This document shows, one piece after another, positions 1 to 47,795 of a stretch of DNA of 47,795 nt (positions are counted from its first letter, which is position 1; every line of letters begins with the position of its first letter). The stretch lies in the NCBI GenBank assembly GCA_020250175.1, contig JADCEN010000055.1:1-47795 (forward strand), given 5' to 3'. The notes under the pieces are model-generated. The model did not search any database, had not been told where the DNA came from, and saw only the letters and a list, made by a program, of their open reading frames with translations. A program made the translations under genes and the position numbers. The DNA is from Rhodobacter sp. Lineage in GTDB: Bacteria; Pseudomonadota; Alphaproteobacteria; Rhodobacterales; Rhodobacteraceae.

Positions 1-99
1 CACCTGCTCGACCTTCTCGGTCCTATCGGTTACGTCCCACCCGCAGAAGCAGAGGAAGCGTTCTATGCAAACCTGAACACGCTCGATATGGTCGCCTAG
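1..99 (+). CDS. IS3-family transposase OrfB, C-terminal fragment
   Basis: Frame 1 is open from the window edge to a TAG at 97-99 and encodes 32 residues. They include IGYVPPAEAEEAFY and end NTLDMVA. The IG-x-x-PPAEAE segment followed by a short tail is typical of the extreme C-terminus of IS3-group OrfB DDE transposases. The catalytic part is not in the window, so activity cannot be judged. Confidence 0.75.
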   Translation, partial: HLLDLLGPIGYVPPAEAEEAFYANLNTLDMVA

Positions 100-140
100 C
101 CGTTGAACAAATCACCCTCCGGTAAACCCGGGGCGGTTCA
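1..140 (+). mobile_element. Right end of an IS3-family insertion sequence (partial)
   Basis: The element enters from outside the window. It carries the last codons of an orfB transposase and then a short non-coding tail. The tail ends in CCGGTAAACCCGGGGCGGTTCA (about 119-140); its reverse complement starts TGAACCGCCCCGGGTTTACC, which resembles IS3-family terminal inverted repeats I know. The reading frame of a DUF6880 gene resumes immediately after position 140, so the boundary is placed there. The left end and the target duplication lie outside the window. Confidence 0.75.
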
Positions 141-1197
141 AGGCACCGTCATCGACATCTTCCACCAGGCCTGCGCCGATCTGGGCGAAGTGGCAAAGGC
201 GGCTGACGCAGCGCCTGAGGCGCTGGCGCAGCAGGTTCTCGATGCGCTGCAGGACAACGGCTTTGGCCAGTACGACGGTCTGATCGCCATCATCGCTCCG
301 GCGCTGGGCCCGGAGGACATCGCGTATCTCAGAGAACTGGTCGAGGAGCTTGGACGCACGCCCGTGACTGTGCCGCCAAAGAACGAGTGGCTGGCCATGG
401 GCTGGGGCAGCGGCGGCACGCGCTATGCCCACGAGATGGAGGAACGCGCGCGGCAGAGTACAGTCGGGATGGCGCTGAAGGACATTGCCGACGTGCAGGG
501 CGACGTCGATGGCTTCATCGCGCAGTACGACCCAAAGACCCGCAAGGTGCCCAAGATCGCGGCCGAGATCGCGCAGCGCTTGCTGGCGGCCGGAAGGGCA
601 GAGGACGCGCTTGGCTTCATCGAGCGAGCGGAGGTTGAAGATGCGCGCTGGATCCCACCCGAATGGCTGGACGCGCGTCTTGCCGTGCTCGAGGCGCTTG
701 ACCGGTAAGACGAGGCGCAGGCATTTCGCTGGGCATGTTTCGAGCGCGACCTGTCGGGCGAGCACCTGCGGGCCTTTCTGAAGCGACTGCCGGATTTCGA
801 AGACATCGAGGCTGAGGAGCGCGCGATGGCGCATGCCGCTGCGCACCCCGACGTGCTTGCAGCTCTGGCCTTCTTTCTGAACTGGCCATCGGTTGGCCAC
901 GCCGCGCGATTGCTGATTGACCGGCAGGACGAGGTCGACGGCGATCATTACGAATTCTTGGCCCCGGCTGCCAAGACGTTGGCGGAGAAGCATCCGCTGG
1001 CCGCGACGGTGGCGCTGCGGGCGATGATCGATTTCACGCTGACAGAGGGGAGGCAGAAGCGCTATGGCAATGCCGCCCAGCACCTGGCGAGCTGTGCCGA
1101 TCTGGCCGGACGGATCGAGGACTTCGGACCGGTCGAGCCGCACCCTTACTATGTCGTGCGCCTAAAGGCGAAGCATGGCAAGAAGACCGGCTTCTAG
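141..1197 (+). pseudogene. DUF6880 family protein, 5'-truncated and stop-interrupted
   Basis: From about 141 a single frame encodes sequence resembling the central and C-terminal parts of DUF6880 proteins (function unknown). It begins GTVIDIFHQACADLGEVA and ends AKHGKKTGF before TAG at 1195-1197. The N-terminal hundred or so residues expected for the family are missing, because the IS3 end abuts the frame at 140/141. The frame is also broken by TAA at 706-708, after LAVLEALDR. Translation on either side of that stop is continuous with the family (DEAQAFRWACFERDLSGEHL follows directly), so this is a nonsense change and not a shift. Both lesions make a functional product unlikely. An open frame can be drawn from a TTG at 103, but its first dozen codons are IS sequence. 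Confidence 0.75.
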
Positions 1198-1607
1198 TCG
1201 CGGCTTGACGGATGATTGCCGTGCTACCCGAAAATCATTCTGCCACCCGTTGGAAGCATGGTGGAAGCACGAGGGTGAAAACCGCTGCGCAATCCTGACA
1301 ATCCGCGCGCAGGTCACCCACGCGGACTTGGCTCGCAACTGGCGGAAACCGTGCAACAACTCGCGATCCGGCGCGATTGTTCATGGTAGGTTCGACATGA
1401 CTCATGGCCTGAAGGCCGCAGGTTTAAATCCTGCCCTCAAAAAAACATAACCTTTCCAAATGGATAGTATCCGACAAAAACACTCGTGTATAGACGCTCG
1501 CGGAGTATTTCAACGCCACCTCAACGTTTGATGAATCCCCTTGTAACCCAGGGGGCTTCTTGCGTTTGCGAGCCAAGTCATCGCCTATCCCGGTCCGCAA
1601 TTTGTCT
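1198..1607. other. 410-bp non-coding stretch between DUF6880 remnant and phosphodiesterase
   Basis: No convincing gene is seen. The base composition is visibly more AT-rich than on either side. It contains a tRNA-like 3' half (1395-1437), an A-run at 1439-1445, and a short inverted repeat CCCCT/AGGGG (1537-1541 and 1550-1554) lying downstream of the minus-strand ABC operon. That repeat could be a weak transcription end, but the stem is only five base pairs. Confidence 0.5.
1395..1437 (+). other. Possible degenerate tRNA 3' half / attachment-site scar
   Basis: The segment CTCATGGCCTGAAGGCCGCA (1401-1420), then GGTTTAAATCCTGCC, looks like the anticodon-side and T-arm of a tRNA. GCAGG-TTTAAAT-CCTGC forms a 5-bp T-stem with a 7-base loop like the usual TTCAAAT. 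No matching 5' half is visible just upstream and no CCA end follows. Such 3' halves are left when mobile elements integrate in tRNA genes. This fits the IS-rich surroundings but is an inference from pattern only. Confidence 0.35.
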
Positions 1608-2420
1608 TCAGCCAAAGGGCCACACCCCGGGTCTGGCGGTTGTTTGCAATGTATCGGACAAGAATCCGCCCAGCGGTGCGTCGAGCCACGTGTGCAGGGT
1701 CACGCAGCCGGGCTCGAGAGCCATCGCGTGAACAGCATCCGCGCGGACGTCTCGATGCACTGCATGGGCTGTCGACGGTGCAATCTGACAGCAGACTTTA
1801 CCGATTTGACCGGTGATCGCGCGGTGGACATGACCGGAGGTCATCTTCGCCGTCCCCTTGTAGCTGTTCAACCGCTCGATCAGGGCTGCACCGTTGCGCA
1901 AGTTGTCAGCATCCATCGGTGGAATGCCGGAGTGGAGCCAGGGGTGATGTGTGGCGACGATTACGGGATGGCAATTCAGGTCTGCCAGCGATTTGTCGAG
2001 GAATGCAAACCCGCAATCCGACAGCCACCCGTGATGCGCACCGTCCAGCACGGTATCAAGGCCAATCACCACAAACGGCCCGAAGTCGCGCAGCCAGTGG
2101 ATCGGGCCTGCGGCGGGCATCCAGTGCTCGTCACCAAACGCCCGGCGCATGCCGTCATGCGTGTCATGGTTGCCGGGGATGGCCTGCCAAGGCAGGGTCA
2201 GATCGGCCATGATCTGGGCAAAATGGGCATATTCTTCGTCGGTGCCATGGTCTGTCAGATCGCCGGTGACGATGGCACAGTCGATCGGGCCAAGTGCTGG
2301 CAGGCGTTCGTTGATCGAGGCCACGGCGCGGCGCAGCGCCGTGGCGGTGTCGGAACGACCGCAGACAAGCGCGCCTTCGGCAACGATATGCGGGTCACTG
2401 ATCTGGATAAAGGCTGGCAT
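1608..2420 (-). CDS. Calcineurin-like metallophosphoesterase (CpdA/GpdQ class III phosphodiesterase)
   Basis: The 270-residue protein carries the dimetal phosphoesterase signature in order: SDPHI near residue 8 (Asp and His ligands), GDLTD near 53, GNHD near 84, HH near 158 and GHVH near 196. Spacing and length fit the class III cyclic nucleotide/glycerophosphodiester phosphodiesterases (CpdA, GpdQ). These hydrolyse phosphodiesters with two divalent metal ions, in the cytoplasm. No signal peptide is seen. It is the last gene of the minus-strand ABC-importer operon, and the ATPase gene stops at 2421, directly abutting its start. This suggests it acts on the imported compound, for which a phosphodiester is plausible, but the substrate is not shown by sequence. 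Confidence 0.85.
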   Translation of the reverse strand: MPAFIQISDPHIVAEGALVCGRSDTATALRRAVASINERLPALGPIDCAIVTGDLTDHGTDEEYAHFAQIMADLTLPWQAIPGNHDTHDGMRRAFGDEHWMPAAGPIHWLRDFGPFVVIGLDTVLDGAHHGWLSDCGFAFLDKSLADLNCHPVIVATHHPWLHSGIPPMDADNLRNGAALIERLNSYKGTAKMTSGHVHRAITGQIGKVCCQIAPSTAHAVHRDVRADAVHAMALEPGCVTLHTWLDAPLGGFLSDTLQTTARPGVWPFG

Positions 2421-3455
2421 TCAGGCGGCGACCTTCTCAGGCGCAAGGGTCAGGATGGATTGCGGCGCGATGGTCAGGTGCACGGTGTCGCCCGGTTTGG
2501 GGGCGGTCAGGCCTTGATGCAGGCAGAACAGGGTGTCATCGGCGGCCCCGGTCAGCGCGATGCGGTAATGCGTGCCAAGGAAGGTCACCGTCTGCACGCG
2601 CGCGGTCAGGGGGCCGTCCCCGGTGATCTTGACATCTTCGGCCCGCACATAAGCGGTCTTTCCAGTTGCAGGGGTGGCAAGCGCCAATGTGCCGCCGGGC
2701 AGGTGCAGGGTGCCGCCGTCAATCCGCCCGCCAAGTGGCATCGAATTGCCGACAAACCGCGCGACAAAGGCATCTTCCGGCGCGCGATACAGCGCCTCGG
2801 GCGTGCCGATCTGCGCGACGCGGCCCTGGCTCATCACCACCACGCGATCGGCAATCGCCATCGCTTCGTCCTGATCGTGGGTCACGAAGATCGCGGTGAT
2901 GCCGAACTGGCGCAAGAGGGCCGCCAACTCGTCGCGCAGAGTGCCCCGCAAAGCGGCATCCAATGCCGACAGGGGTTCGTCAAGCAGCAGAAGGCGCGGG
3001 CGCGGCGCAAAGGCGCGGGCGAGAGCCACCCGCTGGCGCTGCCCGCCCGACAGCGCGGTGATCGCGCGTCCGGCACAGGGGTCCAGACGGCAAAGCGCGA
3101 TGACCTCATCCACGCGTGCGTCGATATCGGCGCGCGGCAGGCCCTGCATCTTCAGCCCGTAGCCGATGTTGCCGCGCACCGACATGTTGGGAAACAGCGC
3201 GTAGGACTGGAACACCATCCCAACCTTGCGCCGTTCCACCGGCTGATGGGTCATGTCATCGTCCTTGAACCGGATCGACGCCCCCGCATCTGCGGTTTCC
3301 AACCCTGCGATGATGCGCAAAAGCGTGGTCTTGCCGCAGCCGGACGGGCCCAGAAGCGACACGATCTCGCCCTCGGCAATGTCCAGATCGGTGGCAAGCA
3401 AGGCACGGGTGCCGCCGGGATAGGTCTTGGCGATGTTGCGAAGGGTCAGGGTCAT
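2421..3455 (-). CDS. ABC transporter ATP-binding protein (Fe3+/spermidine/phosphonate-type importer)
   Basis: The nucleotide-binding subunit energises import. The 344-residue reading from ATG 3455 (MTLTLRNIAKTYPGG) shows Walker [10 protein letters not shown] near residue 41, Q-loop FQSYALF, signature [14 protein letters not shown] near 135, Walker B LLLLDEP and the H-loop THD. A C-terminal TOBE-type regulatory region follows from about residue 235. An upstream ATG at 3488 exists, but 3455 overlaps the permease stop as ATGA and fits family N-termini better. It is coupled to both permeases and the binding protein in the same operon. The subfamily serves iron, polyamine, thiamine or phosphonate-like substrates, so substrate cannot be assigned from this subunit. 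Confidence 0.92.
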   Translation of the reverse strand: MTLTLRNIAKTYPGGTRALLATDLDIAEGEIVSLLGPSGCGKTTLLRIIAGLETADAGASIRFKDDDMTHQPVERRKVGMVFQSYALFPNMSVRGNIGYGLKMQGLPRADIDARVDEVIALCRLDPCAGRAITALSGGQRQRVALARAFAPRPRLLLLDEPLSALDAALRGTLRDELAALLRQFGITAIFVTHDQDEAMAIADRVVVMSQGRVAQIGTPEALYRAPEDAFVARFVGNSMPLGGRIDGGTLHLPGGTLALATPATGKTAYVRAEDVKITGDGPLTARVQTVTFLGTHYRIALTGAADDTLFCLHQGLTAPKPGDTVHLTIAPQSILTLAPEKVAA

Positions 3456-4219
3456 TGGGTCATCCTTTGCGCACGGGCGCTGGCCCATTGCATGGCAAGA
3501 AGGAGGGGCACGATCATCACGAAGAAGATCAACGTATAGGCAGAGGCTATTTCCAGCCGCATCGAGGCATAGCTGTCAGCCAGACCCACAGGCAGGGTTT
3601 TGAGGTAGGGCGTATGCAGCATCCAGGTCAGGTTGAACTCGCCGATGGACAGAGTGACCACGGTCAGCGCGCCTGCCAGAATGCCTGGCAATGCGTTTGG
3701 GATCACAATGTCGATGAACCGGCGGACGGGCCCTGCACCAAGGCTGGCGGCGCCTTCTTCCAGCGTTTTCAGGTCAATTGCGGCCAGCACCGACATGACC
3801 GAGCGCACCATGAAGGGCAGGGTGTAAAGCACATGGCCGACCAGAATGAAGGTCCAGCTCAGCCGAAAGCCCTTGTAGCTGCCGTAAAGCTGCAACAGGG
3901 CCAGCGCCAATGCCAAGCCGGGAATGGCCAGCGGCAGCGAGATGAACTCTTCCAGCGCCCGCGTCATGCGGCCGGGATTGCGCGCCATGGCATAGGCGGC
4001 AGGAACCCCGATGATCAGTGTGACCACAAGACAGGCCAGCGCGATGCCCATCGACAGGAAGATCGAGCCTGAATAGAGCCTCCAGACCTCGATCACCCAT
4101 TGCAGCGTCAGGCCAGATTTCAGGCCTTGAAAATAGTTTACCGTCAGGCCCGCCAGCACCGATTGAATGGTCGGAACCAGCAGGAATGCGGCGGCCAGCA
4201 GCGTGATGGCCAGTTGCAA
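3452..4219 (-). CDS. ABC transporter permease, second membrane subunit
   Basis: This inner-membrane protein of about 255 residues has six hydrophobic segments. It also has the cytoplasmic EAA loop (LEEGAASLGAGPVRRFIDIVIPNALPG region, near residues 150-175) that contacts the ATPase. The start is uncertain. TTG at 4219 gives MQLAITLL. The frame is open further upstream (RTGKILQLAITLL) to the stop of the preceding permease, but without an ATG, GTG or TTG, so either TTG 4219 or a rare start is used. The gene overlaps the ATPase start by four bases. Confidence 0.85.
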   Translation of the reverse strand: MQLAITLLAAAFLLVPTIQSVLAGLTVNYFQGLKSGLTLQWVIEVWRLYSGSIFLSMGIALACLVVTLIIGVPAAYAMARNPGRMTRALEEFISLPLAIPGLALALALLQLYGSYKGFRLSWTFILVGHVLYTLPFMVRSVMSVLAAIDLKTLEEGAASLGAGPVRRFIDIVIPNALPGILAGALTVVTLSIGEFNLTWMLHTPYLKTLPVGLADSYASMRLEIASAYTLIFFVMIVPLLLAMQWASARAQRMTQ

Positions 4220-4241
4220 GATTTTTCCGGTGCGTATGATG

Positions 4242-5045
4242 TCAGCCCCCCGCCGCGACTGTGGTGCCCGAGAACATCCGGGCGACGAACAGGATCGCCC
4301 ATGTCACTACGCCCAGGCAGACCGACAGGGCTGCGGCCATGGCGATATTCGCGGACAGGGTGAATTCGGTGTAGATCACCATGGGCAGCACGTCGATGTC
4401 GGTGGCCAGCGTGAACGCGGTGCCAAAGGCCCCCATTGCCGTGGCAAAGGCAATCGCCCCCGCCGCGATCAGGGCAGGCGATAGTGCAGGCAGCAGCACA
4501 TCCAGCACCACCCTGTGCTGCGGCGCGCCAAGCGTGCGGGCGGCCTCTTCCAGTGCCGGGTCAATCTTTTCCGCCGCCGCCATGACGGTCAGCAAAACGC
4601 GCGGGATCGAGAAATAGAGATAGCCCAGAAACAACCCGAAGATCGAATAGGCAAAAACGACATGGCCGGGAAGGATTGCGTTGAACAGCCCCTGCCGCCC
4701 GCCCAGAAGGATGATCATGAAGCCCACCACAACGCCCGGAAAGGCCAGCGGCAGCGTCAGGATCGAAAGCAAGACCGCCCGGCCACGAAACCGGTTGCGC
4801 GTCAGGAACACACCCGCAGTTGTCGACACGGACAAGGCGACAAGCGTAACGGCCAACGACACCAGAACCGTCTGCACCAGTGTGGTCAGATAGCGCGGCG
4901 TTTGAAGGATTTGCAGATAGATGCCCCAGCCCGCCTCACCCTCGCCCGAAGACAGGATCAGCCGCACGATGGGCAGCGCCAGAAAAGTCAGCGCAAAGAT
5001 GGCCAAGGGCACGAGGCACAAGGCGACGAACAGTCGGGATGACAT
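4242..5045 (-). CDS. ABC transporter permease, first membrane subunit
   Basis: A 267-residue integral membrane protein starting MSSRLFVALCLVPLAIFAL, with about six membrane helices. The EAA coupling motif (LEEAARTLGAPQHRVVLDVLLPALSP, near residues 165-190) is typical of binding-protein-dependent importers with two separate permeases (PotB/AfuB type). It lies 63 bp downstream of the binding-protein gene, with a hairpin in between, and 22 bp upstream of the second permease. Together with the ATPase it forms the membrane channel. No substrate information can be read from it. Confidence 0.9.
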   Translation of the reverse strand: MSSRLFVALCLVPLAIFALTFLALPIVRLILSSGEGEAGWGIYLQILQTPRYLTTLVQTVLVSLAVTLVALSVSTTAGVFLTRNRFRGRAVLLSILTLPLAFPGVVVGFMIILLGGRQGLFNAILPGHVVFAYSIFGLFLGYLYFSIPRVLLTVMAAAEKIDPALEEAARTLGAPQHRVVLDVLLPALSPALIAAGAIAFATAMGAFGTAFTLATDIDVLPMVIYTEFTLSANIAMAAALSVCLGVVTWAILFVARMFSGTTVAAGG

Positions 5046-5074
5046 GAAAACGCTCCTATCGGCGACAGGAAGGT

Positions 5075-5098
5075 GGGCAGGGCTTTGCGGCCCTGCCC
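5075..5098 (-). terminator. Intercistronic hairpin after binding-protein gene
   Basis: GGGCAGGGC (5075-5083) and GCCCTGCCC (5090-5098) form a perfect 9-bp stem with a 6-base loop, between the binding-protein stop (5109) and the first permease start (5045). There is no long T-run, so it is more likely a partial terminator or a 3'-end stabilising hairpin that keeps binding protein in excess than a full stop. A structure sits in the same place in the other importer operon. Confidence 0.5.
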
Positions 5099-5108
5099 GG
5101 TGGATGGG

Positions 5109-6104
5109 TTACTTCACATCTGCCAGATACCGCTCGCCAAAGCCCTTCTGGGCTGCGGCCATCGCTGCATAATCCACGGCAATCGCACGCGCATATTCGC
5201 TGTCCGGCAGGAACCGCGCAGCCACTTCGGCAGGCAGCGCCACCGGGCGGGCGGGCTTGAGGTAGGCGTTGGTCCAGATCGCCTGACCTTCATCCGACAG
5301 GATGAAATCCAAAGCTTTCTTGCCAGCCTCAGCGTTCGGTGCGCCTGCAACAAGGCTCATGACATAGGGCACGCGGATCGTGCCTTCGCAGGGCAGCACA
5401 AACTCGAAATTGCCGGTTTCGTTGTACTTGGCGCGGTAGGCGTTGAAATCGTAGTCAAACAGGATCGGAATCTCACCCGACACGACGCGGGCGAAGGACG
5501 TCTGCTTCGGCACGATCGGGCTGTTGGCGGCAAGGTCGTTGAAATACTTGATGGCGGGGTCAAAGTTGGTCAGATCGCCACCGAAGGCATGGTTGACAGC
5601 AACCGCACCGGCATAGCCGACAAAGGCCGAGGCCGGGTCGAGATAGCCGACCATGCCCTTGTATTCCGGCTTGGTCAGATCAGCCCAGCACTGCGGCACG
5701 GGCGCACCGGCCAGCGCATCGACATTCACGAACATGCCCAGCGTGCCGTAGTGGACGGCAAACCAGTTGCCTTCCGGGTCTTTCAGGCCGTCGGGGATCT
5801 CGTCGAACCCGGCGGGCTTGTAGGGCTGCACAACACCTTCGGGAATAGCGGCGATGCCGGTGGTCACGCCGTAATAGGCCACATCGGCCACGGGCGAGGC
5901 CTTTTCGGCGATCAACTGGCTTAGCGTCTGGCCCGAGTTCTTGTTGTCATGCGGCATCTGGACGTCAACTTTTTCGTCCAGCGCCTTCAGCATCGAGGCC
6001 CAATCAGCCCATTCCGGCGGGCAGTTGTAGCAGATTGCATTTTCGGCATAGGCCGGTGCGGCAATGGCCGTTGCGAAAAGCACGGCAAGAACAGTATGTT
6101 TCAT
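5109..6104 (-). CDS. ABC transporter periplasmic substrate-binding protein
   Basis: A 331-residue secreted receptor. Residues 1-20 form a clear Sec signal peptide (MKHTVLAVLFATAIAAPAYA, cut before EN). The mature part reads as an extracellular solute-binding protein of the iron/polyamine/phosphonate cluster, with conserved stretches such as GYLDPASAF, LFDYDFNAYR and EAGKKALDFILSDEGQ. Two cysteines near the mature N-terminus (ICYNCPP) could form a disulfide. The start ATG overlaps the stop of the LacI-type regulator (ATGA at 6101-6104), so receptor and regulator are co-transcribed. The ligand is unknown; the phosphodiesterase at the operon end suggests a phosphate-containing compound. Confidence 0.88.
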   Translation of the reverse strand: MKHTVLAVLFATAIAAPAYAENAICYNCPPEWADWASMLKALDEKVDVQMPHDNKNSGQTLSQLIAEKASPVADVAYYGVTTGIAAIPEGVVQPYKPAGFDEIPDGLKDPEGNWFAVHYGTLGMFVNVDALAGAPVPQCWADLTKPEYKGMVGYLDPASAFVGYAGAVAVNHAFGGDLTNFDPAIKYFNDLAANSPIVPKQTSFARVVSGEIPILFDYDFNAYRAKYNETGNFEFVLPCEGTIRVPYVMSLVAGAPNAEAGKKALDFILSDEGQAIWTNAYLKPARPVALPAEVAARFLPDSEYARAIAVDYAAMAAAQKGFGERYLADVK

Positions 6105-7198
6105 CGGTTCATCCTTGTTTGAGCCTGAGGTTCGGCAGGAAGATCAGACGGCGGTTGGGTTGCACCCCGACCGTCGTCACCTTTTTCCGGGTTCGGCAGG
6201 GCAAGCGTGGCCCCGGCCCGGAAAGCAAAGGGCAAGGCGGGCGGTTGAATGGACGGCCCCCCTTGCAGCAAGTTCAACAGTGACCGCGCGGCCTGACGGC
6301 CCATCGCCTCGGGCGAGGTCTCGATCGTGGCCAGCGGCTTTTCCAGCAAACGGCCAACTTCGATCCCGTCAAACCCGACGACAGAGAGATCCTGCGGCAC
6401 CCGCCAGCCCAGCAACCGGGCGGCCTTTTGCACCGCAATCGCCAGAAAATCGTTTGATGCAAAAATGGCGGTCAGCTTTGGGTGCTGCGCCAGAATGGCG
6501 GCAAGACGGTCGGGCTGGTTGGCCTCGGCTTCGCCAATCTCGATCAGCGCAGGGTCGGGCAGGCCGCGTGCTCGACATTCGGAATGAAAGCCTGCATAGC
6601 GGTTGCGTGACCGGTCAGAGGTTGTAAACCGCAGAGCCAGGAACGCGGTGCGCCGATGGCCAAGATCGGCAAACTGGCGCGCCACCACTTTGGCCGCGTC
6701 AAAGTTATCGACATAAGACGTGATGAACCCGTCCAGCGGGTCGTGGAACATCAGCAAAATCGGAATGCCCCGCTTCTGCGCCAAGCGCAGCGTAGGGCTG
6801 CGGTCGGGGGCCACCATCGTTGCCACCAGCGCATCGGTTTCCTTCGACAGCAGCATCTCGATCGCGGCCTCATCGGCGGCCCCATCATAGTTTGAGCAAG
6901 AGATCAGCATCTGATAGCCCGAGCCAAGCAGTTCAGCCTGCACACCCTGCACGGCTTCGGCAAACACCGGGTTGGCCAGGGATGGCACCAGACAGCCCAC
7001 CGTCATCGACCGCCTGCTTTGCAATGCGCGCCCGATGGATGAAAAACTGAACCCCAGCTCGCGCGCGGCCCGCTCGACCCGTTCGCGCACATCGGCGCTG
7101 GCAGGGCCAGAGTTGTTCAGAACGCGGCTGGCCGTCGCCACCCCGCAACCGGCGCTTTGCGCCACATCCTTGATGGTGATGCTGGAGCTTTTGCTCAT
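6101..7198 (-). CDS. LacI-family transcriptional regulator of the phosphodiesterase/ABC operon
   Basis: A 365-residue reading from ATG 7198. The LacI helix-turn-helix is at residues 5-30 (ITIKDVAQSAGCGVATASRVLN), with the hinge helix region to about 60. A periplasmic-binding-protein-like effector domain follows, and the tail after about residue 340 is Pro/Gln-rich and unlike the family core. Longer starts up to 7231 would run through the operator at 7212-7225, so 7198 (or ATG 7207) is preferred. It is the first gene of the operon with the transporter and phosphodiesterase, and probably an autoregulated repressor relieved by the transported ligand or its product. Confidence 0.88.
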   Translation of the reverse strand: MSKSSSITIKDVAQSAGCGVATASRVLNNSGPASADVRERVERAARELGFSFSSIGRALQSRRSMTVGCLVPSLANPVFAEAVQGVQAELLGSGYQMLISCSNYDGAADEAAIEMLLSKETDALVATMVAPDRSPTLRLAQKRGIPILLMFHDPLDGFITSYVDNFDAAKVVARQFADLGHRRTAFLALRFTTSDRSRNRYAGFHSECRARGLPDPALIEIGEAEANQPDRLAAILAQHPKLTAIFASNDFLAIAVQKAARLLGWRVPQDLSVVGFDGIEVGRLLEKPLATIETSPEAMGRQAARSLLNLLQGGPSIQPPALPFAFRAGATLALPNPEKGDDGRGATQPPSDLPAEPQAQTRMNR

Positions 7199-7211
7199 CG
7201 GTTTCATCCAA

Positions 7212-7225
7212 TGGAAACGTTTCCA
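7212..7225. promoter_or_regulatory. LacI-type operator, perfect palindrome
   Basis: TGGAAACGTTTCCA is a perfect 14-bp palindrome with the central CG typical of LacI/GalR operators. It lies 5-18 bases before the ATG at 7207, and just upstream of the preferred start 7198, of the LacI-type gene. A repressor bound here would cover the leader of the six-gene operon, so autoregulation is the simplest reading. Confidence 0.75.
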
Positions 7226-7471
7226 CCACATAGAAAGCGAATCTGCACAGGATTATGACAAAGCACTGCGCCGTTGATGGCATGCAGGGTCATTGCTGCT
7301 TCCTGCTCTGCAAGGGATCGTGTCAAAACGGAGCAACACGCGGTTCAACAGGCGAAGCTTCAAAGTCTTTTCGCCATGTCGCAACCGAAATGCTGTCAGC
7401 TGGTCTAAAAAGCCAACCGTCATCATTTCGCTGTCGGCGAGGCTCATGGGAGAAACCGACGGCGCAGCGGA
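7226..7471. other. Non-coding spacer between the two minus-strand operons
   Basis: This stretch of about 245 bases separates the end of the RraA-like gene from the LacI operator. It should hold the promoter of the downstream operon. I see no strong paired -35/-10 boxes and no clear intrinsic terminator. A short minus-strand open frame (7253-7447) has no recognisable similarity and is not called. Confidence 0.4.
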
Positions 7472-8167
7472 TCATGTGCGCGCCGCCTCGAAGGCCGCCC
7501 AAGCCGCCTCGAAGGCCGCAAAGTCGAACCCGGGCGTGCGGGCAGGATCCAGGACCAGACGTTCGGTTTCCTGCAACTTGCGGATCGCGGCCGCAAGTGA
7601 GCCTATGACCTCCGGCGGAACCACGACAGCACCATGACGGTCGACATGGACAAGGTCGCCTTGCCTTACGGCCAGCCCCATCACCCGGACTGGCTGGCTT
7701 ACCGAGCGCACATGGACATAGCCATGGCTCGGCCCGACGCTGCCCGCGATCACAGGAAAACCTTGTGGCAGGTCACCAAGATCACGGACAACGCCGTTGG
7801 TCAGCGCGCCCGACATGCCAAAGCCCTTGTGGATGGTGGTGTTGATTTCGCCCCAATAGGCGCCGACGCAATTGGGGTAGTCGAGGTCTTCAATCACGGC
7901 AACGGATGGCTTTGGCGCATCATGCATGGCTTTGTAATAGGCCATGCGGCGGGCCTTGATGACCTCTGGCGGCTCGGTTGGGGGGGCAAGTGCTGCGATC
8001 TGGGCGGTGGCAGCATGGCCCACCACGGCGCGACCGGGCTCGGTGCAGACCATTGTGCCACGGGTGAAGCCATGAAAGCCGCGCTTGCCCTGCACCACCT
8101 CAATGGCGTTGCAAACGGTCGGCGTGTCTATGCGCGACAACAGGTCGAAAAGTGTTGGGTCCATCAT
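7472..8167 (-). CDS. RraA-like / HMG-CHA aldolase family protein
   Basis: A 231-residue protein of the RraA-like fold. This family includes 4-hydroxy-4-methyl-2-oxoglutarate / 4-carboxy-4-hydroxy-2-oxoadipate aldolases, which split tertiary hydroxy acids into pyruvate plus oxaloacetate or pyruvate. The core motif GALTNGVVRDLGDL (residues about 120-133) has the substrate Arg128 and metal-linked Asp129. DRHGAVVVP follows later and is also typical. It is the last gene of the long catabolic operon, and its start overlaps the stop of the preceding hydrolase (ATGA, 8164-8167; a second ATG is at 8164). A closing aldolase step is plausible. Non-aldolase members exist, so the reaction is an inference. 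Confidence 0.8.
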   Translation of the reverse strand: MMDPTLFDLLSRIDTPTVCNAIEVVQGKRGFHGFTRGTMVCTEPGRAVVGHAATAQIAALAPPTEPPEVIKARRMAYYKAMHDAPKPSVAVIEDLDYPNCVGAYWGEINTTIHKGFGMSGALTNGVVRDLGDLPQGFPVIAGSVGPSHGYVHVRSVSQPVRVMGLAVRQGDLVHVDRHGAVVVPPEVIGSLAAAIRKLQETERLVLDPARTPGFDFAAFEAAWAAFEAART

Positions 8168-8853
8168 TCCTCCAGCCAGCGGCGCAGGGCCACTGTCGTT
8201 TCCACAGGGCGTTCCAGCGGGGGCAAATGCCCTGCGCCATCAACGATCACCAACCGTGATTGCGGCATCAATCCGTGCATCAAGTCATGCCGGTCGCGCG
8301 GGCAAAGCCGGTCTTCGGCGCCCATCAGCACCAGAGCCGGCCCCTTGAATGCGGCCAGCGCCGCTTGCCGGTCCGGCCGGTCGCGCAACGCCCGCGACTG
8401 GTGGGCAAAAACCTGCGGCCCAAGCGATAGCGCCATGTCGAGGCACAGATCGAGAATCGCTTGCTTGCCTGGACCCGCTGCAAGGTAGTTCGGCTTCATC
8501 TCGTCGCGGATCACCGATCGAAGGCCGCCAGACAGGGCTTTTGCGATCTGGGGGGCACGGCGGGCCTGCACCGCGGGCAACTCGGCCACCGGGTTGGTGT
8601 CCAGAAGGGCCAGCCGCTCGACACGGGTTGGGGCCTGCGCCAGCACCTCCATCGCAAGTATGCCACCCATCGACAGCCCGGCCAGAGCAAAGCGGGGCGG
8701 CGCATCCCGCAGCAGGATGCGCGCAAGGCCCGCCATGCTGTCAGCTCCGGTCGGGATGACATGCACAACCTGGCGAGGGTGCAGGGCGGCGGGAAGGCCG
8801 CCCCACATTCGCGCGTCGCACATCATGCCGGGGATAAGGACAAGCGGTATCAT
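8164..8853 (-). CDS. Alpha/beta hydrolase
   Basis: A 229-residue cytoplasmic serine hydrolase. The nucleophile elbow GLSMGG places Ser61. An acidic residue follows in LVLMGAEDRLCP (about 190) and a His in GAGHLPPLERP (about 210), completing a canonical triad. The N-terminus IPLVLIPGMMCDARMW matches the oxyanion-hole strand of pimeloyl-ester/carboxylesterase-like members. No signal peptide is seen. It is coupled by 4-base overlaps to the MetE-like gene upstream and the RraA-like gene downstream, so it probably acts on an ester, lactone or C-C bond within the same pathway. Substrate unknown. Confidence 0.85.
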   Translation of the reverse strand: MIPLVLIPGMMCDARMWGGLPAALHPRQVVHVIPTGADSMAGLARILLRDAPPRFALAGLSMGGILAMEVLAQAPTRVERLALLDTNPVAELPAVQARRAPQIAKALSGGLRSVIRDEMKPNYLAAGPGKQAILDLCLDMALSLGPQVFAHQSRALRDRPDRQAALAAFKGPALVLMGAEDRLCPRDRHDLMHGLMPQSRLVIVDGAGHLPPLERPVETTVALRRWLEE

Positions 8854-9971
8854 GGGACGCGGCGCGCACCCTCTTTCAGCGTGGCAAGCTTGGCCCAGGC
8901 GATTTCAGGGTCCACCGCGCCAAAACCTGCAAAGGTGCCAAAGCCGCAATCGCTGCCCGCCACGACGCGGTCATGGCCAAGGATGTCGGTGAACCGTTGC
9001 AAACGCTGCGCCACGAGGTCGGGGTGTTCCACGAAATTCGTCGTGGTATCGACGGCACCTGGCACCAGCACCTTGTCGTCGGGAATCTCCTTTGCCCGAT
9101 CACGAAACACGGTCCACTCGTGGCCGTGGCGTGGATTGGCGGTTTCAAACAACAGATAGGTCGCCGGAACTGTCATCAGCAGCGGAAAGACCTTCGCCAT
9201 GTCGATGTCACAGACATGCGGACCCTCATAGTTGCCCCAGCAGATGTGCAGCCGGATTCGGTCGCGGGGCAGGCCCGTCAGCGCAGTTTGCAGCGACTCT
9301 ACATGGGTTGCTGCGACGTTCAGGAATTCGTCATCCGAAAGATGCGTGAACAGCATGTGCCGCGACAGCGCGAGGTCGGGGCAATCAAGCTGCAGATCGA
9401 GCCCCGCGTCCAGAATGGTCCGGTATTCCTGCTGCATAGCCGACGCCAGCGCATGAAGATAATCCTCGCGGCTGGCGTAATGGGCATTTTGCAGGAACAG
9501 GCTGATGACCCCCGGCGATGCCGCATTCATGAACCCTCGCGTCACCCCATGCGCGGCCATTGCGGCCTTGAGGTTGGCGATGTCCTTTTGCAACTCGCCT
9601 TGTCCCTTGGCCGCCACCGGCCCGGTGCATTGCGGCCGTGCATACTGCGGCGTGCCGCCCTGTTTGGCCAACCGGTCCAGAAAGCTGGGGAACAGTTTCA
9701 GGTCGTTCGGCGCGTTGCGTGGGCTGTCGCCGGAAAAGCCAGTGTAGCGATCTTTGACATATGTCGCATAGGAAATCTTCGAACACTCGCCGTCCGAGAC
9801 GATGTCGATCCCCGCTTCTTTCTGGCGGCGGACGTTTTCCATCACGGCGGCAGCCATGCAGGCGTCAAAGGCCGCAGGATCATAGACCTCGCCTCGCTCG
9901 CGCGCGAAAAGGAAATCGACAACCGGCTGCGGCCGGGGCAGCGATCCGACATGGGTGGCAAGAAGCGACAT
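8850..9971 (-). CDS. MetE C-terminal-type (cobalamin-independent methionine synthase II family) zinc enzyme
   Basis: A 373-residue stand-alone protein with the TIM-barrel catalytic half of MetE. The N-terminus LLATHVGSLPRPQPV and VSDGECSK are family hallmarks. The zinc ligands of MetE align with His242 and Cys244 (RLHICWGNYEG), Glu276 (LLFETANPR) and Cys342 (GSDCGFGT). It lacks the MetE N-terminal domain. Relatives include methyl/alkyl transferases such as epoxyalkane:coenzyme M transferase and many uncharacterised catabolic proteins. In this operon, far from methionine genes, it more likely activates a thiol or transfers an alkyl/methyl group from the substrate than makes methionine. That role is inferred. 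Confidence 0.82.
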   Translation of the reverse strand: MSLLATHVGSLPRPQPVVDFLFARERGEVYDPAAFDACMAAAVMENVRRQKEAGIDIVSDGECSKISYATYVKDRYTGFSGDSPRNAPNDLKLFPSFLDRLAKQGGTPQYARPQCTGPVAAKGQGELQKDIANLKAAMAAHGVTRGFMNAASPGVISLFLQNAHYASREDYLHALASAMQQEYRTILDAGLDLQLDCPDLALSRHMLFTHLSDDEFLNVAATHVESLQTALTGLPRDRIRLHICWGNYEGPHVCDIDMAKVFPLLMTVPATYLLFETANPRHGHEWTVFRDRAKEIPDDKVLVPGAVDTTTNFVEHPDLVAQRLQRFTDILGHDRVVAGSDCGFGTFAGFGAVDPEIAWAKLATLKEGARRVP

Positions 9972-9999
9972 GGTTCCGTCCCTTTCGCAGTGGTTATCT

Positions 10000-11361
10000 C
10001 TACTTGATGGTTTCCGGATCCTGTCCGACGATCAGGGCCGGATCGCGGGCAGTCATCACCGCGAAGCCGGCGACTGTGCCTTTCGGGCTGAACCGGCCTT
10101 CGCCTGCAACAGAAAGCTCGTGTGTGTTGGCAAAGTATTCGAAGGCAAGGCACTTGCCACCTGCGCCATTGCCCCGCGCACAGAAGTCAGTGTTCACCGC
10201 AGGGGTCGAGCAAGAATCCCGGTCCGAGAAATGCAGGTTCAAGGGGGCGGTGACGTCCTGCGGCGCATCAAACGCACCGATGGCCTGCATCAAGGGCACA
10301 AGACCTGTGTCGTGGACTGCGGTGAACCCGCCATCTTCGCGATCCGTGATGGCCCACGACCATTGCCCTGCGTCCGCCACCTGCGCGTTCAGGGTCGAAT
10401 ACATCTCATCCAGCTTCATCTCTATGGCTACGCGGACCAAGGGCGCAGACCATTGGCCCTTCTGCCAGTCCCACTTTGTCTGGTCGAGTGTCCCGATCCG
10501 ATTCGGCGGAGAGCCGAAAACGAAGTTTGGGTTGACGGTGCCGTCGGCCCCGATGGTCGTGCCGGTCCAGGTGCCGTCGCCGGCCAGGACTGCCTCGAGT
10601 GCGGTTTCGATCGGCGGGTCGGTTTGTAGCTGGATGAAGCGGTCGACATAGATGCCCGACCCCAGCGCGCCGGAGGCTATGGAAAGCCCGTTTGCAGCAC
10701 CTTTGCCAGTTGCGGCCAGCACGATGGCGGCCACATCGCCGCCCTGGCTGTGACCGAGGGCATGAACCTTGGAAAGGTCAAGCTTGACCGCACCGGCCCC
10801 CGCGTCGATCCCCGGCGCCCCTATGCCGGGCGCTGCGGCCAGGAGGTTCAGCGCATCCACGGCGTAGAAGACGGGTGACAGGCATGTGCCATTGTCCCAA
10901 GTTTTCATCCAGTCGTGCCCGTCAGCCGGCTTTCCGGCAACTGTGCCCTGGCCACGATAGCCCGGCATCAGAACCGCATAACCCGCATCGGACCAGGCGC
11001 ATATGACAGGCGCGCAATACCCGCCTTGGTTGCAGGAATACGGATAGTCAGGTGCCGCGTCGGCGCCGACCCAGCCATGCAGGAACAAGGCGACCGGGTA
11101 GCCACCCTCCAGCGAAGGTGTTGCAGGCAGTTCCAGCCGTGCATAAAGGCCGAGGCCGTCAGAGCAATAGGACAGCATCCGCGACCTTGCCCCGGCAGCA
11201 CGACCGGGGCAGTCAATCTCTGTCACCCCGGTGACTGCGCCATCATAGCTGCGCGCACGCAGGCTTTCGGTGGAAAGTTCGGTGAGCGAGCCGATCGAGG
11301 TATCGCCAAGTGCCGTCATCGGCATCGGCGGGAGCATGCAGGCAAAGAGTGGTTTCGACAT
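10000..11361 (-). CDS. Cysteine-rich alpha/beta hydrolase (esterase/lipase-like)
   Basis: A 453-residue hydrolase. The strand ALFLHGWVGAD (residues about 91-101) and nucleophile elbow LGHSQGG (Ser205) are clear, with NTHELS late in the sequence as a candidate catalytic His. There are ten cysteines, several closely spaced (YSC-x5-C-x4-C near 110-121; DSCSTP, DFCARG and GKCLAF near the C-terminus), which suggests disulfides and an extracytoplasmic enzyme. The N-terminus (MSKPLFACMLPPMPM) is not a normal signal peptide. Either export uses something else, the start is wrong, or the cysteines are reduced or metal-bound. A strong ribosome site (GAAGGGAAGGG) precedes this ATG. It sits in the catabolic operon between the cupin and MetE-like genes. 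Confidence 0.78.
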   Translation of the reverse strand: MSKPLFACMLPPMPMTALGDTSIGSLTELSTESLRARSYDGAVTGVTEIDCPGRAAGARSRMLSYCSDGLGLYARLELPATPSLEGGYPVALFLHGWVGADAAPDYPYSCNQGGYCAPVICAWSDAGYAVLMPGYRGQGTVAGKPADGHDWMKTWDNGTCLSPVFYAVDALNLLAAAPGIGAPGIDAGAGAVKLDLSKVHALGHSQGGDVAAIVLAATGKGAANGLSIASGALGSGIYVDRFIQLQTDPPIETALEAVLAGDGTWTGTTIGADGTVNPNFVFGSPPNRIGTLDQTKWDWQKGQWSAPLVRVAIEMKLDEMYSTLNAQVADAGQWSWAITDREDGGFTAVHDTGLVPLMQAIGAFDAPQDVTAPLNLHFSDRDSCSTPAVNTDFCARGNGAGGKCLAFEYFANTHELSVAGEGRFSPKGTVAGFAVMTARDPALIVGQDPETIK

Positions 11362-11423
11362 GCCCTTCCCTTCCCCGTTTCCTGTTGAATGGCCCGCGCA
11401 GAATGCCGACGCGGGCCGCTTTC

Positions 11424-12392
11424 TTAAAGCAGGCGGCCCGTCAGCCCTGCCGTATCACTGGTGTTGACGACGCGGTAAAGGCTTGCCTCGCCGGTCATCG
11501 AAGGGGCCAGCGAATGTTCCAGTCCCGGCGGGATGGCAGCGGTATCGCCGGGGTTCAGCACGCTGGAGCAGCCCGACCACGACAGGCGCCAGTGCCCACG
11601 CATCGGCATCAGAACCTCGTGGCGGTTCAGAGTATAGGGCGTGTCCGGGATCGAACCCCGCGACAGGAAATCAACCTCAAAGCCGGGACGGTCGCGCAGT
11701 TTGCCATGTTCACCGATGACCAAGGCGGGCTGCCGGTCGGACAAGGCCATCAGGTCCCAATAGCGGGCGACATGGTTCGGGATCACCTCGGCGGTTGTGG
11801 GTTCCGGAAATGCCTTCAGTTCCTCGTCCGTCAGCAGCGGCATGGGCGACACGCCTTCAGGCAGACTCTGACCCTTTTTGGTGTCGTAAAGCTTGCCGTT
11901 TTTGCCCAGAACCAACCCATAATCCCTGGCGTCGGTGATCACCTGCGGGGCCCAGATCACGCCGCCCCCGGCATCATCCCCGCCGAGGATGGCCATGATC
12001 ATTCCGTAGTCGGTGCCGATGTTTTCAAAGGCACGGAAGATGCCGGTCGGGATGTTGAAGATGTCGCCTTCCTCGGCCACAAACTCGCCCGCCGTGCCCC
12101 AGCGGCCCCAGAAAAACCGCCAGCGCCCCTTGAGCACGAAGAAGACCTCGGCTGTGCGGTGGCTGTGCAGGCTGTTGCGGCAACCCGGCGGCTGGCCTGC
12201 AGCCCCGATGTTGAAGCCGGGGGTGTCAACGATGTGGACGTGCTGATCCGGACTTTCCGACACCCCAGCGCCGATAATCGTGAAGTTCTCCTTGCGGTTC
12301 GACCCCGGCGTATGGGCGTCGATGAAGGCAGTCTTGCAGGGGCGCAACTCGCCGTATCGGACAATACGGGCTTCCATTTCTTGCGGTGTCAT
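11424..12392 (-). CDS. Bicupin protein
   Basis: A 322-residue protein from ATG 12392, preceded by AAGGAG; a TTG one codon earlier is less likely. It has two cupin barrels. The first (residues about 65-140) has SLHSHRTAEVFFVLKG with metal ligands His76, His78 and Glu82, but its second motif EGDIFNIPTGIFRAF has Phe/Arg where the third His is expected. The second barrel (about 225-315) has RHEVLMPMRG in motif 1 and PGDTAAIPPGLEHS with a His in motif 2. Bicupins of this length include dioxygenases and isomerases. With the split metal site I cannot say which. It is part of the catabolic operon. Confidence 0.8.
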   Translation of the reverse strand: MTPQEMEARIVRYGELRPCKTAFIDAHTPGSNRKENFTIIGAGVSESPDQHVHIVDTPGFNIGAAGQPPGCRNSLHSHRTAEVFFVLKGRWRFFWGRWGTAGEFVAEEGDIFNIPTGIFRAFENIGTDYGMIMAILGGDDAGGGVIWAPQVITDARDYGLVLGKNGKLYDTKKGQSLPEGVSPMPLLTDEELKAFPEPTTAEVIPNHVARYWDLMALSDRQPALVIGEHGKLRDRPGFEVDFLSRGSIPDTPYTLNRHEVLMPMRGHWRLSWSGCSSVLNPGDTAAIPPGLEHSLAPSMTGEASLYRVVNTSDTAGLTGRLL

Positions 12393-12458
12393 CAATGATG
12401 TCTCCTTTGTTCGCCGGAATGCTCCGGCGCTTTGTGCGGTCGCGCCCGGGTTCGGCGG

Positions 12459-13439
12459 CTACGGTTCGACCGCGCCGGTTGCGAGCAGGATTTGCCTCCA
12501 GATCGCGGTTTCGTCGAAAAGCGTGTAGTCCCGGCGCAGGCCATATGGCCCGAACTCGGCATGGGTGATGCCCAGAACAAAAACCTCGGCCCCCGTCGGA
12601 GCCCCGAAGGCACCCCAGCCGGAATGCTTGCCGTGAAGGCTCCACCGCACAGCGGCCCGTGGCGGCATCATCGGGTCATCGCGGCCAATCACATGATGGA
12701 TGGAAAAGGCCGCATCAGGGAAAGCCGCTCGCAAGGGCATCCAGAAGCGGTCGGCATCGCCATGGCTGTGGCCGGTGACCCCACCAGGATATTCAAGCTG
12801 CGCGGCCCGGTCGTAATCCTTCGGGATAGCCGCCATGTCGGCCGCCATGATCCGCTGCAAAAGATCGGCCAGCCGCACGCCCCATTCACTGTCGTTGCCG
12901 CGCCCCCTATACGGGCCTGCGATGTCATTGGCGGGGGTGAGTGGCTTGGTGCATTTGTCCGGTCCCCCTTCGCGGGCGATCTGGTCACGGGCAAAGGCCT
13001 GTGGGTCCCACCCCATTTGTCGCACGACGGCACCCTGATCCCGGATCAGCCATTCGTCGTCGATCATGTTGGCCCGCGCATGGCAATCCGCGATGATCCG
13101 GTAGACAAGCTTCTTGCCGGTCGCCGCGCCATACTGTCCGCCCCCGAGGTGCGTGGCCGTCGAAAGGATGCGGTGCGAAGACAGCATCCCCTCTTCCGGT
13201 GTGCCCGACCAGATCACATCTTCGCCCAGAAGCGTGCGATCGGGGAATTCGGCGAGCGTCGCCATGGTGGCCCCGATGACCCTTTGATTGCCTGTTGAAA
13301 CCCCGGTCGGCATCCGCACCACGATATCGGGATGATAGTAGCGGTGCAGGGTTGCGATTCCGCGGTCCTCCCATATCTCTTTGGTTATGCTCAGGATGTA
13401 GTCGGGAAAGTCGCTGAACTTGGCGTCGAAGCCATTCAA
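12459..13439 (-). CDS. NTF2/SnoaL-like double-domain protein C (divergent member)
   Basis: The start is read as TTG 13439: GGAGG lies eight bases upstream, and the TTG overlaps the stop of the LacI gene as TTGA. A longer frame to 13604 only overlaps LacI codons. The 326-residue product has two SnoaL-type alpha+beta halves (about 20-150 and 185-320). Motifs include YYHPDIVVRMPTG and EDRGIATLHRYY in the first and FWMPLRAAFPDAAFSIHHVIG in the second, typical of polyketide cyclase-like NTF2 folds. Such folds bind small hydrophobic or polar ligands and catalyse cyclisations, isomerisations, dehydrations or hydrolyses. It differs from the three close paralogues in this cluster. Reaction unknown. 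Confidence 0.78.
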   Translation of the reverse strand: MNGFDAKFSDFPDYILSITKEIWEDRGIATLHRYYHPDIVVRMPTGVSTGNQRVIGATMATLAEFPDRTLLGEDVIWSGTPEEGMLSSHRILSTATHLGGGQYGAATGKKLVYRIIADCHARANMIDDEWLIRDQGAVVRQMGWDPQAFARDQIAREGGPDKCTKPLTPANDIAGPYRGRGNDSEWGVRLADLLQRIMAADMAAIPKDYDRAAQLEYPGGVTGHSHGDADRFWMPLRAAFPDAAFSIHHVIGRDDPMMPPRAAVRWSLHGKHSGWGAFGAPTGAEVFVLGITHAEFGPYGLRRDYTLFDETAIWRQILLATGAVEP

Positions 13440-14455
13440 GGTGTCGTCCTCCGTTTGACCGATCCCCGCTCGATCAGCGGTCCGTCGATGCGGATGCGTG
13501 ATGGCGCGGTTTCGCCCTCGATCCGTTTGAGAAGAATTTCCACGGTTGCCTCGACCATCCTGCGGACCGGTTGGCGGATTGTGGTGAGGCTGTAAGAAGG
13601 CCAAGATGCAAGTGGCACATCGTCATAACCGATGACCGAGACATCGCCCGGCACTGAAAAGCCAAGGTCGAAACGCAACGTGTCCATGACGGCAAATGCC
13701 ATGTGATCGTTGCCGACAAAGATGGCATCCGGCCGGTCCGGCCCGGCAAACAGGCTGCGTGCGGCCCGTGCCGCCTCGTCGCGGGAATACATGCCGTCGA
13801 TCATGGCGAAAGGCGCTTGTCCGGCCTCGGCCAGGGCATCGCGGAAACCCCGCGCGCGATCACGACCGGTTGATGATCCCTGCCAGCCCATGACATGGGC
13901 GATGCGGCGGTGCCCGGTGTCGAGCAGATGCCGAGTGGCTTTTCGCCCGCCGGCCAGATTGTCAGATGTCACCTCTGACAGGCCGGCATCGTCCTGGCCA
14001 CGGTTGAACATGACCACCGGAATACCCACGGTCCGGCAGCGCGCCGTCAGATCATTCGTCATTGCAACCGATGCGGTGATTATGCCGTCAACCTGGTAAT
14101 CCAGCAATTCCTGCATGACTTGCGGAACTTTCTCGGTCGAATTTTCGGCCATGAAGACAAGGACATGATAGCCCTTTTCCTGAAACGACCGGCTGAGAAG
14201 CTCGATGGCCACCGGGTAGAACTGGTTTTCCAGATAGGCCACCACCAAGCCGATGATCCGCGTCCGGCCGGTGATCATCGCGCGGGCAAGCGGATCGGGC
14301 CGATATCCCAGCTGTTCAGCCGCCGCGCGCACTTTTTCGACCGTCGCCTTGGACGCCGATGCGCCGGGCGTGAAGACCCGGCTGACGGCAGACTGGCTGA
14401 CACCCGCCAGCCGGGCAACATCCATCGCGGTTATCTTGGAAGGTTGTTCGTTCAT
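13436..14455 (-). CDS. LacI-family regulator embedded in the catabolic operon
   Basis: A 339-residue regulator from ATG 14455, whose ATGA overlaps the SDR stop. Helix-turn-helix at residues 8-33 (AMDVARLAGVSQSAVSRVFT), hinge to about 65, then the sugar-binding-protein-like effector domain with family landmarks GIITASVAM, FNRGQDD, PDAIFVGNDHMAFAV and SVIGYDDVPLASW. It lies inside the operon and not at its head. The natural target is the pair of LacI-type sites at 23003-23040 in front of the binding-protein gene and the divergent NTF2 gene. The inducer would then be the imported compound or an early product. Confidence 0.9.
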   Translation of the reverse strand: MNEQPSKITAMDVARLAGVSQSAVSRVFTPGASASKATVEKVRAAAEQLGYRPDPLARAMITGRTRIIGLVVAYLENQFYPVAIELLSRSFQEKGYHVLVFMAENSTEKVPQVMQELLDYQVDGIITASVAMTNDLTARCRTVGIPVVMFNRGQDDAGLSEVTSDNLAGGRKATRHLLDTGHRRIAHVMGWQGSSTGRDRARGFRDALAEAGQAPFAMIDGMYSRDEAARAARSLFAGPDRPDAIFVGNDHMAFAVMDTLRFDLGFSVPGDVSVIGYDDVPLASWPSYSLTTIRQPVRRMVEATVEILLKRIEGETAPSRIRIDGPLIERGSVKRRTTP

Positions 14456-15216
14456 CCGGCGGTCCAGCCTCCGTCCACGATCAGATGCGTGCCCGTCATC
14501 ATCGCCGAGGCATCCGAGGCCAGAAACACCACCGGCCCCATCAAGTCTTCGATTTCGCCGACGCGGCCCAGCTTGATCTTCGACAGGATCCATGCGCGCC
14601 GAGCGGGGTCTTTCAGGGTTTGCTCTGCCAGAGGCGTGCGGATGAAGGTCGGACACAACGTGTTGACGCGAATGCCGTGAGGTGCCCATTCCAAGGCCAT
14701 CGACTTGGTCATGCCTTCAAGCGCATGCTTGTTCGCGCTGTAGACCGCACGGTCCGGACCGCCGACATGGCCCATCTGGCTGCTGACATTGATCAGGCTG
14801 CCCGGTTTGCCTGCCGCGATCAGACCGCGCGCGACCTCGCGCGTCAGAAAGTAAGCGGCCCGCAGGTTCAGGGCCATGGCGGCGTCGTAGTCTTCGGGCG
14901 TGGTGTCCAGCGCCGGGGAATGGCGGGCAAGACCGGCAGAGTTCACCATCACGTCGAAGGGGCCATGTGCGGCCACCACCGCCGCCATTGCTGCAAGGTC
15001 GGTGATGTCCAACGCCCGCGCCTCGGCGCTGCCGCCCGACGCCCGGATGGCATCCTGCACCCGTTCCAACTCTGCAACCCGGCGCGCGACCAAAGTCACC
15101 TCCGCCCCCGCCTCGGCCAAAGCCGCAGCCGCGCCAAGCCCGATGCCCGAAGAAGCGCCGGTTACCAGCGCGCGGCGGCCATCCAGCCGGAAAGAAGGGG
15201 TTCTTGGCAGCATCAT
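14452..15216 (-). CDS. Short-chain dehydrogenase/reductase (SDR)
   Basis: A classical SDR of 254 residues (from ATG 15216; a second ATG is at 15213). The cofactor motif TGASSGIG is at residues 19-26, the NSAG motif near 92, Ser145/146, and the catalytic pair Tyr159 and Lys163 in YSANK. ARR just after the second strand (44-46) suggests NADP(H), but this is only suggestive. It is coupled through ATGA overlaps to an NTF2-like gene upstream and to the LacI gene downstream. It likely oxidises or reduces a hydroxyl/keto group of the pathway intermediate, alongside the HisD-type dehydrogenase. Confidence 0.88.
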   Translation of the reverse strand: MMLPRTPSFRLDGRRALVTGASSGIGLGAAAALAEAGAEVTLVARRVAELERVQDAIRASGGSAEARALDITDLAAMAAVVAAHGPFDVMVNSAGLARHSPALDTTPEDYDAAMALNLRAAYFLTREVARGLIAAGKPGSLINVSSQMGHVGGPDRAVYSANKHALEGMTKSMALEWAPHGIRVNTLCPTFIRTPLAEQTLKDPARRAWILSKIKLGRVGEIEDLMGPVVFLASDASAMMTGTHLIVDGGWTAG

Positions 15217-16256
15217 ATGCTCATTCCGTCTGGAACCGACACCGGCCCAAGGTTGCGCGCCTTGTTGAAGGCCGCGAGTCGGGCCAGTACATCGACGCCG
15301 ACCTGCGCGTAGAGGTCCAGAAGATCGACCAGCACCCAGTTTTCCCGGATCAGCCCACCCTCCAGCCGCCAGAAATCCAGACTGCGGAGCAGAACTTCGC
15401 GCCCTGCTGGCGCAATCCCCATCCAACCATCCTCACTCAGCGTCAGGCGCATGTTGGGCCAGCCGGTTTCGCAGACATAGTCGCCCTCGCCAAACCAGTG
15501 TGAGCTGAGCGCACCCATCGAATCCAGCTTGCGATCCGGCATGGCCTGCAGAAACGGAATCTGGTGCCAGTTCCGAAAACCCGAATTGCCGCGCCCGGTT
15601 CCGATGCCGGCCGGGCCATACCAGTTGAAGCGCGGATGCCAGTAAGCCTCAAGCCGCATCACCTTGGGGTCAGGGTCGGCCGGGTGGCGACAGAGATCCG
15701 TCAGCATGGCCCGCACATGGGTGATCGCCGCCGAACCGTCGCCCGATGCCGTCAGCCCATCGCCAGTCATCGGCGCTGGCGTGCACAGGAATGCCCCCAT
15801 CTGCGGTGCCATCGGCCAGACGCCTGCCACCATCATCAATTCGGGAATATCCCAGATCGCCTGCATCCCGACGATCCGCCCAGCCTCCAGCCGGAAGAAT
15901 TCGTGATAGCGCATATGGGCCAGATGGCCGGTCGGGCGAATGCCCAGGAACGGCGCAATGAAGGTGCCCATGTAATTGCCCATGCAACCGACCCAATCCT
16001 GCCCTTCGGGGGTCGTCCCCGCCAGAACGATCATGTCGCGGCGTTCAAGGTCCGGCATGGCAGCCAGAAGCGGCGCAAGGGCGCGGTCATGCAGCGCATC
16101 AGGCCCGGTCAGGTCGCCAAAAGGATGGCACAGGTGCAGCGTGGCATCTTGTGCAAAGGCAGCCGTCAGTGTCTGGCGCAGGCCGGCGGCATCCGCCGTG
16201 GCAAGCGCGCGGCGCAGGGGCGCAAGGGCTGTTTTCAGGTGTTCTGCAGAGGTCAT
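15213..16256 (-). CDS. NTF2/SnoaL-like double-domain protein B
   Basis: 347 residues from ATG 16256, which overlaps the stop of protein A (ATGA). There are two SnoaL-like halves joined near residue 180. The second half begins YWHPRFNWYGPAGIG and ends RENWVLVDLLDLYAQVGVDV, both shared with proteins A and D of this cluster. The first half has LERRDMIVLAG and MRYHEFFRL, also shared with D. No signal peptide or membrane segment is seen. Known SnoaL-fold enzymes are small cyclases, isomerases or dehydratases without cofactor. The double architecture and the repeated occurrence here are unusual, and no specific reaction can be assigned. Confidence 0.8.
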   Translation of the reverse strand: MTSAEHLKTALAPLRRALATADAAGLRQTLTAAFAQDATLHLCHPFGDLTGPDALHDRALAPLLAAMPDLERRDMIVLAGTTPEGQDWVGCMGNYMGTFIAPFLGIRPTGHLAHMRYHEFFRLEAGRIVGMQAIWDIPELMMVAGVWPMAPQMGAFLCTPAPMTGDGLTASGDGSAAITHVRAMLTDLCRHPADPDPKVMRLEAYWHPRFNWYGPAGIGTGRGNSGFRNWHQIPFLQAMPDRKLDSMGALSSHWFGEGDYVCETGWPNMRLTLSEDGWMGIAPAGREVLLRSLDFWRLEGGLIRENWVLVDLLDLYAQVGVDVLARLAAFNKARNLGPVSVPDGMSI

Positions 16257-17278
16257 TTTGTCTCGAGATCCCGTACCTGTGCCATCAGGTCGATCCCCAT
16301 CTGCCCAAAAAGATGCAGCATGTCGACGAAGACCCAGTTCTCGGTGAACATGTCCCCATCGCGGCGCCAGAAGTCGATACCATTGACGGAAACAGGTTTT
16401 CCCGAAGCAGCGTGACCAAGATAGGGCCCGGTATGATTGGCAAGGACGCCGGGCAGGCTTGATGCGCCGACGAAGTCGCCCTCGGCAAAAAGGTTGTCCA
16501 GATCGCCCACCTTGCGGTCGGGGAAGGCCACCAGCCAGGGCTTCTGGTGAAAATCCTCGAACTCGCGCAGCGACAGGCAGGCACCTATTCCGCCCGGACC
16601 ATACCATTTGACATTGGGATGAAAGAAACGGGCCATCCCCATCGATTTCAGGTCTGACGTGTCGAAGGCGTTCAGCCCGCCAAAGATGAAGGTGCGGGAA
16701 AACGCCAGAAGGTCATCAGACCTGGCCTGTTGCTGTTCCTCCATCAGTACACCGTTGCAGCCGGTCGGTGCCGGCCAGACGAAGGGCACGCCCTTCGGCT
16801 TTGGCAGCGGCGACAGGTCCATCTGTTCCAGCCAGTCCAGCACGTCGATCAGCATCTGGATGCGGATGATGCGGCCCTCGGGGTCGAATTCCATGAACTC
16901 GGACCAGCGCAGGCGGCGGGTGCCGGGGCGGGCGGGTATGCCCCATACGGGTTCGATCTGTTCGCCGTCCAGATAACCCATCGCACCCACCCAGGCGCGC
17001 CCGTCATCGCCGCCCTTGACCCCGCCGTCAGAGCGGCCACCGATCAGGATATGGGTGATGCGTTCAAGCTTGGGAAAGGCGCGGCGGAGCGGGGCCAGAT
17101 AGTGCGAAACAAAGGCCTCGGGGCCTGTGGCATCCGTCAGCGGCGCGAAGCCCTGCCAGATGACATCCCGGGAAAGGTATCGCGAGGTGGCCTGAACCAG
17201 CCCATCCAGGGGGGCCACGTCGCAGGCAGCCAGATACCCGGCCGCCCGGCCCTTGTTGCGTTGATTCTCCCTGCTCAT
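16253..17278 (-). CDS. NTF2/SnoaL-like double-domain protein A
   Basis: 341 residues from ATG 17278, overlapping the hisD-like stop (ATGA). The N-terminal half (about 20-160) contains [11 protein letters not shown] and [11 protein letters not shown]. The C-terminal half begins [15 protein letters not shown] and ends [20 protein letters not shown], nearly matching protein D. Both halves fit the SnoaL/NTF2 cone fold. It follows the dehydrogenase gene and precedes protein B without a gap, so A and B may form a hetero-oligomer, as NTF2-fold proteins commonly dimerise. The catalytic role is unknown. Confidence 0.8.
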
Positions 17279-18585
17279 TCCGCTGCCATCCCATAGCCGA
17301 CATTCCTGTGCCCATAGCGGCGGACGCGGATGTTGCATTGTTCGGCATGGCCGACAAAGCCCTCCAGCATGCAAAGGCGCGAGCCATAGGCCCCGATCTG
17401 CGCCGCCGCCGCGTCACTGGTAATGCGCTGATAGGAATGGGTTTTCAGGAACTTTCCAACCCACAGCCCGCCGGTGTACCGCCCGGCCTTCTTCGTCGGC
17501 AGCGTGTGGTTGGTTCCGATCACCTTGTCGCCATTGGCCACGTTGGTCCGCGGCCCGAGGAACAGCGCGCCGTAACTGTGCAGCCGTTCCAGATACCAGT
17601 CGTCGCGGTCCGTCATCACCTGCACATGTTCATAGGCCATGTCGTTGGCCACCGTCAGCATCTCGTCATGGCTGTCGCTCAGGATCACATCGCCATAGTC
17701 GCGCCAACTGACTCCCGCCGTGTCGGCCGTGGGCAGGATCGCCAGAAGCCGGTCGAGCTCGGCCATCGTGGCCTCGGCCAGTTTGCGGCTGGTGGTGATC
17801 AGGCAGGCAGGCGAGTTGTAGCCGTGTTCGGCCTGCCCCAGAAGGTCGGTCGCGCAAAGCTCGGCGTCCACGGTGTCATCGGCAAGGATCATGGTCTCGG
17901 TCGGTCCGGCAAACAGATCGATGCCAACGCGCCCGTAAAGTTGACGCTTGGCTTCGGCGACAAAGGCATTGCCGGGGCCGACCAGCATGTCCACGGGCCG
18001 TATCGTTTCCGTCCCCAAGGCCATCGCTGCAACGGCCTGAACGCCGCCCAATACATAGATTTCGTGCGCGCCACCCATCTGCATGGCGGCAACGATCGCG
18101 GGGTGGGGTTCGCCCCTGACCGGAGGGGCGGAGGCGATGACGCGGGGCACTCCGGCGACCGATGCCGTCAGGACCGACATATGGGCGCTGGCCACCATGG
18201 GAAACTTGCCACCCGGTACGTAGCAACCGACGGATTGCACCGGGATGTTGCGGTGCCCGAGCACCACGCCGGGCATCGTCTCGACCTCGATGTCGGTCAT
18301 GCTGGCGCGCTGAGCTTCGGCAAAGCGGCGGATCTGGACCTGCGCAAACCGGATATCTTCCATGTCGCGCGCCGCCACCTTCTGCATCGCCGCTTCGATC
18401 TCTGACGGCGTCAATCGGAAGGATGGCGCGGCATAGCCGTCGAACTTTTGCGACAGTTCGCGCACGGCGGCATCGCCCCGCGTCTCGATGTCTTTCAGAA
18501 TGCCTTCAACGGTCACGCGGACCACTGCATCATCCTCGGCACGGGCTTCGGCGGGTTTGCCGGATTTCAGGTGATGGATGGCCAT
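17275..18585 (-). CDS. HisD-family zinc/NAD dehydrogenase (catabolic paralogue, sulfopropanediol dehydrogenase-like)
   Basis: A 436-residue histidinol dehydrogenase-family enzyme; these oxidise an alcohol to a carboxylate with NAD+ and zinc. Zinc ligands of HisD are present as Gln251 and His254 (QAEHGYNSP), Asp353 ([10 protein letters not shown]) and His413 (EGFVGHAEQ), and the catalytic Glu319-His320 pair is in [18 protein letters not shown] and TGGLWVGKF are also typical. No histidine-biosynthesis gene is nearby. The sequence style (GYVPGG-like loop, EHGYNSP, YTGGL) resembles HisD paralogues such as HpsN that oxidise small polyol substrates. It directly follows the importer genes (10 bp after malK-like), so it probably catalyses the first oxidation of the imported compound. 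Confidence 0.88.
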
Positions 18586-18595
18586 GGCGGTCTCC

Positions 18596-19648
18596 TCAGG
18601 TTTTCACGGTCAAACGGGCGCCTGTCGTGGCGTCGAACAGATGGCAGATACGGGCAGGCACATGGGCGGCGATAGGCTGGCCGATCTGGCCGGCATAGTC
18701 TTTGGCAGCCTTCACCGCGACCAGCGCGCCACCGGCCTGAACCGTGGCCATCGAGGCGTCGCCCAGAAGCTCCATCGAATAGATCGGTGCCGCAATTTCA
18801 CCCGTCGCAGCGATGCTGCCGTCTTCGGCGCGAAAACCGAGTGTGATCGGTCCATCGGGGCCAGACAGGCCGGGGATGCGCACGTTCGCAGCCTCGAAGA
18901 CCCCGGCCATCAGGGTACCCTGCATCAGGTTCATCGCCGGATTGCCGATAAAGCCTGCGACAAAGGTGTTTGATGGGCTGTCATAGATTTGCAGCGGCGT
19001 GCCGACCTGCTGCACCTCGCCCCGGCTCATCACAACGACACGGTCGGCCAGGGTCATCGCCTCGATCTGGTCGTGAGTGACGTAGATCGTCGTGGTTTTC
19101 AGCTCATGGTGCAGGTTCTTGATCTGCGCCCGGGTCGAGACGCGCAGTTTCGCGTCGAGGTTCGACAAGGGCTCGTCCATCAGGAAGACCTTGGGCTTGC
19201 GGACAATGGCGCGGGCCAGTGCCACCCGCTGGCGCTGGCCACCCGACAGGGCTGCGGGTTTGCGGTCCAGAAATTCGGTCAGTTCCACGGTCTTCGCCGC
19301 GCGCATCACACGGTCGTGGTGCTCGGCCTGCGGAATGCCGCGCACCTTCAGCGGGAAGCGGATGTTCTCATAGACCGTCATCGTGGGGTAAAGCCCATAG
19401 GACTGGAACACCATGGCGATATCGCGGTCCTTGGGTTCCAGGTCGTTCACCCGCTTTCCACCGATCAGGATGTCGCCTTCGGTGGCATCCTCCAGCCCGG
19501 CGATCATGCGCATCGTGGTGGTCTTGCCGCAGCCCGAAGGGCCCAAAAGCACCAGGAACTCGCCATCCCCGATTGCCAGGTCCATCGGCTTCAGGCCCGT
19601 AAAGCTGCCCCAGCGTTTGGTCAGATGTTTCAGCTGGATATCCGACAT
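18596..19648 (-). CDS. ABC transporter ATP-binding protein, MalK/UgpC type
   Basis: 350 residues with Walker [11 protein letters not shown] near 36-45, Q-loop FQSYGLYP, signature [14 protein letters not shown] near 135, Walker B VFLMDEP and [15 protein letters not shown]-terminal OB-fold regulatory region follows from about 240, as in MalK/UgpC ATPases of carbohydrate uptake type-1 importers. AAGGATAAGGG precedes the start. It lies 3 bp after the MalG-type permease and 10 bp before the hisD-like gene. It powers uptake of the pathway substrate. Confidence 0.93.
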
Positions 19649-19651
19649 CCC

Positions 19652-20536
19652 TTATCCTTTCACGGCACCGGCGGTCAGGCCGCTGACGATCTGGCGCTGA
19701 AAAAACATGACCAGAAGGAACAAGGGTGCCGTGGCCGAAACGACGGCCGAAACGGCAAACATCACGTTGCCTTTGGTCTGGGTGGTGCCGAGGAAGGACG
19801 CGATCTTGGGGACCATCGTCTGGTTTTCCTGGTTCAGCAGCATCGCGGTCACTGCAAAGTCGTTGTAGGCCAGCAGGAATGAAAAGAGCCCCGTGGTGAT
19901 CACCCCCGGCCACATCACCGGGATTATGACCAATCTGAAGGCCTGAAACCGCGAACACCCGTCGACCATGGCGCTTTCGTCAAGATCCTTGGGGATGTTC
20001 TGGAAGAACGAGGTCAGCATCCACAGCGTGAACGGCTGATTGATCGCCACCAGGACGATGATCGCGGTCGGCAGATGCCCCCAGAGGTTCCACTGGAAAA
20101 ACGGCAGAAGATAACCCGAAACCAACGTGACATGCGGCATGGCCCGGAACACCAATGCCACGATCAGGACCCAGAACACATAGCGGTAGCCCGACCGCGC
20201 CAGCGCATAGCCGCCAAGCGTGCCGAAAGTCAGCGAGATGGTGACGACCGACACGACCACGATCAGCGTGTTCAGCCCCGCCCGCCAGAATTCGTTCGTG
20301 ACCCAGGCTCCTTGATAACCCCGTCCGGTAAAGGCCCCGCCGGTTTCGGTCCGGGTCATCGGGCCGGTCAGGGCATTGGTCCAATCCGCCTTCGAAAAGA
20401 AGTCACCCTCGACCTTGAAGCTGCCCCAGAGGGTCCACAGGAACGGGAAGGCCGCGACGATAATCCAGACGATCAGGAACCCCACCAGCACGGCCTGCAG
20501 CGGCAGCGACCGGCGATCAGCGACATTGGCTGTCAT
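19652..20536 (-). CDS. ABC transporter permease, MalG type
   Basis: 294 residues with about six membrane helices, starting after a short cytoplasmic N-terminus (VADRRSLPLQAVLVGFLIVWI). The EAA loop DLDESAMVDGCSRFQAFRLVIIPV near 200-225 marks a carbohydrate-type importer. The start overlaps the stop of the MalF-type permease as ATGA. The larger periplasmic segment between helices 1 and 2 (about 40-90) is longer than usual for MalG. The permease forms the channel with the MalF-type subunit and the MalK-type ATPase. Confidence 0.9.
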   Translation of the reverse strand: MTANVADRRSLPLQAVLVGFLIVWIIVAAFPFLWTLWGSFKVEGDFFSKADWTNALTGPMTRTETGGAFTGRGYQGAWVTNEFWRAGLNTLIVVVSVVTISLTFGTLGGYALARSGYRYVFWVLIVALVFRAMPHVTLVSGYLLPFFQWNLWGHLPTAIIVLVAINQPFTLWMLTSFFQNIPKDLDESAMVDGCSRFQAFRLVIIPVMWPGVITTGLFSFLLAYNDFAVTAMLLNQENQTMVPKIASFLGTTQTKGNVMFAVSAVVSATAPLFLLVMFFQRQIVSGLTAGAVKG

Positions 20537-21561
20537 GATGCGGTCCTTCCAAAGGATTTCCAGGTATGGACGATCACGGGCGACAACAGGACCACGACAC
20601 CCAGGATGGTCAGCACCGAAGTTGCCGCCGCAGAGGACAACAGCCGGTTGGTGGCGCTGAGATCGGCATAGATGAAGTAGCTTAAGGACTGCGCATGGGC
20701 CCCGGCGTTGAAGCTGACGATCGGCTCGAACACCCGGAAGTTATCCATGATCTTGATCAGCAAAAGGAACGTGGTCAGCGGCAAAAGATGCGGGATGATG
20801 ACGAACCGCAGCCGCTGCCAACGCGTCGCGCCGTCGATCATGGCCGACTCCAGCGTGTCCTGCGGCACGGTCTGCAGGCCCGCGTAGTAGACGACGAAGG
20901 CGAAGGGCGCGGTGGACCAGACGCCATAGACGATCAGCATGGACCACATCATCGGGGTCGAGGCCTTGACGGAAAGGTCAGGGTCGCCCACCAGCGACTG
21001 GATCGCCACGCCAAGAATGCCGCGCGCATCCACCATCCAGAACAGGATCAGCGCACCCACCAAGGGCGTCACGATCATCGGCAACAGCGAGAAAAATATT
21101 GCGGGACCCCGCAAGAAACGCGGAATGGCGTTCACCGCCAAAGCGATGCTGAACCCCAACAGGATGGCAAGCGGCGTGACCAGCGCCGTATAGGTCAGCG
21201 TGAATGTCAACGCCCCGTAGAAGGGCAGGTTCAAGACCTGCTTGAAGAAATCTGCGGCTCCAGTTGCCGACGACCAGATCGTGCCGATCTCGGACAGGGC
21301 CAGATGATTGCGGTCGGTATAGATGGCGGTGCCGACAAAGCGCCCCATCGGCGCTGCCTCGCGCAAGGCGGCCGTTGCCTCCACGTCAACGATGGTGGAC
21401 TTCTTGCACCCGAACACGTCGCAATTCTCGACCTCGCGGATCACCTGCTCATGCGGGGCGAAAACCGACTGCAGCAGGACCGAGACGATCGGCATGGCGA
21501 TGAACAACAGCATCGCCAAAGCCGACGGCAGGATGAACCACAGAAAGGTCTTGTGTTTCAT
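20533..21561 (-). CDS. ABC transporter permease, MalF type
   Basis: 342 residues with about six membrane helices. After the first helix there is a large external segment (about 35-115) containing ENCDVFGCKKS, whose two cysteines could form a disulfide. The EAA loop TLESAMIDGATRWQRLRFVIIPHLLP lies near 240-265. Family context and partner genes identify it as the second channel subunit of the carbohydrate-type importer. Confidence 0.9.
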   Translation of the reverse strand: MKHKTFLWFILPSALAMLLFIAMPIVSVLLQSVFAPHEQVIREVENCDVFGCKKSTIVDVEATAALREAAPMGRFVGTAIYTDRNHLALSEIGTIWSSATGAADFFKQVLNLPFYGALTFTLTYTALVTPLAILLGFSIALAVNAIPRFLRGPAIFFSLLPMIVTPLVGALILFWMVDARGILGVAIQSLVGDPDLSVKASTPMMWSMLIVYGVWSTAPFAFVVYYAGLQTVPQDTLESAMIDGATRWQRLRFVIIPHLLPLTTFLLLIKIMDNFRVFEPIVSFNAGAHAQSLSYFIYADLSATNRLLSSAAATSVLTILGVVVLLSPVIVHTWKSFGRTAS

Positions 21562-21640
21562 GATGGCCCATCATGCGAAGATGATCGCAGGTTACCGCGC
21601 CGCGGGGCGCGATGGGTGACGCGGGGTGCAGTTTGAAAGG

Positions 21641-21669
21641 GGCCGACAGCGCGCTCGGTGCCGTCGGCC
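21641..21669 (-). terminator. Intercistronic hairpin after binding-protein gene (second importer)
   Basis: GGCCGAC (21641-21647) pairs with GTCGGCC (21663-21669) around a 15-base interior that can pair further at GC. It lies between the binding-protein stop (21680) and the MalF-type start (21561). As in the other importer operon, it probably lowers read-through or protects the upstream mRNA, so the receptor is made in excess. There is no clear U-tract. Confidence 0.4.
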
Positions 21670-21679
21670 TTGTTGCAGC

Positions 21680-22924
21680 TTACTTCAGGAAGCCGCCTTC
21701 TTTCGCGGCGGCTATGTAGGCTGCCTCGATGTCAGCCAGCGCAGTGGCCGCATCTTCCTTGCCGGTCAGGAAGTCGGCAAGATTACCATCTGCCGCCATG
21801 TGCATGGCCCCCATATAGGGTTCCATCGGGTAGGACGGGGCACCTCCGGCGATGCTTTCGGCCACGCCCTGGGCAGCGGCCGTCGGTTGATAGCCTTCGA
21901 TCATCCAGACCGCCTGACCCATCGTGTTCGCAGTCAGGATCGAGGGCGCGATACCGGCCTTCATCGCCATGAAGGTTGCGGCGGCATCTTCGTCCGAGAT
22001 GTTGGCTGCAACCGTCCAGCCATCCCACCACAAGGTCGTCGCCGGGAAAGCGTTGCCGCCCGCCGACGGGGTTGCCGCCGCCACGGTGTTTTCTGCAACT
22101 CCCGGAGCGGACTCCTTGCCATCCATCAGCACTGCGGCGCGCGAGCCCCAAAGCGTGGCGATGGCACAGTTGCCCGCTTCCCATTCCGCCGTGACAGCGT
22201 TCGAATCAAAAGTCAGGAAGTCGGGGTTCATGTAGCCCGTCAGCGCCTTCATTGTTTCCAGCGCGGCCACACCCTTTTCGTTGTTCACCGCAGGCTCGGC
22301 GCTACCTGGCTTGAAGAATTCGCCACCCATGCCAAGATACATGTTCACGAATTCCTGGCCGAGGTTCCAGCCCACGCCATAGGTCGAACAGAATGGCGAC
22401 GCCATCCCGCCAGCGCGGACCTTTTCGGCTGCGGCCAGCAACTCGTCATAGGTTTTGGGTGCTGCAACACCGGCTGCTTCCAGCACGTCCTTGCGAACGA
22501 ACATGTGCTGGGCGTTGGCCATGAAGGCAACCGCCATTACCTTGCCGTCGATCGTGATCAACTGACCTTTCGGAATGTCGGTGCCATGCGCGGCGATCAG
22601 GTCGTCCAGCGGACGAAGCAAGCCTGCGCCCATCAAGGGCACGATCGAAGACGAAGCGACGATGGCGCTGGAATACTCTGCTGGCTTCGCGGTCATGCCC
22701 GGCGCGTTCAGCTTTTCATGGTCCTTGGTCAGGTTCACCTTTACCTCGACCGTGCCGGTTGCGCATGCCGCAGCAGCGTCGGCAACGGTGTGGATGGCCG
22801 GAAAATCATTGCCGACGATCGAAACCTTGCCTGCCGCGATCCCGCAATCGGCGTAGGCAGCGCCAGCAAGCATGGTGGTGCCCAGCAGGCCGGACAGGGC
22901 AAGGCCCCGGATAGACGTTGTCAT
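21680..22924 (-). CDS. ABC transporter substrate-binding protein, carbohydrate type
   Basis: 414 residues from ATG 22924, preceded by GGGAG. A longer frame to 23017 would run into the operator region and lacks a ribosome site. A Sec signal peptide (residues 1-25, LSGLLGTTMLAGAAYA, cut before DCG) is followed by a family-1 type receptor with landmarks such as LDDLIAAHG, AFMANAQHMFVRKDVLEAAGV and YDELLAAAEKV. A Cys pair (DCG and AACATG) near the mature N-terminus may form a disulfide. It is the first gene of the operon after the operator pair. The ligand class is sugar-like by family, but not proven. Confidence 0.9.
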   Translation of the reverse strand: MTTSIRGLALSGLLGTTMLAGAAYADCGIAAGKVSIVGNDFPAIHTVADAAAACATGTVEVKVNLTKDHEKLNAPGMTAKPAEYSSAIVASSSIVPLMGAGLLRPLDDLIAAHGTDIPKGQLITIDGKVMAVAFMANAQHMFVRKDVLEAAGVAAPKTYDELLAAAEKVRAGGMASPFCSTYGVGWNLGQEFVNMYLGMGGEFFKPGSAEPAVNNEKGVAALETMKALTGYMNPDFLTFDSNAVTAEWEAGNCAIATLWGSRAAVLMDGKESAPGVAENTVAAATPSAGGNAFPATTLWWDGWTVAANISDEDAAATFMAMKAGIAPSILTANTMGQAVWMIEGYQPTAAAQGVAESIAGGAPSYPMEPYMGAMHMAADGNLADFLTGKEDAATALADIEAAYIAAAKEGGFLK

Positions 22925-23002
22925 TCTGATCTCCCTGTTCAGCCCGCAAGCAGTGCGGGATTCACCGCTGTGTTCGCGGCATGAAAGAAGATAAAAGCCG
23001 AT

Positions 23003-23040
23003 TGCAAGCGTATGCAACAGTTTTCTTGCATACGCTTGCA
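23003..23040. promoter_or_regulatory. Pair of LacI-type operators in divergent promoter region
   Basis: TGCAAGCGTATGCAA (23003-23017) and TTGCATACGCTTGCA (23026-23040) are exact inverted copies with an 8-base spacer. Each half is itself a pseudo-palindrome TGCA-x2-CG-x2-TGCA with the central CG of LacI-family sites; the centres are 24 bp apart. The pair lies between the binding-protein gene (minus) and the NTF2 gene at 23069 (plus). On the minus strand, TTGCAT within this element followed 17 bases later by TTATCT could be the -35/-10 pair, so binding would block it. Confidence 0.75.
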
Positions 23041-23068
23041 GAATCCTCCATCAAAGGGAAGAACAGCC

Positions 23069-24178
23069 ATGTCACGCGGGATGCACCATATGCTGAGTGA
23101 TGGTTTCGATGCCGAAGCAACGCCAGACGCACAGGTCCGTACGCAGGTTCATCTCCTGTTATGCCGCTTGGCCGAAGCCGGAGCATCCGGTCTTGAAGCC
23201 GCGCTGAACACCCTTGCAGCACCAGACTGCGCATGGCGCGCCGCGCATCCGATGAACGAGGTGCGGGGCACGGCGGCTGCCGCAGCGCGGATTTGGTCAC
23301 CGCTCTTTATGGCCTTTCCGGATTTGGAACGCCGCGACACGATCTTCATTGCGGGGCGCTATCAGGCAAAGACCTTTGTCGCGGCGACAGGCCATTATTG
23401 CGGCACGATGAAGGGTGACTGGCTGGGAATCCCGGCGACCGGCAAGACAGTTTCCCTGCGCTATGGTGAGGTCTGGCAGATCAACGATGATGGCCGTGTC
23501 GTGCAGGCCAATCTCCTTTGGGATGTCCTTGACGTCATGCGACAGGCTGGTGTCTGGCCGCTCGCGCCCTCGCTTGGGGTTGAAAACATGTGGCCAGGGC
23601 CGCTGACAGCCGACGGCGTGCGCCTGATGTCGTCCGCTGCGGCAGATGGCGTTGCAAGCCTGGAACAGACCCTGCAGATGCACAAAACCCTGTTGGAGTT
23701 TGATGACCTTGGCAACTTGTCGCGCGATGCATTGATCGCCATGCCACAACGCGACCACTGGCATCCCAGAATGATGTGGTATGGCCCGGCGGGCATTGGC
23801 ACGACGCGCGGCCTTGACGGCTTTGTTGATGGCCATCAATTGCCCTTTCGCATCGCATTTCACCGCCCCCAAGGCAGCTTGGCAGAGGTTATGGCGGAAC
23901 GTACCCGCATGGGTGCGGGGCATTACATCCGCATCGGTGATGGCCCCTATTCCGTCACCGGGGGCTGGCCGTCGGTCTATGCCATGCATAGGGGGGGCGG
24001 ATTCTGTGGCATGCCTGCCAGCGACAAGCCCGTCTTCATGCGGGTCATGGATTTCTACCTGCATCACCAGGGCCTGATCCGCGAGAACTGGGTGCCGATC
24101 GACATGCTGCACCTGTTCGGCCAGATGGGTGTCGATGTGCTGAGCAGAATGAACGAGGTGCTGCGCAGGTGCCGCTAA
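23069..24178 (+). CDS. NTF2/SnoaL-like double-domain protein D (divergent gene)
   Basis: 369 residues from ATG 23069, preceded by AAGGGAAG. An earlier start at 23012 would lie inside the operators. Two SnoaL-like halves are present. The first has LERRDTIFIAG and VSLRYGEVWQI, shared with protein B. The second begins HWHPRMMWYGPAGIG and ends [20 protein letters not shown], nearly the same as in protein A. It is the only cluster gene on the plus strand and shares its control region with the fifteen-gene operon, which suggests co-regulation. The reaction is unknown. Confidence 0.82.
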   Translation: MSRGMHHMLSDGFDAEATPDAQVRTQVHLLLCRLAEAGASGLEAALNTLAAPDCAWRAAHPMNEVRGTAAAAARIWSPLFMAFPDLERRDTIFIAGRYQAKTFVAATGHYCGTMKGDWLGIPATGKTVSLRYGEVWQINDDGRVVQANLLWDVLDVMRQAGVWPLAPSLGVENMWPGPLTADGVRLMSSAAADGVASLEQTLQMHKTLLEFDDLGNLSRDALIAMPQRDHWHPRMMWYGPAGIGTTRGLDGFVDGHQLPFRIAFHRPQGSLAEVMAERTRMGAGHYIRIGDGPYSVTGGWPSVYAMHRGGGFCGMPASDKPVFMRVMDFYLHHQGLIRENWVPIDMLHLFGQMGVDVLSRMNEVLRRCR

Positions 24179-24455
24179 AGCCCTGTACTGCAGTGTTAAA
24201 CGGTGGCTTGCTGGCCTGCGTATCTGATCATGCCGGCCTTGTTCTTGCGGCGACCTCCCGGTGATAGCATGGCTTGCTTTGCCGGGGTCGCAGGCCGCGC
24301 GACAAACTGGATGAGACGCGGTGGAGGGGCCGTGACGGAAGGCGGGCTTAGCCCGATTGCAGGAACGGTCCCACCACCGCCTGCGCCTCGCACAGGGGTC
24401 TGCGTTTGGCGTGGACCCGGTACACCGGGGGGTTCTCTGGAAGGGAGAACCACTT
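24179..24455. other. Spacer with probable insertion-sequence debris
   Basis: No gene is recognised between the NTF2 gene and the istA remnant. Open frames on both strands have no familiar motifs. Because istA begins directly after it, part of this stretch may be the left end of the IS21-type element, but I cannot identify a terminal repeat. Confidence 0.35.
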
Positions 24456-25200
24456 ATGCCGGGTCGCCACGTAACCGATCGACAAACGGGGCTTTTCAGG
24501 AAGCTCCGACAGACCCACCTGATCGAGGTAGCCGCCGCGAAGGCGGATATCAGCCGTGCCACGGGCTATCGCATCACACAGGACCCGCGGCTTCCATCAC
24601 AGAAAGCGCAGCCGCGTGAACGGCGCCGGCCCGACCCGCTTGAGGCAGTCTTCGAGGCAGAGGTTGTCCCGCTTCCCAACGAAGCGCCGGGCCATCGTCC
24701 CGCAGCGATCTTCGAAGGGATGCTGCATCGCCCTCCTGAACTCCGGTCCGGTATCCGCCGCACCTTGGAACGGCGCATTCGGTCTTGGTGCGCCCGGCGT
24801 GGTGCGGAACGGGACGTCATCTTTCGGCAGGTCCATGAGCCCGGTGGGATGGGGCTTTCGGAATTCGCCGACCTGTCGGGTCTTGGTGTCACGATTGGCG
24901 GTCAGCCCTTGGCGCACAGGCTGTTCCACTTCCGCCTGCCGTGGTCGGGCTTCGAACATGCCCCTGTCATCCTGAGTGGGGTAAGCCATATCGCTTTGGC
25001 CAAGGGGCTGCAGAATACCCTCTGGTCGGCAGGAGGCGCGCCGTATCGGCACCGCACAGACAGTCTCTCGGCGGCATTCCGCAACCTCGATGCGGCCACC
25101 GGGGCGGATGTGACCAAGCATCATGAAGCGCTCTGCGGCCATTACCGGATATCGCCGACGCGCAACAACCGCGGCCTCGCCCAAGGAAATGGCTCAATCG
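24456..25200 (+). pseudogene. IS21-family transposase IstA remnant (IS408/IS1162-like)
   Basis: From ATG 24456 (ribosome site AAGGGAG) the frame encodes MPGRHVTDRQTGLFRKL and then stretches typical of IS408-type IstA: PRLPSQKAQPRERRR, RRTLERRIRSW, HEPGGMGLSEF, GVTIGGQPLAHRL and HRTDSLSAAFRNLDA. The DDE signature is altered: the family's usual SDFTD and HENGS become SEFAD and QGNGS. The family resemblance stops near 25,195, about 245 residues in, whereas intact IstA is around twice that. No IstB follows. The remaining 100 bases before 25,304 encode an alanine-rich frame (LAVMEAGLRALGIAHG) that may be the tail of another broken gene. Confidence 0.78.
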
Positions 25201-25303
25201 GGCGCGCTGGCGGTGATGGAGGCGGGCCTGCGCGCCCTGGGCATCGCCCATGGCCCCGGCGCGCTGGCGGCGGCGGCGGCAGTGGTGGCGGGCCGCCAAG
25301 GTG

Positions 25304-25690
25304 TCACTGCCCGCGCGCCGCCAGCCATTCGGTCATCCAGGCAATCTCGGCCTCTTGCGCGGCGATGACCTTTTCGGCAAAGGCCCGCGCCTCGGGGTCG
25401 GTGCCATATTGCAGTTCTACCTTTGCGGCATCGACCGCGCCCTGGTGGTGCGGGATCATGCCCCTGATGAAATCCACGTCCGGATCGCCGGTGAATTCCA
25501 TCATCATGCCCGCACTCATGCTGTTCATCGCATCGACATAGCCCTGGGTCGCCGCCGAAGCTCCGTCGGGGGCCATCATCATCATCTTGCCGTCCATTTC
25601 ATGCATCATGGCCATGCCGCCGCCATCCTGCGCCAGCGCGGGCAGAGCGGATGCGATGATTGCAAGGGCAAGGGGAAAGGATCGGCTCAT
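25304..25690 (-). CDS. DUF305 family secreted protein
   Basis: 128 residues with a signal peptide (MSRSFPLALAIIASALPALA). The mature part is Met- and His-rich at the start (GGGMAMMHEMDGKMMMM) and carries the DUF305 core FIRGMIPHHQGAVDAAK near 75-90 and AEKVIAAQEAEIAWM near the C-terminus. DUF305 proteins are four-helix, ferritin-like periplasmic proteins often linked to copper handling. The Met/His-rich segment fits metal binding, but no other metal gene is adjacent. It stands alone between the transposon debris and the aminotransferase gene. Confidence 0.85.
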   Translation of the reverse strand: MSRSFPLALAIIASALPALAQDGGGMAMMHEMDGKMMMMAPDGASAATQGYVDAMNSMSAGMMMEFTGDPDVDFIRGMIPHHQGAVDAAKVELQYGTDPEARAFAEKVIAAQEAEIAWMTEWLAARGQ

Positions 25691-25764
25691 GGCAAGGCTC
25701 CTTGGATCGGGTTAGTCTGCATATGTCACACCTTCCCGCGGCGGAAAGGAAACACACGATTGCG

Positions 25765-26874
25765 TCAGCCCACCCGTGCCGCGTCCAGTGCGGCGGGCAG
25801 GGCGGCGGCAAAGGCGGCGATATCCGCCTTTGGTCCCGTGCTGACCCGGATGCAGCGATCCTGCGGCGCAACGCCGGGCATCCGCACGAAAATGTCCCGT
25901 GCGATCAGCGATTGCAGCACCCGCCGCGCAAAGGCGCCGTCCCGGCCGCAATCGATGGTCACGAAATTGGTGGCCGAGGGCAGGGGCAGCAGCCCGTTGG
26001 CGCGCGCCAGCTGTGCCAGCGTGCTTCGGGCGTGGCCGACCTGCACGCACACATGGGCAAGCCAGGCCTGATCGGCCAGCGCCGCCAGTGCCCCCGCCTG
26101 CGCGATGCGCCCGACGCCGAAATGGTTGCGCACCTTGTCAAAGGCCGACACGAGCGCTGGGGCGGCCAGGCCATAGCCCACCCGCAACCCGGCCATGCCA
26201 TAGCCCTTGGAAAAGGTGCGCAGCCGGATCACGCGCGGATCATCCGCCGCGATGGCCGGGGCCGTGCCGGGCGGGGCCAGATCGACATAGGCCTCGTCCA
26301 GGATCAGCAGGGTGCCTTCGGGCAGGGCCGCGATCATTGCCTCAATCACCGGGGCAGGGTGCCAGGACCCCATCGGATTGTCCGGATTCGCCAGATAGAT
26401 AAGCTTTGCTCCGGTTTCGCGCGCCCGATCCGCCAGCGCCTGCGGGTCTTCGTGATCGCCCGCATAGGGCACCCTGTGCAGCACGCCGCCAAAGCCTGCG
26501 ACGTGGAAGTTGAAGGTCGGATAGGCCCCGTCCGAGGTGACGACAGCATCACCGGGACCGACCAGCAGCCGCACCAGCAGGCCCAGCAGCCCGTCGATGC
26601 CTTCGCCGATCACCACATGCGCCGGGCTTACCCCGTGATGCGCGGCAATGGCGCTGCGCAGATCATGCAATTCCGGGTCGCCATACATCCAGACATCGCG
26701 GGCGGCGGCCTGCATCGCGGCAATGGCGCGGGGCGAGGGGCCAAAGGCGCTTTCATTGGCCCCGAGCCGCGCCGCGAAGGCCCGCCCGCGCGCCCGTTCC
26801 TGCGCCTCCGGCCCCACAAAGGGCACGGTCGAGGGCAGCGAAGCCGCCAGCGGGGTAAAGCGGGGTCCGGTCAT
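25765..26874 (-). CDS. PLP-dependent class I/II aminotransferase (HisC-like)
   Basis: 369 residues from ATG 26874. The frame is open for another 800 bases upstream but that part is antisense to valS and is not used. Hallmarks are LGANESAFGPSP near 38-49, YLANPDNPMGSWH near 165, LDEAYVDLAP near 195, and the PLP lysine in RTFSKGYGMAGLRVGYG near 220. This is the fold-type I subgroup of histidinol-phosphate and related aminotransferases. No his, tyr or phe genes are adjacent, so a specific amino donor or acceptor cannot be assigned. Confidence 0.85.
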   Translation of the reverse strand: MTGPRFTPLAASLPSTVPFVGPEAQERARGRAFAARLGANESAFGPSPRAIAAMQAAARDVWMYGDPELHDLRSAIAAHHGVSPAHVVIGEGIDGLLGLLVRLLVGPGDAVVTSDGAYPTFNFHVAGFGGVLHRVPYAGDHEDPQALADRARETGAKLIYLANPDNPMGSWHPAPVIEAMIAALPEGTLLILDEAYVDLAPPGTAPAIAADDPRVIRLRTFSKGYGMAGLRVGYGLAAPALVSAFDKVRNHFGVGRIAQAGALAALADQAWLAHVCVQVGHARSTLAQLARANGLLPLPSATNFVTIDCGRDGAFARRVLQSLIARDIFVRMPGVAPQDRCIRVSTGPKADIAAFAAALPAALDAARVG

Positions 26875-26936
26875 GCGGGCATCAGAAGCGGAAAATGCCC
26901 GCTCCGGCAAGGGGGCGCTTGATCCGGGCCGGGACG

Positions 26937-27056
26937 GGGGGCTGTCTGCCCCCTTGTCCAGCCCGGCCACAGGCCGGGCGTTCTTCGCGGAAACCTTCCA
27001 CCGGAAGGTTTCTGTTCGCTCATCACCCCCCCCGAGGGTATTTCCGCCGAAAAGAA
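26937..27056. repeat. Array of three intergenic hairpins plus a Rhodobacter-style motif
   Basis: Three perfect inverted repeats follow one another between valS and the aminotransferase gene. They are GGGGGC-TGTCT-GCCCCC (26937-26953, followed by TT), GCCCGGCC-ACA-GGCCGGGC (26961-26979) and GAAACCTTCC-ACC-GGAAGGTTTC (26990-27012). CCGAGGGTATTT (27032-27043) and an A/G-rich tail complete the array; I associate that motif with intergenic regions of Rhodobacteraceae. The GGGGGC hairpin recurs in inverted orientation near 38,653. The array probably ends valS transcription and belongs to a dispersed repeat type. Confidence 0.55.
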
Positions 27057-27065
27057 GCCCCCGGG

Positions 27066-30000
27066 TCAGGCCAGTTCGGCCAGACGGGCCAGGGCGGCGC
27101 GCAGCTTGCCCGCCTCGTCTTCGCCCTGTTCCAGCTTGTCGCGGGTCTCGTCCACCACCTCTTCCTTGGCCGAGGCCAGGAAGGCGGGGTTGGACAGCCG
27201 TCCGCGCAGGCCGGTCAGGTCTTTTTCCAGCTTTTCCAGCGTCTTGGCAAGGCGGGCCTTTTCTTCGGCAATGTCGATGACCCCCTCCAGCGGCAGGGCG
27301 AAGGTGCCGCCTTCGACGGCGATGGTGATGGCCCCCTTCGGGGCTTTCGGCGCTTCGGTCAGCGTCTCGATCCGGGCCAGGCGGCGGATCAGCGCTGCGT
27401 TGCGTGCCCAGGCGGTGCGGCCGGCCTCGTCCAGCGCCAGTTGCAACATGTCCAGCTTCAGCCCCACCGGCACATGCATCTGCGCGCGGGCTGACCGGAT
27501 GTCTTCGATCAGCGCGATGACCCAAGTCATTTCCCGCATCGCCGGCGCATCGACCAGCTCCTCGCCATAGTCCGGCCAGTCGGCATGAACCAGCATCTTG
27601 GCGCGGGTGCCGGTGGTCTGCCACAGCTCTTCGGTGATGAAGGGCATAATCGGATGCAGCAGGATCATGCACTGATCCAGCACCCAGCCCATGGTGGCGC
27701 GCGTTTCCGCCGCTTGCGGCCCGTCGAACAGCGGCTTGGCGAATTCCACATACCAGTCGCAGACCTTGCCCCAGACAAAGGCATAAAGCGCGGTCGCCGC
27801 CTGATCAAAGCGGTACCCGGCCAGCGCCGCATCCACCTCAGCCCGCACCCGCGCCGCCTCGCCGATGATCCAGCGGTTGGCGGTGGCGGTGGCAGCGGGG
27901 GGCGTGGCCGATGTCACATGCCCGTCCCAGACGCCATTCATCTCGGCAAAGCGGCAGGCGTTCCACAGCTTGGTGCCGAAATTGCGATAGCCCGCGATGC
28001 GCTGGGTATCCAGCTTCAGCACCCCGCCCAAGCTGGCCATCGCCGCATTGGCAAAGCGCAAGCTGTCGGCACCGTATTGATCGATGATCTCCAGGGGATC
28101 AATGACATTGCCCAGCGATTTGGACATTTTCTTGCCCTTGGCGTCGCGCACAAGGCCGTGCAGATAGACGGTGTGGAACGGAATATCGTTCACCACCGCC
28201 AACTGCATCATCATCATCCGGGCGACCCAGAAGAACAGGATATCCTGCCCGGTCACAAGGACCGAAGTGGGAAAGTATCTCGCCAGTTCCGGCGTGGGGT
28301 CCGGCCAGTCCAGCGTGCCGATGGGCCAGAGGCCGGAGGAGAACCAGGTGTCGAGCACGTCGGGGTCGCGGTAAACAAATAGTGGAAACGCGGCTTCTTT
28401 GCCTTGGTTTGACTGATAGATCGCTGCAGACAAGGTTTTGACGTTCAGCCAAGATTCGTATTGTTCGCGAAACTCACGGTCGCTTGGCGGACTAGAAACG
28501 ATTTCAGGACGTGACCCATATATCTCTGCGAATTGGTTTAACGCTTCCAATTCAGTAACAGCGCAAACACTTATCCGATGAGTCAGGTCAATGTTTCTGC
28601 TTCCATCGGCGTTCAGGGTGACTTTTGGACCATACCACACCGGAATCTGATGCCCCCACCAAAGCTGGCGGGAAATGCACCAGGGCTCGATATTCTCCAG
28701 CCAGTGGAAATAGGTCTTCTCCCCGCTCGGCGGGATGATCTTTGTGCGGCCCGTCCGCACCGCCTCCAACGCCGGTTCCACGATCTTCGCGGTGTCCACA
28801 AACCACTGGTCGGTCAGCATCGGCTCGATCACCACCTTCGACCGGTCGCCGAAGGGCTGCATGATGGGTTTGGATTCAACGAGGGGGATCAACTCAACCC
28901 CGTCCCGGGCTTGACCCGGGACCTCGCCCTGGGCTTGACTTGGGGTCTCGCCCCGGGCTTGACCCGGGGTCTCGTCTTCGGCAGCGCGGCCGGTTTCGGT
29001 GAGAGGCCCCGGGTCGAGCCCGGGGCGGGGTTTGGGGGCGGGCACCATCACCGCCAGCCCCTCGGCGGTGATCTGATCCACCACGCGCCTGCGCGCCTCG
29101 AACCGGTCCAGCCCGCGCAGATCGTCCGGCACCAGGTTCAGCGCGTCCACTTCGGAGTCCGACAGCGCAAAGGGCTGCTCGACAAACCCGGCAGGCACAT
29201 AGCCTTTCGCGACCAGCCAGGCGCGGCTCATGCGGCCTGCGACCCCGGCGGCTTCGGCATAGGGCGCACCATCTGCGCGCATCGCGCCCTTGGTATCCAT
29301 CAGCCGGTAACACGGAATGCCATGCCGCATCGCCACTGCATAGTCATTGAAATCATGCGCCCCGGTGATCTTCACCGCGCCGGACCCGAAGGCAGGGTCC
29401 GGATATTCATCGGCAATGATCGGTATCAACCGGCGTTGCGCCTTTGGCCCCACCGGAATTTCACAAAGTTTCCCGATGATTGGCGCATAGCGTTCATCTG
29501 ATGGATGAACAGCCACCGCCCCATCGCCCAGCATGGTTTCGGGCCGCGTGGTGGCGATGGAAATGTAATCGCGCGTCTCGCGCAGGGTCACGGTCCCGTC
29601 TGCGTCTTTCTCAATATATTCATAGGTTTCCCCGCCTGCCAGCGGGTATTTGAAGTGCCACATATGCCCCGGCACTTCGATGTTTTCGACCTCCAGGTCG
29701 GAAATCGCGGTTTCGAACTGCGGGTCCCAGTTCACCAGCCGCTTGCCGCGATAGATCAGGCCCTTGGCATAAAGATCGACGAAAACCTTGATGACCGCAT
29801 CGTGAAAGTTGCCAGCCTCGCCCTCGGGCGCTCCGGGGGCGCCGGACATGGTGAAAGCCTCGCGGGACCAGTCGCAGGACGCCCCCAGCCGCTTCAGCTG
29901 GCCGGCGATGGTGCCGCGCGACTTCTGCTTTTGCTCCCAGACGCGGGCGATGAACCGCTCCCGCCCCATGGTGCGGCGGTCGGGTTCCTGATGCAGCGCC

Positions 30001-30290
30001 ATGTCGCGTTCGGTCACCATCTGGGTCGCAATCCCCGCGTGGTCGGTGCCGGGTTGCCACAGCGTGTCAAAGCCCCGCATCCGGTGCCAGCGCACCAGAA
30101 TGTCCTGCAGGGTGTTGTTGAAGGCGTGCCCGATATGCAGGCTGCCGGTGACATTCGGCGGCGGGATCATGATGCAGAAGGTCTCGGGCCGCGATGCATT
30201 GGCCCCCGCCCGAAACGCCCCCGCCTCTTCCCAGGCGGCGTAAATCCGCGCTTCGGCCTCGGTCGCGTCAAAGGTCTTTTCCATCGGCAT
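27066..30290 (-). CDS. valS: Valyl-tRNA synthetase
   Basis: 1074 residues from ATG 30290 ([17 protein letters not shown]; ATGs at 30299 and 30284 are alternatives). Class I signatures are present: [14 protein letters not shown] near 44 (HIGH) and [12 protein letters not shown] near 720 (KMSKS). A valyl-specific anticodon-binding domain and a C-terminal coiled-coil ([19 protein letters not shown]) follow. It charges tRNA-Val and edits mischarged threonine. The gene is longer than most bacterial valS because of two in-frame insertions: an 8-residue repeat block near 439-464 (28,899-28,974) and a segment of about 75 residues near 563-641 (28,366-28,612) that is AT-rich compared with its surroundings. 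Both keep the frame open, so the gene appears functional. Confidence 0.96.
28899..29030. repeat. Palindromic 24-bp repeat block inside valS
   Basis: Three consecutive units based on CCCGGGCTTGACCCGGG then (A/G)(C/T)CTCG begin near 28904, 28927 and 28951, with a period close to 24 bp. A related inverted unit CCCCGGGTCGAGCCCGGGG lies at 29007-29025. The core is palindromic. On the coding (minus) strand the block reads as 8-residue units [16 protein letters not shown] and PGQARDGV, so it is tolerated in frame as a low-complexity linker. Confidence 0.75.
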
Positions 30291-30356
30291 TTTCTGCATC
30301 CCGCACGTTCGGGTGGTGTCTACCCCGCACGGTGCCGAAGGAAAAGCGTCTTTCCA

Positions 30357-30383
30357 GGCGGCGCGCAGACCTTGCGCGCCGCC
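30357..30383 (-). terminator. Strong hairpin, likely terminator of the membrane-protein operon
   Basis: GGCGGCGCGC (30357-30366) and GCGCGCCGCC (30374-30383) form a perfect 10-bp GC stem with a 7-base loop, ten bases after the stop of the minus-strand gene at 30393. Reading on, the minus strand has CTTTT about a dozen bases later. It would separate this transcript from valS. Confidence 0.55.
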
Positions 30384-30392
30384 CGGAATGGG

Positions 30393-31217
30393 TCACAGAA
30401 ACGGCTGCCCCGCCAGCGCCTGCACAAAGGTTGCCACCACCAGCGCCGCATATCCGGCAGAGGCCAGCAGAACAGCGCGCCGCGCCGCTGCTTCCGGCAG
30501 GGTCAGCACCGCGATCAACCCGGCCAGCGGGATGCCATGCAGCGCATGGGTTGCCAGAAAATGCGCCACCCGCAGATCCCCCACGCTGCGTGACCAGCCC
30601 ATCAGCGGCAGCCCCGTATCCCAGTCCGCTGGCGTGCCAACGAAATGCCCGGTGGCGGCCGACATATGGAAAGCCACCGGCACTGTCAGAACAAAGGTCA
30701 GCACAAGGCCCAGCGCCACCGCCAGATGCAGCGGCCCCGGCAGGCCAGAGGCCCGGTTGCGCCAGATCGCGATGCCAAACACCGGTGCGGCAGAGGTCAG
30801 AATGACGGCAGCACCCCCCATGAACGAATAAAGCGCGGCCCAGACCGGGGAAGAGTCGTTGAAATGCGACGCCGTCCCAAGCGCGGCCGCCCCGGCGATC
30901 CACAGGACTTCAGCGATGATGGCAGCGGCAACGATGCCACAGTAAGCGCGGAAAAGGCGGGCCTGCCGAATCGCCGGCGGCAGCCAGCGGGCATAGAAGG
31001 CCAGTGTCAGCAGATAGATCGTCAGCGCGATCTGGAACTTGACCGGCTTCACCCAGAAGCTTTCGCCAAGGAACAGCCGGTCATCGATCTGCATCGCGGC
31101 CAGTGTCGCCAGCAGGGACAGGGCCATCGCGATGCCAAGCGAGGTGAACAGGGGCGCATCCTGCCGGAGTTGGGCAAGGCCGGTGAAGCGCGGGGCGGCA
31201 AGGGCAAGGGTTGTCAT
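30393..31217 (-). CDS. Predicted multi-pass membrane protein, unknown function
   Basis: 274 residues with about seven hydrophobic segments, starting near residue 24 and ending near 265. Polar loops include FWVKPVKFQIALTIY, SHFNDSSPVWAALY and RVAHFLATHALHG. Scattered His residues in or near helices (HFNDS, HMSAATGHF, HFLATHALHG) could bind a cofactor or metal, but no known signature is recognised. The start overlaps the stop of the upstream ABA4-like gene by four bases, so both are co-expressed and may work together in the inner membrane. Confidence 0.8.
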   Translation of the reverse strand: MTTLALAAPRFTGLAQLRQDAPLFTSLGIAMALSLLATLAAMQIDDRLFLGESFWVKPVKFQIALTIYLLTLAFYARWLPPAIRQARLFRAYCGIVAAAIIAEVLWIAGAAALGTASHFNDSSPVWAALYSFMGGAAVILTSAAPVFGIAIWRNRASGLPGPLHLAVALGLVLTFVLTVPVAFHMSAATGHFVGTPADWDTGLPLMGWSRSVGDLRVAHFLATHALHGIPLAGLIAVLTLPEAAARRAVLLASAGYAALVVATFVQALAGQPFL

Positions 31218-31657
31218 GTGCGGGGTTCCGTCATCAGGGGCGCGCGCAGGTTGCGGCTGGCGCGCAGAAGGGTGAAGGCAAGGTATCCGGCGGGGCCGAA
31301 CAGGAAGGTCAGCGCCAGCAGGGGCAGCACCAGCAGATGGTGTATACCCTCGGCCCGCGCCATGCGGGCGATCCAGGCACCAATCAGCAGATCGAAGGCC
31401 AGGTAATGCACCCAGCCCGCCAGCGCGATTTCAGGAAAGGTGAACAGCCGCATCACGTTCGGCAGGCTGTCGAACCCGCCCGGTGCGCGCGACCAGAAGG
31501 CGAGTATCAGCGCCGTATAGCCTGCCGAAAGCACAAGTGGAATCGCCAGCCCGGAGATCCGGTCGGACCAGCGCGGCGACAGCGGCGACAGCGCCAGCAC
31601 GATCCAGCCGATCAGGGCCAGCGTGTTGGCAGATTGGAACAGGGAGTCCGTGGGCAT
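31214..31657 (-). CDS. ABA4-like family membrane protein (DUF4281)
   Basis: 147 residues with four membrane helices. The diagnostic stretch is AGWVHYLAFDLLIGAWIARMARAEGIHHLLVLP (given here only as a landmark, residues about 80-112; key residues WVHYLAFDL and GIHH), followed by LTFLFGPAGYLAF. ABA4 in plants is required for neoxanthin synthesis; bacterial homologues have no settled role. It is the first gene of a two-gene unit with the membrane protein at 30393 and is divergent from a TetR-type regulator. Confidence 0.8.
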   Translation of the reverse strand: MPTDSLFQSANTLALIGWIVLALSPLSPRWSDRISGLAIPLVLSAGYTALILAFWSRAPGGFDSLPNVMRLFTFPEIALAGWVHYLAFDLLIGAWIARMARAEGIHHLLVLPLLALTFLFGPAGYLAFTLLRASRNLRAPLMTEPRT

Positions 31658-31669
31658 GGGAACCTCATA

Positions 31670-31715
31670 TTGACAGTGGCAAGATGAAGACTAGCGATTG
31701 ACTTGGCACTGTCAA
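31670..31715. promoter_or_regulatory. Inverted repeats between ABA4-like and TetR-type genes
   Basis: TTGACAGTGGCAAG (31670-31683) and CTTGGCACTGTCAA (31702-31715) are inverted copies with one mismatch. The right copy is also framed by TTGAC (31698-31702) and GTCAA (31711-31715). The repeats overlap TTGACA-type -35 elements on both strands. They sit in the 100-bp divergent region, which makes them the likely operators of the adjacent TetR-family regulator. Confidence 0.55.
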
Positions 31716-31758
31716 GATAATATCTGGACGGTAACAAGACTGTTTGGCGGAAGGTCCA

Positions 31759-32370
31759 ATGGAAACGGATTCCCCCCTCTGCGCAGTGCCCGAAAAGCCG
31801 CGCTACCATCACGGCGCGCTGCATGATGCACTTCTGGAAGCGGCAGAGGCGGAACTGGCCGAAACCGGGCTGGAAGCCTTTTCCCTGCGCCGGGTTGCCC
31901 GGCGTGCCGGGGTCAGCCACGCGGCCCCCGCGCATCACTTCGGCGATGTGGGCGGGCTTCTGACCGCGCTGGCGGCAGAAGGTTTCCGGCAGTTCATTGC
32001 CGCGATGACGGCGCAGCAGGCGCGTGCATCCCAGGACCCACAGGCACAGATCGTGGCGGCCGGGCTGGGATACATCGCCTTCGCAACGGAACGCCCGGCG
32101 CTGTTCCGGCTGATCTTTTCGTCAGACCGCCCTGATTTCGGCGCGCCCGACCTGGCTGCCGGATCAACGCAGGCCTATGAACATCTGAGCCGCCTCGTTG
32201 GCGCAAGGACCGGCGGGGAAGACCCGGTCGATATTGCGGCCGTCTGGGCCATGGCACATGGCCTGGCCGATCTGATGGCGGCGGGGCGGATGCACGCGAT
32301 ACAGCACCTTGCCCCCGCCGACCGGGACCGCGCCTTTTCCGGTATCATGGCACGGGCGATCCCGGGCTAG
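31759..32370 (+). CDS. TetR/AcrR-family transcriptional regulator
   Basis: 203 residues from ATG 31759 (ribosome site GGAAGG); a TTG at 31744 is less likely. The DNA-binding domain (residues about 15-60) reads RYHHGALHDALLEAAEAEL and then FSLRRVARRAGVSHAAPAHHFGD, the standard TetR helix-turn-helix. The C-terminal ligand domain ends in a TetR_C-type region (AAVWAMAHGLADLMAAGRM). It is divergent from the ABA4-like/membrane-protein pair and probably represses it. Its stop codon overlaps the stop of the convergent Lrp gene. Confidence 0.88.
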   Translation: METDSPLCAVPEKPRYHHGALHDALLEAAEAELAETGLEAFSLRRVARRAGVSHAAPAHHFGDVGGLLTALAAEGFRQFIAAMTAQQARASQDPQAQIVAAGLGYIAFATERPALFRLIFSSDRPDFGAPDLAAGSTQAYEHLSRLVGARTGGEDPVDIAAVWAMAHGLADLMAAGRMHAIQHLAPADRDRAFSGIMARAIPG

Positions 32371-32798
32371 ACCGCCCGGTCGATCCGGGTGGACAGGTGG
32401 ATCAGGCTTTCCGATGACCGCACGCCGGTCATTGCGCCGATCTGGTCCAGAACCTGATCCAGCAAAGTGGTGGATGGGGCCGCGATCTGCAGCAGCAAGT
32501 CGAACCGCCCCGAGGTGGTGAACACCCGCTCTACCTCGGGAATTGCCTTGAGCCGGGTCAGGATATTGGCCTGGGCGCGGGGTTCCACCGTCAGCAGCAC
32601 GCTGGCCCGAAGACGCCCCTCGCGCGCGGATTCTCCCAGCTTGATTGTGTAGCCGACGATCACGCCGGATGTCTCCAGCCGCTCCAGCCGGGCCTGGATG
32701 GTGGACCGGGCCACCTTCAGCCGCCGCGCCAGCGTGGCGATGGACATGCGGGCATCCGCCCCCAGCAGCCCGACGATGTTGCGATCAAGCTCATCCAT
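32367..32798 (-). CDS. Lrp/AsnC-family transcriptional regulator
   Basis: 143 residues. The N-terminal winged helix-turn-helix MDELDRNIVGLLGADARMS and LARRLKVARSTIQARLERLE (residues 1-45) is followed by a RAM effector domain (about 65-140) with VERVFTTSGRFDLLLQIA. Such feast/famine regulators respond to amino acids. It is divergent from the decarboxylase gene at 33020, so control of that gene by an amino acid such as ornithine or arginine is a reasonable guess. No operator motif could be picked out by eye in the 221-bp gap. Confidence 0.9.
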   Translation of the reverse strand: MDELDRNIVGLLGADARMSIATLARRLKVARSTIQARLERLETSGVIVGYTIKLGESAREGRLRASVLLTVEPRAQANILTRLKAIPEVERVFTTSGRFDLLLQIAAPSTTLLDQVLDQIGAMTGVRSSESLIHLSTRIDRAV

Positions 32799-33019
32799 AT
32801 ATTTTTCCTGTCCTTCACGTCAGAATAACGAAAGATCACTGCAAATCTACCCTTTTGATCGGTGAAAATGTCATACATATCCCGCATCCTGAGGTTTCAG
32901 GGAAAGGGCGGCTCATACGCACCTGGCCTGGTTGGAATGAACGCGCAAAGCGTCTCCCGAACCGTCGAGCCGGTGCAAGAGAGCAGCTTGCGTCTTGTTG
33001 GCACAGAGAAGGACAGCCG

Positions 33020-34165
33020 ATGGGACTCTCGAAAACGATCTGGACGGATCCGTCCGAATTTCTTCGCGCAAACCGGCCCGAAACGCCGGTTCTGTTTTTC
33101 TGCCCGGCGGCGCTTCAGGCAACCGCGCGCCGGTTCCTCGATGGTTTTCCGGGGCTTGTGACCTATGCGGTCAAGTCCAACCCGGAAGAGGCCGTGATCG
33201 AAAACCTGGCCGCCGCCGGGGTGTGCGGCTTTGATGTGGCCTCGCCCTTCGAGATGCGCATGATCCGCCGTCTCGTCCCGGAAGCGGCGCTGCATTACAA
33301 CAACCCGGTGCGGTCGCGGTCCGAAATCGGCGTGGCGGTGTCGCTGGGCGTCACCTCCTATTCGGTTGATTCCCGGTCCGAACTGGCCAAGCTGATCGAG
33401 CTGGTGCCCGCAAGGGGCACCGAGATCACCGTGCGCTTCAAACTGCCGGTGTCGGGGGCCGCCTACAACTTCGGTGCCAAGTTCGGCGCAACGGCAGACC
33501 TGTCGGTGGAACTGCTGAAGACCGTGGCCGAGGCGGGCTTCATCCCGTCGCTGACCTTCCACCCCGGTACGCAATGCACCGACCCCGAGGCCTGGGAGCA
33601 TTACATCCGTGCGGCAGGCGCGATTGCGCGCGACGCGGGCGTGAAGATTGCCCGGCTGAACGTGGGCGGCGGCTTTCCGTCGCACCGGCTGAACGGGCAG
33701 GCCCCGCAGCTGGAGGCGATCTTTGCCCTGATCGACCGGGTGGCGACCGAAACCTTCGGCGCGGACCGTCCCGCCCTGATCTGCGAACCCGGGCGCGGGC
33801 TTGTCGCCGATGCCTTTGCCGTTGCCGCCCCGGTCAAGGCGGTGCGCGATGGGGCGCATGTGTTTCTGAACGATGGCGTCTATGGCTCGCTTGCCGAACT
33901 GAACATGATCGGCGTGATCGACCGCACGGTCGTGCTGACGCCCGAGGGGCAGAAGCGGGCCGGGACGCCTCGCGACCTCATCGTTTTCGGACCCACCTGC
34001 GATTCGGTCGACCGGCTTCCGGGCACGCTGTTGCTGCCCGGCGACATCGATGAAGGGGATTACCTTCTGTTCTTCGGAACGGGGGCCTATTCCACCGTGA
34101 CCAACACGCGGTTCAACGGATTTGGCGAGTTGTCCATCGCGACGGTCCTATCCCTGAAACTCTGA
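33020..34165 (+). CDS. Fold-type III PLP decarboxylase, ornithine decarboxylase-like
   Basis: 381 residues from ATG 33020 (AGAAGGA upstream); the frame is open further upstream, but with no family similarity. PLP lysine lies in TYAVKSNP near 46-53, then FDVASPFE, HPGTQ near 185, GGGFPSHR near 210, EPGRGLVADAF near 250 and the active-site cysteine segment FGPTCDSVDRL near 322. This arrangement is that of eukaryotic-type ornithine/lysine decarboxylases and their alphaproteobacterial relatives. The product would be putrescine (or cadaverine). The N-carbamoylputrescine amidase gene 3.5 kb downstream on the same strand supports a polyamine role. Confidence 0.88.
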   Translation: MGLSKTIWTDPSEFLRANRPETPVLFFCPAALQATARRFLDGFPGLVTYAVKSNPEEAVIENLAAAGVCGFDVASPFEMRMIRRLVPEAALHYNNPVRSRSEIGVAVSLGVTSYSVDSRSELAKLIELVPARGTEITVRFKLPVSGAAYNFGAKFGATADLSVELLKTVAEAGFIPSLTFHPGTQCTDPEAWEHYIRAAGAIARDAGVKIARLNVGGGFPSHRLNGQAPQLEAIFALIDRVATETFGADRPALICEPGRGLVADAFAVAAPVKAVRDGAHVFLNDGVYGSLAELNMIGVIDRTVVLTPEGQKRAGTPRDLIVFGPTCDSVDRLPGTLLLPGDIDEGDYLLFFGTGAYSTVTNTRFNGFGELSIATVLSLKL

Positions 34166-34237
34166 TCATCCGATCCTCCGGCTGGACAAACCCGGCCGGG
34201 GGAGTACCCTGATCCTTGTCTTGAAGGGGATGGGAAA

Positions 34238-36523
34238 ATGACGAAATTCGGCGAATCCCAAGCGATCCGGCGCGTTGAAGACCTGAGGTTGCTGACAGGC
34301 CGGGGGCGCTTTGTCGATGACATCGTGCCCGAAGGCGCGCTTTTTGCGTATGTCTTCCGTGCCACCGTGGCCCATGCCGAAATCCTGGTGCTGGATGTTC
34401 AGGCGGCCCGCCGGGCACCCGGTGTCCATCTGGTTCTGACCGCGGATGATCTGGCGGCCTCGGGCGTTGTCCTGGGCATGCAGTTCGCAACCGTCCCGAA
34501 TCGCGACGGGTCCAAAGGGGCCGGCCCCGAACGCCCGGTTCTGGCGCGGGGGCGCATCCGCCATGTTGGCGAAGCCGTGGCAATGATTGTCGCCGATAGC
34601 CTGGCAGCGGCCCAGGATGCCGCAGAGCTGATCGTTCTGGAAACTAGGGACCTGCCGGTGGCCCTGTCGGTGACGGGCGGGGGCGCGGCCATCCACCCCG
34701 AGGCACCGGGCAATCTGGCCTTTGACTGGGCCATTGGCGATGACGACGCCGTGGAAACCAGCCTGGCCGCATCCGCCCATCGCGTCAGCCTGGATGTCGT
34801 GCACAACCGTGTCATCGTGAATTCGCTGGAAGCGCGCGCGGCCTTTGCCGAATGGGACGGGGCGCGGCTGCATCTGTGCGTGAACGGGCAGGGGGTGTGG
34901 ATACAAAAAAGGGAACTGGCGCGCATGCTGGGCCTGCCGCCTGTCGCCGTGCGCGTGACCAACCCCGATGTCGGGGGCGGTTTCGGCATGAAGGCGATGA
35001 CCTATCCGGAATATGTCGTCATCGCCCAGGCGGCGCGGCTGCTGGGGCATCCCGTGCGCTGGGCGTCGGACCGGACCGAGGCGATGCTGAGCGACAATGC
35101 CGGCCGTGATCTGGTTGCGCGGGCCGAGATGGGGTTCGATGCCGCGCATCGCATCACCGCCTATCGCGTTAGGCTTTCGTCAAACCTGGGTGCCTACAAT
35201 TCCATGTATGCGCAGGAAATCCAGTCAGAGCTTTTTGCCAAGGTGTTGACGGGCGTCTATGATATTCCGGTGGCCGCATTGTCGGCGAAGGGCGTCTTCA
35301 CCAACACCACGCCGGTCGATGCCTATCGCGGTGCGGGCCGCCCCGAGGCGATCTATACCATCGAACGCGCCATGGATCACGCCGCCCGCGCGCTTGGCAC
35401 CGATCCGCTGGCCCTGCGCGAGGCGAATTTCATCCGCCATTTCCCCCATACCAGCGCCACCGGCGAATACATCGATGTTGGCGATTTTTCCCGCGTGCTG
35501 GCCCGTGCGCGGGCCGAGGCGGACATCAAAGGCTTTCCGGCCCGGCGCGCGGAAAGTGCGGCACGCGGCAAGCTGCGCGGGCTTGGGCTGTGCTGTTACA
35601 TCGAGGCCATTCTGGGCGATGCCTCGGAAGGGGCGCGGGTGGAATTTGCAGGCGATGGCACCGTTCTGCTGTTCGTCGGAACCCAGTCGAACGGGCAGGG
35701 GCATGAAACCGTCTTTGCCAGGTTCCTGTCCGACCGGACCGGCATTCCCTTTGACCTGATCCGCGTGATCCAGGGCGACAGTGACCGCATCGCGCGCGGC
35801 GGCGGCACCGGCGGATCGCGGTCGGTGACCGTGCAATCGGTGGCCACGCTGGCGGTCGTTGACCAGATGGTAGCGGCCTTTGCCGCGTTCCTGGCGGCCG
35901 AACTTGGCGCGCCCGGGGTACAGTTTGGCGATGGTGCCTTCCGGGCACCCGGATCGAACCGCACCCTGACCTTTGTTGAGGCCGCCGATCTTGCCCGCCA
36001 GCGCGGGCGCAGCGATCTGCTGGTGCAGGAAACCCGCGCCACACTGCCGGGCCGGTCCTATCCCAACGGTGCCCATCTGGCCGAGATCGAGGTTGATCCC
36101 GAAACCGGCGGCACCACCGTGCTGCGCTATACCGTGACGGATGATTTCGGCACGCTGATCAATCCGACCCTGGCCGAAGGCCAGGTGCATGGCGGCGTGG
36201 CCCAGGGGCTTGGCCAGGCGATGTGCGAATTGTCGGTCCATGATGCGCAGGGCCAGCTTCTGACCGCCAGCTTCATGGATTATGCGATGCCGCGCAGCAC
36301 GGATATGCCCTTTATCCGCTTCACCACGGAACCGGTCCCCTCCACCGCCAACCCGCTGGGCATGAAGGGCTGCGGAGAGGCAGGCACGGTGGGCGCGCTG
36401 GCGGCCCTTGCCAATGCGATGCACGATGCCCTTGCCCCTGCCGGTGTCCTGGCCCTGGATATGCCCTTTACCCCGTCCCGTGTCTGGACAAGCCTGAACG
36501 GGGTGCGCGCTGCCGGTGATTGA
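34238..36523 (+). CDS. Molybdopterin-dependent aldehyde/xanthine oxidase large subunit (form II CoxL-like), orphan
   Basis: 761 residues (ribosome site AAGGGGATGGG). The N-terminal a/b hammerhead domain (about 15-125) is followed by molybdopterin-binding domains with NPDVGGGFGMK near 245, VDAYRGAGRPEA near 365, TQSNGQGHETVF near 487, and GCGEAGT with the catalytic Glu near 710. AYRGAGR in place of the AYRCSFR loop marks it as form II and not true CO dehydrogenase. The usual 2Fe-2S small subunit and FAD medium subunit genes are absent here, so partners must be encoded elsewhere. By neighbourhood it may oxidise an aminoaldehyde or N-heterocycle derived from polyamines, but that is speculative. 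Confidence 0.88.
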   Translation: MTKFGESQAIRRVEDLRLLTGRGRFVDDIVPEGALFAYVFRATVAHAEILVLDVQAARRAPGVHLVLTADDLAASGVVLGMQFATVPNRDGSKGAGPERPVLARGRIRHVGEAVAMIVADSLAAAQDAAELIVLETRDLPVALSVTGGGAAIHPEAPGNLAFDWAIGDDDAVETSLAASAHRVSLDVVHNRVIVNSLEARAAFAEWDGARLHLCVNGQGVWIQKRELARMLGLPPVAVRVTNPDVGGGFGMKAMTYPEYVVIAQAARLLGHPVRWASDRTEAMLSDNAGRDLVARAEMGFDAAHRITAYRVRLSSNLGAYNSMYAQEIQSELFAKVLTGVYDIPVAALSAKGVFTNTTPVDAYRGAGRPEAIYTIERAMDHAARALGTDPLALREANFIRHFPHTSATGEYIDVGDFSRVLARARAEADIKGFPARRAESAARGKLRGLGLCCYIEAILGDASEGARVEFAGDGTVLLFVGTQSNGQGHETVFARFLSDRTGIPFDLIRVIQGDSDRIARGGGTGGSRSVTVQSVATLAVVDQMVAAFAAFLAAELGAPGVQFGDGAFRAPGSNRTLTFVEAADLARQRGRSDLLVQETRATLPGRSYPNGAHLAEIEVDPETGGTTVLRYTVTDDFGTLINPTLAEGQVHGGVAQGLGQAMCELSVHDAQGQLLTASFMDYAMPRSTDMPFIRFTTEPVPSTANPLGMKGCGEAGTVGALAALANAMHDALAPAGVLALDMPFTPSRVWTSLNGVRAAGD

Positions 36524-37589
36524 CCGGATATCCCGCTGGCTGCACCGTGCACCGCTTGCGCTGCAGAGCCCCGTCCCGCTGCCCGATCCCGGGTGCGGGC
36601 GGCGTGGCGTGGATCATGTCGTGATTCTGGATGGCACGATGTCCTCGCTGCTGCCGGGACGGGAAACCAACGCGGGCCTGACCTTTCGCCTGCTGCGCGA
36701 AGGCGGGCGGTTGCAGCGGATATCGCTGTATTACGAGCCAGGCATCCAGTGGACCAGCTGGACCCAGACCCGGGACGTGATTCAGGGCCGGGGGATGAAC
36801 CGCCAGATCCGCCGCGCCTACGGCTTTCTTGCGTCGCGCTACCGCCCGGGCGACCGAATCTATCTGTTCGGCTATTCCCGGGGGGCCTATGCCGTGCGGT
36901 CGCTGGCCGGGGTGATCGACCGGGTCGGCCTGATCCGGGCCGATCATGCGACGGAACGCAATGTGACGCTGGCCTACCGCCATTACCGGACCGCACCGGA
37001 TGCGCCCGCCGCCCGCGCCTTTGCTGTTGCCCTTTGCCATGCTGCGGTGCCAATCGAGATGGTCGGCGTCTGGGATACGGTCAAGGCCCTGGGTCTGCGG
37101 TTGCCGCTGTTGTGGAAGCTGACCGAAGCCAGGCACGCCTTCCATACGCCGCATCTGGGCCGGTCGATCCGGCACGGCTTTCATGCCCTGGCGCTGAATG
37201 AGACCCGCGATGCCTTCGCCCCGGTCCTGTGGACATCGCCGCCCGACTGGCCGGGGAATGTCGAACAGGTCTGGTTCCGGGGGGCGCATGGCGATGTCGG
37301 CGGACAGTTGGGCGGGCTTGATGCCGCCCGTCCCCTGTCGAACATCCCTCTGGTCTGGATGCTGGACCGGGCCGAGGCCTGCGGCCTGCCGCTGCCGCCG
37401 CGCTGGCGGACCCGCTTTCCCTGCGACCCGCTGGCCCCGATGGCGGGCACCTGGCAAGGGGCGGGCAAGCTGTTTTTGCTGCGCAGCCAGCGGCAGATCG
37501 GACAGGACCGGTCGGAACACATCCACCCCAGCGTCCCGGTGCCTGATGTGCGCGGCTGGTCCGCACGGCTGCGTCGCCGTCCCAGCTGA
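36516..37589 (+). CDS. DUF2235 alpha/beta hydrolase
   Basis: 357 residues starting at GTG 36516, overlapping the molybdopterin subunit by eight bases. VVILDGTMSSLLPG near 35-48, FGYSRGAYAVRSLAGVI near 118-134 (nucleophile Ser in GYSRGA), VGVWDTVKALG near 182 and FRGAHGDVGG near 253 are the DUF2235 landmarks, giving a Ser-Asp-His triad. Related proteins include Tle1 phospholipase effectors of type VI secretion, but no secretion gene or immunity gene is adjacent and the protein is shorter than Tle1. Translational coupling with an oxidoreductase suggests a metabolic hydrolase. Substrate unknown. Confidence 0.82.
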   Translation: MIDRISRWLHRAPLALQSPVPLPDPGCGRRGVDHVVILDGTMSSLLPGRETNAGLTFRLLREGGRLQRISLYYEPGIQWTSWTQTRDVIQGRGMNRQIRRAYGFLASRYRPGDRIYLFGYSRGAYAVRSLAGVIDRVGLIRADHATERNVTLAYRHYRTAPDAPAARAFAVALCHAAVPIEMVGVWDTVKALGLRLPLLWKLTEARHAFHTPHLGRSIRHGFHALALNETRDAFAPVLWTSPPDWPGNVEQVWFRGAHGDVGGQLGGLDAARPLSNIPLVWMLDRAEACGLPLPPRWRTRFPCDPLAPMAGTWQGAGKLFLLRSQRQIGQDRSEHIHPSVPVPDVRGWSARLRRRPS

Positions 37590-37704
37590 CATCGCGCCCG
37601 GTGCCCTGCCGCCAGACCGCCCGTCAGGGCCAAATGCGCCTTTGCCCTTTTCCCCGCAGCCCCTGCAAGGCAATGTACCGCCACCGCCGCCAGAAGAGGT
37701 TCCG

Positions 37705-38577
37705 ATGCGCCAGATCACCGTTGCCGCCACCCAGTTCGCCTGCAGCTGGGACTTGCCCGCCAATGCCGACCGGGCCGAGGTGCTGGTCCGCCAGGCTGCG
37801 GCCCAGGGTGCCGGCCTTGTCCTGATCCAGGAGCTTTTCGCCACGCCCTATTTCTGCATCACCCAGCGGCCGGAGTATTTCGATCTGGCCGCGCCGATGG
37901 CGGGTCACCCCCTGATTGCCCGGTTTTCCGATCTGGCCCGGCAGCTTGGCGTGGTCCTGCCCCTGTCCTACTTCGAACGGGCCGGGGTGGCCCATTTCAA
38001 CTCGGTGGCCGTGATTGATGCTGACGGCAGGGTGCTTGGCAATTACCGCAAATCGCATATCCCGCAAGGTCCGGGGTACGAGGAGAAGTTCTATTTCTCG
38101 CCCGGCGATACCGGCTACCGGGTCTGGGACACGGCCATGGGCCGGATCGGTGTTGGAATCTGCTGGGATCAATGGTTCCCCGAGGCGGCCCGCGCCATGG
38201 CGCTGCAGGGGGCAGAGCTGCTGCTTTATCCCACCGCCATCGGGTCGGAACCCCCCGCGCCGGGATATGACTCTGCCCCCCATTGGGAAATGGTGATGCG
38301 CGGCCATGCGGCTGCCAACATCCTGCCGGTGCTTGCCTCGAACCGGATCGGCACCGAAACCGCCCCCGAGGGCACCGCCGTGACCTTCTATGGCGCGTCC
38401 TTCATCGCCGATCAGACCGGCCAGCTGGTGGCCAAAGCCGCGCGCGACGCCGAGCAGGTGCTGTGCGCCAGCTTTGATCTGGATGCCATCGCTGCCCTGC
38501 GCCGCAGCTGGGGCCTGTTCCGGGACCGCCGGCCGGAAACCTACCGCGCGGTCGCAACACTGGACGGCGCTTTGTGA
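37705..38577 (+). CDS. aguB: N-carbamoylputrescine amidase
   Basis: 290 residues from ATG 37705 (GAAGAGG upstream). This nitrilase-superfamily enzyme has the Glu-Lys-Cys triad: Glu in LVLIQELFATPYF (near 43), Lys in GNYRKSHIPQGP (near 116) and Cys in GVGICWDQWFPE (near 153). ATPYFC, YEEKFYFSPGD and MRGHAAANILPV are characteristic of AguB, which hydrolyses N-carbamoylputrescine to putrescine, CO2 and ammonia. No agmatine deiminase gene is in the window. With the decarboxylase at 33020, two routes to putrescine would meet here. Confidence 0.9.
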   Translation: MRQITVAATQFACSWDLPANADRAEVLVRQAAAQGAGLVLIQELFATPYFCITQRPEYFDLAAPMAGHPLIARFSDLARQLGVVLPLSYFERAGVAHFNSVAVIDADGRVLGNYRKSHIPQGPGYEEKFYFSPGDTGYRVWDTAMGRIGVGICWDQWFPEAARAMALQGAELLLYPTAIGSEPPAPGYDSAPHWEMVMRGHAAANILPVLASNRIGTETAPEGTAVTFYGASFIADQTGQLVAKAARDAEQVLCASFDLDAIAALRRSWGLFRDRRPETYRAVATLDGAL

Positions 38578-38652
38578 TCCCGGCGGACGGTTCCGCCCCG
38601 TTCACAGGCGCAAACATCTCCCCAATGGGGGAATTTCCAGCCAGGGCAAGCC

Positions 38653-38669
38653 GGGGGCAGACAGCCCCC
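38653..38669. terminator. Bidirectional hairpin between convergent genes
   Basis: GGGGGC-AGACA-GCCCCC forms a 6-bp all-GC stem with a 5-base loop between the ends of aguB (plus) and the DUF1989-GcvT gene (minus, stop at 38675). It is the exact reverse complement of the hairpin at 26937-26953, so this is a dispersed element used as a convergent terminator. Confidence 0.55.
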
Positions 38670-38674
38670 TGCTG

Positions 38675-41044
38675 TCAGCTTTGCGGGCGGGTTTTGCCGG
38701 GGTCGTAATGCGACAGGGCCACGACCCGCGCCGGAAGGCGCTTCTGCCGGCCGTCCAGCTTGCCGACCTCAAGCGGCGTGTCGAGGGCCGCATGGGCCAC
38801 ATCCACCCGCGCCAGGGCAATGGTCTTGCCCAGAAGCGGCGACCGGGTGGAAGAGGTGACAACCCCCACCTGCGCGCGGCCCGCATAGATGCCGTCGCCA
38901 TGGCCCACGGGGATGGCTGCGTCGATGTCCAGCCCGACAAAGCGGTTCATCGGATGCTCCTTGCGGCGGATCAGCGCCTCGCGCCCGATGAAATCGGCGG
39001 TTTTCGATTTCAGCGGCACGGTGAATCCGATGCCCGCCTCGAACGGGTCGGTCTGGTCGGTGAAATCGTAGCCGGCAAAGATCAGCCCGGCCTCGATCCG
39101 CACCATGTCCAGCGCGGCCAGGCCCATCGGGCGCAGCCCCTGATCCTGGCCAGCGTCCCGGACGGCGTCCCAGACGGTGTCGGCATCTTTCGGGTGGCAG
39201 AAAATCTCGTACCCCAATTCGCCCGTGTAGCCGGTGCGCGACACAACCACCGGAACACCGGCGGCATCGCCGATCCGCCCGACCGAAAAGCGGAACCAGC
39301 CCAGTTCGTCTGCCGTGGCCTGTGCGGGCGGGGTCCAGAAGATGCGACGAAGGATCTCACGGCTGTTCGGCCCCTGGACAGCCAGGTTGTGCAACTGATC
39401 CGTTGACGAGCGCACCATGACCTTCAGACCCAGCTTTTCCGCCTGTTCGCGCAGCCAGATGCCGCCAATATCCTCGCCGCCGATCCAGCGGAAATTGTCG
39501 CGCCCCAGCCGGAACAGCGTGCCGTCATCGATCATGCCGCCATGCTCATGGCACATCGCGGAATAGACCACCTGACCCACGGCCAGCTTCGAAACATCCC
39601 GCGTCAGCGTGTATTGCATCAGGGCTTCCGCATCCGGGCCAGTCACCTCGAACTTGCGCAGGGGCGACAGATCGATGACGGCGGCCTTTTCACGGCAGGC
39701 CCAGTATTCCGCGATCGGTCCGGTGCCGGAATAGGCCGTGGGCAGCCAGTAGCCGCGATACTCCGCCATGTCCCGCGTCAGCGCCGAAGTGCGGGCATGG
39801 AAGGCGGTATCCTTGGTCATCCTGGGCTCCTGATCGGGGGTGACGCGGCTGGCGATTGCACGGCGGAACGGCTCGGCCCCGTCATAGCTGCGGATGTGAA
39901 TGTCGCTCAGATACCAGCCATTGGCGGGCGACGTATCGTCGGGACAGGCCGAAGAGACGCAGATCAGGTCAGTCAGCGCGCGGAACAGCACATAATCGCC
40001 GGGCCGCGACCAAGGTTCGTCGCTGATGAGCACGCCCTGGGCATCGATGGCGGTGTTGAAGAACAGGTTGACCGCCATCCAGCCCGGCCGGGCCGAAACC
40101 CCGTGCGGGCTTAGCGCGCGGTTGAAATTGTCGGAACAGTTCACATGCCCCGGATAGCCGATGTCATCATAGTATTTCGAGGCACAGGCCATGGCGAAGG
40201 CATCGTGGCGGCCGACGGTATCCTGCACCACTTCGATCAGGGGAAGGAAATCCTGGTCATAGTATTTGGCATGCAGCCCCGGCATCGAATAGGCTCGTCC
40301 CATCAGCGTGCGCGAGGTGGTCACATCCAGCGCATGTTCGATGCCCCGGTCCAGCTTGCGCGCGGAAAAGCATTGAAAATCCGTGCATTGACGGCCATCC
40401 ACATCGATGATCTGGATATAGTCGCCCGCCTTCACGAAATAGGCCTCTGCGGTGGCGGATTTCACCCGCAGGTCCAGAACCGGCTCTGCCAGCGGGTCGG
40501 GCAGGTCGAACCCCGCCACCTCGATCAGCGCGCTGCGCTGCACGGTGACGACCAGCGGCGTGGCCGTGTCCTGACCGCCGGGGTCCATCGGCAGGGCCGG
40601 GGCAGCCACGATCAGTACGCCGTCGCGGGTTGCGGTGACGCTTTCTTCCGTCCCGGCCGGGGTGTCCGCACCGAACAGAACGACAGCACCGGCCTGTGCA
40701 AGATCGATCCCGCGCCGCGCAATGCCCAGCCGCAGCCCGCACATGCCCGATCCGGTTCCGGCGGCGAGCGCCGCCTTCAGCCCCCGCGCGTCACCGTTCG
40801 GGGGAACGCCCATGATTCCGGCATCGATGCGGCCCTGCGCGTCTGCCGCGACCAGTTCGCAGACCTGCCCGCCTTCGGCATTGGCCAGGGTCACGCGGTC
40901 GCCTGTGCCAAGACGGATCAGCAGGGCACCGGCACCGGGCACCTCGTAGCGTTCGCGCCCCGTATGGCGGGCCAGCGACACAGGCGTCACGATCCGGCCG
41001 GGCCGGGGCGGGCCGGGGCTTACGCGGGGATAGCTGTCCGGCAT
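38675..41044 (-). CDS. DUF1989 - GcvT (aminomethyltransferase) fusion protein
   Basis: 789 residues. The first part (about 30-375) is DUF1989/urea-carboxylase-associated type: a first half (YEVPGAGALLIRLGTGDRV) and a second, more typical half with FVKAGDYIQIIDVDGRQCTDFQ and GYPGHVNCSDNFNRAL, holding candidate metal-binding Cys/His. From about 415 a GcvT-type folate domain follows, with CREKAAVIDLSPLRKFEV, VVYSAMCHEHGGMIDDG, SRTGYTGELGYEIF and GLAALDMVRIEAGL. GcvT domains move one-carbon units to tetrahydrofolate. The gene is divergent from the sarcosine oxidase-like operon, so it probably handles the methyl or methylene group released from an N-methylated substrate. I know of no characterised protein with exactly this fusion. 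Confidence 0.85.
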   Translation of the reverse strand: MPDSYPRVSPGPPRPGRIVTPVSLARHTGRERYEVPGAGALLIRLGTGDRVTLANAEGGQVCELVAADAQGRIDAGIMGVPPNGDARGLKAALAAGTGSGMCGLRLGIARRGIDLAQAGAVVLFGADTPAGTEESVTATRDGVLIVAAPALPMDPGGQDTATPLVVTVQRSALIEVAGFDLPDPLAEPVLDLRVKSATAEAYFVKAGDYIQIIDVDGRQCTDFQCFSARKLDRGIEHALDVTTSRTLMGRAYSMPGLHAKYYDQDFLPLIEVVQDTVGRHDAFAMACASKYYDDIGYPGHVNCSDNFNRALSPHGVSARPGWMAVNLFFNTAIDAQGVLISDEPWSRPGDYVLFRALTDLICVSSACPDDTSPANGWYLSDIHIRSYDGAEPFRRAIASRVTPDQEPRMTKDTAFHARTSALTRDMAEYRGYWLPTAYSGTGPIAEYWACREKAAVIDLSPLRKFEVTGPDAEALMQYTLTRDVSKLAVGQVVYSAMCHEHGGMIDDGTLFRLGRDNFRWIGGEDIGGIWLREQAEKLGLKVMVRSSTDQLHNLAVQGPNSREILRRIFWTPPAQATADELGWFRFSVGRIGDAAGVPVVVSRTGYTGELGYEIFCHPKDADTVWDAVRDAGQDQGLRPMGLAALDMVRIEAGLIFAGYDFTDQTDPFEAGIGFTVPLKSKTADFIGREALIRRKEHPMNRFVGLDIDAAIPVGHGDGIYAGRAQVGVVTSSTRSPLLGKTIALARVDVAHAALDTPLEVGKLDGRQKRLPARVVALSHYDPGKTRPQS

Positions 41045-41063
41045 CTGGCGTTACCTCTGCCGC

Positions 41064-41092
41064 TTGTCTCGTCTGCGGAAAAAATGTTTAAT
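41064..41092 (+). promoter_or_regulatory. Candidate promoter of the sox-like operon
   Basis: TTGTCT (41064-41069) and TTTAAT (41087-41092) are separated by 17 bases in the 123-bp gap between the divergent DUF1989-GcvT and soxB-like genes. They match five and four positions respectively of housekeeping -35 and -10 boxes less strictly than the consensus. The gap is also the likely binding place of the XRE-cupin regulator at 46431. Confidence 0.35.
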
Positions 41093-41167
41093 GGCAAGAA
41101 TAACGATGCCCCCCGACCACGGCAAGTCCCGTGACGGTCCGGGGGGCAGGCCGGGAAGGACGGAAGG

Positions 41168-42418
41168 ATGCGCTATTCAGGGTTCCGCGTGCTGGCCGAG
41201 GCGCTGACCGGCCACAGGGGCTGGACCGCCGTCTGGCGCGATCCCGAACCGCAACCCGCCTATGACTATGTCATCGTGGGCGGGGGCGGCCACGGCCTGG
41301 CCACCGCCTATTACCTGGCCCGGGAATTCCGGCAGGCGCGAATCGCGGTGCTGGAAAAGGGCTGGATCGGCGGCGGCAATGTGGGGCGCAACACCACGAT
41401 CATCCGGTCGAACTACCTGCTGGACGGCAACCAGCCGTTCTACGAATTCTCGCTGAAGCTTTGGGAAGGGCTGGAACAGGATTTCAACTACAACGCCATG
41501 GTCAGCCAGCGCGGCATTCTCAACCTGTTTCACAGCGATGCGCAGCGCGATGCCTATACCCGGCGCGGCAATGCGATGATCCTGCACGGGGCCGATGCCC
41601 GGATCCTGAACCGCGATCAGGTGCGCGCGATCTATCCTTTCCTGAACTTCGACAACGCCCGCTTTCCGATCAAGGGCGGGCTGCTGCAAAAGCGCGGCGG
41701 AACGGTGCGCCACGATGCCGTGGCCTGGGGCTATGCCCGTGGTGCCGACCAGCGCGGCGTCGACATCCTCCAGAACTGCGAGGTGACGGGGTTCCGGATC
41801 GCGCAGGGCCGGGTGCTGGGCGTGGACACCTCTCGCGGGTTCATCGGGGCCGGGAAGGTCGGAGTGGCCGTGGCCGGATCGTCCAGCCGGGTGATGGCCC
41901 TGGCCGGGATGCGCCTGCCGATCGAAAGCCATGTATTGCAGGCCTTCGTCTCGGAAGGGCTGAAGCCGGTGATCGACGGGGTGATCACCTTTGGCGCGGG
42001 GCATTTCTATGTCAGCCAGTCTGACAAGGGCGGCCTTGTCTTTGGCGGCGACATCGACGGCTACAATTCCTATGCGCAGCGCGGCAATCTGGCGGTGGTC
42101 GAGGATGTGGCCGAAGGCGGCATGGCGCTGATGCCGATGATCGGGCGGGCGCGGCTGCTGCGGACCTGGGGCGGGATCATGGATATGTCGATGGACGGCT
42201 CGCCCATCATCGACCGGACCGGGATCGACGGCCTTTATTTCAATGGCGGCTGGTGTTACGGCGGCTTCAAGGCGACACCGGCCAGCGGCTGGGTCTTTGC
42301 CCATCTGCTGGCCACTGACACGCCGCATCCCACGGCCACCGCCTATCGCTTCGACCGGTTCCGCAAGGGGTTGATGATCGACGAAAAAGGGCAGGGCGCG
42401 CAGCCCAACCTGCATTGA
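41168..42418 (+). CDS. soxB: Sarcosine oxidase beta subunit-like FAD/FMN oxidoreductase
   Basis: 416 residues (GGAAGGACGGAAGG before ATG). The N-terminal FAD fold YVIVGGGGHGLATAYYLA is near 34-51. WIGGGNVGRNTTIIRSNYL near 72-90 is typical of SoxB. RHDAVAWGYA holds His182, equivalent to the His that carries covalent FMN in characterised heterotetrameric sarcosine oxidases. The C-terminal GGWCYGGFKATPASGW is also diagnostic. With the alpha, gamma and delta subunits downstream it would oxidatively demethylate an N-methyl amino acid, passing formaldehyde-level carbon to tetrahydrofolate. The exact substrate (sarcosine or a relative) is not shown by sequence. Confidence 0.92.
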   Translation: MRYSGFRVLAEALTGHRGWTAVWRDPEPQPAYDYVIVGGGGHGLATAYYLAREFRQARIAVLEKGWIGGGNVGRNTTIIRSNYLLDGNQPFYEFSLKLWEGLEQDFNYNAMVSQRGILNLFHSDAQRDAYTRRGNAMILHGADARILNRDQVRAIYPFLNFDNARFPIKGGLLQKRGGTVRHDAVAWGYARGADQRGVDILQNCEVTGFRIAQGRVLGVDTSRGFIGAGKVGVAVAGSSSRVMALAGMRLPIESHVLQAFVSEGLKPVIDGVITFGAGHFYVSQSDKGGLVFGGDIDGYNSYAQRGNLAVVEDVAEGGMALMPMIGRARLLRTWGGIMDMSMDGSPIIDRTGIDGLYFNGGWCYGGFKATPASGWVFAHLLATDTPHPTATAYRFDRFRKGLMIDEKGQGAQPNLH

Positions 42419-42429
42419 AGGGGTGCCAG

Positions 42430-42528
42430 ATGATCTGCAATCCCGCCCCGATGCGCGCCCGGGCCGGATGGTCCGCCGAAGGCAAGCGAAGCGGCCCTGC
42501 CGTTGAAGACGGTTTCCTGAATGTTTGA
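42430..42528 (+). CDS. Possible 32-residue small protein between soxB and soxD
   Basis: An ATG at 42430 preceded by GAAGGGG opens a 32-codon frame (MICNPAPMRARAGW...) ending in TGA 42526-42528, a few bases before the ribosome site of the delta-subunit gene. It resembles nothing I know. It may simply be a chance frame in the 124-bp gap, or a leader whose translation couples soxB and soxD. Confidence 0.2.
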   Translation: MICNPAPMRARAGWSAEGKRSGPAVEDGFLNV

Positions 42529-42542
42529 AAGGTGAAGGTCCG

Positions 42543-42830
42543 ATGATCATCCCGCACCCGCTTCTTGGCCCGCGCGACGCGCAGGAATTCGTCTATCTGG
42601 GCGATGCTGCCCTGATCGACCGCCCCGATGGCCTGGCCGCCGGCGCCGCCGACAGCTTTCATGACTATCTCTATCTGCGCGACAACCCGGCGGGGCTGCA
42701 CCGCGAGCTTTGGTATCATGAACAGGGTGACCGGTCCTGGCTGGTGGTCACACGCAACACGCTTACGCATGAGATCACGCAGGTGGAACTGGCGCGTGAC
42801 GTGGCGCGGGCACGGGGGCGCGGCAGGTGA
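42543..42830 (+). CDS. soxD: Sarcosine oxidase delta subunit-like protein lacking cysteines
   Basis: 95 residues from ATG 42543 (ribosome site AAGGTGAAGG). LGPRDAQEFVYLGDA at 8-22 and RELWYHEQGDRSWLVVTRNT at 54-73 are the SoxD landmarks. In known SoxD a zinc ion is held by three Cys and one His. Here the N-terminal C-x2-C position reads HPLL, the later Cys position is Asp63, and the protein has no Cys at all, while His59 remains. The subunit may fold without zinc or use another site. The gene lies in the expected B-D-A-G order and overlaps soxA by three bases. Confidence 0.85.
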   Translation: MIIPHPLLGPRDAQEFVYLGDAALIDRPDGLAAGAADSFHDYLYLRDNPAGLHRELWYHEQGDRSWLVVTRNTLTHEITQVELARDVARARGRGR

Positions 42831-45778
42831 CGCAGGACAACCGGATTGCAGGCGGTCAGATCGATCGCAGCCGCACGCTTCGCTTTACCTTCGACGGGCT
42901 GCCCTATCAGGGGCATCCCGGCGACACGCTGGCCTCGGCGCTGCTGGCCAATGGTGTGCGGCTGATGGGACGCAGCTTCAAGTATCACCGTCCGCGCGGG
43001 CCGATTGCCGCCGGGTCGGAAGAGCCGAATGCCCTGGTGGAACTGCGCAGCGGCGCGCGGCGCGAACCCAATACGCGGGCCACCACGGTTGAACTGTTCG
43101 ACGGGCTGGAGGCGCAAAGCCAGAACCGCTGGCCATCGCTGAAGTTCGATGCGCTGTCGATCAATGACCGCCTGTCGCCCCTCTTTGCTGCGGGGTTCTA
43201 TTACAAGACCTTCATGTGGCCCGCCGCGTTCTGGGAAAAGCTGTACGAGCCGCTGATCCGGCGTGCCGCCGGTCTTGGGGCGCTGTCGGTGCAGGACGAC
43301 CCTGATGCCTGTGAAAAGGGGTTCCTGCATTGCGACCTGCTGATCATCGGGGCGGGGCCGGCGGGCCTGGCCGCCGCCCTGACGGCGGGGCGCAGCGGGG
43401 CACGGGTGATCCTGGCGGATGAGGATTTCCGCATGGGCGGGCGTCTGAATGCCGAGACGCATACCATCGGCGCGCAATCCGGGGCCGACTGGGCGGCGCA
43501 GGCCGTGGCGGAACTGGCGCAGATCGGGACCGCAAGGCTTCTGCCGCGCACGACCGTGCTGGGGGCTTACGATCACGGCATCTATTCGGCGGTTGAACGC
43601 GTGTCGGATCACCTGGCGGTGCCCTTGCCGGGCAAGCCGCGCCAGACGCTGTGGCGCATCTATGCGCGCCGCGCGATCCTGTGCGGCGGCGCCATCGAGC
43701 GGCCCATCGCCTTTGCAGACAATGACCGCCCCGGCATCCTGCTGGCCGGTGCCTTGCGTGCCTATGCCAACCGCTGGGGCGTGGCCGTGGGGCAGCGGGC
43801 CGCCATCTTCACCAATAACGACGATGGGCTGCGCACGGCGCATGACCTTCGCGCGAAGGGGGTGGAGATTGCCGCAGTGATCGACACACGCCTGGACGGC
43901 CCGCGTCTGGCGGATATGCCCCACTTCCAGGGGGCCACGGTCATCGGGTCGGCGGGCCGCCTGGGGCTTGCCTCGATCACCCTGCGCGAGGCATCGGGCC
44001 AGGTGCGGACCATCCGCTGCACGGCGCTGGGCGTCTCTGGCGGCTGGAACCCGAACCTTGGCCTGACCTCGCACCAGGGCTGCCGCCCGCTGTGGGACGA
44101 GCGCCTTGCAGCCTTCGTGCCGGGTCCGAACGGCCCGCCGGGCCTGAGCGTGGCCGGGGCGGCAGGTGGCCACATGTCCACCCATGCCGCCTTGCAGACC
44201 GGGGCCGACCGCACGGTGCAGGCGCTGTCGGACCTTGGGTTTGCGCCAGTCGCCCCCGAGGTGCCCCAGGCCGAAGACGCACCCCTGTCGATCACCCCGC
44301 TGTGGTATGTGCCCCATGGAAGGGGCCGGGCCTGGATTGATCCGCAGAACGATGTCACCGTCAAGGACATCAAGCTGGCGCATCAGGAAAACTTCCGCTC
44401 GGTCGAACATCTCAAGCGCTATACGACGCTGGGTATGGCGACAGATCAGGGCAAGACCGGCAATGTTCTGGGCCTTGCGATCATGGCCGGGCTGACGGGG
44501 CAAAGCATTCCGCAGACCGGAACCACCGTCTTCCGCCCGCCGCATACGCCCGTTGCCCTGGCCGCGCTGGCGGGCCGGTCCACCGGCGAAGCGTTCCGCC
44601 CGACACGCCTGACCCCGTCGCACCGCTGGGCCGCCGAACAGGGCGCGGTCTTTGTCGAGGTGGGCCTGTGGCTGCGCACGCAATGGCTGCCCCGGCCGGG
44701 GGAAACCACCTGGCGGCAATCGGTGGACCGGGAAGGTCTGGCCACGCGCCGCTCTGTCGGCATCTGCGATGTGACGACGCTGGGCAAGATCGACATCCAG
44801 GGCACGGATGCCGGTCTTTTCCTTGACCGGGTCTATGCCAACAGCTTTTCGACACTTGGCATCGGCAAGGTGCGCTACGGCCTGATGCTGCGCGAAGACG
44901 GCATCGTCTTTGACGATGGCACCACCGCGCGCATGGCCGAGCATGAATATGTCATGACAACGACCACGGCGAACGCCGTCACCGTCTTTCGTCACCTCGA
45001 ATTCTGCCGCCAGTGCCTGTGGCCGGACCTTGATGTTCAGATCATCTCGACCACCGAGGCCTGGGCGCAATATTCGGTCGCCGGTCCCAATGCGCGCAAG
45101 CTGCTGGAAAAGATCGTGGATCAGGACATTTCCGATGCGGCCTTTCCCTATATGGCCTGCGCGGCGATCACGGTTTGCGACGGGTTGCGGGCGCGGCTGT
45201 TCCGCATCTCCTTCTCGGGCGAGCTTGCCTATGAAATCGCCGTGCCGACCCGCTACGGCGATGCGATGATCCGTGCGCTGGTGGCTGCGGGGGCCGAATT
45301 TGACGCCGTGGTCTATGGCACCGAAGCCCTGGGTGTGATGCGGGTGGAAAAGGGCCATGTGGCGGGGAACGAGCTGAACGGCCAATCCACCGCGCTGAAC
45401 ATGGGGCTGGGCAAGATGGTGTCGCGCAAGAAGGACGCCATCGGCATGGTGCTGTCGGCGCGCGAGGGGATGGTGGCCGAAGACGGGCTGCGGCTGGTGG
45501 GGGTGCGACCGGTCGATCCGGCGCAGCCGCTGACGGCGGGCAGCCATTTCCTGGCGCAGGGCGCGCCCGCCACAGCCGCGCATGACGGTGGCTGGCTGAC
45601 CTCGGTGGTCTATTCGCCGAACCTGGGCCATGCCATTGCGCTGGGCTATCTCAGGAACGGCACCGCGCGCTTCGGCGAACGGCTGCGCGCCGTGAACCTG
45701 CTTGCGGGGACCGAAACACTGGTGGAAATCGTCAGCCCGCATTTCATTGACCCGGAAGGGAGCCGCCTTCGTGCCTGA
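42827..45778 (+). CDS. soxA: Sarcosine oxidase alpha subunit-like protein
   Basis: 983 residues starting at GTG 42827, overlapping the delta gene stop (GTGA). The domains in order are a 2Fe-2S-ferredoxin-like N-terminal domain (FTFDGLPYQGHPGDTLASALLANG, about 18-100, with no iron-sulfur cysteines, as in other SoxA), an NAD(P)/FAD-type domain with IIGAGPAGLAAALTAGRSGA near 175-195, and a C-terminal GcvT-type folate domain from about 590 (RQSVDREGLATRRSVGICD, SFSGELAYEIAVP). It binds NAD+ and tetrahydrofolate and makes methylene-THF from the carbon released at the beta subunit. Confidence 0.93.
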   Translation: MTQDNRIAGGQIDRSRTLRFTFDGLPYQGHPGDTLASALLANGVRLMGRSFKYHRPRGPIAAGSEEPNALVELRSGARREPNTRATTVELFDGLEAQSQNRWPSLKFDALSINDRLSPLFAAGFYYKTFMWPAAFWEKLYEPLIRRAAGLGALSVQDDPDACEKGFLHCDLLIIGAGPAGLAAALTAGRSGARVILADEDFRMGGRLNAETHTIGAQSGADWAAQAVAELAQIGTARLLPRTTVLGAYDHGIYSAVERVSDHLAVPLPGKPRQTLWRIYARRAILCGGAIERPIAFADNDRPGILLAGALRAYANRWGVAVGQRAAIFTNNDDGLRTAHDLRAKGVEIAAVIDTRLDGPRLADMPHFQGATVIGSAGRLGLASITLREASGQVRTIRCTALGVSGGWNPNLGLTSHQGCRPLWDERLAAFVPGPNGPPGLSVAGAAGGHMSTHAALQTGADRTVQALSDLGFAPVAPEVPQAEDAPLSITPLWYVPHGRGRAWIDPQNDVTVKDIKLAHQENFRSVEHLKRYTTLGMATDQGKTGNVLGLAIMAGLTGQSIPQTGTTVFRPPHTPVALAALAGRSTGEAFRPTRLTPSHRWAAEQGAVFVEVGLWLRTQWLPRPGETTWRQSVDREGLATRRSVGICDVTTLGKIDIQGTDAGLFLDRVYANSFSTLGIGKVRYGLMLREDGIVFDDGTTARMAEHEYVMTTTTANAVTVFRHLEFCRQCLWPDLDVQIISTTEAWAQYSVAGPNARKLLEKIVDQDISDAAFPYMACAAITVCDGLRARLFRISFSGELAYEIAVPTRYGDAMIRALVAAGAEFDAVVYGTEALGVMRVEKGHVAGNELNGQSTALNMGLGKMVSRKKDAIGMVLSAREGMVAEDGLRLVGVRPVDPAQPLTAGSHFLAQGAPATAAHDGGWLTSVVYSPNLGHAIALGYLRNGTARFGERLRAVNLLAGTETLVEIVSPHFIDPEGSRLRA

Positions 45779-46334
45779 GCATCGCCTTGCCCCGCTGACA
45801 GCCCTGGGTCACCCCGACCTGGTGGTGGTGACCATCGGCCCCGTCACGATTGCCGAGCGTACGGATGTCGCCCTTGCCTCGCTTGCCGCCCGGCGCGGGC
45901 GCGAGGCGGATGTCGCGGCGGCGGCACAGGCCATCGGCCTGCCGCTGCCCGGTCCGGGGTGCCATGCCACCGGCCCGGTCTGGTCCGCCTTCTGGCTTGG
46001 CCCCGGCCAATGGATGGTCGAGGCCGATTTCGAAAGATTCGAGGACATCGTTGCAGCCCTGCGCCCGGCCTTCGGCATAGCCGCGTCGATCACCGAACAG
46101 ACCGATGCCTGGGTGCGCTTCGATCTGGCCGGGGATGATCTGGCGGCCGTCTTTGAACGGCTTTGTGCGCTGGATGTCCGGTCGATGCAGCCGGGCCATG
46201 CCACCCGGACGGTGATCGAACACCTTGGCAGCTTTGTGATCCGGGGCAGGGGCGGCATCACGGTTCTGGGCCCGCGGTCCGCAGCCGGGTCGCTGCACCA
46301 TGCCCTGGTGACAGCCCTGCGCAATGCCTTCTGA
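45771..46334 (+). CDS. soxG: Sarcosine oxidase gamma subunit-like protein
   Basis: 187 residues from GTG 45771 (GGAAGGGAG upstream), overlapping soxA by eight bases. The sequence is weakly conserved, as usual for SoxG: VWSAFWLGPGQWMVEAD near 65-80, ITEQTDAWVRFDLAGDDL near 105-122 and MQPGHATRTVIEHLGSFVIRG near 140-160 match the family pattern of a degenerate GcvT-like fold. Its size and position at the end of the B-D-A-G operon support the call. Confidence 0.85.
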   Translation: MPEHRLAPLTALGHPDLVVVTIGPVTIAERTDVALASLAARRGREADVAAAAQAIGLPLPGPGCHATGPVWSAFWLGPGQWMVEADFERFEDIVAALRPAFGIAASITEQTDAWVRFDLAGDDLAAVFERLCALDVRSMQPGHATRTVIEHLGSFVIRGRGGITVLGPRSAAGSLHHALVTALRNAF

Positions 46335-46430
46335 ACGGACCCTGTCAGGGCAGTGGCATTTCTTCCAGACTGAGGTATGATCACCTGAAGGAAAAATCTG
46401 GCGGTCTGATTTCACCCAAAGGCAACAGCC

Positions 46431-47096
46431 ATGCCCGACGATCTGGAAGACTTTTCCATCACCCTGCCCAAGGGCAAGCCCGTGTTCAATCAGGACCCCC
46501 ACCGTGTGCGGGAGCTGAGCGAGCGCAACCTGGAACTGGCCATCGGGCGAGAGGTGCGGGCCTGCCGCCGCCAGCAGGGCCTGACCGTGGCCGACCTGGC
46601 CGAAGCGACGGGCCTGTCGATCGGAATGCTGTCCAAGATCGAGAATGGCATCACCTCGCCGTCGCTGACCACGCTGCAGATTCTGGCGCATGCCTTTTCC
46701 ACACCGATCACCAGCTTTTTCCGCCGGTTCGAAGAACGGCGCGAGGTGCAGCATGTCAAGGCGGGCGACCATGTGGAGATCGAGCGGCGGGGTACGCGGG
46801 CGGGGCACCAGTACAACCTGCTGGGCCATATCGGATCGAATTCCTCGGGCGTGGTGGTTGAACCCTATCTGATCACCCTGACCGAAGCATCGGATGTGTT
46901 CCCCACCTTCCAGCATGACGGGATCGAACTGCTTTACATGCTGGAGGGCGAGGTGCAGTACCGCCACGGCGACCGATTGTTCCACCTCTGCCCCGGCGAC
47001 AGCCTGTTCTTCGATGCCGATGCCCGGCATGGTCCGGAGGTGCTGGTGAAGCTGCCAGCGCGGTATTTGTCGGTGATATCGTACCCGCAGGCTTAG
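46431..47096 (+). CDS. XRE-cupin transcriptional regulator
   Basis: 221 residues. Helix-turn-helix at about 40-92 (IGREVRACRRQQGLTVADLAEATGLS, then LSKIENG and SLTTLQILAHAF) and a C-terminal cupin from about 145-215 (IELLYMLEGEVQYRHGD and LCPGDSLFFDADARHGPEVL). This PuuR-like architecture senses small metabolites, commonly amino acids, polyamines or methylated amines. It directly follows the sox-like operon on the same strand and is the likely local regulator. The IS5 element begins right after its stop codon; length and ending look normal, so the gene appears intact. Confidence 0.88.
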   Translation: MPDDLEDFSITLPKGKPVFNQDPHRVRELSERNLELAIGREVRACRRQQGLTVADLAEATGLSIGMLSKIENGITSPSLTTLQILAHAFSTPITSFFRRFEERREVQHVKAGDHVEIERRGTRAGHQYNLLGHIGSNSSGVVVEPYLITLTEASDVFPTFQHDGIELLYMLEGEVQYRHGDRLFHLCPGDSLFFDADARHGPEVLVKLPARYLSVISYPQA

Positions 47097-47109
47097 GGCC
47101 TGTTGACGT

Positions 47110-47541
47110 TCATCTCAGGCGAATAACGGTTGCGACGATGGCGATGAACGCGCTGTAGCTTGTGTCTGTCTTGCAGCAGCGCATGGCGATACCCCTGTAT
47201 TCCTTGAGCTTTCCGAAGAAGTTCTCAATCAGATGACGCCATTTGTAGGTGTCCCGGTCGAACTCTGCGGGGAAGCGTCGGTTGGATTTCGGCGGGATGA
47301 CGGCCTCGATCCCGGCCTCTGCCAGCGCTTCGCGGACCCAGTTGGCATCGAACGCCCGGTCTGCAAGCAACTGCCGGCAAGACAGCCCCTCAATCAGCGC
47401 CGCCGTGCCGCGCAGGTCGTGGGCCTGTCCGGGCAGCAGGCAGAAGTCGACGAGGTTGCCGAGGGCATCAGTCAGGGCCATGATCTTGGTTGTTATGCCG
47501 CCGCGAGAGCGTCCGATGGCCTGGCTTTGAGTCCCCCTTTT
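47110..47541 (-). CDS. IS5-family transposase, OrfB part (after -1 frameshift)
   Basis: The frame continues the transposase after a -1 slip at AAAAGGGGG (minus-strand reading of 47533-47541): [18 protein letters not shown], then [33 protein letters not shown] and [30 protein letters not shown] (landmarks RHLIENFF and KEYR with the catalytic Glu of the DDE triad). It ends VIRLR and TGA at 47110-47112. All typical features are present, so the element may be active. Confidence 0.85.
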
Positions 47542-47795
47542 GAGCCCTGTCCGTGACGGTGGACCTTGACGATACTGCCGTCGATCATAGTGTATTCAAA
47601 GTCGGCGTCTTCGGCTAACGCTCTGAACATACGATAGAATGCATCAGCCTTCACCCATCTGCGGAACCGCTTGAAGACCGTGTTCCACTTGCCGAACTCC
47701 TCCGGCAGGTCACGCCATGGACAGCCCGTCCGGGCGATCCAGAGCACCGCTTCCACAAAAAGCCGCGGATCAGGTCCAGTGCGACCGGGGTCACA
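47493..47795 (-). CDS. IS5-family transposase, OrfA part (5' end outside window)
   Basis: The frame enters from the right edge ([18 protein letters not shown]) and runs through [20 protein letters not shown] and [20 protein letters not shown], which holds the first catalytic Asp (MIDGS), to a stop at 47493-47495. The start codon is not in the window. OrfA overlaps OrfB at the AAAAGGGGG slippery run, so a full transposase arises by -1 frameshift as in other IS427-type elements. Confidence 0.85.

Follow-up and report, generated by a model that had tools for sequence, protein, structure and literature searches.

A conserved, modular catabolic gene set of Rhodobacter sp. with tandem SnoaL proteins and a distinct HisD-fold dehydrogenase, tentatively linked to mycosporine-type compounds

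Results

Gene content and layout of the locus

The window analysed here, a stretch of 47,795 nucleotides from Rhodobacter sp., carries sixteen genes between positions 7472 and 24178, all present where the original prediction had placed them and with family labels that agree with Pfam and NCBIfam. These two collections gave a family for 15 of the 16 genes, the exception being the Cys-rich hydrolase. Per-gene presence in relatives was counted in 37 related loci with long flanks (full-flank loci).

21680..22924, minus strand: periplasmic solute-binding protein, MalE type (SBP_bac_1; Pfam; in 24/37 full-flank loci)
20533..21561, minus strand: ABC permease, MalF type (BPD_transp_1; Pfam; 24/37)
19652..20536, minus strand: ABC permease, MalG type (BPD_transp_1; Pfam; 24/37)
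18596..19648, minus strand: ABC ATPase, MalK/UgpC type (ABC_tran; Pfam; 27/37)
17275..18585, minus strand: HisD-fold dehydrogenase of a putative third subfamily, neither HisD nor HpsN (Histidinol_dh; 33/37)
16253..17278, minus strand: NTF2-A, tandem SnoaL protein, lineage-specific (Pfam; 1/37)
15213..16256, minus strand: NTF2-B, tandem SnoaL protein (Pfam, predicted model, fold matches)
14452..15216, minus strand: SDR, KduD/gluconate-5-dehydrogenase-like (adh_short_C2; 31/37)
13436..14455, minus strand: LacI-family regulator (LacI/Peripla_BP_3; 35/37)
12459..13439, minus strand: NTF2-C, tandem SnoaL protein on a branch of its own (35/37)
11424..12395, minus strand: bicupin (Cupin_2; 33/37)
10000..11361, minus strand: Cys-rich serine hydrolase (GHSQGG), optional (no Pfam match; homologue in 4/37)
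8850..9971, minus strand: MetE C-terminal-type Zn methyl/alkyl-transferase (Meth_synt_2; 30/37)
8164..8853, minus strand: alpha/beta hydrolase, PcaD-like, GLSMGG (Abhydrolase_6; 27/37)
7472..8167, minus strand: RraA-like protein, probable aldolase (20/37)
23069..24178, plus strand: NTF2-D, divergent tandem SnoaL protein (Pfam; 29/37)
23002..23017, no strand: LacI-type operator TTGCAAGCGTATGCAA, an exact TTGCANNCGNNTGCAA and the sole exact match in its own genome
23026..23041, no strand: second operator TTGCATACGCTTGCAG, one mismatch to TTGCANNCGNNTGCAA, divergent promoter

Neighbouring genes overlap or lie less than about 65 bp apart, except for MalF-MalE (118 bp), and this spacing would be compatible with a single transcript. 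Starts were inspected for NTF2-C, the SDR, MalE and NTF2-D. NTF2-C probably starts at a TTG codon, which is preceded by GGAGG. For NTF2-D, the start at 23069 is preferred because the upstream ATG at 23012 falls within the operator. The phosphoesterase and binding protein of an upstream block (1608-7231) occur in 0/37 full-flank loci, and we place this block outside the gene set.

A recurrent and modular gene set with a common operator

The gene set is conserved, modular and associated with a common operator. It is also common: with NTF2-B as the query, relatives at E 1e-40 or better were detected in 22 genomes, its own among them, out of 398 sampled across the phylum. Loci of named genomes repeat the set and a good part of its gene order, which places it beyond chance, and the neighbourhood is found again across the 37 full-flank loci. 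The genes therefore co-occur rather than occur independently, the outcome that the original prediction had named as its refutation, and the proposal of one conserved catabolic unit is upheld. As a set of sixteen, it needs trimming: a conserved core stands, but NTF2-A (1/37) and the Cys-rich hydrolase (4/37) are optional members. The set also exists in Vibrio and in one further family of a different class, and a haloarchaeal plasmid carries a reduced form. An NTF2-D relative is present in 58/196 Vibrio-genus genomes, including all 20 Vibrio genomes that have NTF2-C.

Importers are exchangeable between versions (MalEFGK ABC, SSS or TRAP, with MFS in the Vibrio NTF2-D module), and so are the aldolases: RraA is found in 31 loci and HpcH/HpaI in 26, with both together in none, an exchange that corroborates the aldolase-type role predicted for the RraA-like protein.

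The TTGCANNCGNNTGCAA-type operator, found twice within the divergent promoter, is present in 49 of the 80 relative loci from named genomes versus 1-2 after shuffling, and 75 of its 78 sites lie upstream of cluster genes. It was not found in the Vibrio NTF2-D module, since the single positive among 20 loci, L207, has it at the core-cluster end, and it is scarce in family f40 (just 1/19 loci). At least 90% of 60 sequences of the LacI regulator retain the stretch VSQSAVSR. Control of the set as one regulon by the LacI protein is predicted as the best explanation, and the 16-gene system is almost certainly one jointly regulated catabolic set.

A HisD-fold dehydrogenase distinct from HisD and HpsN

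The HisD-type and SDR oxidoreductase families were both confirmed. The HisD-type enzyme scores 442 bits with Pfam Histidinol_dh and exceeds the NCBIfam hisD domain cut-off (429 bits vs 243.8), so that this model does not separate the subfamilies. Its nearest solved structure is HpsN of C. pinatubonensis (PDB 8v35; PMC11382572), with 387 bits and a HisD fold shared across 409 residues, whereas the best solved HisD, with which it has fold and Zn ligands in common, reaches about 257 bits. According to the HpsN report (PMC11382572), HpsN is diagnosed by a G-R-Y-A/S-H motif with the sulfonate-binding His126, where HisD has G-S-A-P-L; its Zn ligands are Gln248/His251/Asp352/His411, its catalytic pair is Glu318-His319, and Lys353 holds the anion.

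Measured against these residues, the equivalents of Gln248, His251, Glu318, His319, Asp352, Lys353, His359 and His411 are kept in 82/82 aligned HisD-type proteins. Strict HpsN-site patterns matched 80, 26, 80 and 49 of 81 cluster proteins, the low counts arising because the patterns also fixed neighbouring residues. At the His126 position, in contrast, Met (50) or Leu (32) stands in the 82 proteins, window included, and His in none; a pattern search for GRY[AS]H gave 0/81. Cluster enzymes read G[KR][FY]P[ML] instead, the G-S-A-P-L of HisD being G-K-F-P-M in the window. The gene neighbourhood also differs from that of HpsN, and the own genome has a separate HisD on contig C36 (GDYVGGPNH) and a separate gene with GGRYSH (C10). 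Identity with either HisD or HpsN was rejected, since the diagnostic motifs of both are replaced. Judged from their sequences, the cluster enzymes are a third HisD-fold subfamily. In public plasmid records, cluster proteins are named 'histidinol dehydrogenase' and 'ester cyclase'.

Tandem SnoaL proteins and the remaining enzymes

All four NTF2 proteins score above the Pfam gathering score for SnoaL/SnoaL_2. Their family assignment stands, with the correction that each spans some 330-370 aa, enough for two SnoaL domains; two separate Pfam stretches were detected in NTF2-B, -C and -D. The predicted model of NTF2-B, the one NTF2 protein whose fold was examined, has two SnoaL domains (mean pLDDT 87) with NTF2-fold PDB matches that include PhzA/B, which forms an imine from aminocyclohexenones. 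The fold is common to the tandem polyether epoxide hydrolases Lsd19 and MonB, PhzA/B and SnoaL2, and Lsd19 and MonBI/BII also share the tandem arrangement; however, identity to the cluster proteins is just 14-25%. Unlike these enzymes, the cluster proteins belong to catabolic operons with importers, with several paralogues per cluster, and Pfam/NCBIfam recognised no polyketide synthase among the 16 genes.

The bicupin fold is closest to quercetinase and to salicylate and gentisate dioxygenases. Its H77-x-H79-x3-E83 is invariant in 30 aligned sequences, but identity to these enzymes (YxaG quercetin 2,3-dioxygenase included) is 13-17%, and Arg, invariant in the same 30, stands in place of the fourth ligand, a His, of their 3-His-1-Glu metal site. 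Among 79 sequences, HxHxxxE matched 79, PxGx[FV]R 52 and PxGx[FV]H none. At least 90% of 35 RraA-like sequences retain LTNGV.RDL (LTNGVVRDL in the window). The protein shares fold family and Arg-Asp pair, which we take to be the catalytic residues of the RraA fold, with 4-carboxy-4-hydroxy-2-oxoadipate and HMG aldolases, but reaches only 32-35 bits with the models for CHA aldolases, whose cut-offs are 179 and 304.5 (34.5 bits for the NCBIfam LigK equivalog, the model with the higher cut-off).

The Zn ligands of the MetE C-terminal domain are His, Cys, Glu and Cys; in the MetE-type enzyme, HICWGN, LFE and DCGF are conserved in at least 90% of 49 sequences and HxCxGN in 55/57. Its gene is absent beside HisD from 11/11 Vibrio loci (stretches of about 20 kb or 18 kb), and a search lacking a known positive did not find it in 17 Vibrio genomes. 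The Cys-rich hydrolase (453 aa, no Pfam or NCBIfam match) contains G-H-S-Q-G-G, and its L006 homologue has a weak chlorophyllase resemblance, below cut-off.

Transport and substrate clues

The MalE-type binding protein resembles sugar-binding proteins only remotely (best E 6e-9), and some clusters have TRAP carriers (DctP/DctM), whose usual cargo is carboxylates. An L-serine ammonia-lyase gene adjoins an NTF2-D relative, with which it makes up the Vibrio NTF2-D module, in 17/20 Vibrio loci, with 2-3 such genes per genome, and in two Hyphomonadaceae genomes it lies with a glycine-transporter-family gene in the cluster, beside the operator. Both V. pelagius plasmids have soxBDAG-purU beside NTF2 genes, which indicates sarcosine or C1 metabolism that the serine ammonia-lyase, next in one of them (L094), could serve instead. 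Sugar-acid-type families also occur in clusters (KduD-like SDR, GarL-like HpcH, fuconolactonase-like amidohydrolase, SSS, MalE). Import of a polar compound, as originally predicted, is retained, but a plain sugar or polyol is improbable: TRAP carriers, the kept Lys, and serine ammonia-lyase with the glycine-transporter gene indicate that the substrate is probably something else. Rearrangement of a sugar by the SnoaL proteins and opening of an ester by the hydrolases, as the original prediction would have it, are hypothetical steps.

Discussion

Mycosporines, the 'sunscreens' of algae and cyanobacteria, bear amino-acid substituents on a cyclohexenone or cyclohexenimine ring, together with a methoxy group and a CH2OH at a tertiary carbinol. 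We tentatively propose, at slightly short of an even chance, that the LacI-controlled regulon imports and degrades mycosporine-type compounds. After import, the tandem NTF2 proteins would hydrolyse the imine or enaminone bond, each paralogue for a different substituent, so that serine or glycine is freed and a 4-deoxygadusol-type ring remains; freed serine would pass to L-serine ammonia-lyase, where present. In most alphaproteobacterial versions, the MetE-type Zn enzyme would remove the O-methyl group, and its absence from the Vibrio loci suggests that a methoxy group may not be needed everywhere. The HisD-fold enzyme would turn the CH2OH beside a Zn-chelating tertiary OH into a carboxylate. 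The bicupin with the alpha/beta hydrolase may then open the reductone-like ring, with dehydration and redox by NTF2-C and the SDR, before the RraA or HpcH/HpaI aldolase would split a tertiary hydroxy acid resembling citrate, yielding products of the pyruvate or oxaloacetate type.

In favour of mycosporines we counted the conserved unit, the operator, the serine ammonia-lyase neighbours, the PhzA/B fold match, the HisD-type residues, the RraA/HpcH exchange, the TRAP carriers, the quercetinase-like bicupin fold and the NTF2-C/NTF2-D co-occurrence in Vibrio. Against them we counted the MetE-type gene missing from the Vibrio loci, the sugar-acid-type families, soxBDAG-purU in V. pelagius, the operator not found in the Vibrio NTF2-D module and scarce in f40, the bicupin without its fourth His, and the soil origin of some holders of the set.

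A modified sugar acid or a branched sugar as the regulon's substrate, in line with the original prediction, is unlikely, though worth weighing. The SDR would form a lactone opened by a lactonase, NTF2 proteins would act as dehydratases, RraA/HpcH would split a 2-keto-3-deoxy acid and the HisD-type enzyme would oxidise a terminal CH2OH. The LacI regulator, MalE-type ABC and SSS carriers, GarL-like HpcH with KduD-like SDR, a fuconolactonase-like amidohydrolase in 18/80 loci and an SMP-30 lactonase in L093 fit this scheme, but no sugar-acid dehydratase or sugar kinase was recognised among the labelled families, and it leaves L-serine ammonia-lyase, TRAP carriers and MetE-type or GcvT-type methyl enzymes unexplained. 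Still less probable is a non-mycosporine polyol, N-methylated or conjugated to serine or glycine (betaine-like or Amadori-like, for example), whose N and C1 parts would be handled by serine ammonia-lyase, sarcosine oxidase, PurU and GcvT/MetE-type enzymes. The V. pelagius plasmids, a GcvT-type gene in Halobellus, its 41% relative in L057 together with PurU, and BCCT genes in L007 and L017 agree with it; yet close SoxB/SoxA homologues are confined to V. pelagius (L086, L094 and L180, the last being the plasmid of L086), matches elsewhere reach only 21-29% (L022, L027, L032, L035), and the labelled families included no recognised Amadori-type deglycase or kinase. A variant of 2,3-dihydroxypropanesulfonate (DHPS) degradation is hardly credible: HpsN is the closest solved structure and its Zn ligands and Lys353 are kept, but its diagnostic His126 and motif are replaced, the genome has a separate gene with GGRYSH, and no sulfolactate lyase occurs among the 15/16 genes with a family match.

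The importer is of a known kind. Among the literature matches listed, the enzyme combination corresponds to no described pathway, as the original prediction had held. The same matches contain no description of bacterial mycosporine breakdown genes, only whole-bacterium conversions. With somewhat more reserve than for the substrate, we suggest that this might be the first bacterial route of mycosporine and mycosporine-like amino acid degradation to be defined genetically, with a new tandem NTF2 class hydrolysing the ring C-N bond and a third HisD-fold subfamily oxidising the ring hydroxymethyl. The 'histidinol dehydrogenase' and 'ester cyclase' labels of public plasmid records are corrected by this work and, if the substrate is indeed a mycosporine, genes would be assigned to a sink for aquatic sunscreens.

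Gene content and conservation of the cluster

The window makes up one contig, C51, of a 3.9 Mb genome assembled in 86 contigs, and Rfam and tRNA searches over its whole length returned no matches. The original prediction had proposed a sixteen-gene catabolic system at 7472..24178, and every one of these genes was recovered where it had been placed; the family assignments stood for fifteen of them, but the Cys-rich hydrolase gave no family match.

Genes of the putative catabolic system in the window
22924 to 7472, minus strand, first four genes of the run: importer genes of MalE, MalF, MalG and MalK types
22924 to 7472, minus strand, following in the same run: HisD-fold dehydrogenase, NTF2-A, NTF2-B, SDR, LacI, NTF2-C
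22924 to 7472, minus strand, last in the same run: bicupin, Cys-rich hydrolase, MetE-C type, alpha/beta hydrolase, RraA-like
23069-24178, divergent from the minus-strand run: NTF2-D

The NTF2 proteins are long enough to hold two SnoaL domains, and a structure model predicts a SnoaL tandem for NTF2-B (mean pLDDT 87, pTM 0.90). By eye, a HisC-type aminotransferase gene lies close to the HisD-type cluster (25765-26900, minus strand), which is probably a coincidence. The minus-strand genes at 1608-7231 encode a LacI regulator, an SBP_bac_6 binding protein, two permeases, a PotA-type ATPase and a calcineurin-like phosphoesterase. This block is probably a separate operon, perhaps serving phosphodiester uptake; it was rejected as part of the set, its phosphoesterase and binding protein both occurring at 0/37 of the long-flank loci among the best 80 of 321.

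Those 37 loci derive from a search in which NTF2-B, run against named genomes, found 321 relatives; the best 80 were retained, so that weak relatives are under-represented, and 43 of these were dropped for having less than 8.5 kb on one or both sides. With gene presence scored by similarity (tblastn/blastp) rather than by a gene caller, LacI and NTF2-C were each present at 35/37 long-flank loci among the best 80 of 321, the HisD-type enzyme and the bicupin at 33 each, SDR at 31, the MetE C-terminal-type Zn methyl/alkyl-transferase (MetE-type) at 30, NTF2-D at 29, the alpha/beta hydrolase and MalK at 27 each, MalE/F/G at 24 and RraA at 20. NTF2-A (1/37) and the Cys-rich hydrolase (4/37) were poorly kept in the same sample, and five of its loci (L023, L079, L015, L035 and L032) held at most five of the eight core enzymes and regulator.

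NTF2-B relatives at E 1e-40 or better occur in 22 of 398 sampled genomes of the phylum, own genome counted, and 16 of these 22 belong to the window's own family. NTF2-C is found in 20/148 Vibrio genomes, and NTF2-B in 16/147 genomes of f40, a family of another class. The name Vibrio is given to this genus because contig G425:C3 encodes the V. pelagius plasmid proteins at 100%. Cultured carriers of the set include Octadecabacter arcticus 238, Marinovum algicola DG 898 and Ruegeria conchae. Reduced or related sets are plasmid-borne in Halobellus limi (an archaeon), Vibrio pelagius, Ensifer adhaerens, Paracoccus alcaliphilus and roseobacters. The E. adhaerens plasmid p-2 (L087), typed as conjugative, has the greater part of the core genes, namely those for the ABC importer, HisD-type enzyme, SDR, NTF2-C, bicupin, hydrolase and RraA. 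On Marinovum algicola pMaD9 (L091:23997-28112), several genes annotated for the breakdown of DMSP, a DMSP demethylase among them, are located ~3 kb past the cluster. In two small f40 genomes, lone NTF2-B relatives (L188:9542-10567 and L191:9279-10316; ~56% to the Vibrio one) adjoin a pair of genes, an ABC-ATPase and a permease-like one, and nothing else of the set is present.

A shared operator

The 144-bp divergent promoter contains two LacI-like palindromes (23002-23017 and 23026-23041). Within the window alone, a search allowing two mismatches gave 3 matches against 3.4 expected, which is not significant. Across loci, TTGCANNCGNNTGCAA with at most one mismatch was present at 49 of the best 80 of 321 loci (2 and 1 in two runs of a mononucleotide-shuffle control), at 16 of the 40 further loci of a second set (shuffles 3 and 1) and at 1/20 Vibrio NTF2-D loci (shuffles 0 and 2). 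The 16 second-set positives comprise 14/20 Vibrio loci, 1/19 f40 loci (the lone NTF2-B locus L188) and L201, and the sole positive NTF2-D locus, L207, has its site inside the core-cluster end. Among the best 80 of 321 loci, 75 of 78 operator sites stand upstream of a cluster gene at a distance of at most 450 bp. Counted by genome, a site is present in 19/24 (control pattern 2/24) and none was found in the other five (G718, G729, G730, G732 and G733). In the regulator itself, VSQSAVSR is conserved in 90% or more of the 60 sequences compared.

In the own genome, exact TTGCANNCGNNTGCAA occurs once, and sites with one mismatch number eight beyond the cluster and its contig, versus 0 for the reversed control pattern. 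A regulon wider than the cluster is possible there. In many Vibrio core clusters the variant TTGGATACGAATGCAA replaces the common operator, and the Vibrio genome G422 has a variant with two mismatches ~90 bp upstream of its unlinked NTF2-D relative. In Primorskyibacter aestuariivivens (L251:7191-7206), the common operator precedes a TAXI-type TRAP binding protein away from the cluster, and a fused permease, by eye, also follows it. Sites beside seemingly unrelated genes at L252 and L255 may be due to chance.

Exchangeable parts and a link to serine

Importers differ among loci (MalEFGK, SSS or TRAP DctM/DctP, some loci adding a TonB-dependent receptor), and recurring neighbours at the best 80 of 321 loci include an L-fuconolactonase-like amidohydrolase (18), a GMC oxidoreductase (10) and a sulfatase (4). 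The 74 loci with both the HisD-type enzyme and the bicupin carry RraA (31), an HpcH/HpaI aldolase (26) or neither (17), and never both; the Fisher value for this exclusion is 8e-9, and this, like our hypergeometric values, is too small, since related genomes were counted as independent although their lineages are not. RraA and HpcH/HpaI are unrelated families that both include 2-oxo-acid aldolases. Their exchange therefore indicates that the RraA-like protein most likely acts as an aldolase in the set; its Arg-Asp pair is kept in the alignment. Gallate-type aromatic ring cleavage is retained only as a possible step of the pathway because the bicupin has no close sequence match (best PDB E 0.0045).

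NTF2-D relatives (48-98% identity) occur in 58/196 Vibrio genomes, as part of a module that also comprises LacI, a porin, carriers of MFS and SSS type and L-serine ammonia-lyase. In 20 neighbourhoods drawn from 19 of these 58 genomes, the lyase adjoins the NTF2-D relative in 17 (exceptions L221, L222 and L226), each such genome having 2-3 lyase genes. All 20 NTF2-C-positive Vibrio genomes have an NTF2-D relative; the statistics assume that the 148-genome sample is contained in the 196. The two genes share a locus in a few of these genomes, and at L207 the serine module abuts the core cluster. Among the best 80 of 321 loci, the lyase appears in only two, both Hyphomonadaceae (L253 and L254), where it lies with a glycine-transporter-family gene inside the full cluster, an operator separating these genes from the alpha/beta hydrolase gene. 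The serine link is thus strong in Vibrio and occasional elsewhere.

The HisD-fold enzyme

The solved structures nearest to the cluster dehydrogenase are of HpsN type (DHPS 3-dehydrogenase; 387 to 374 bits), followed by HisD (at most 257 bits). According to PMC11382572, GRY[AS]H, whose His126 binds the sulfonate, is diagnostic of HpsN versus GSAPL in HisD, and Lys353 helps to hold the sulfonate. Like HpsN, all 82 aligned cluster enzymes, window included, keep the equivalents of Gln248, His251, Glu318, His319, Asp352, Lys353, His359 and His411. However, GRY[AS]H is found in 0/81, the motif here being G[KR][FY]P[ML], with M (50) or L (32) at the His126 position. An HpsN identity acting on 2,3-dihydroxypropanesulfonate (DHPS) is rejected on the strength of this motif. 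Besides the cluster gene, the own genome encodes a HisD of its own on C36 and an HpsN-type enzyme on C10. The cluster enzyme thus represents a third HisD-fold subfamily. It would probably act on an anionic substrate, oxidising a CH2OH group next to a chelating OH. The C10 gene (L084, C10:37440-38660), the third HisD-fold gene of the genome, bears the HpsN motif GGRYSH and adjoins a gene resembling, by eye, trimethylamine methyltransferase (MttB).

Candidate substrates

No description of such a cluster or of mycosporine catabolic genes was found among the matches listed in the open-access literature by title and start of abstract, a weak sign of absence as subscription papers and preprint servers lie outside it. 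A Dinoroseobacter paper that matched 'ester cyclase' (PMC10890935) concerns bacteriochlorophyll and is irrelevant to the set.

Our main reading is that the cluster imports and breaks down mycosporines, and several observations count against it. The MetE-type gene is missing beside HisD at 11/11 Vibrio loci and was not found in the 17 Vibrio genomes searched. The V. pelagius NTF2 genes are linked to sarcosine oxidase and PurU, followed on one plasmid by serine ammonia-lyase, which could reflect C1 or sarcosine metabolism. Many families of the set resemble sugar-acid enzymes, and the common operator is absent from the Vibrio serine module and nearly all f40 loci. In view of these points, a sugar-acid-like compound is entertained as a substrate, if an unlikely one, and another nitrogenous polyol appears improbable. 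Mycosporines are retained tentatively, at a little under an even chance, as the compounds on which the cluster would act.
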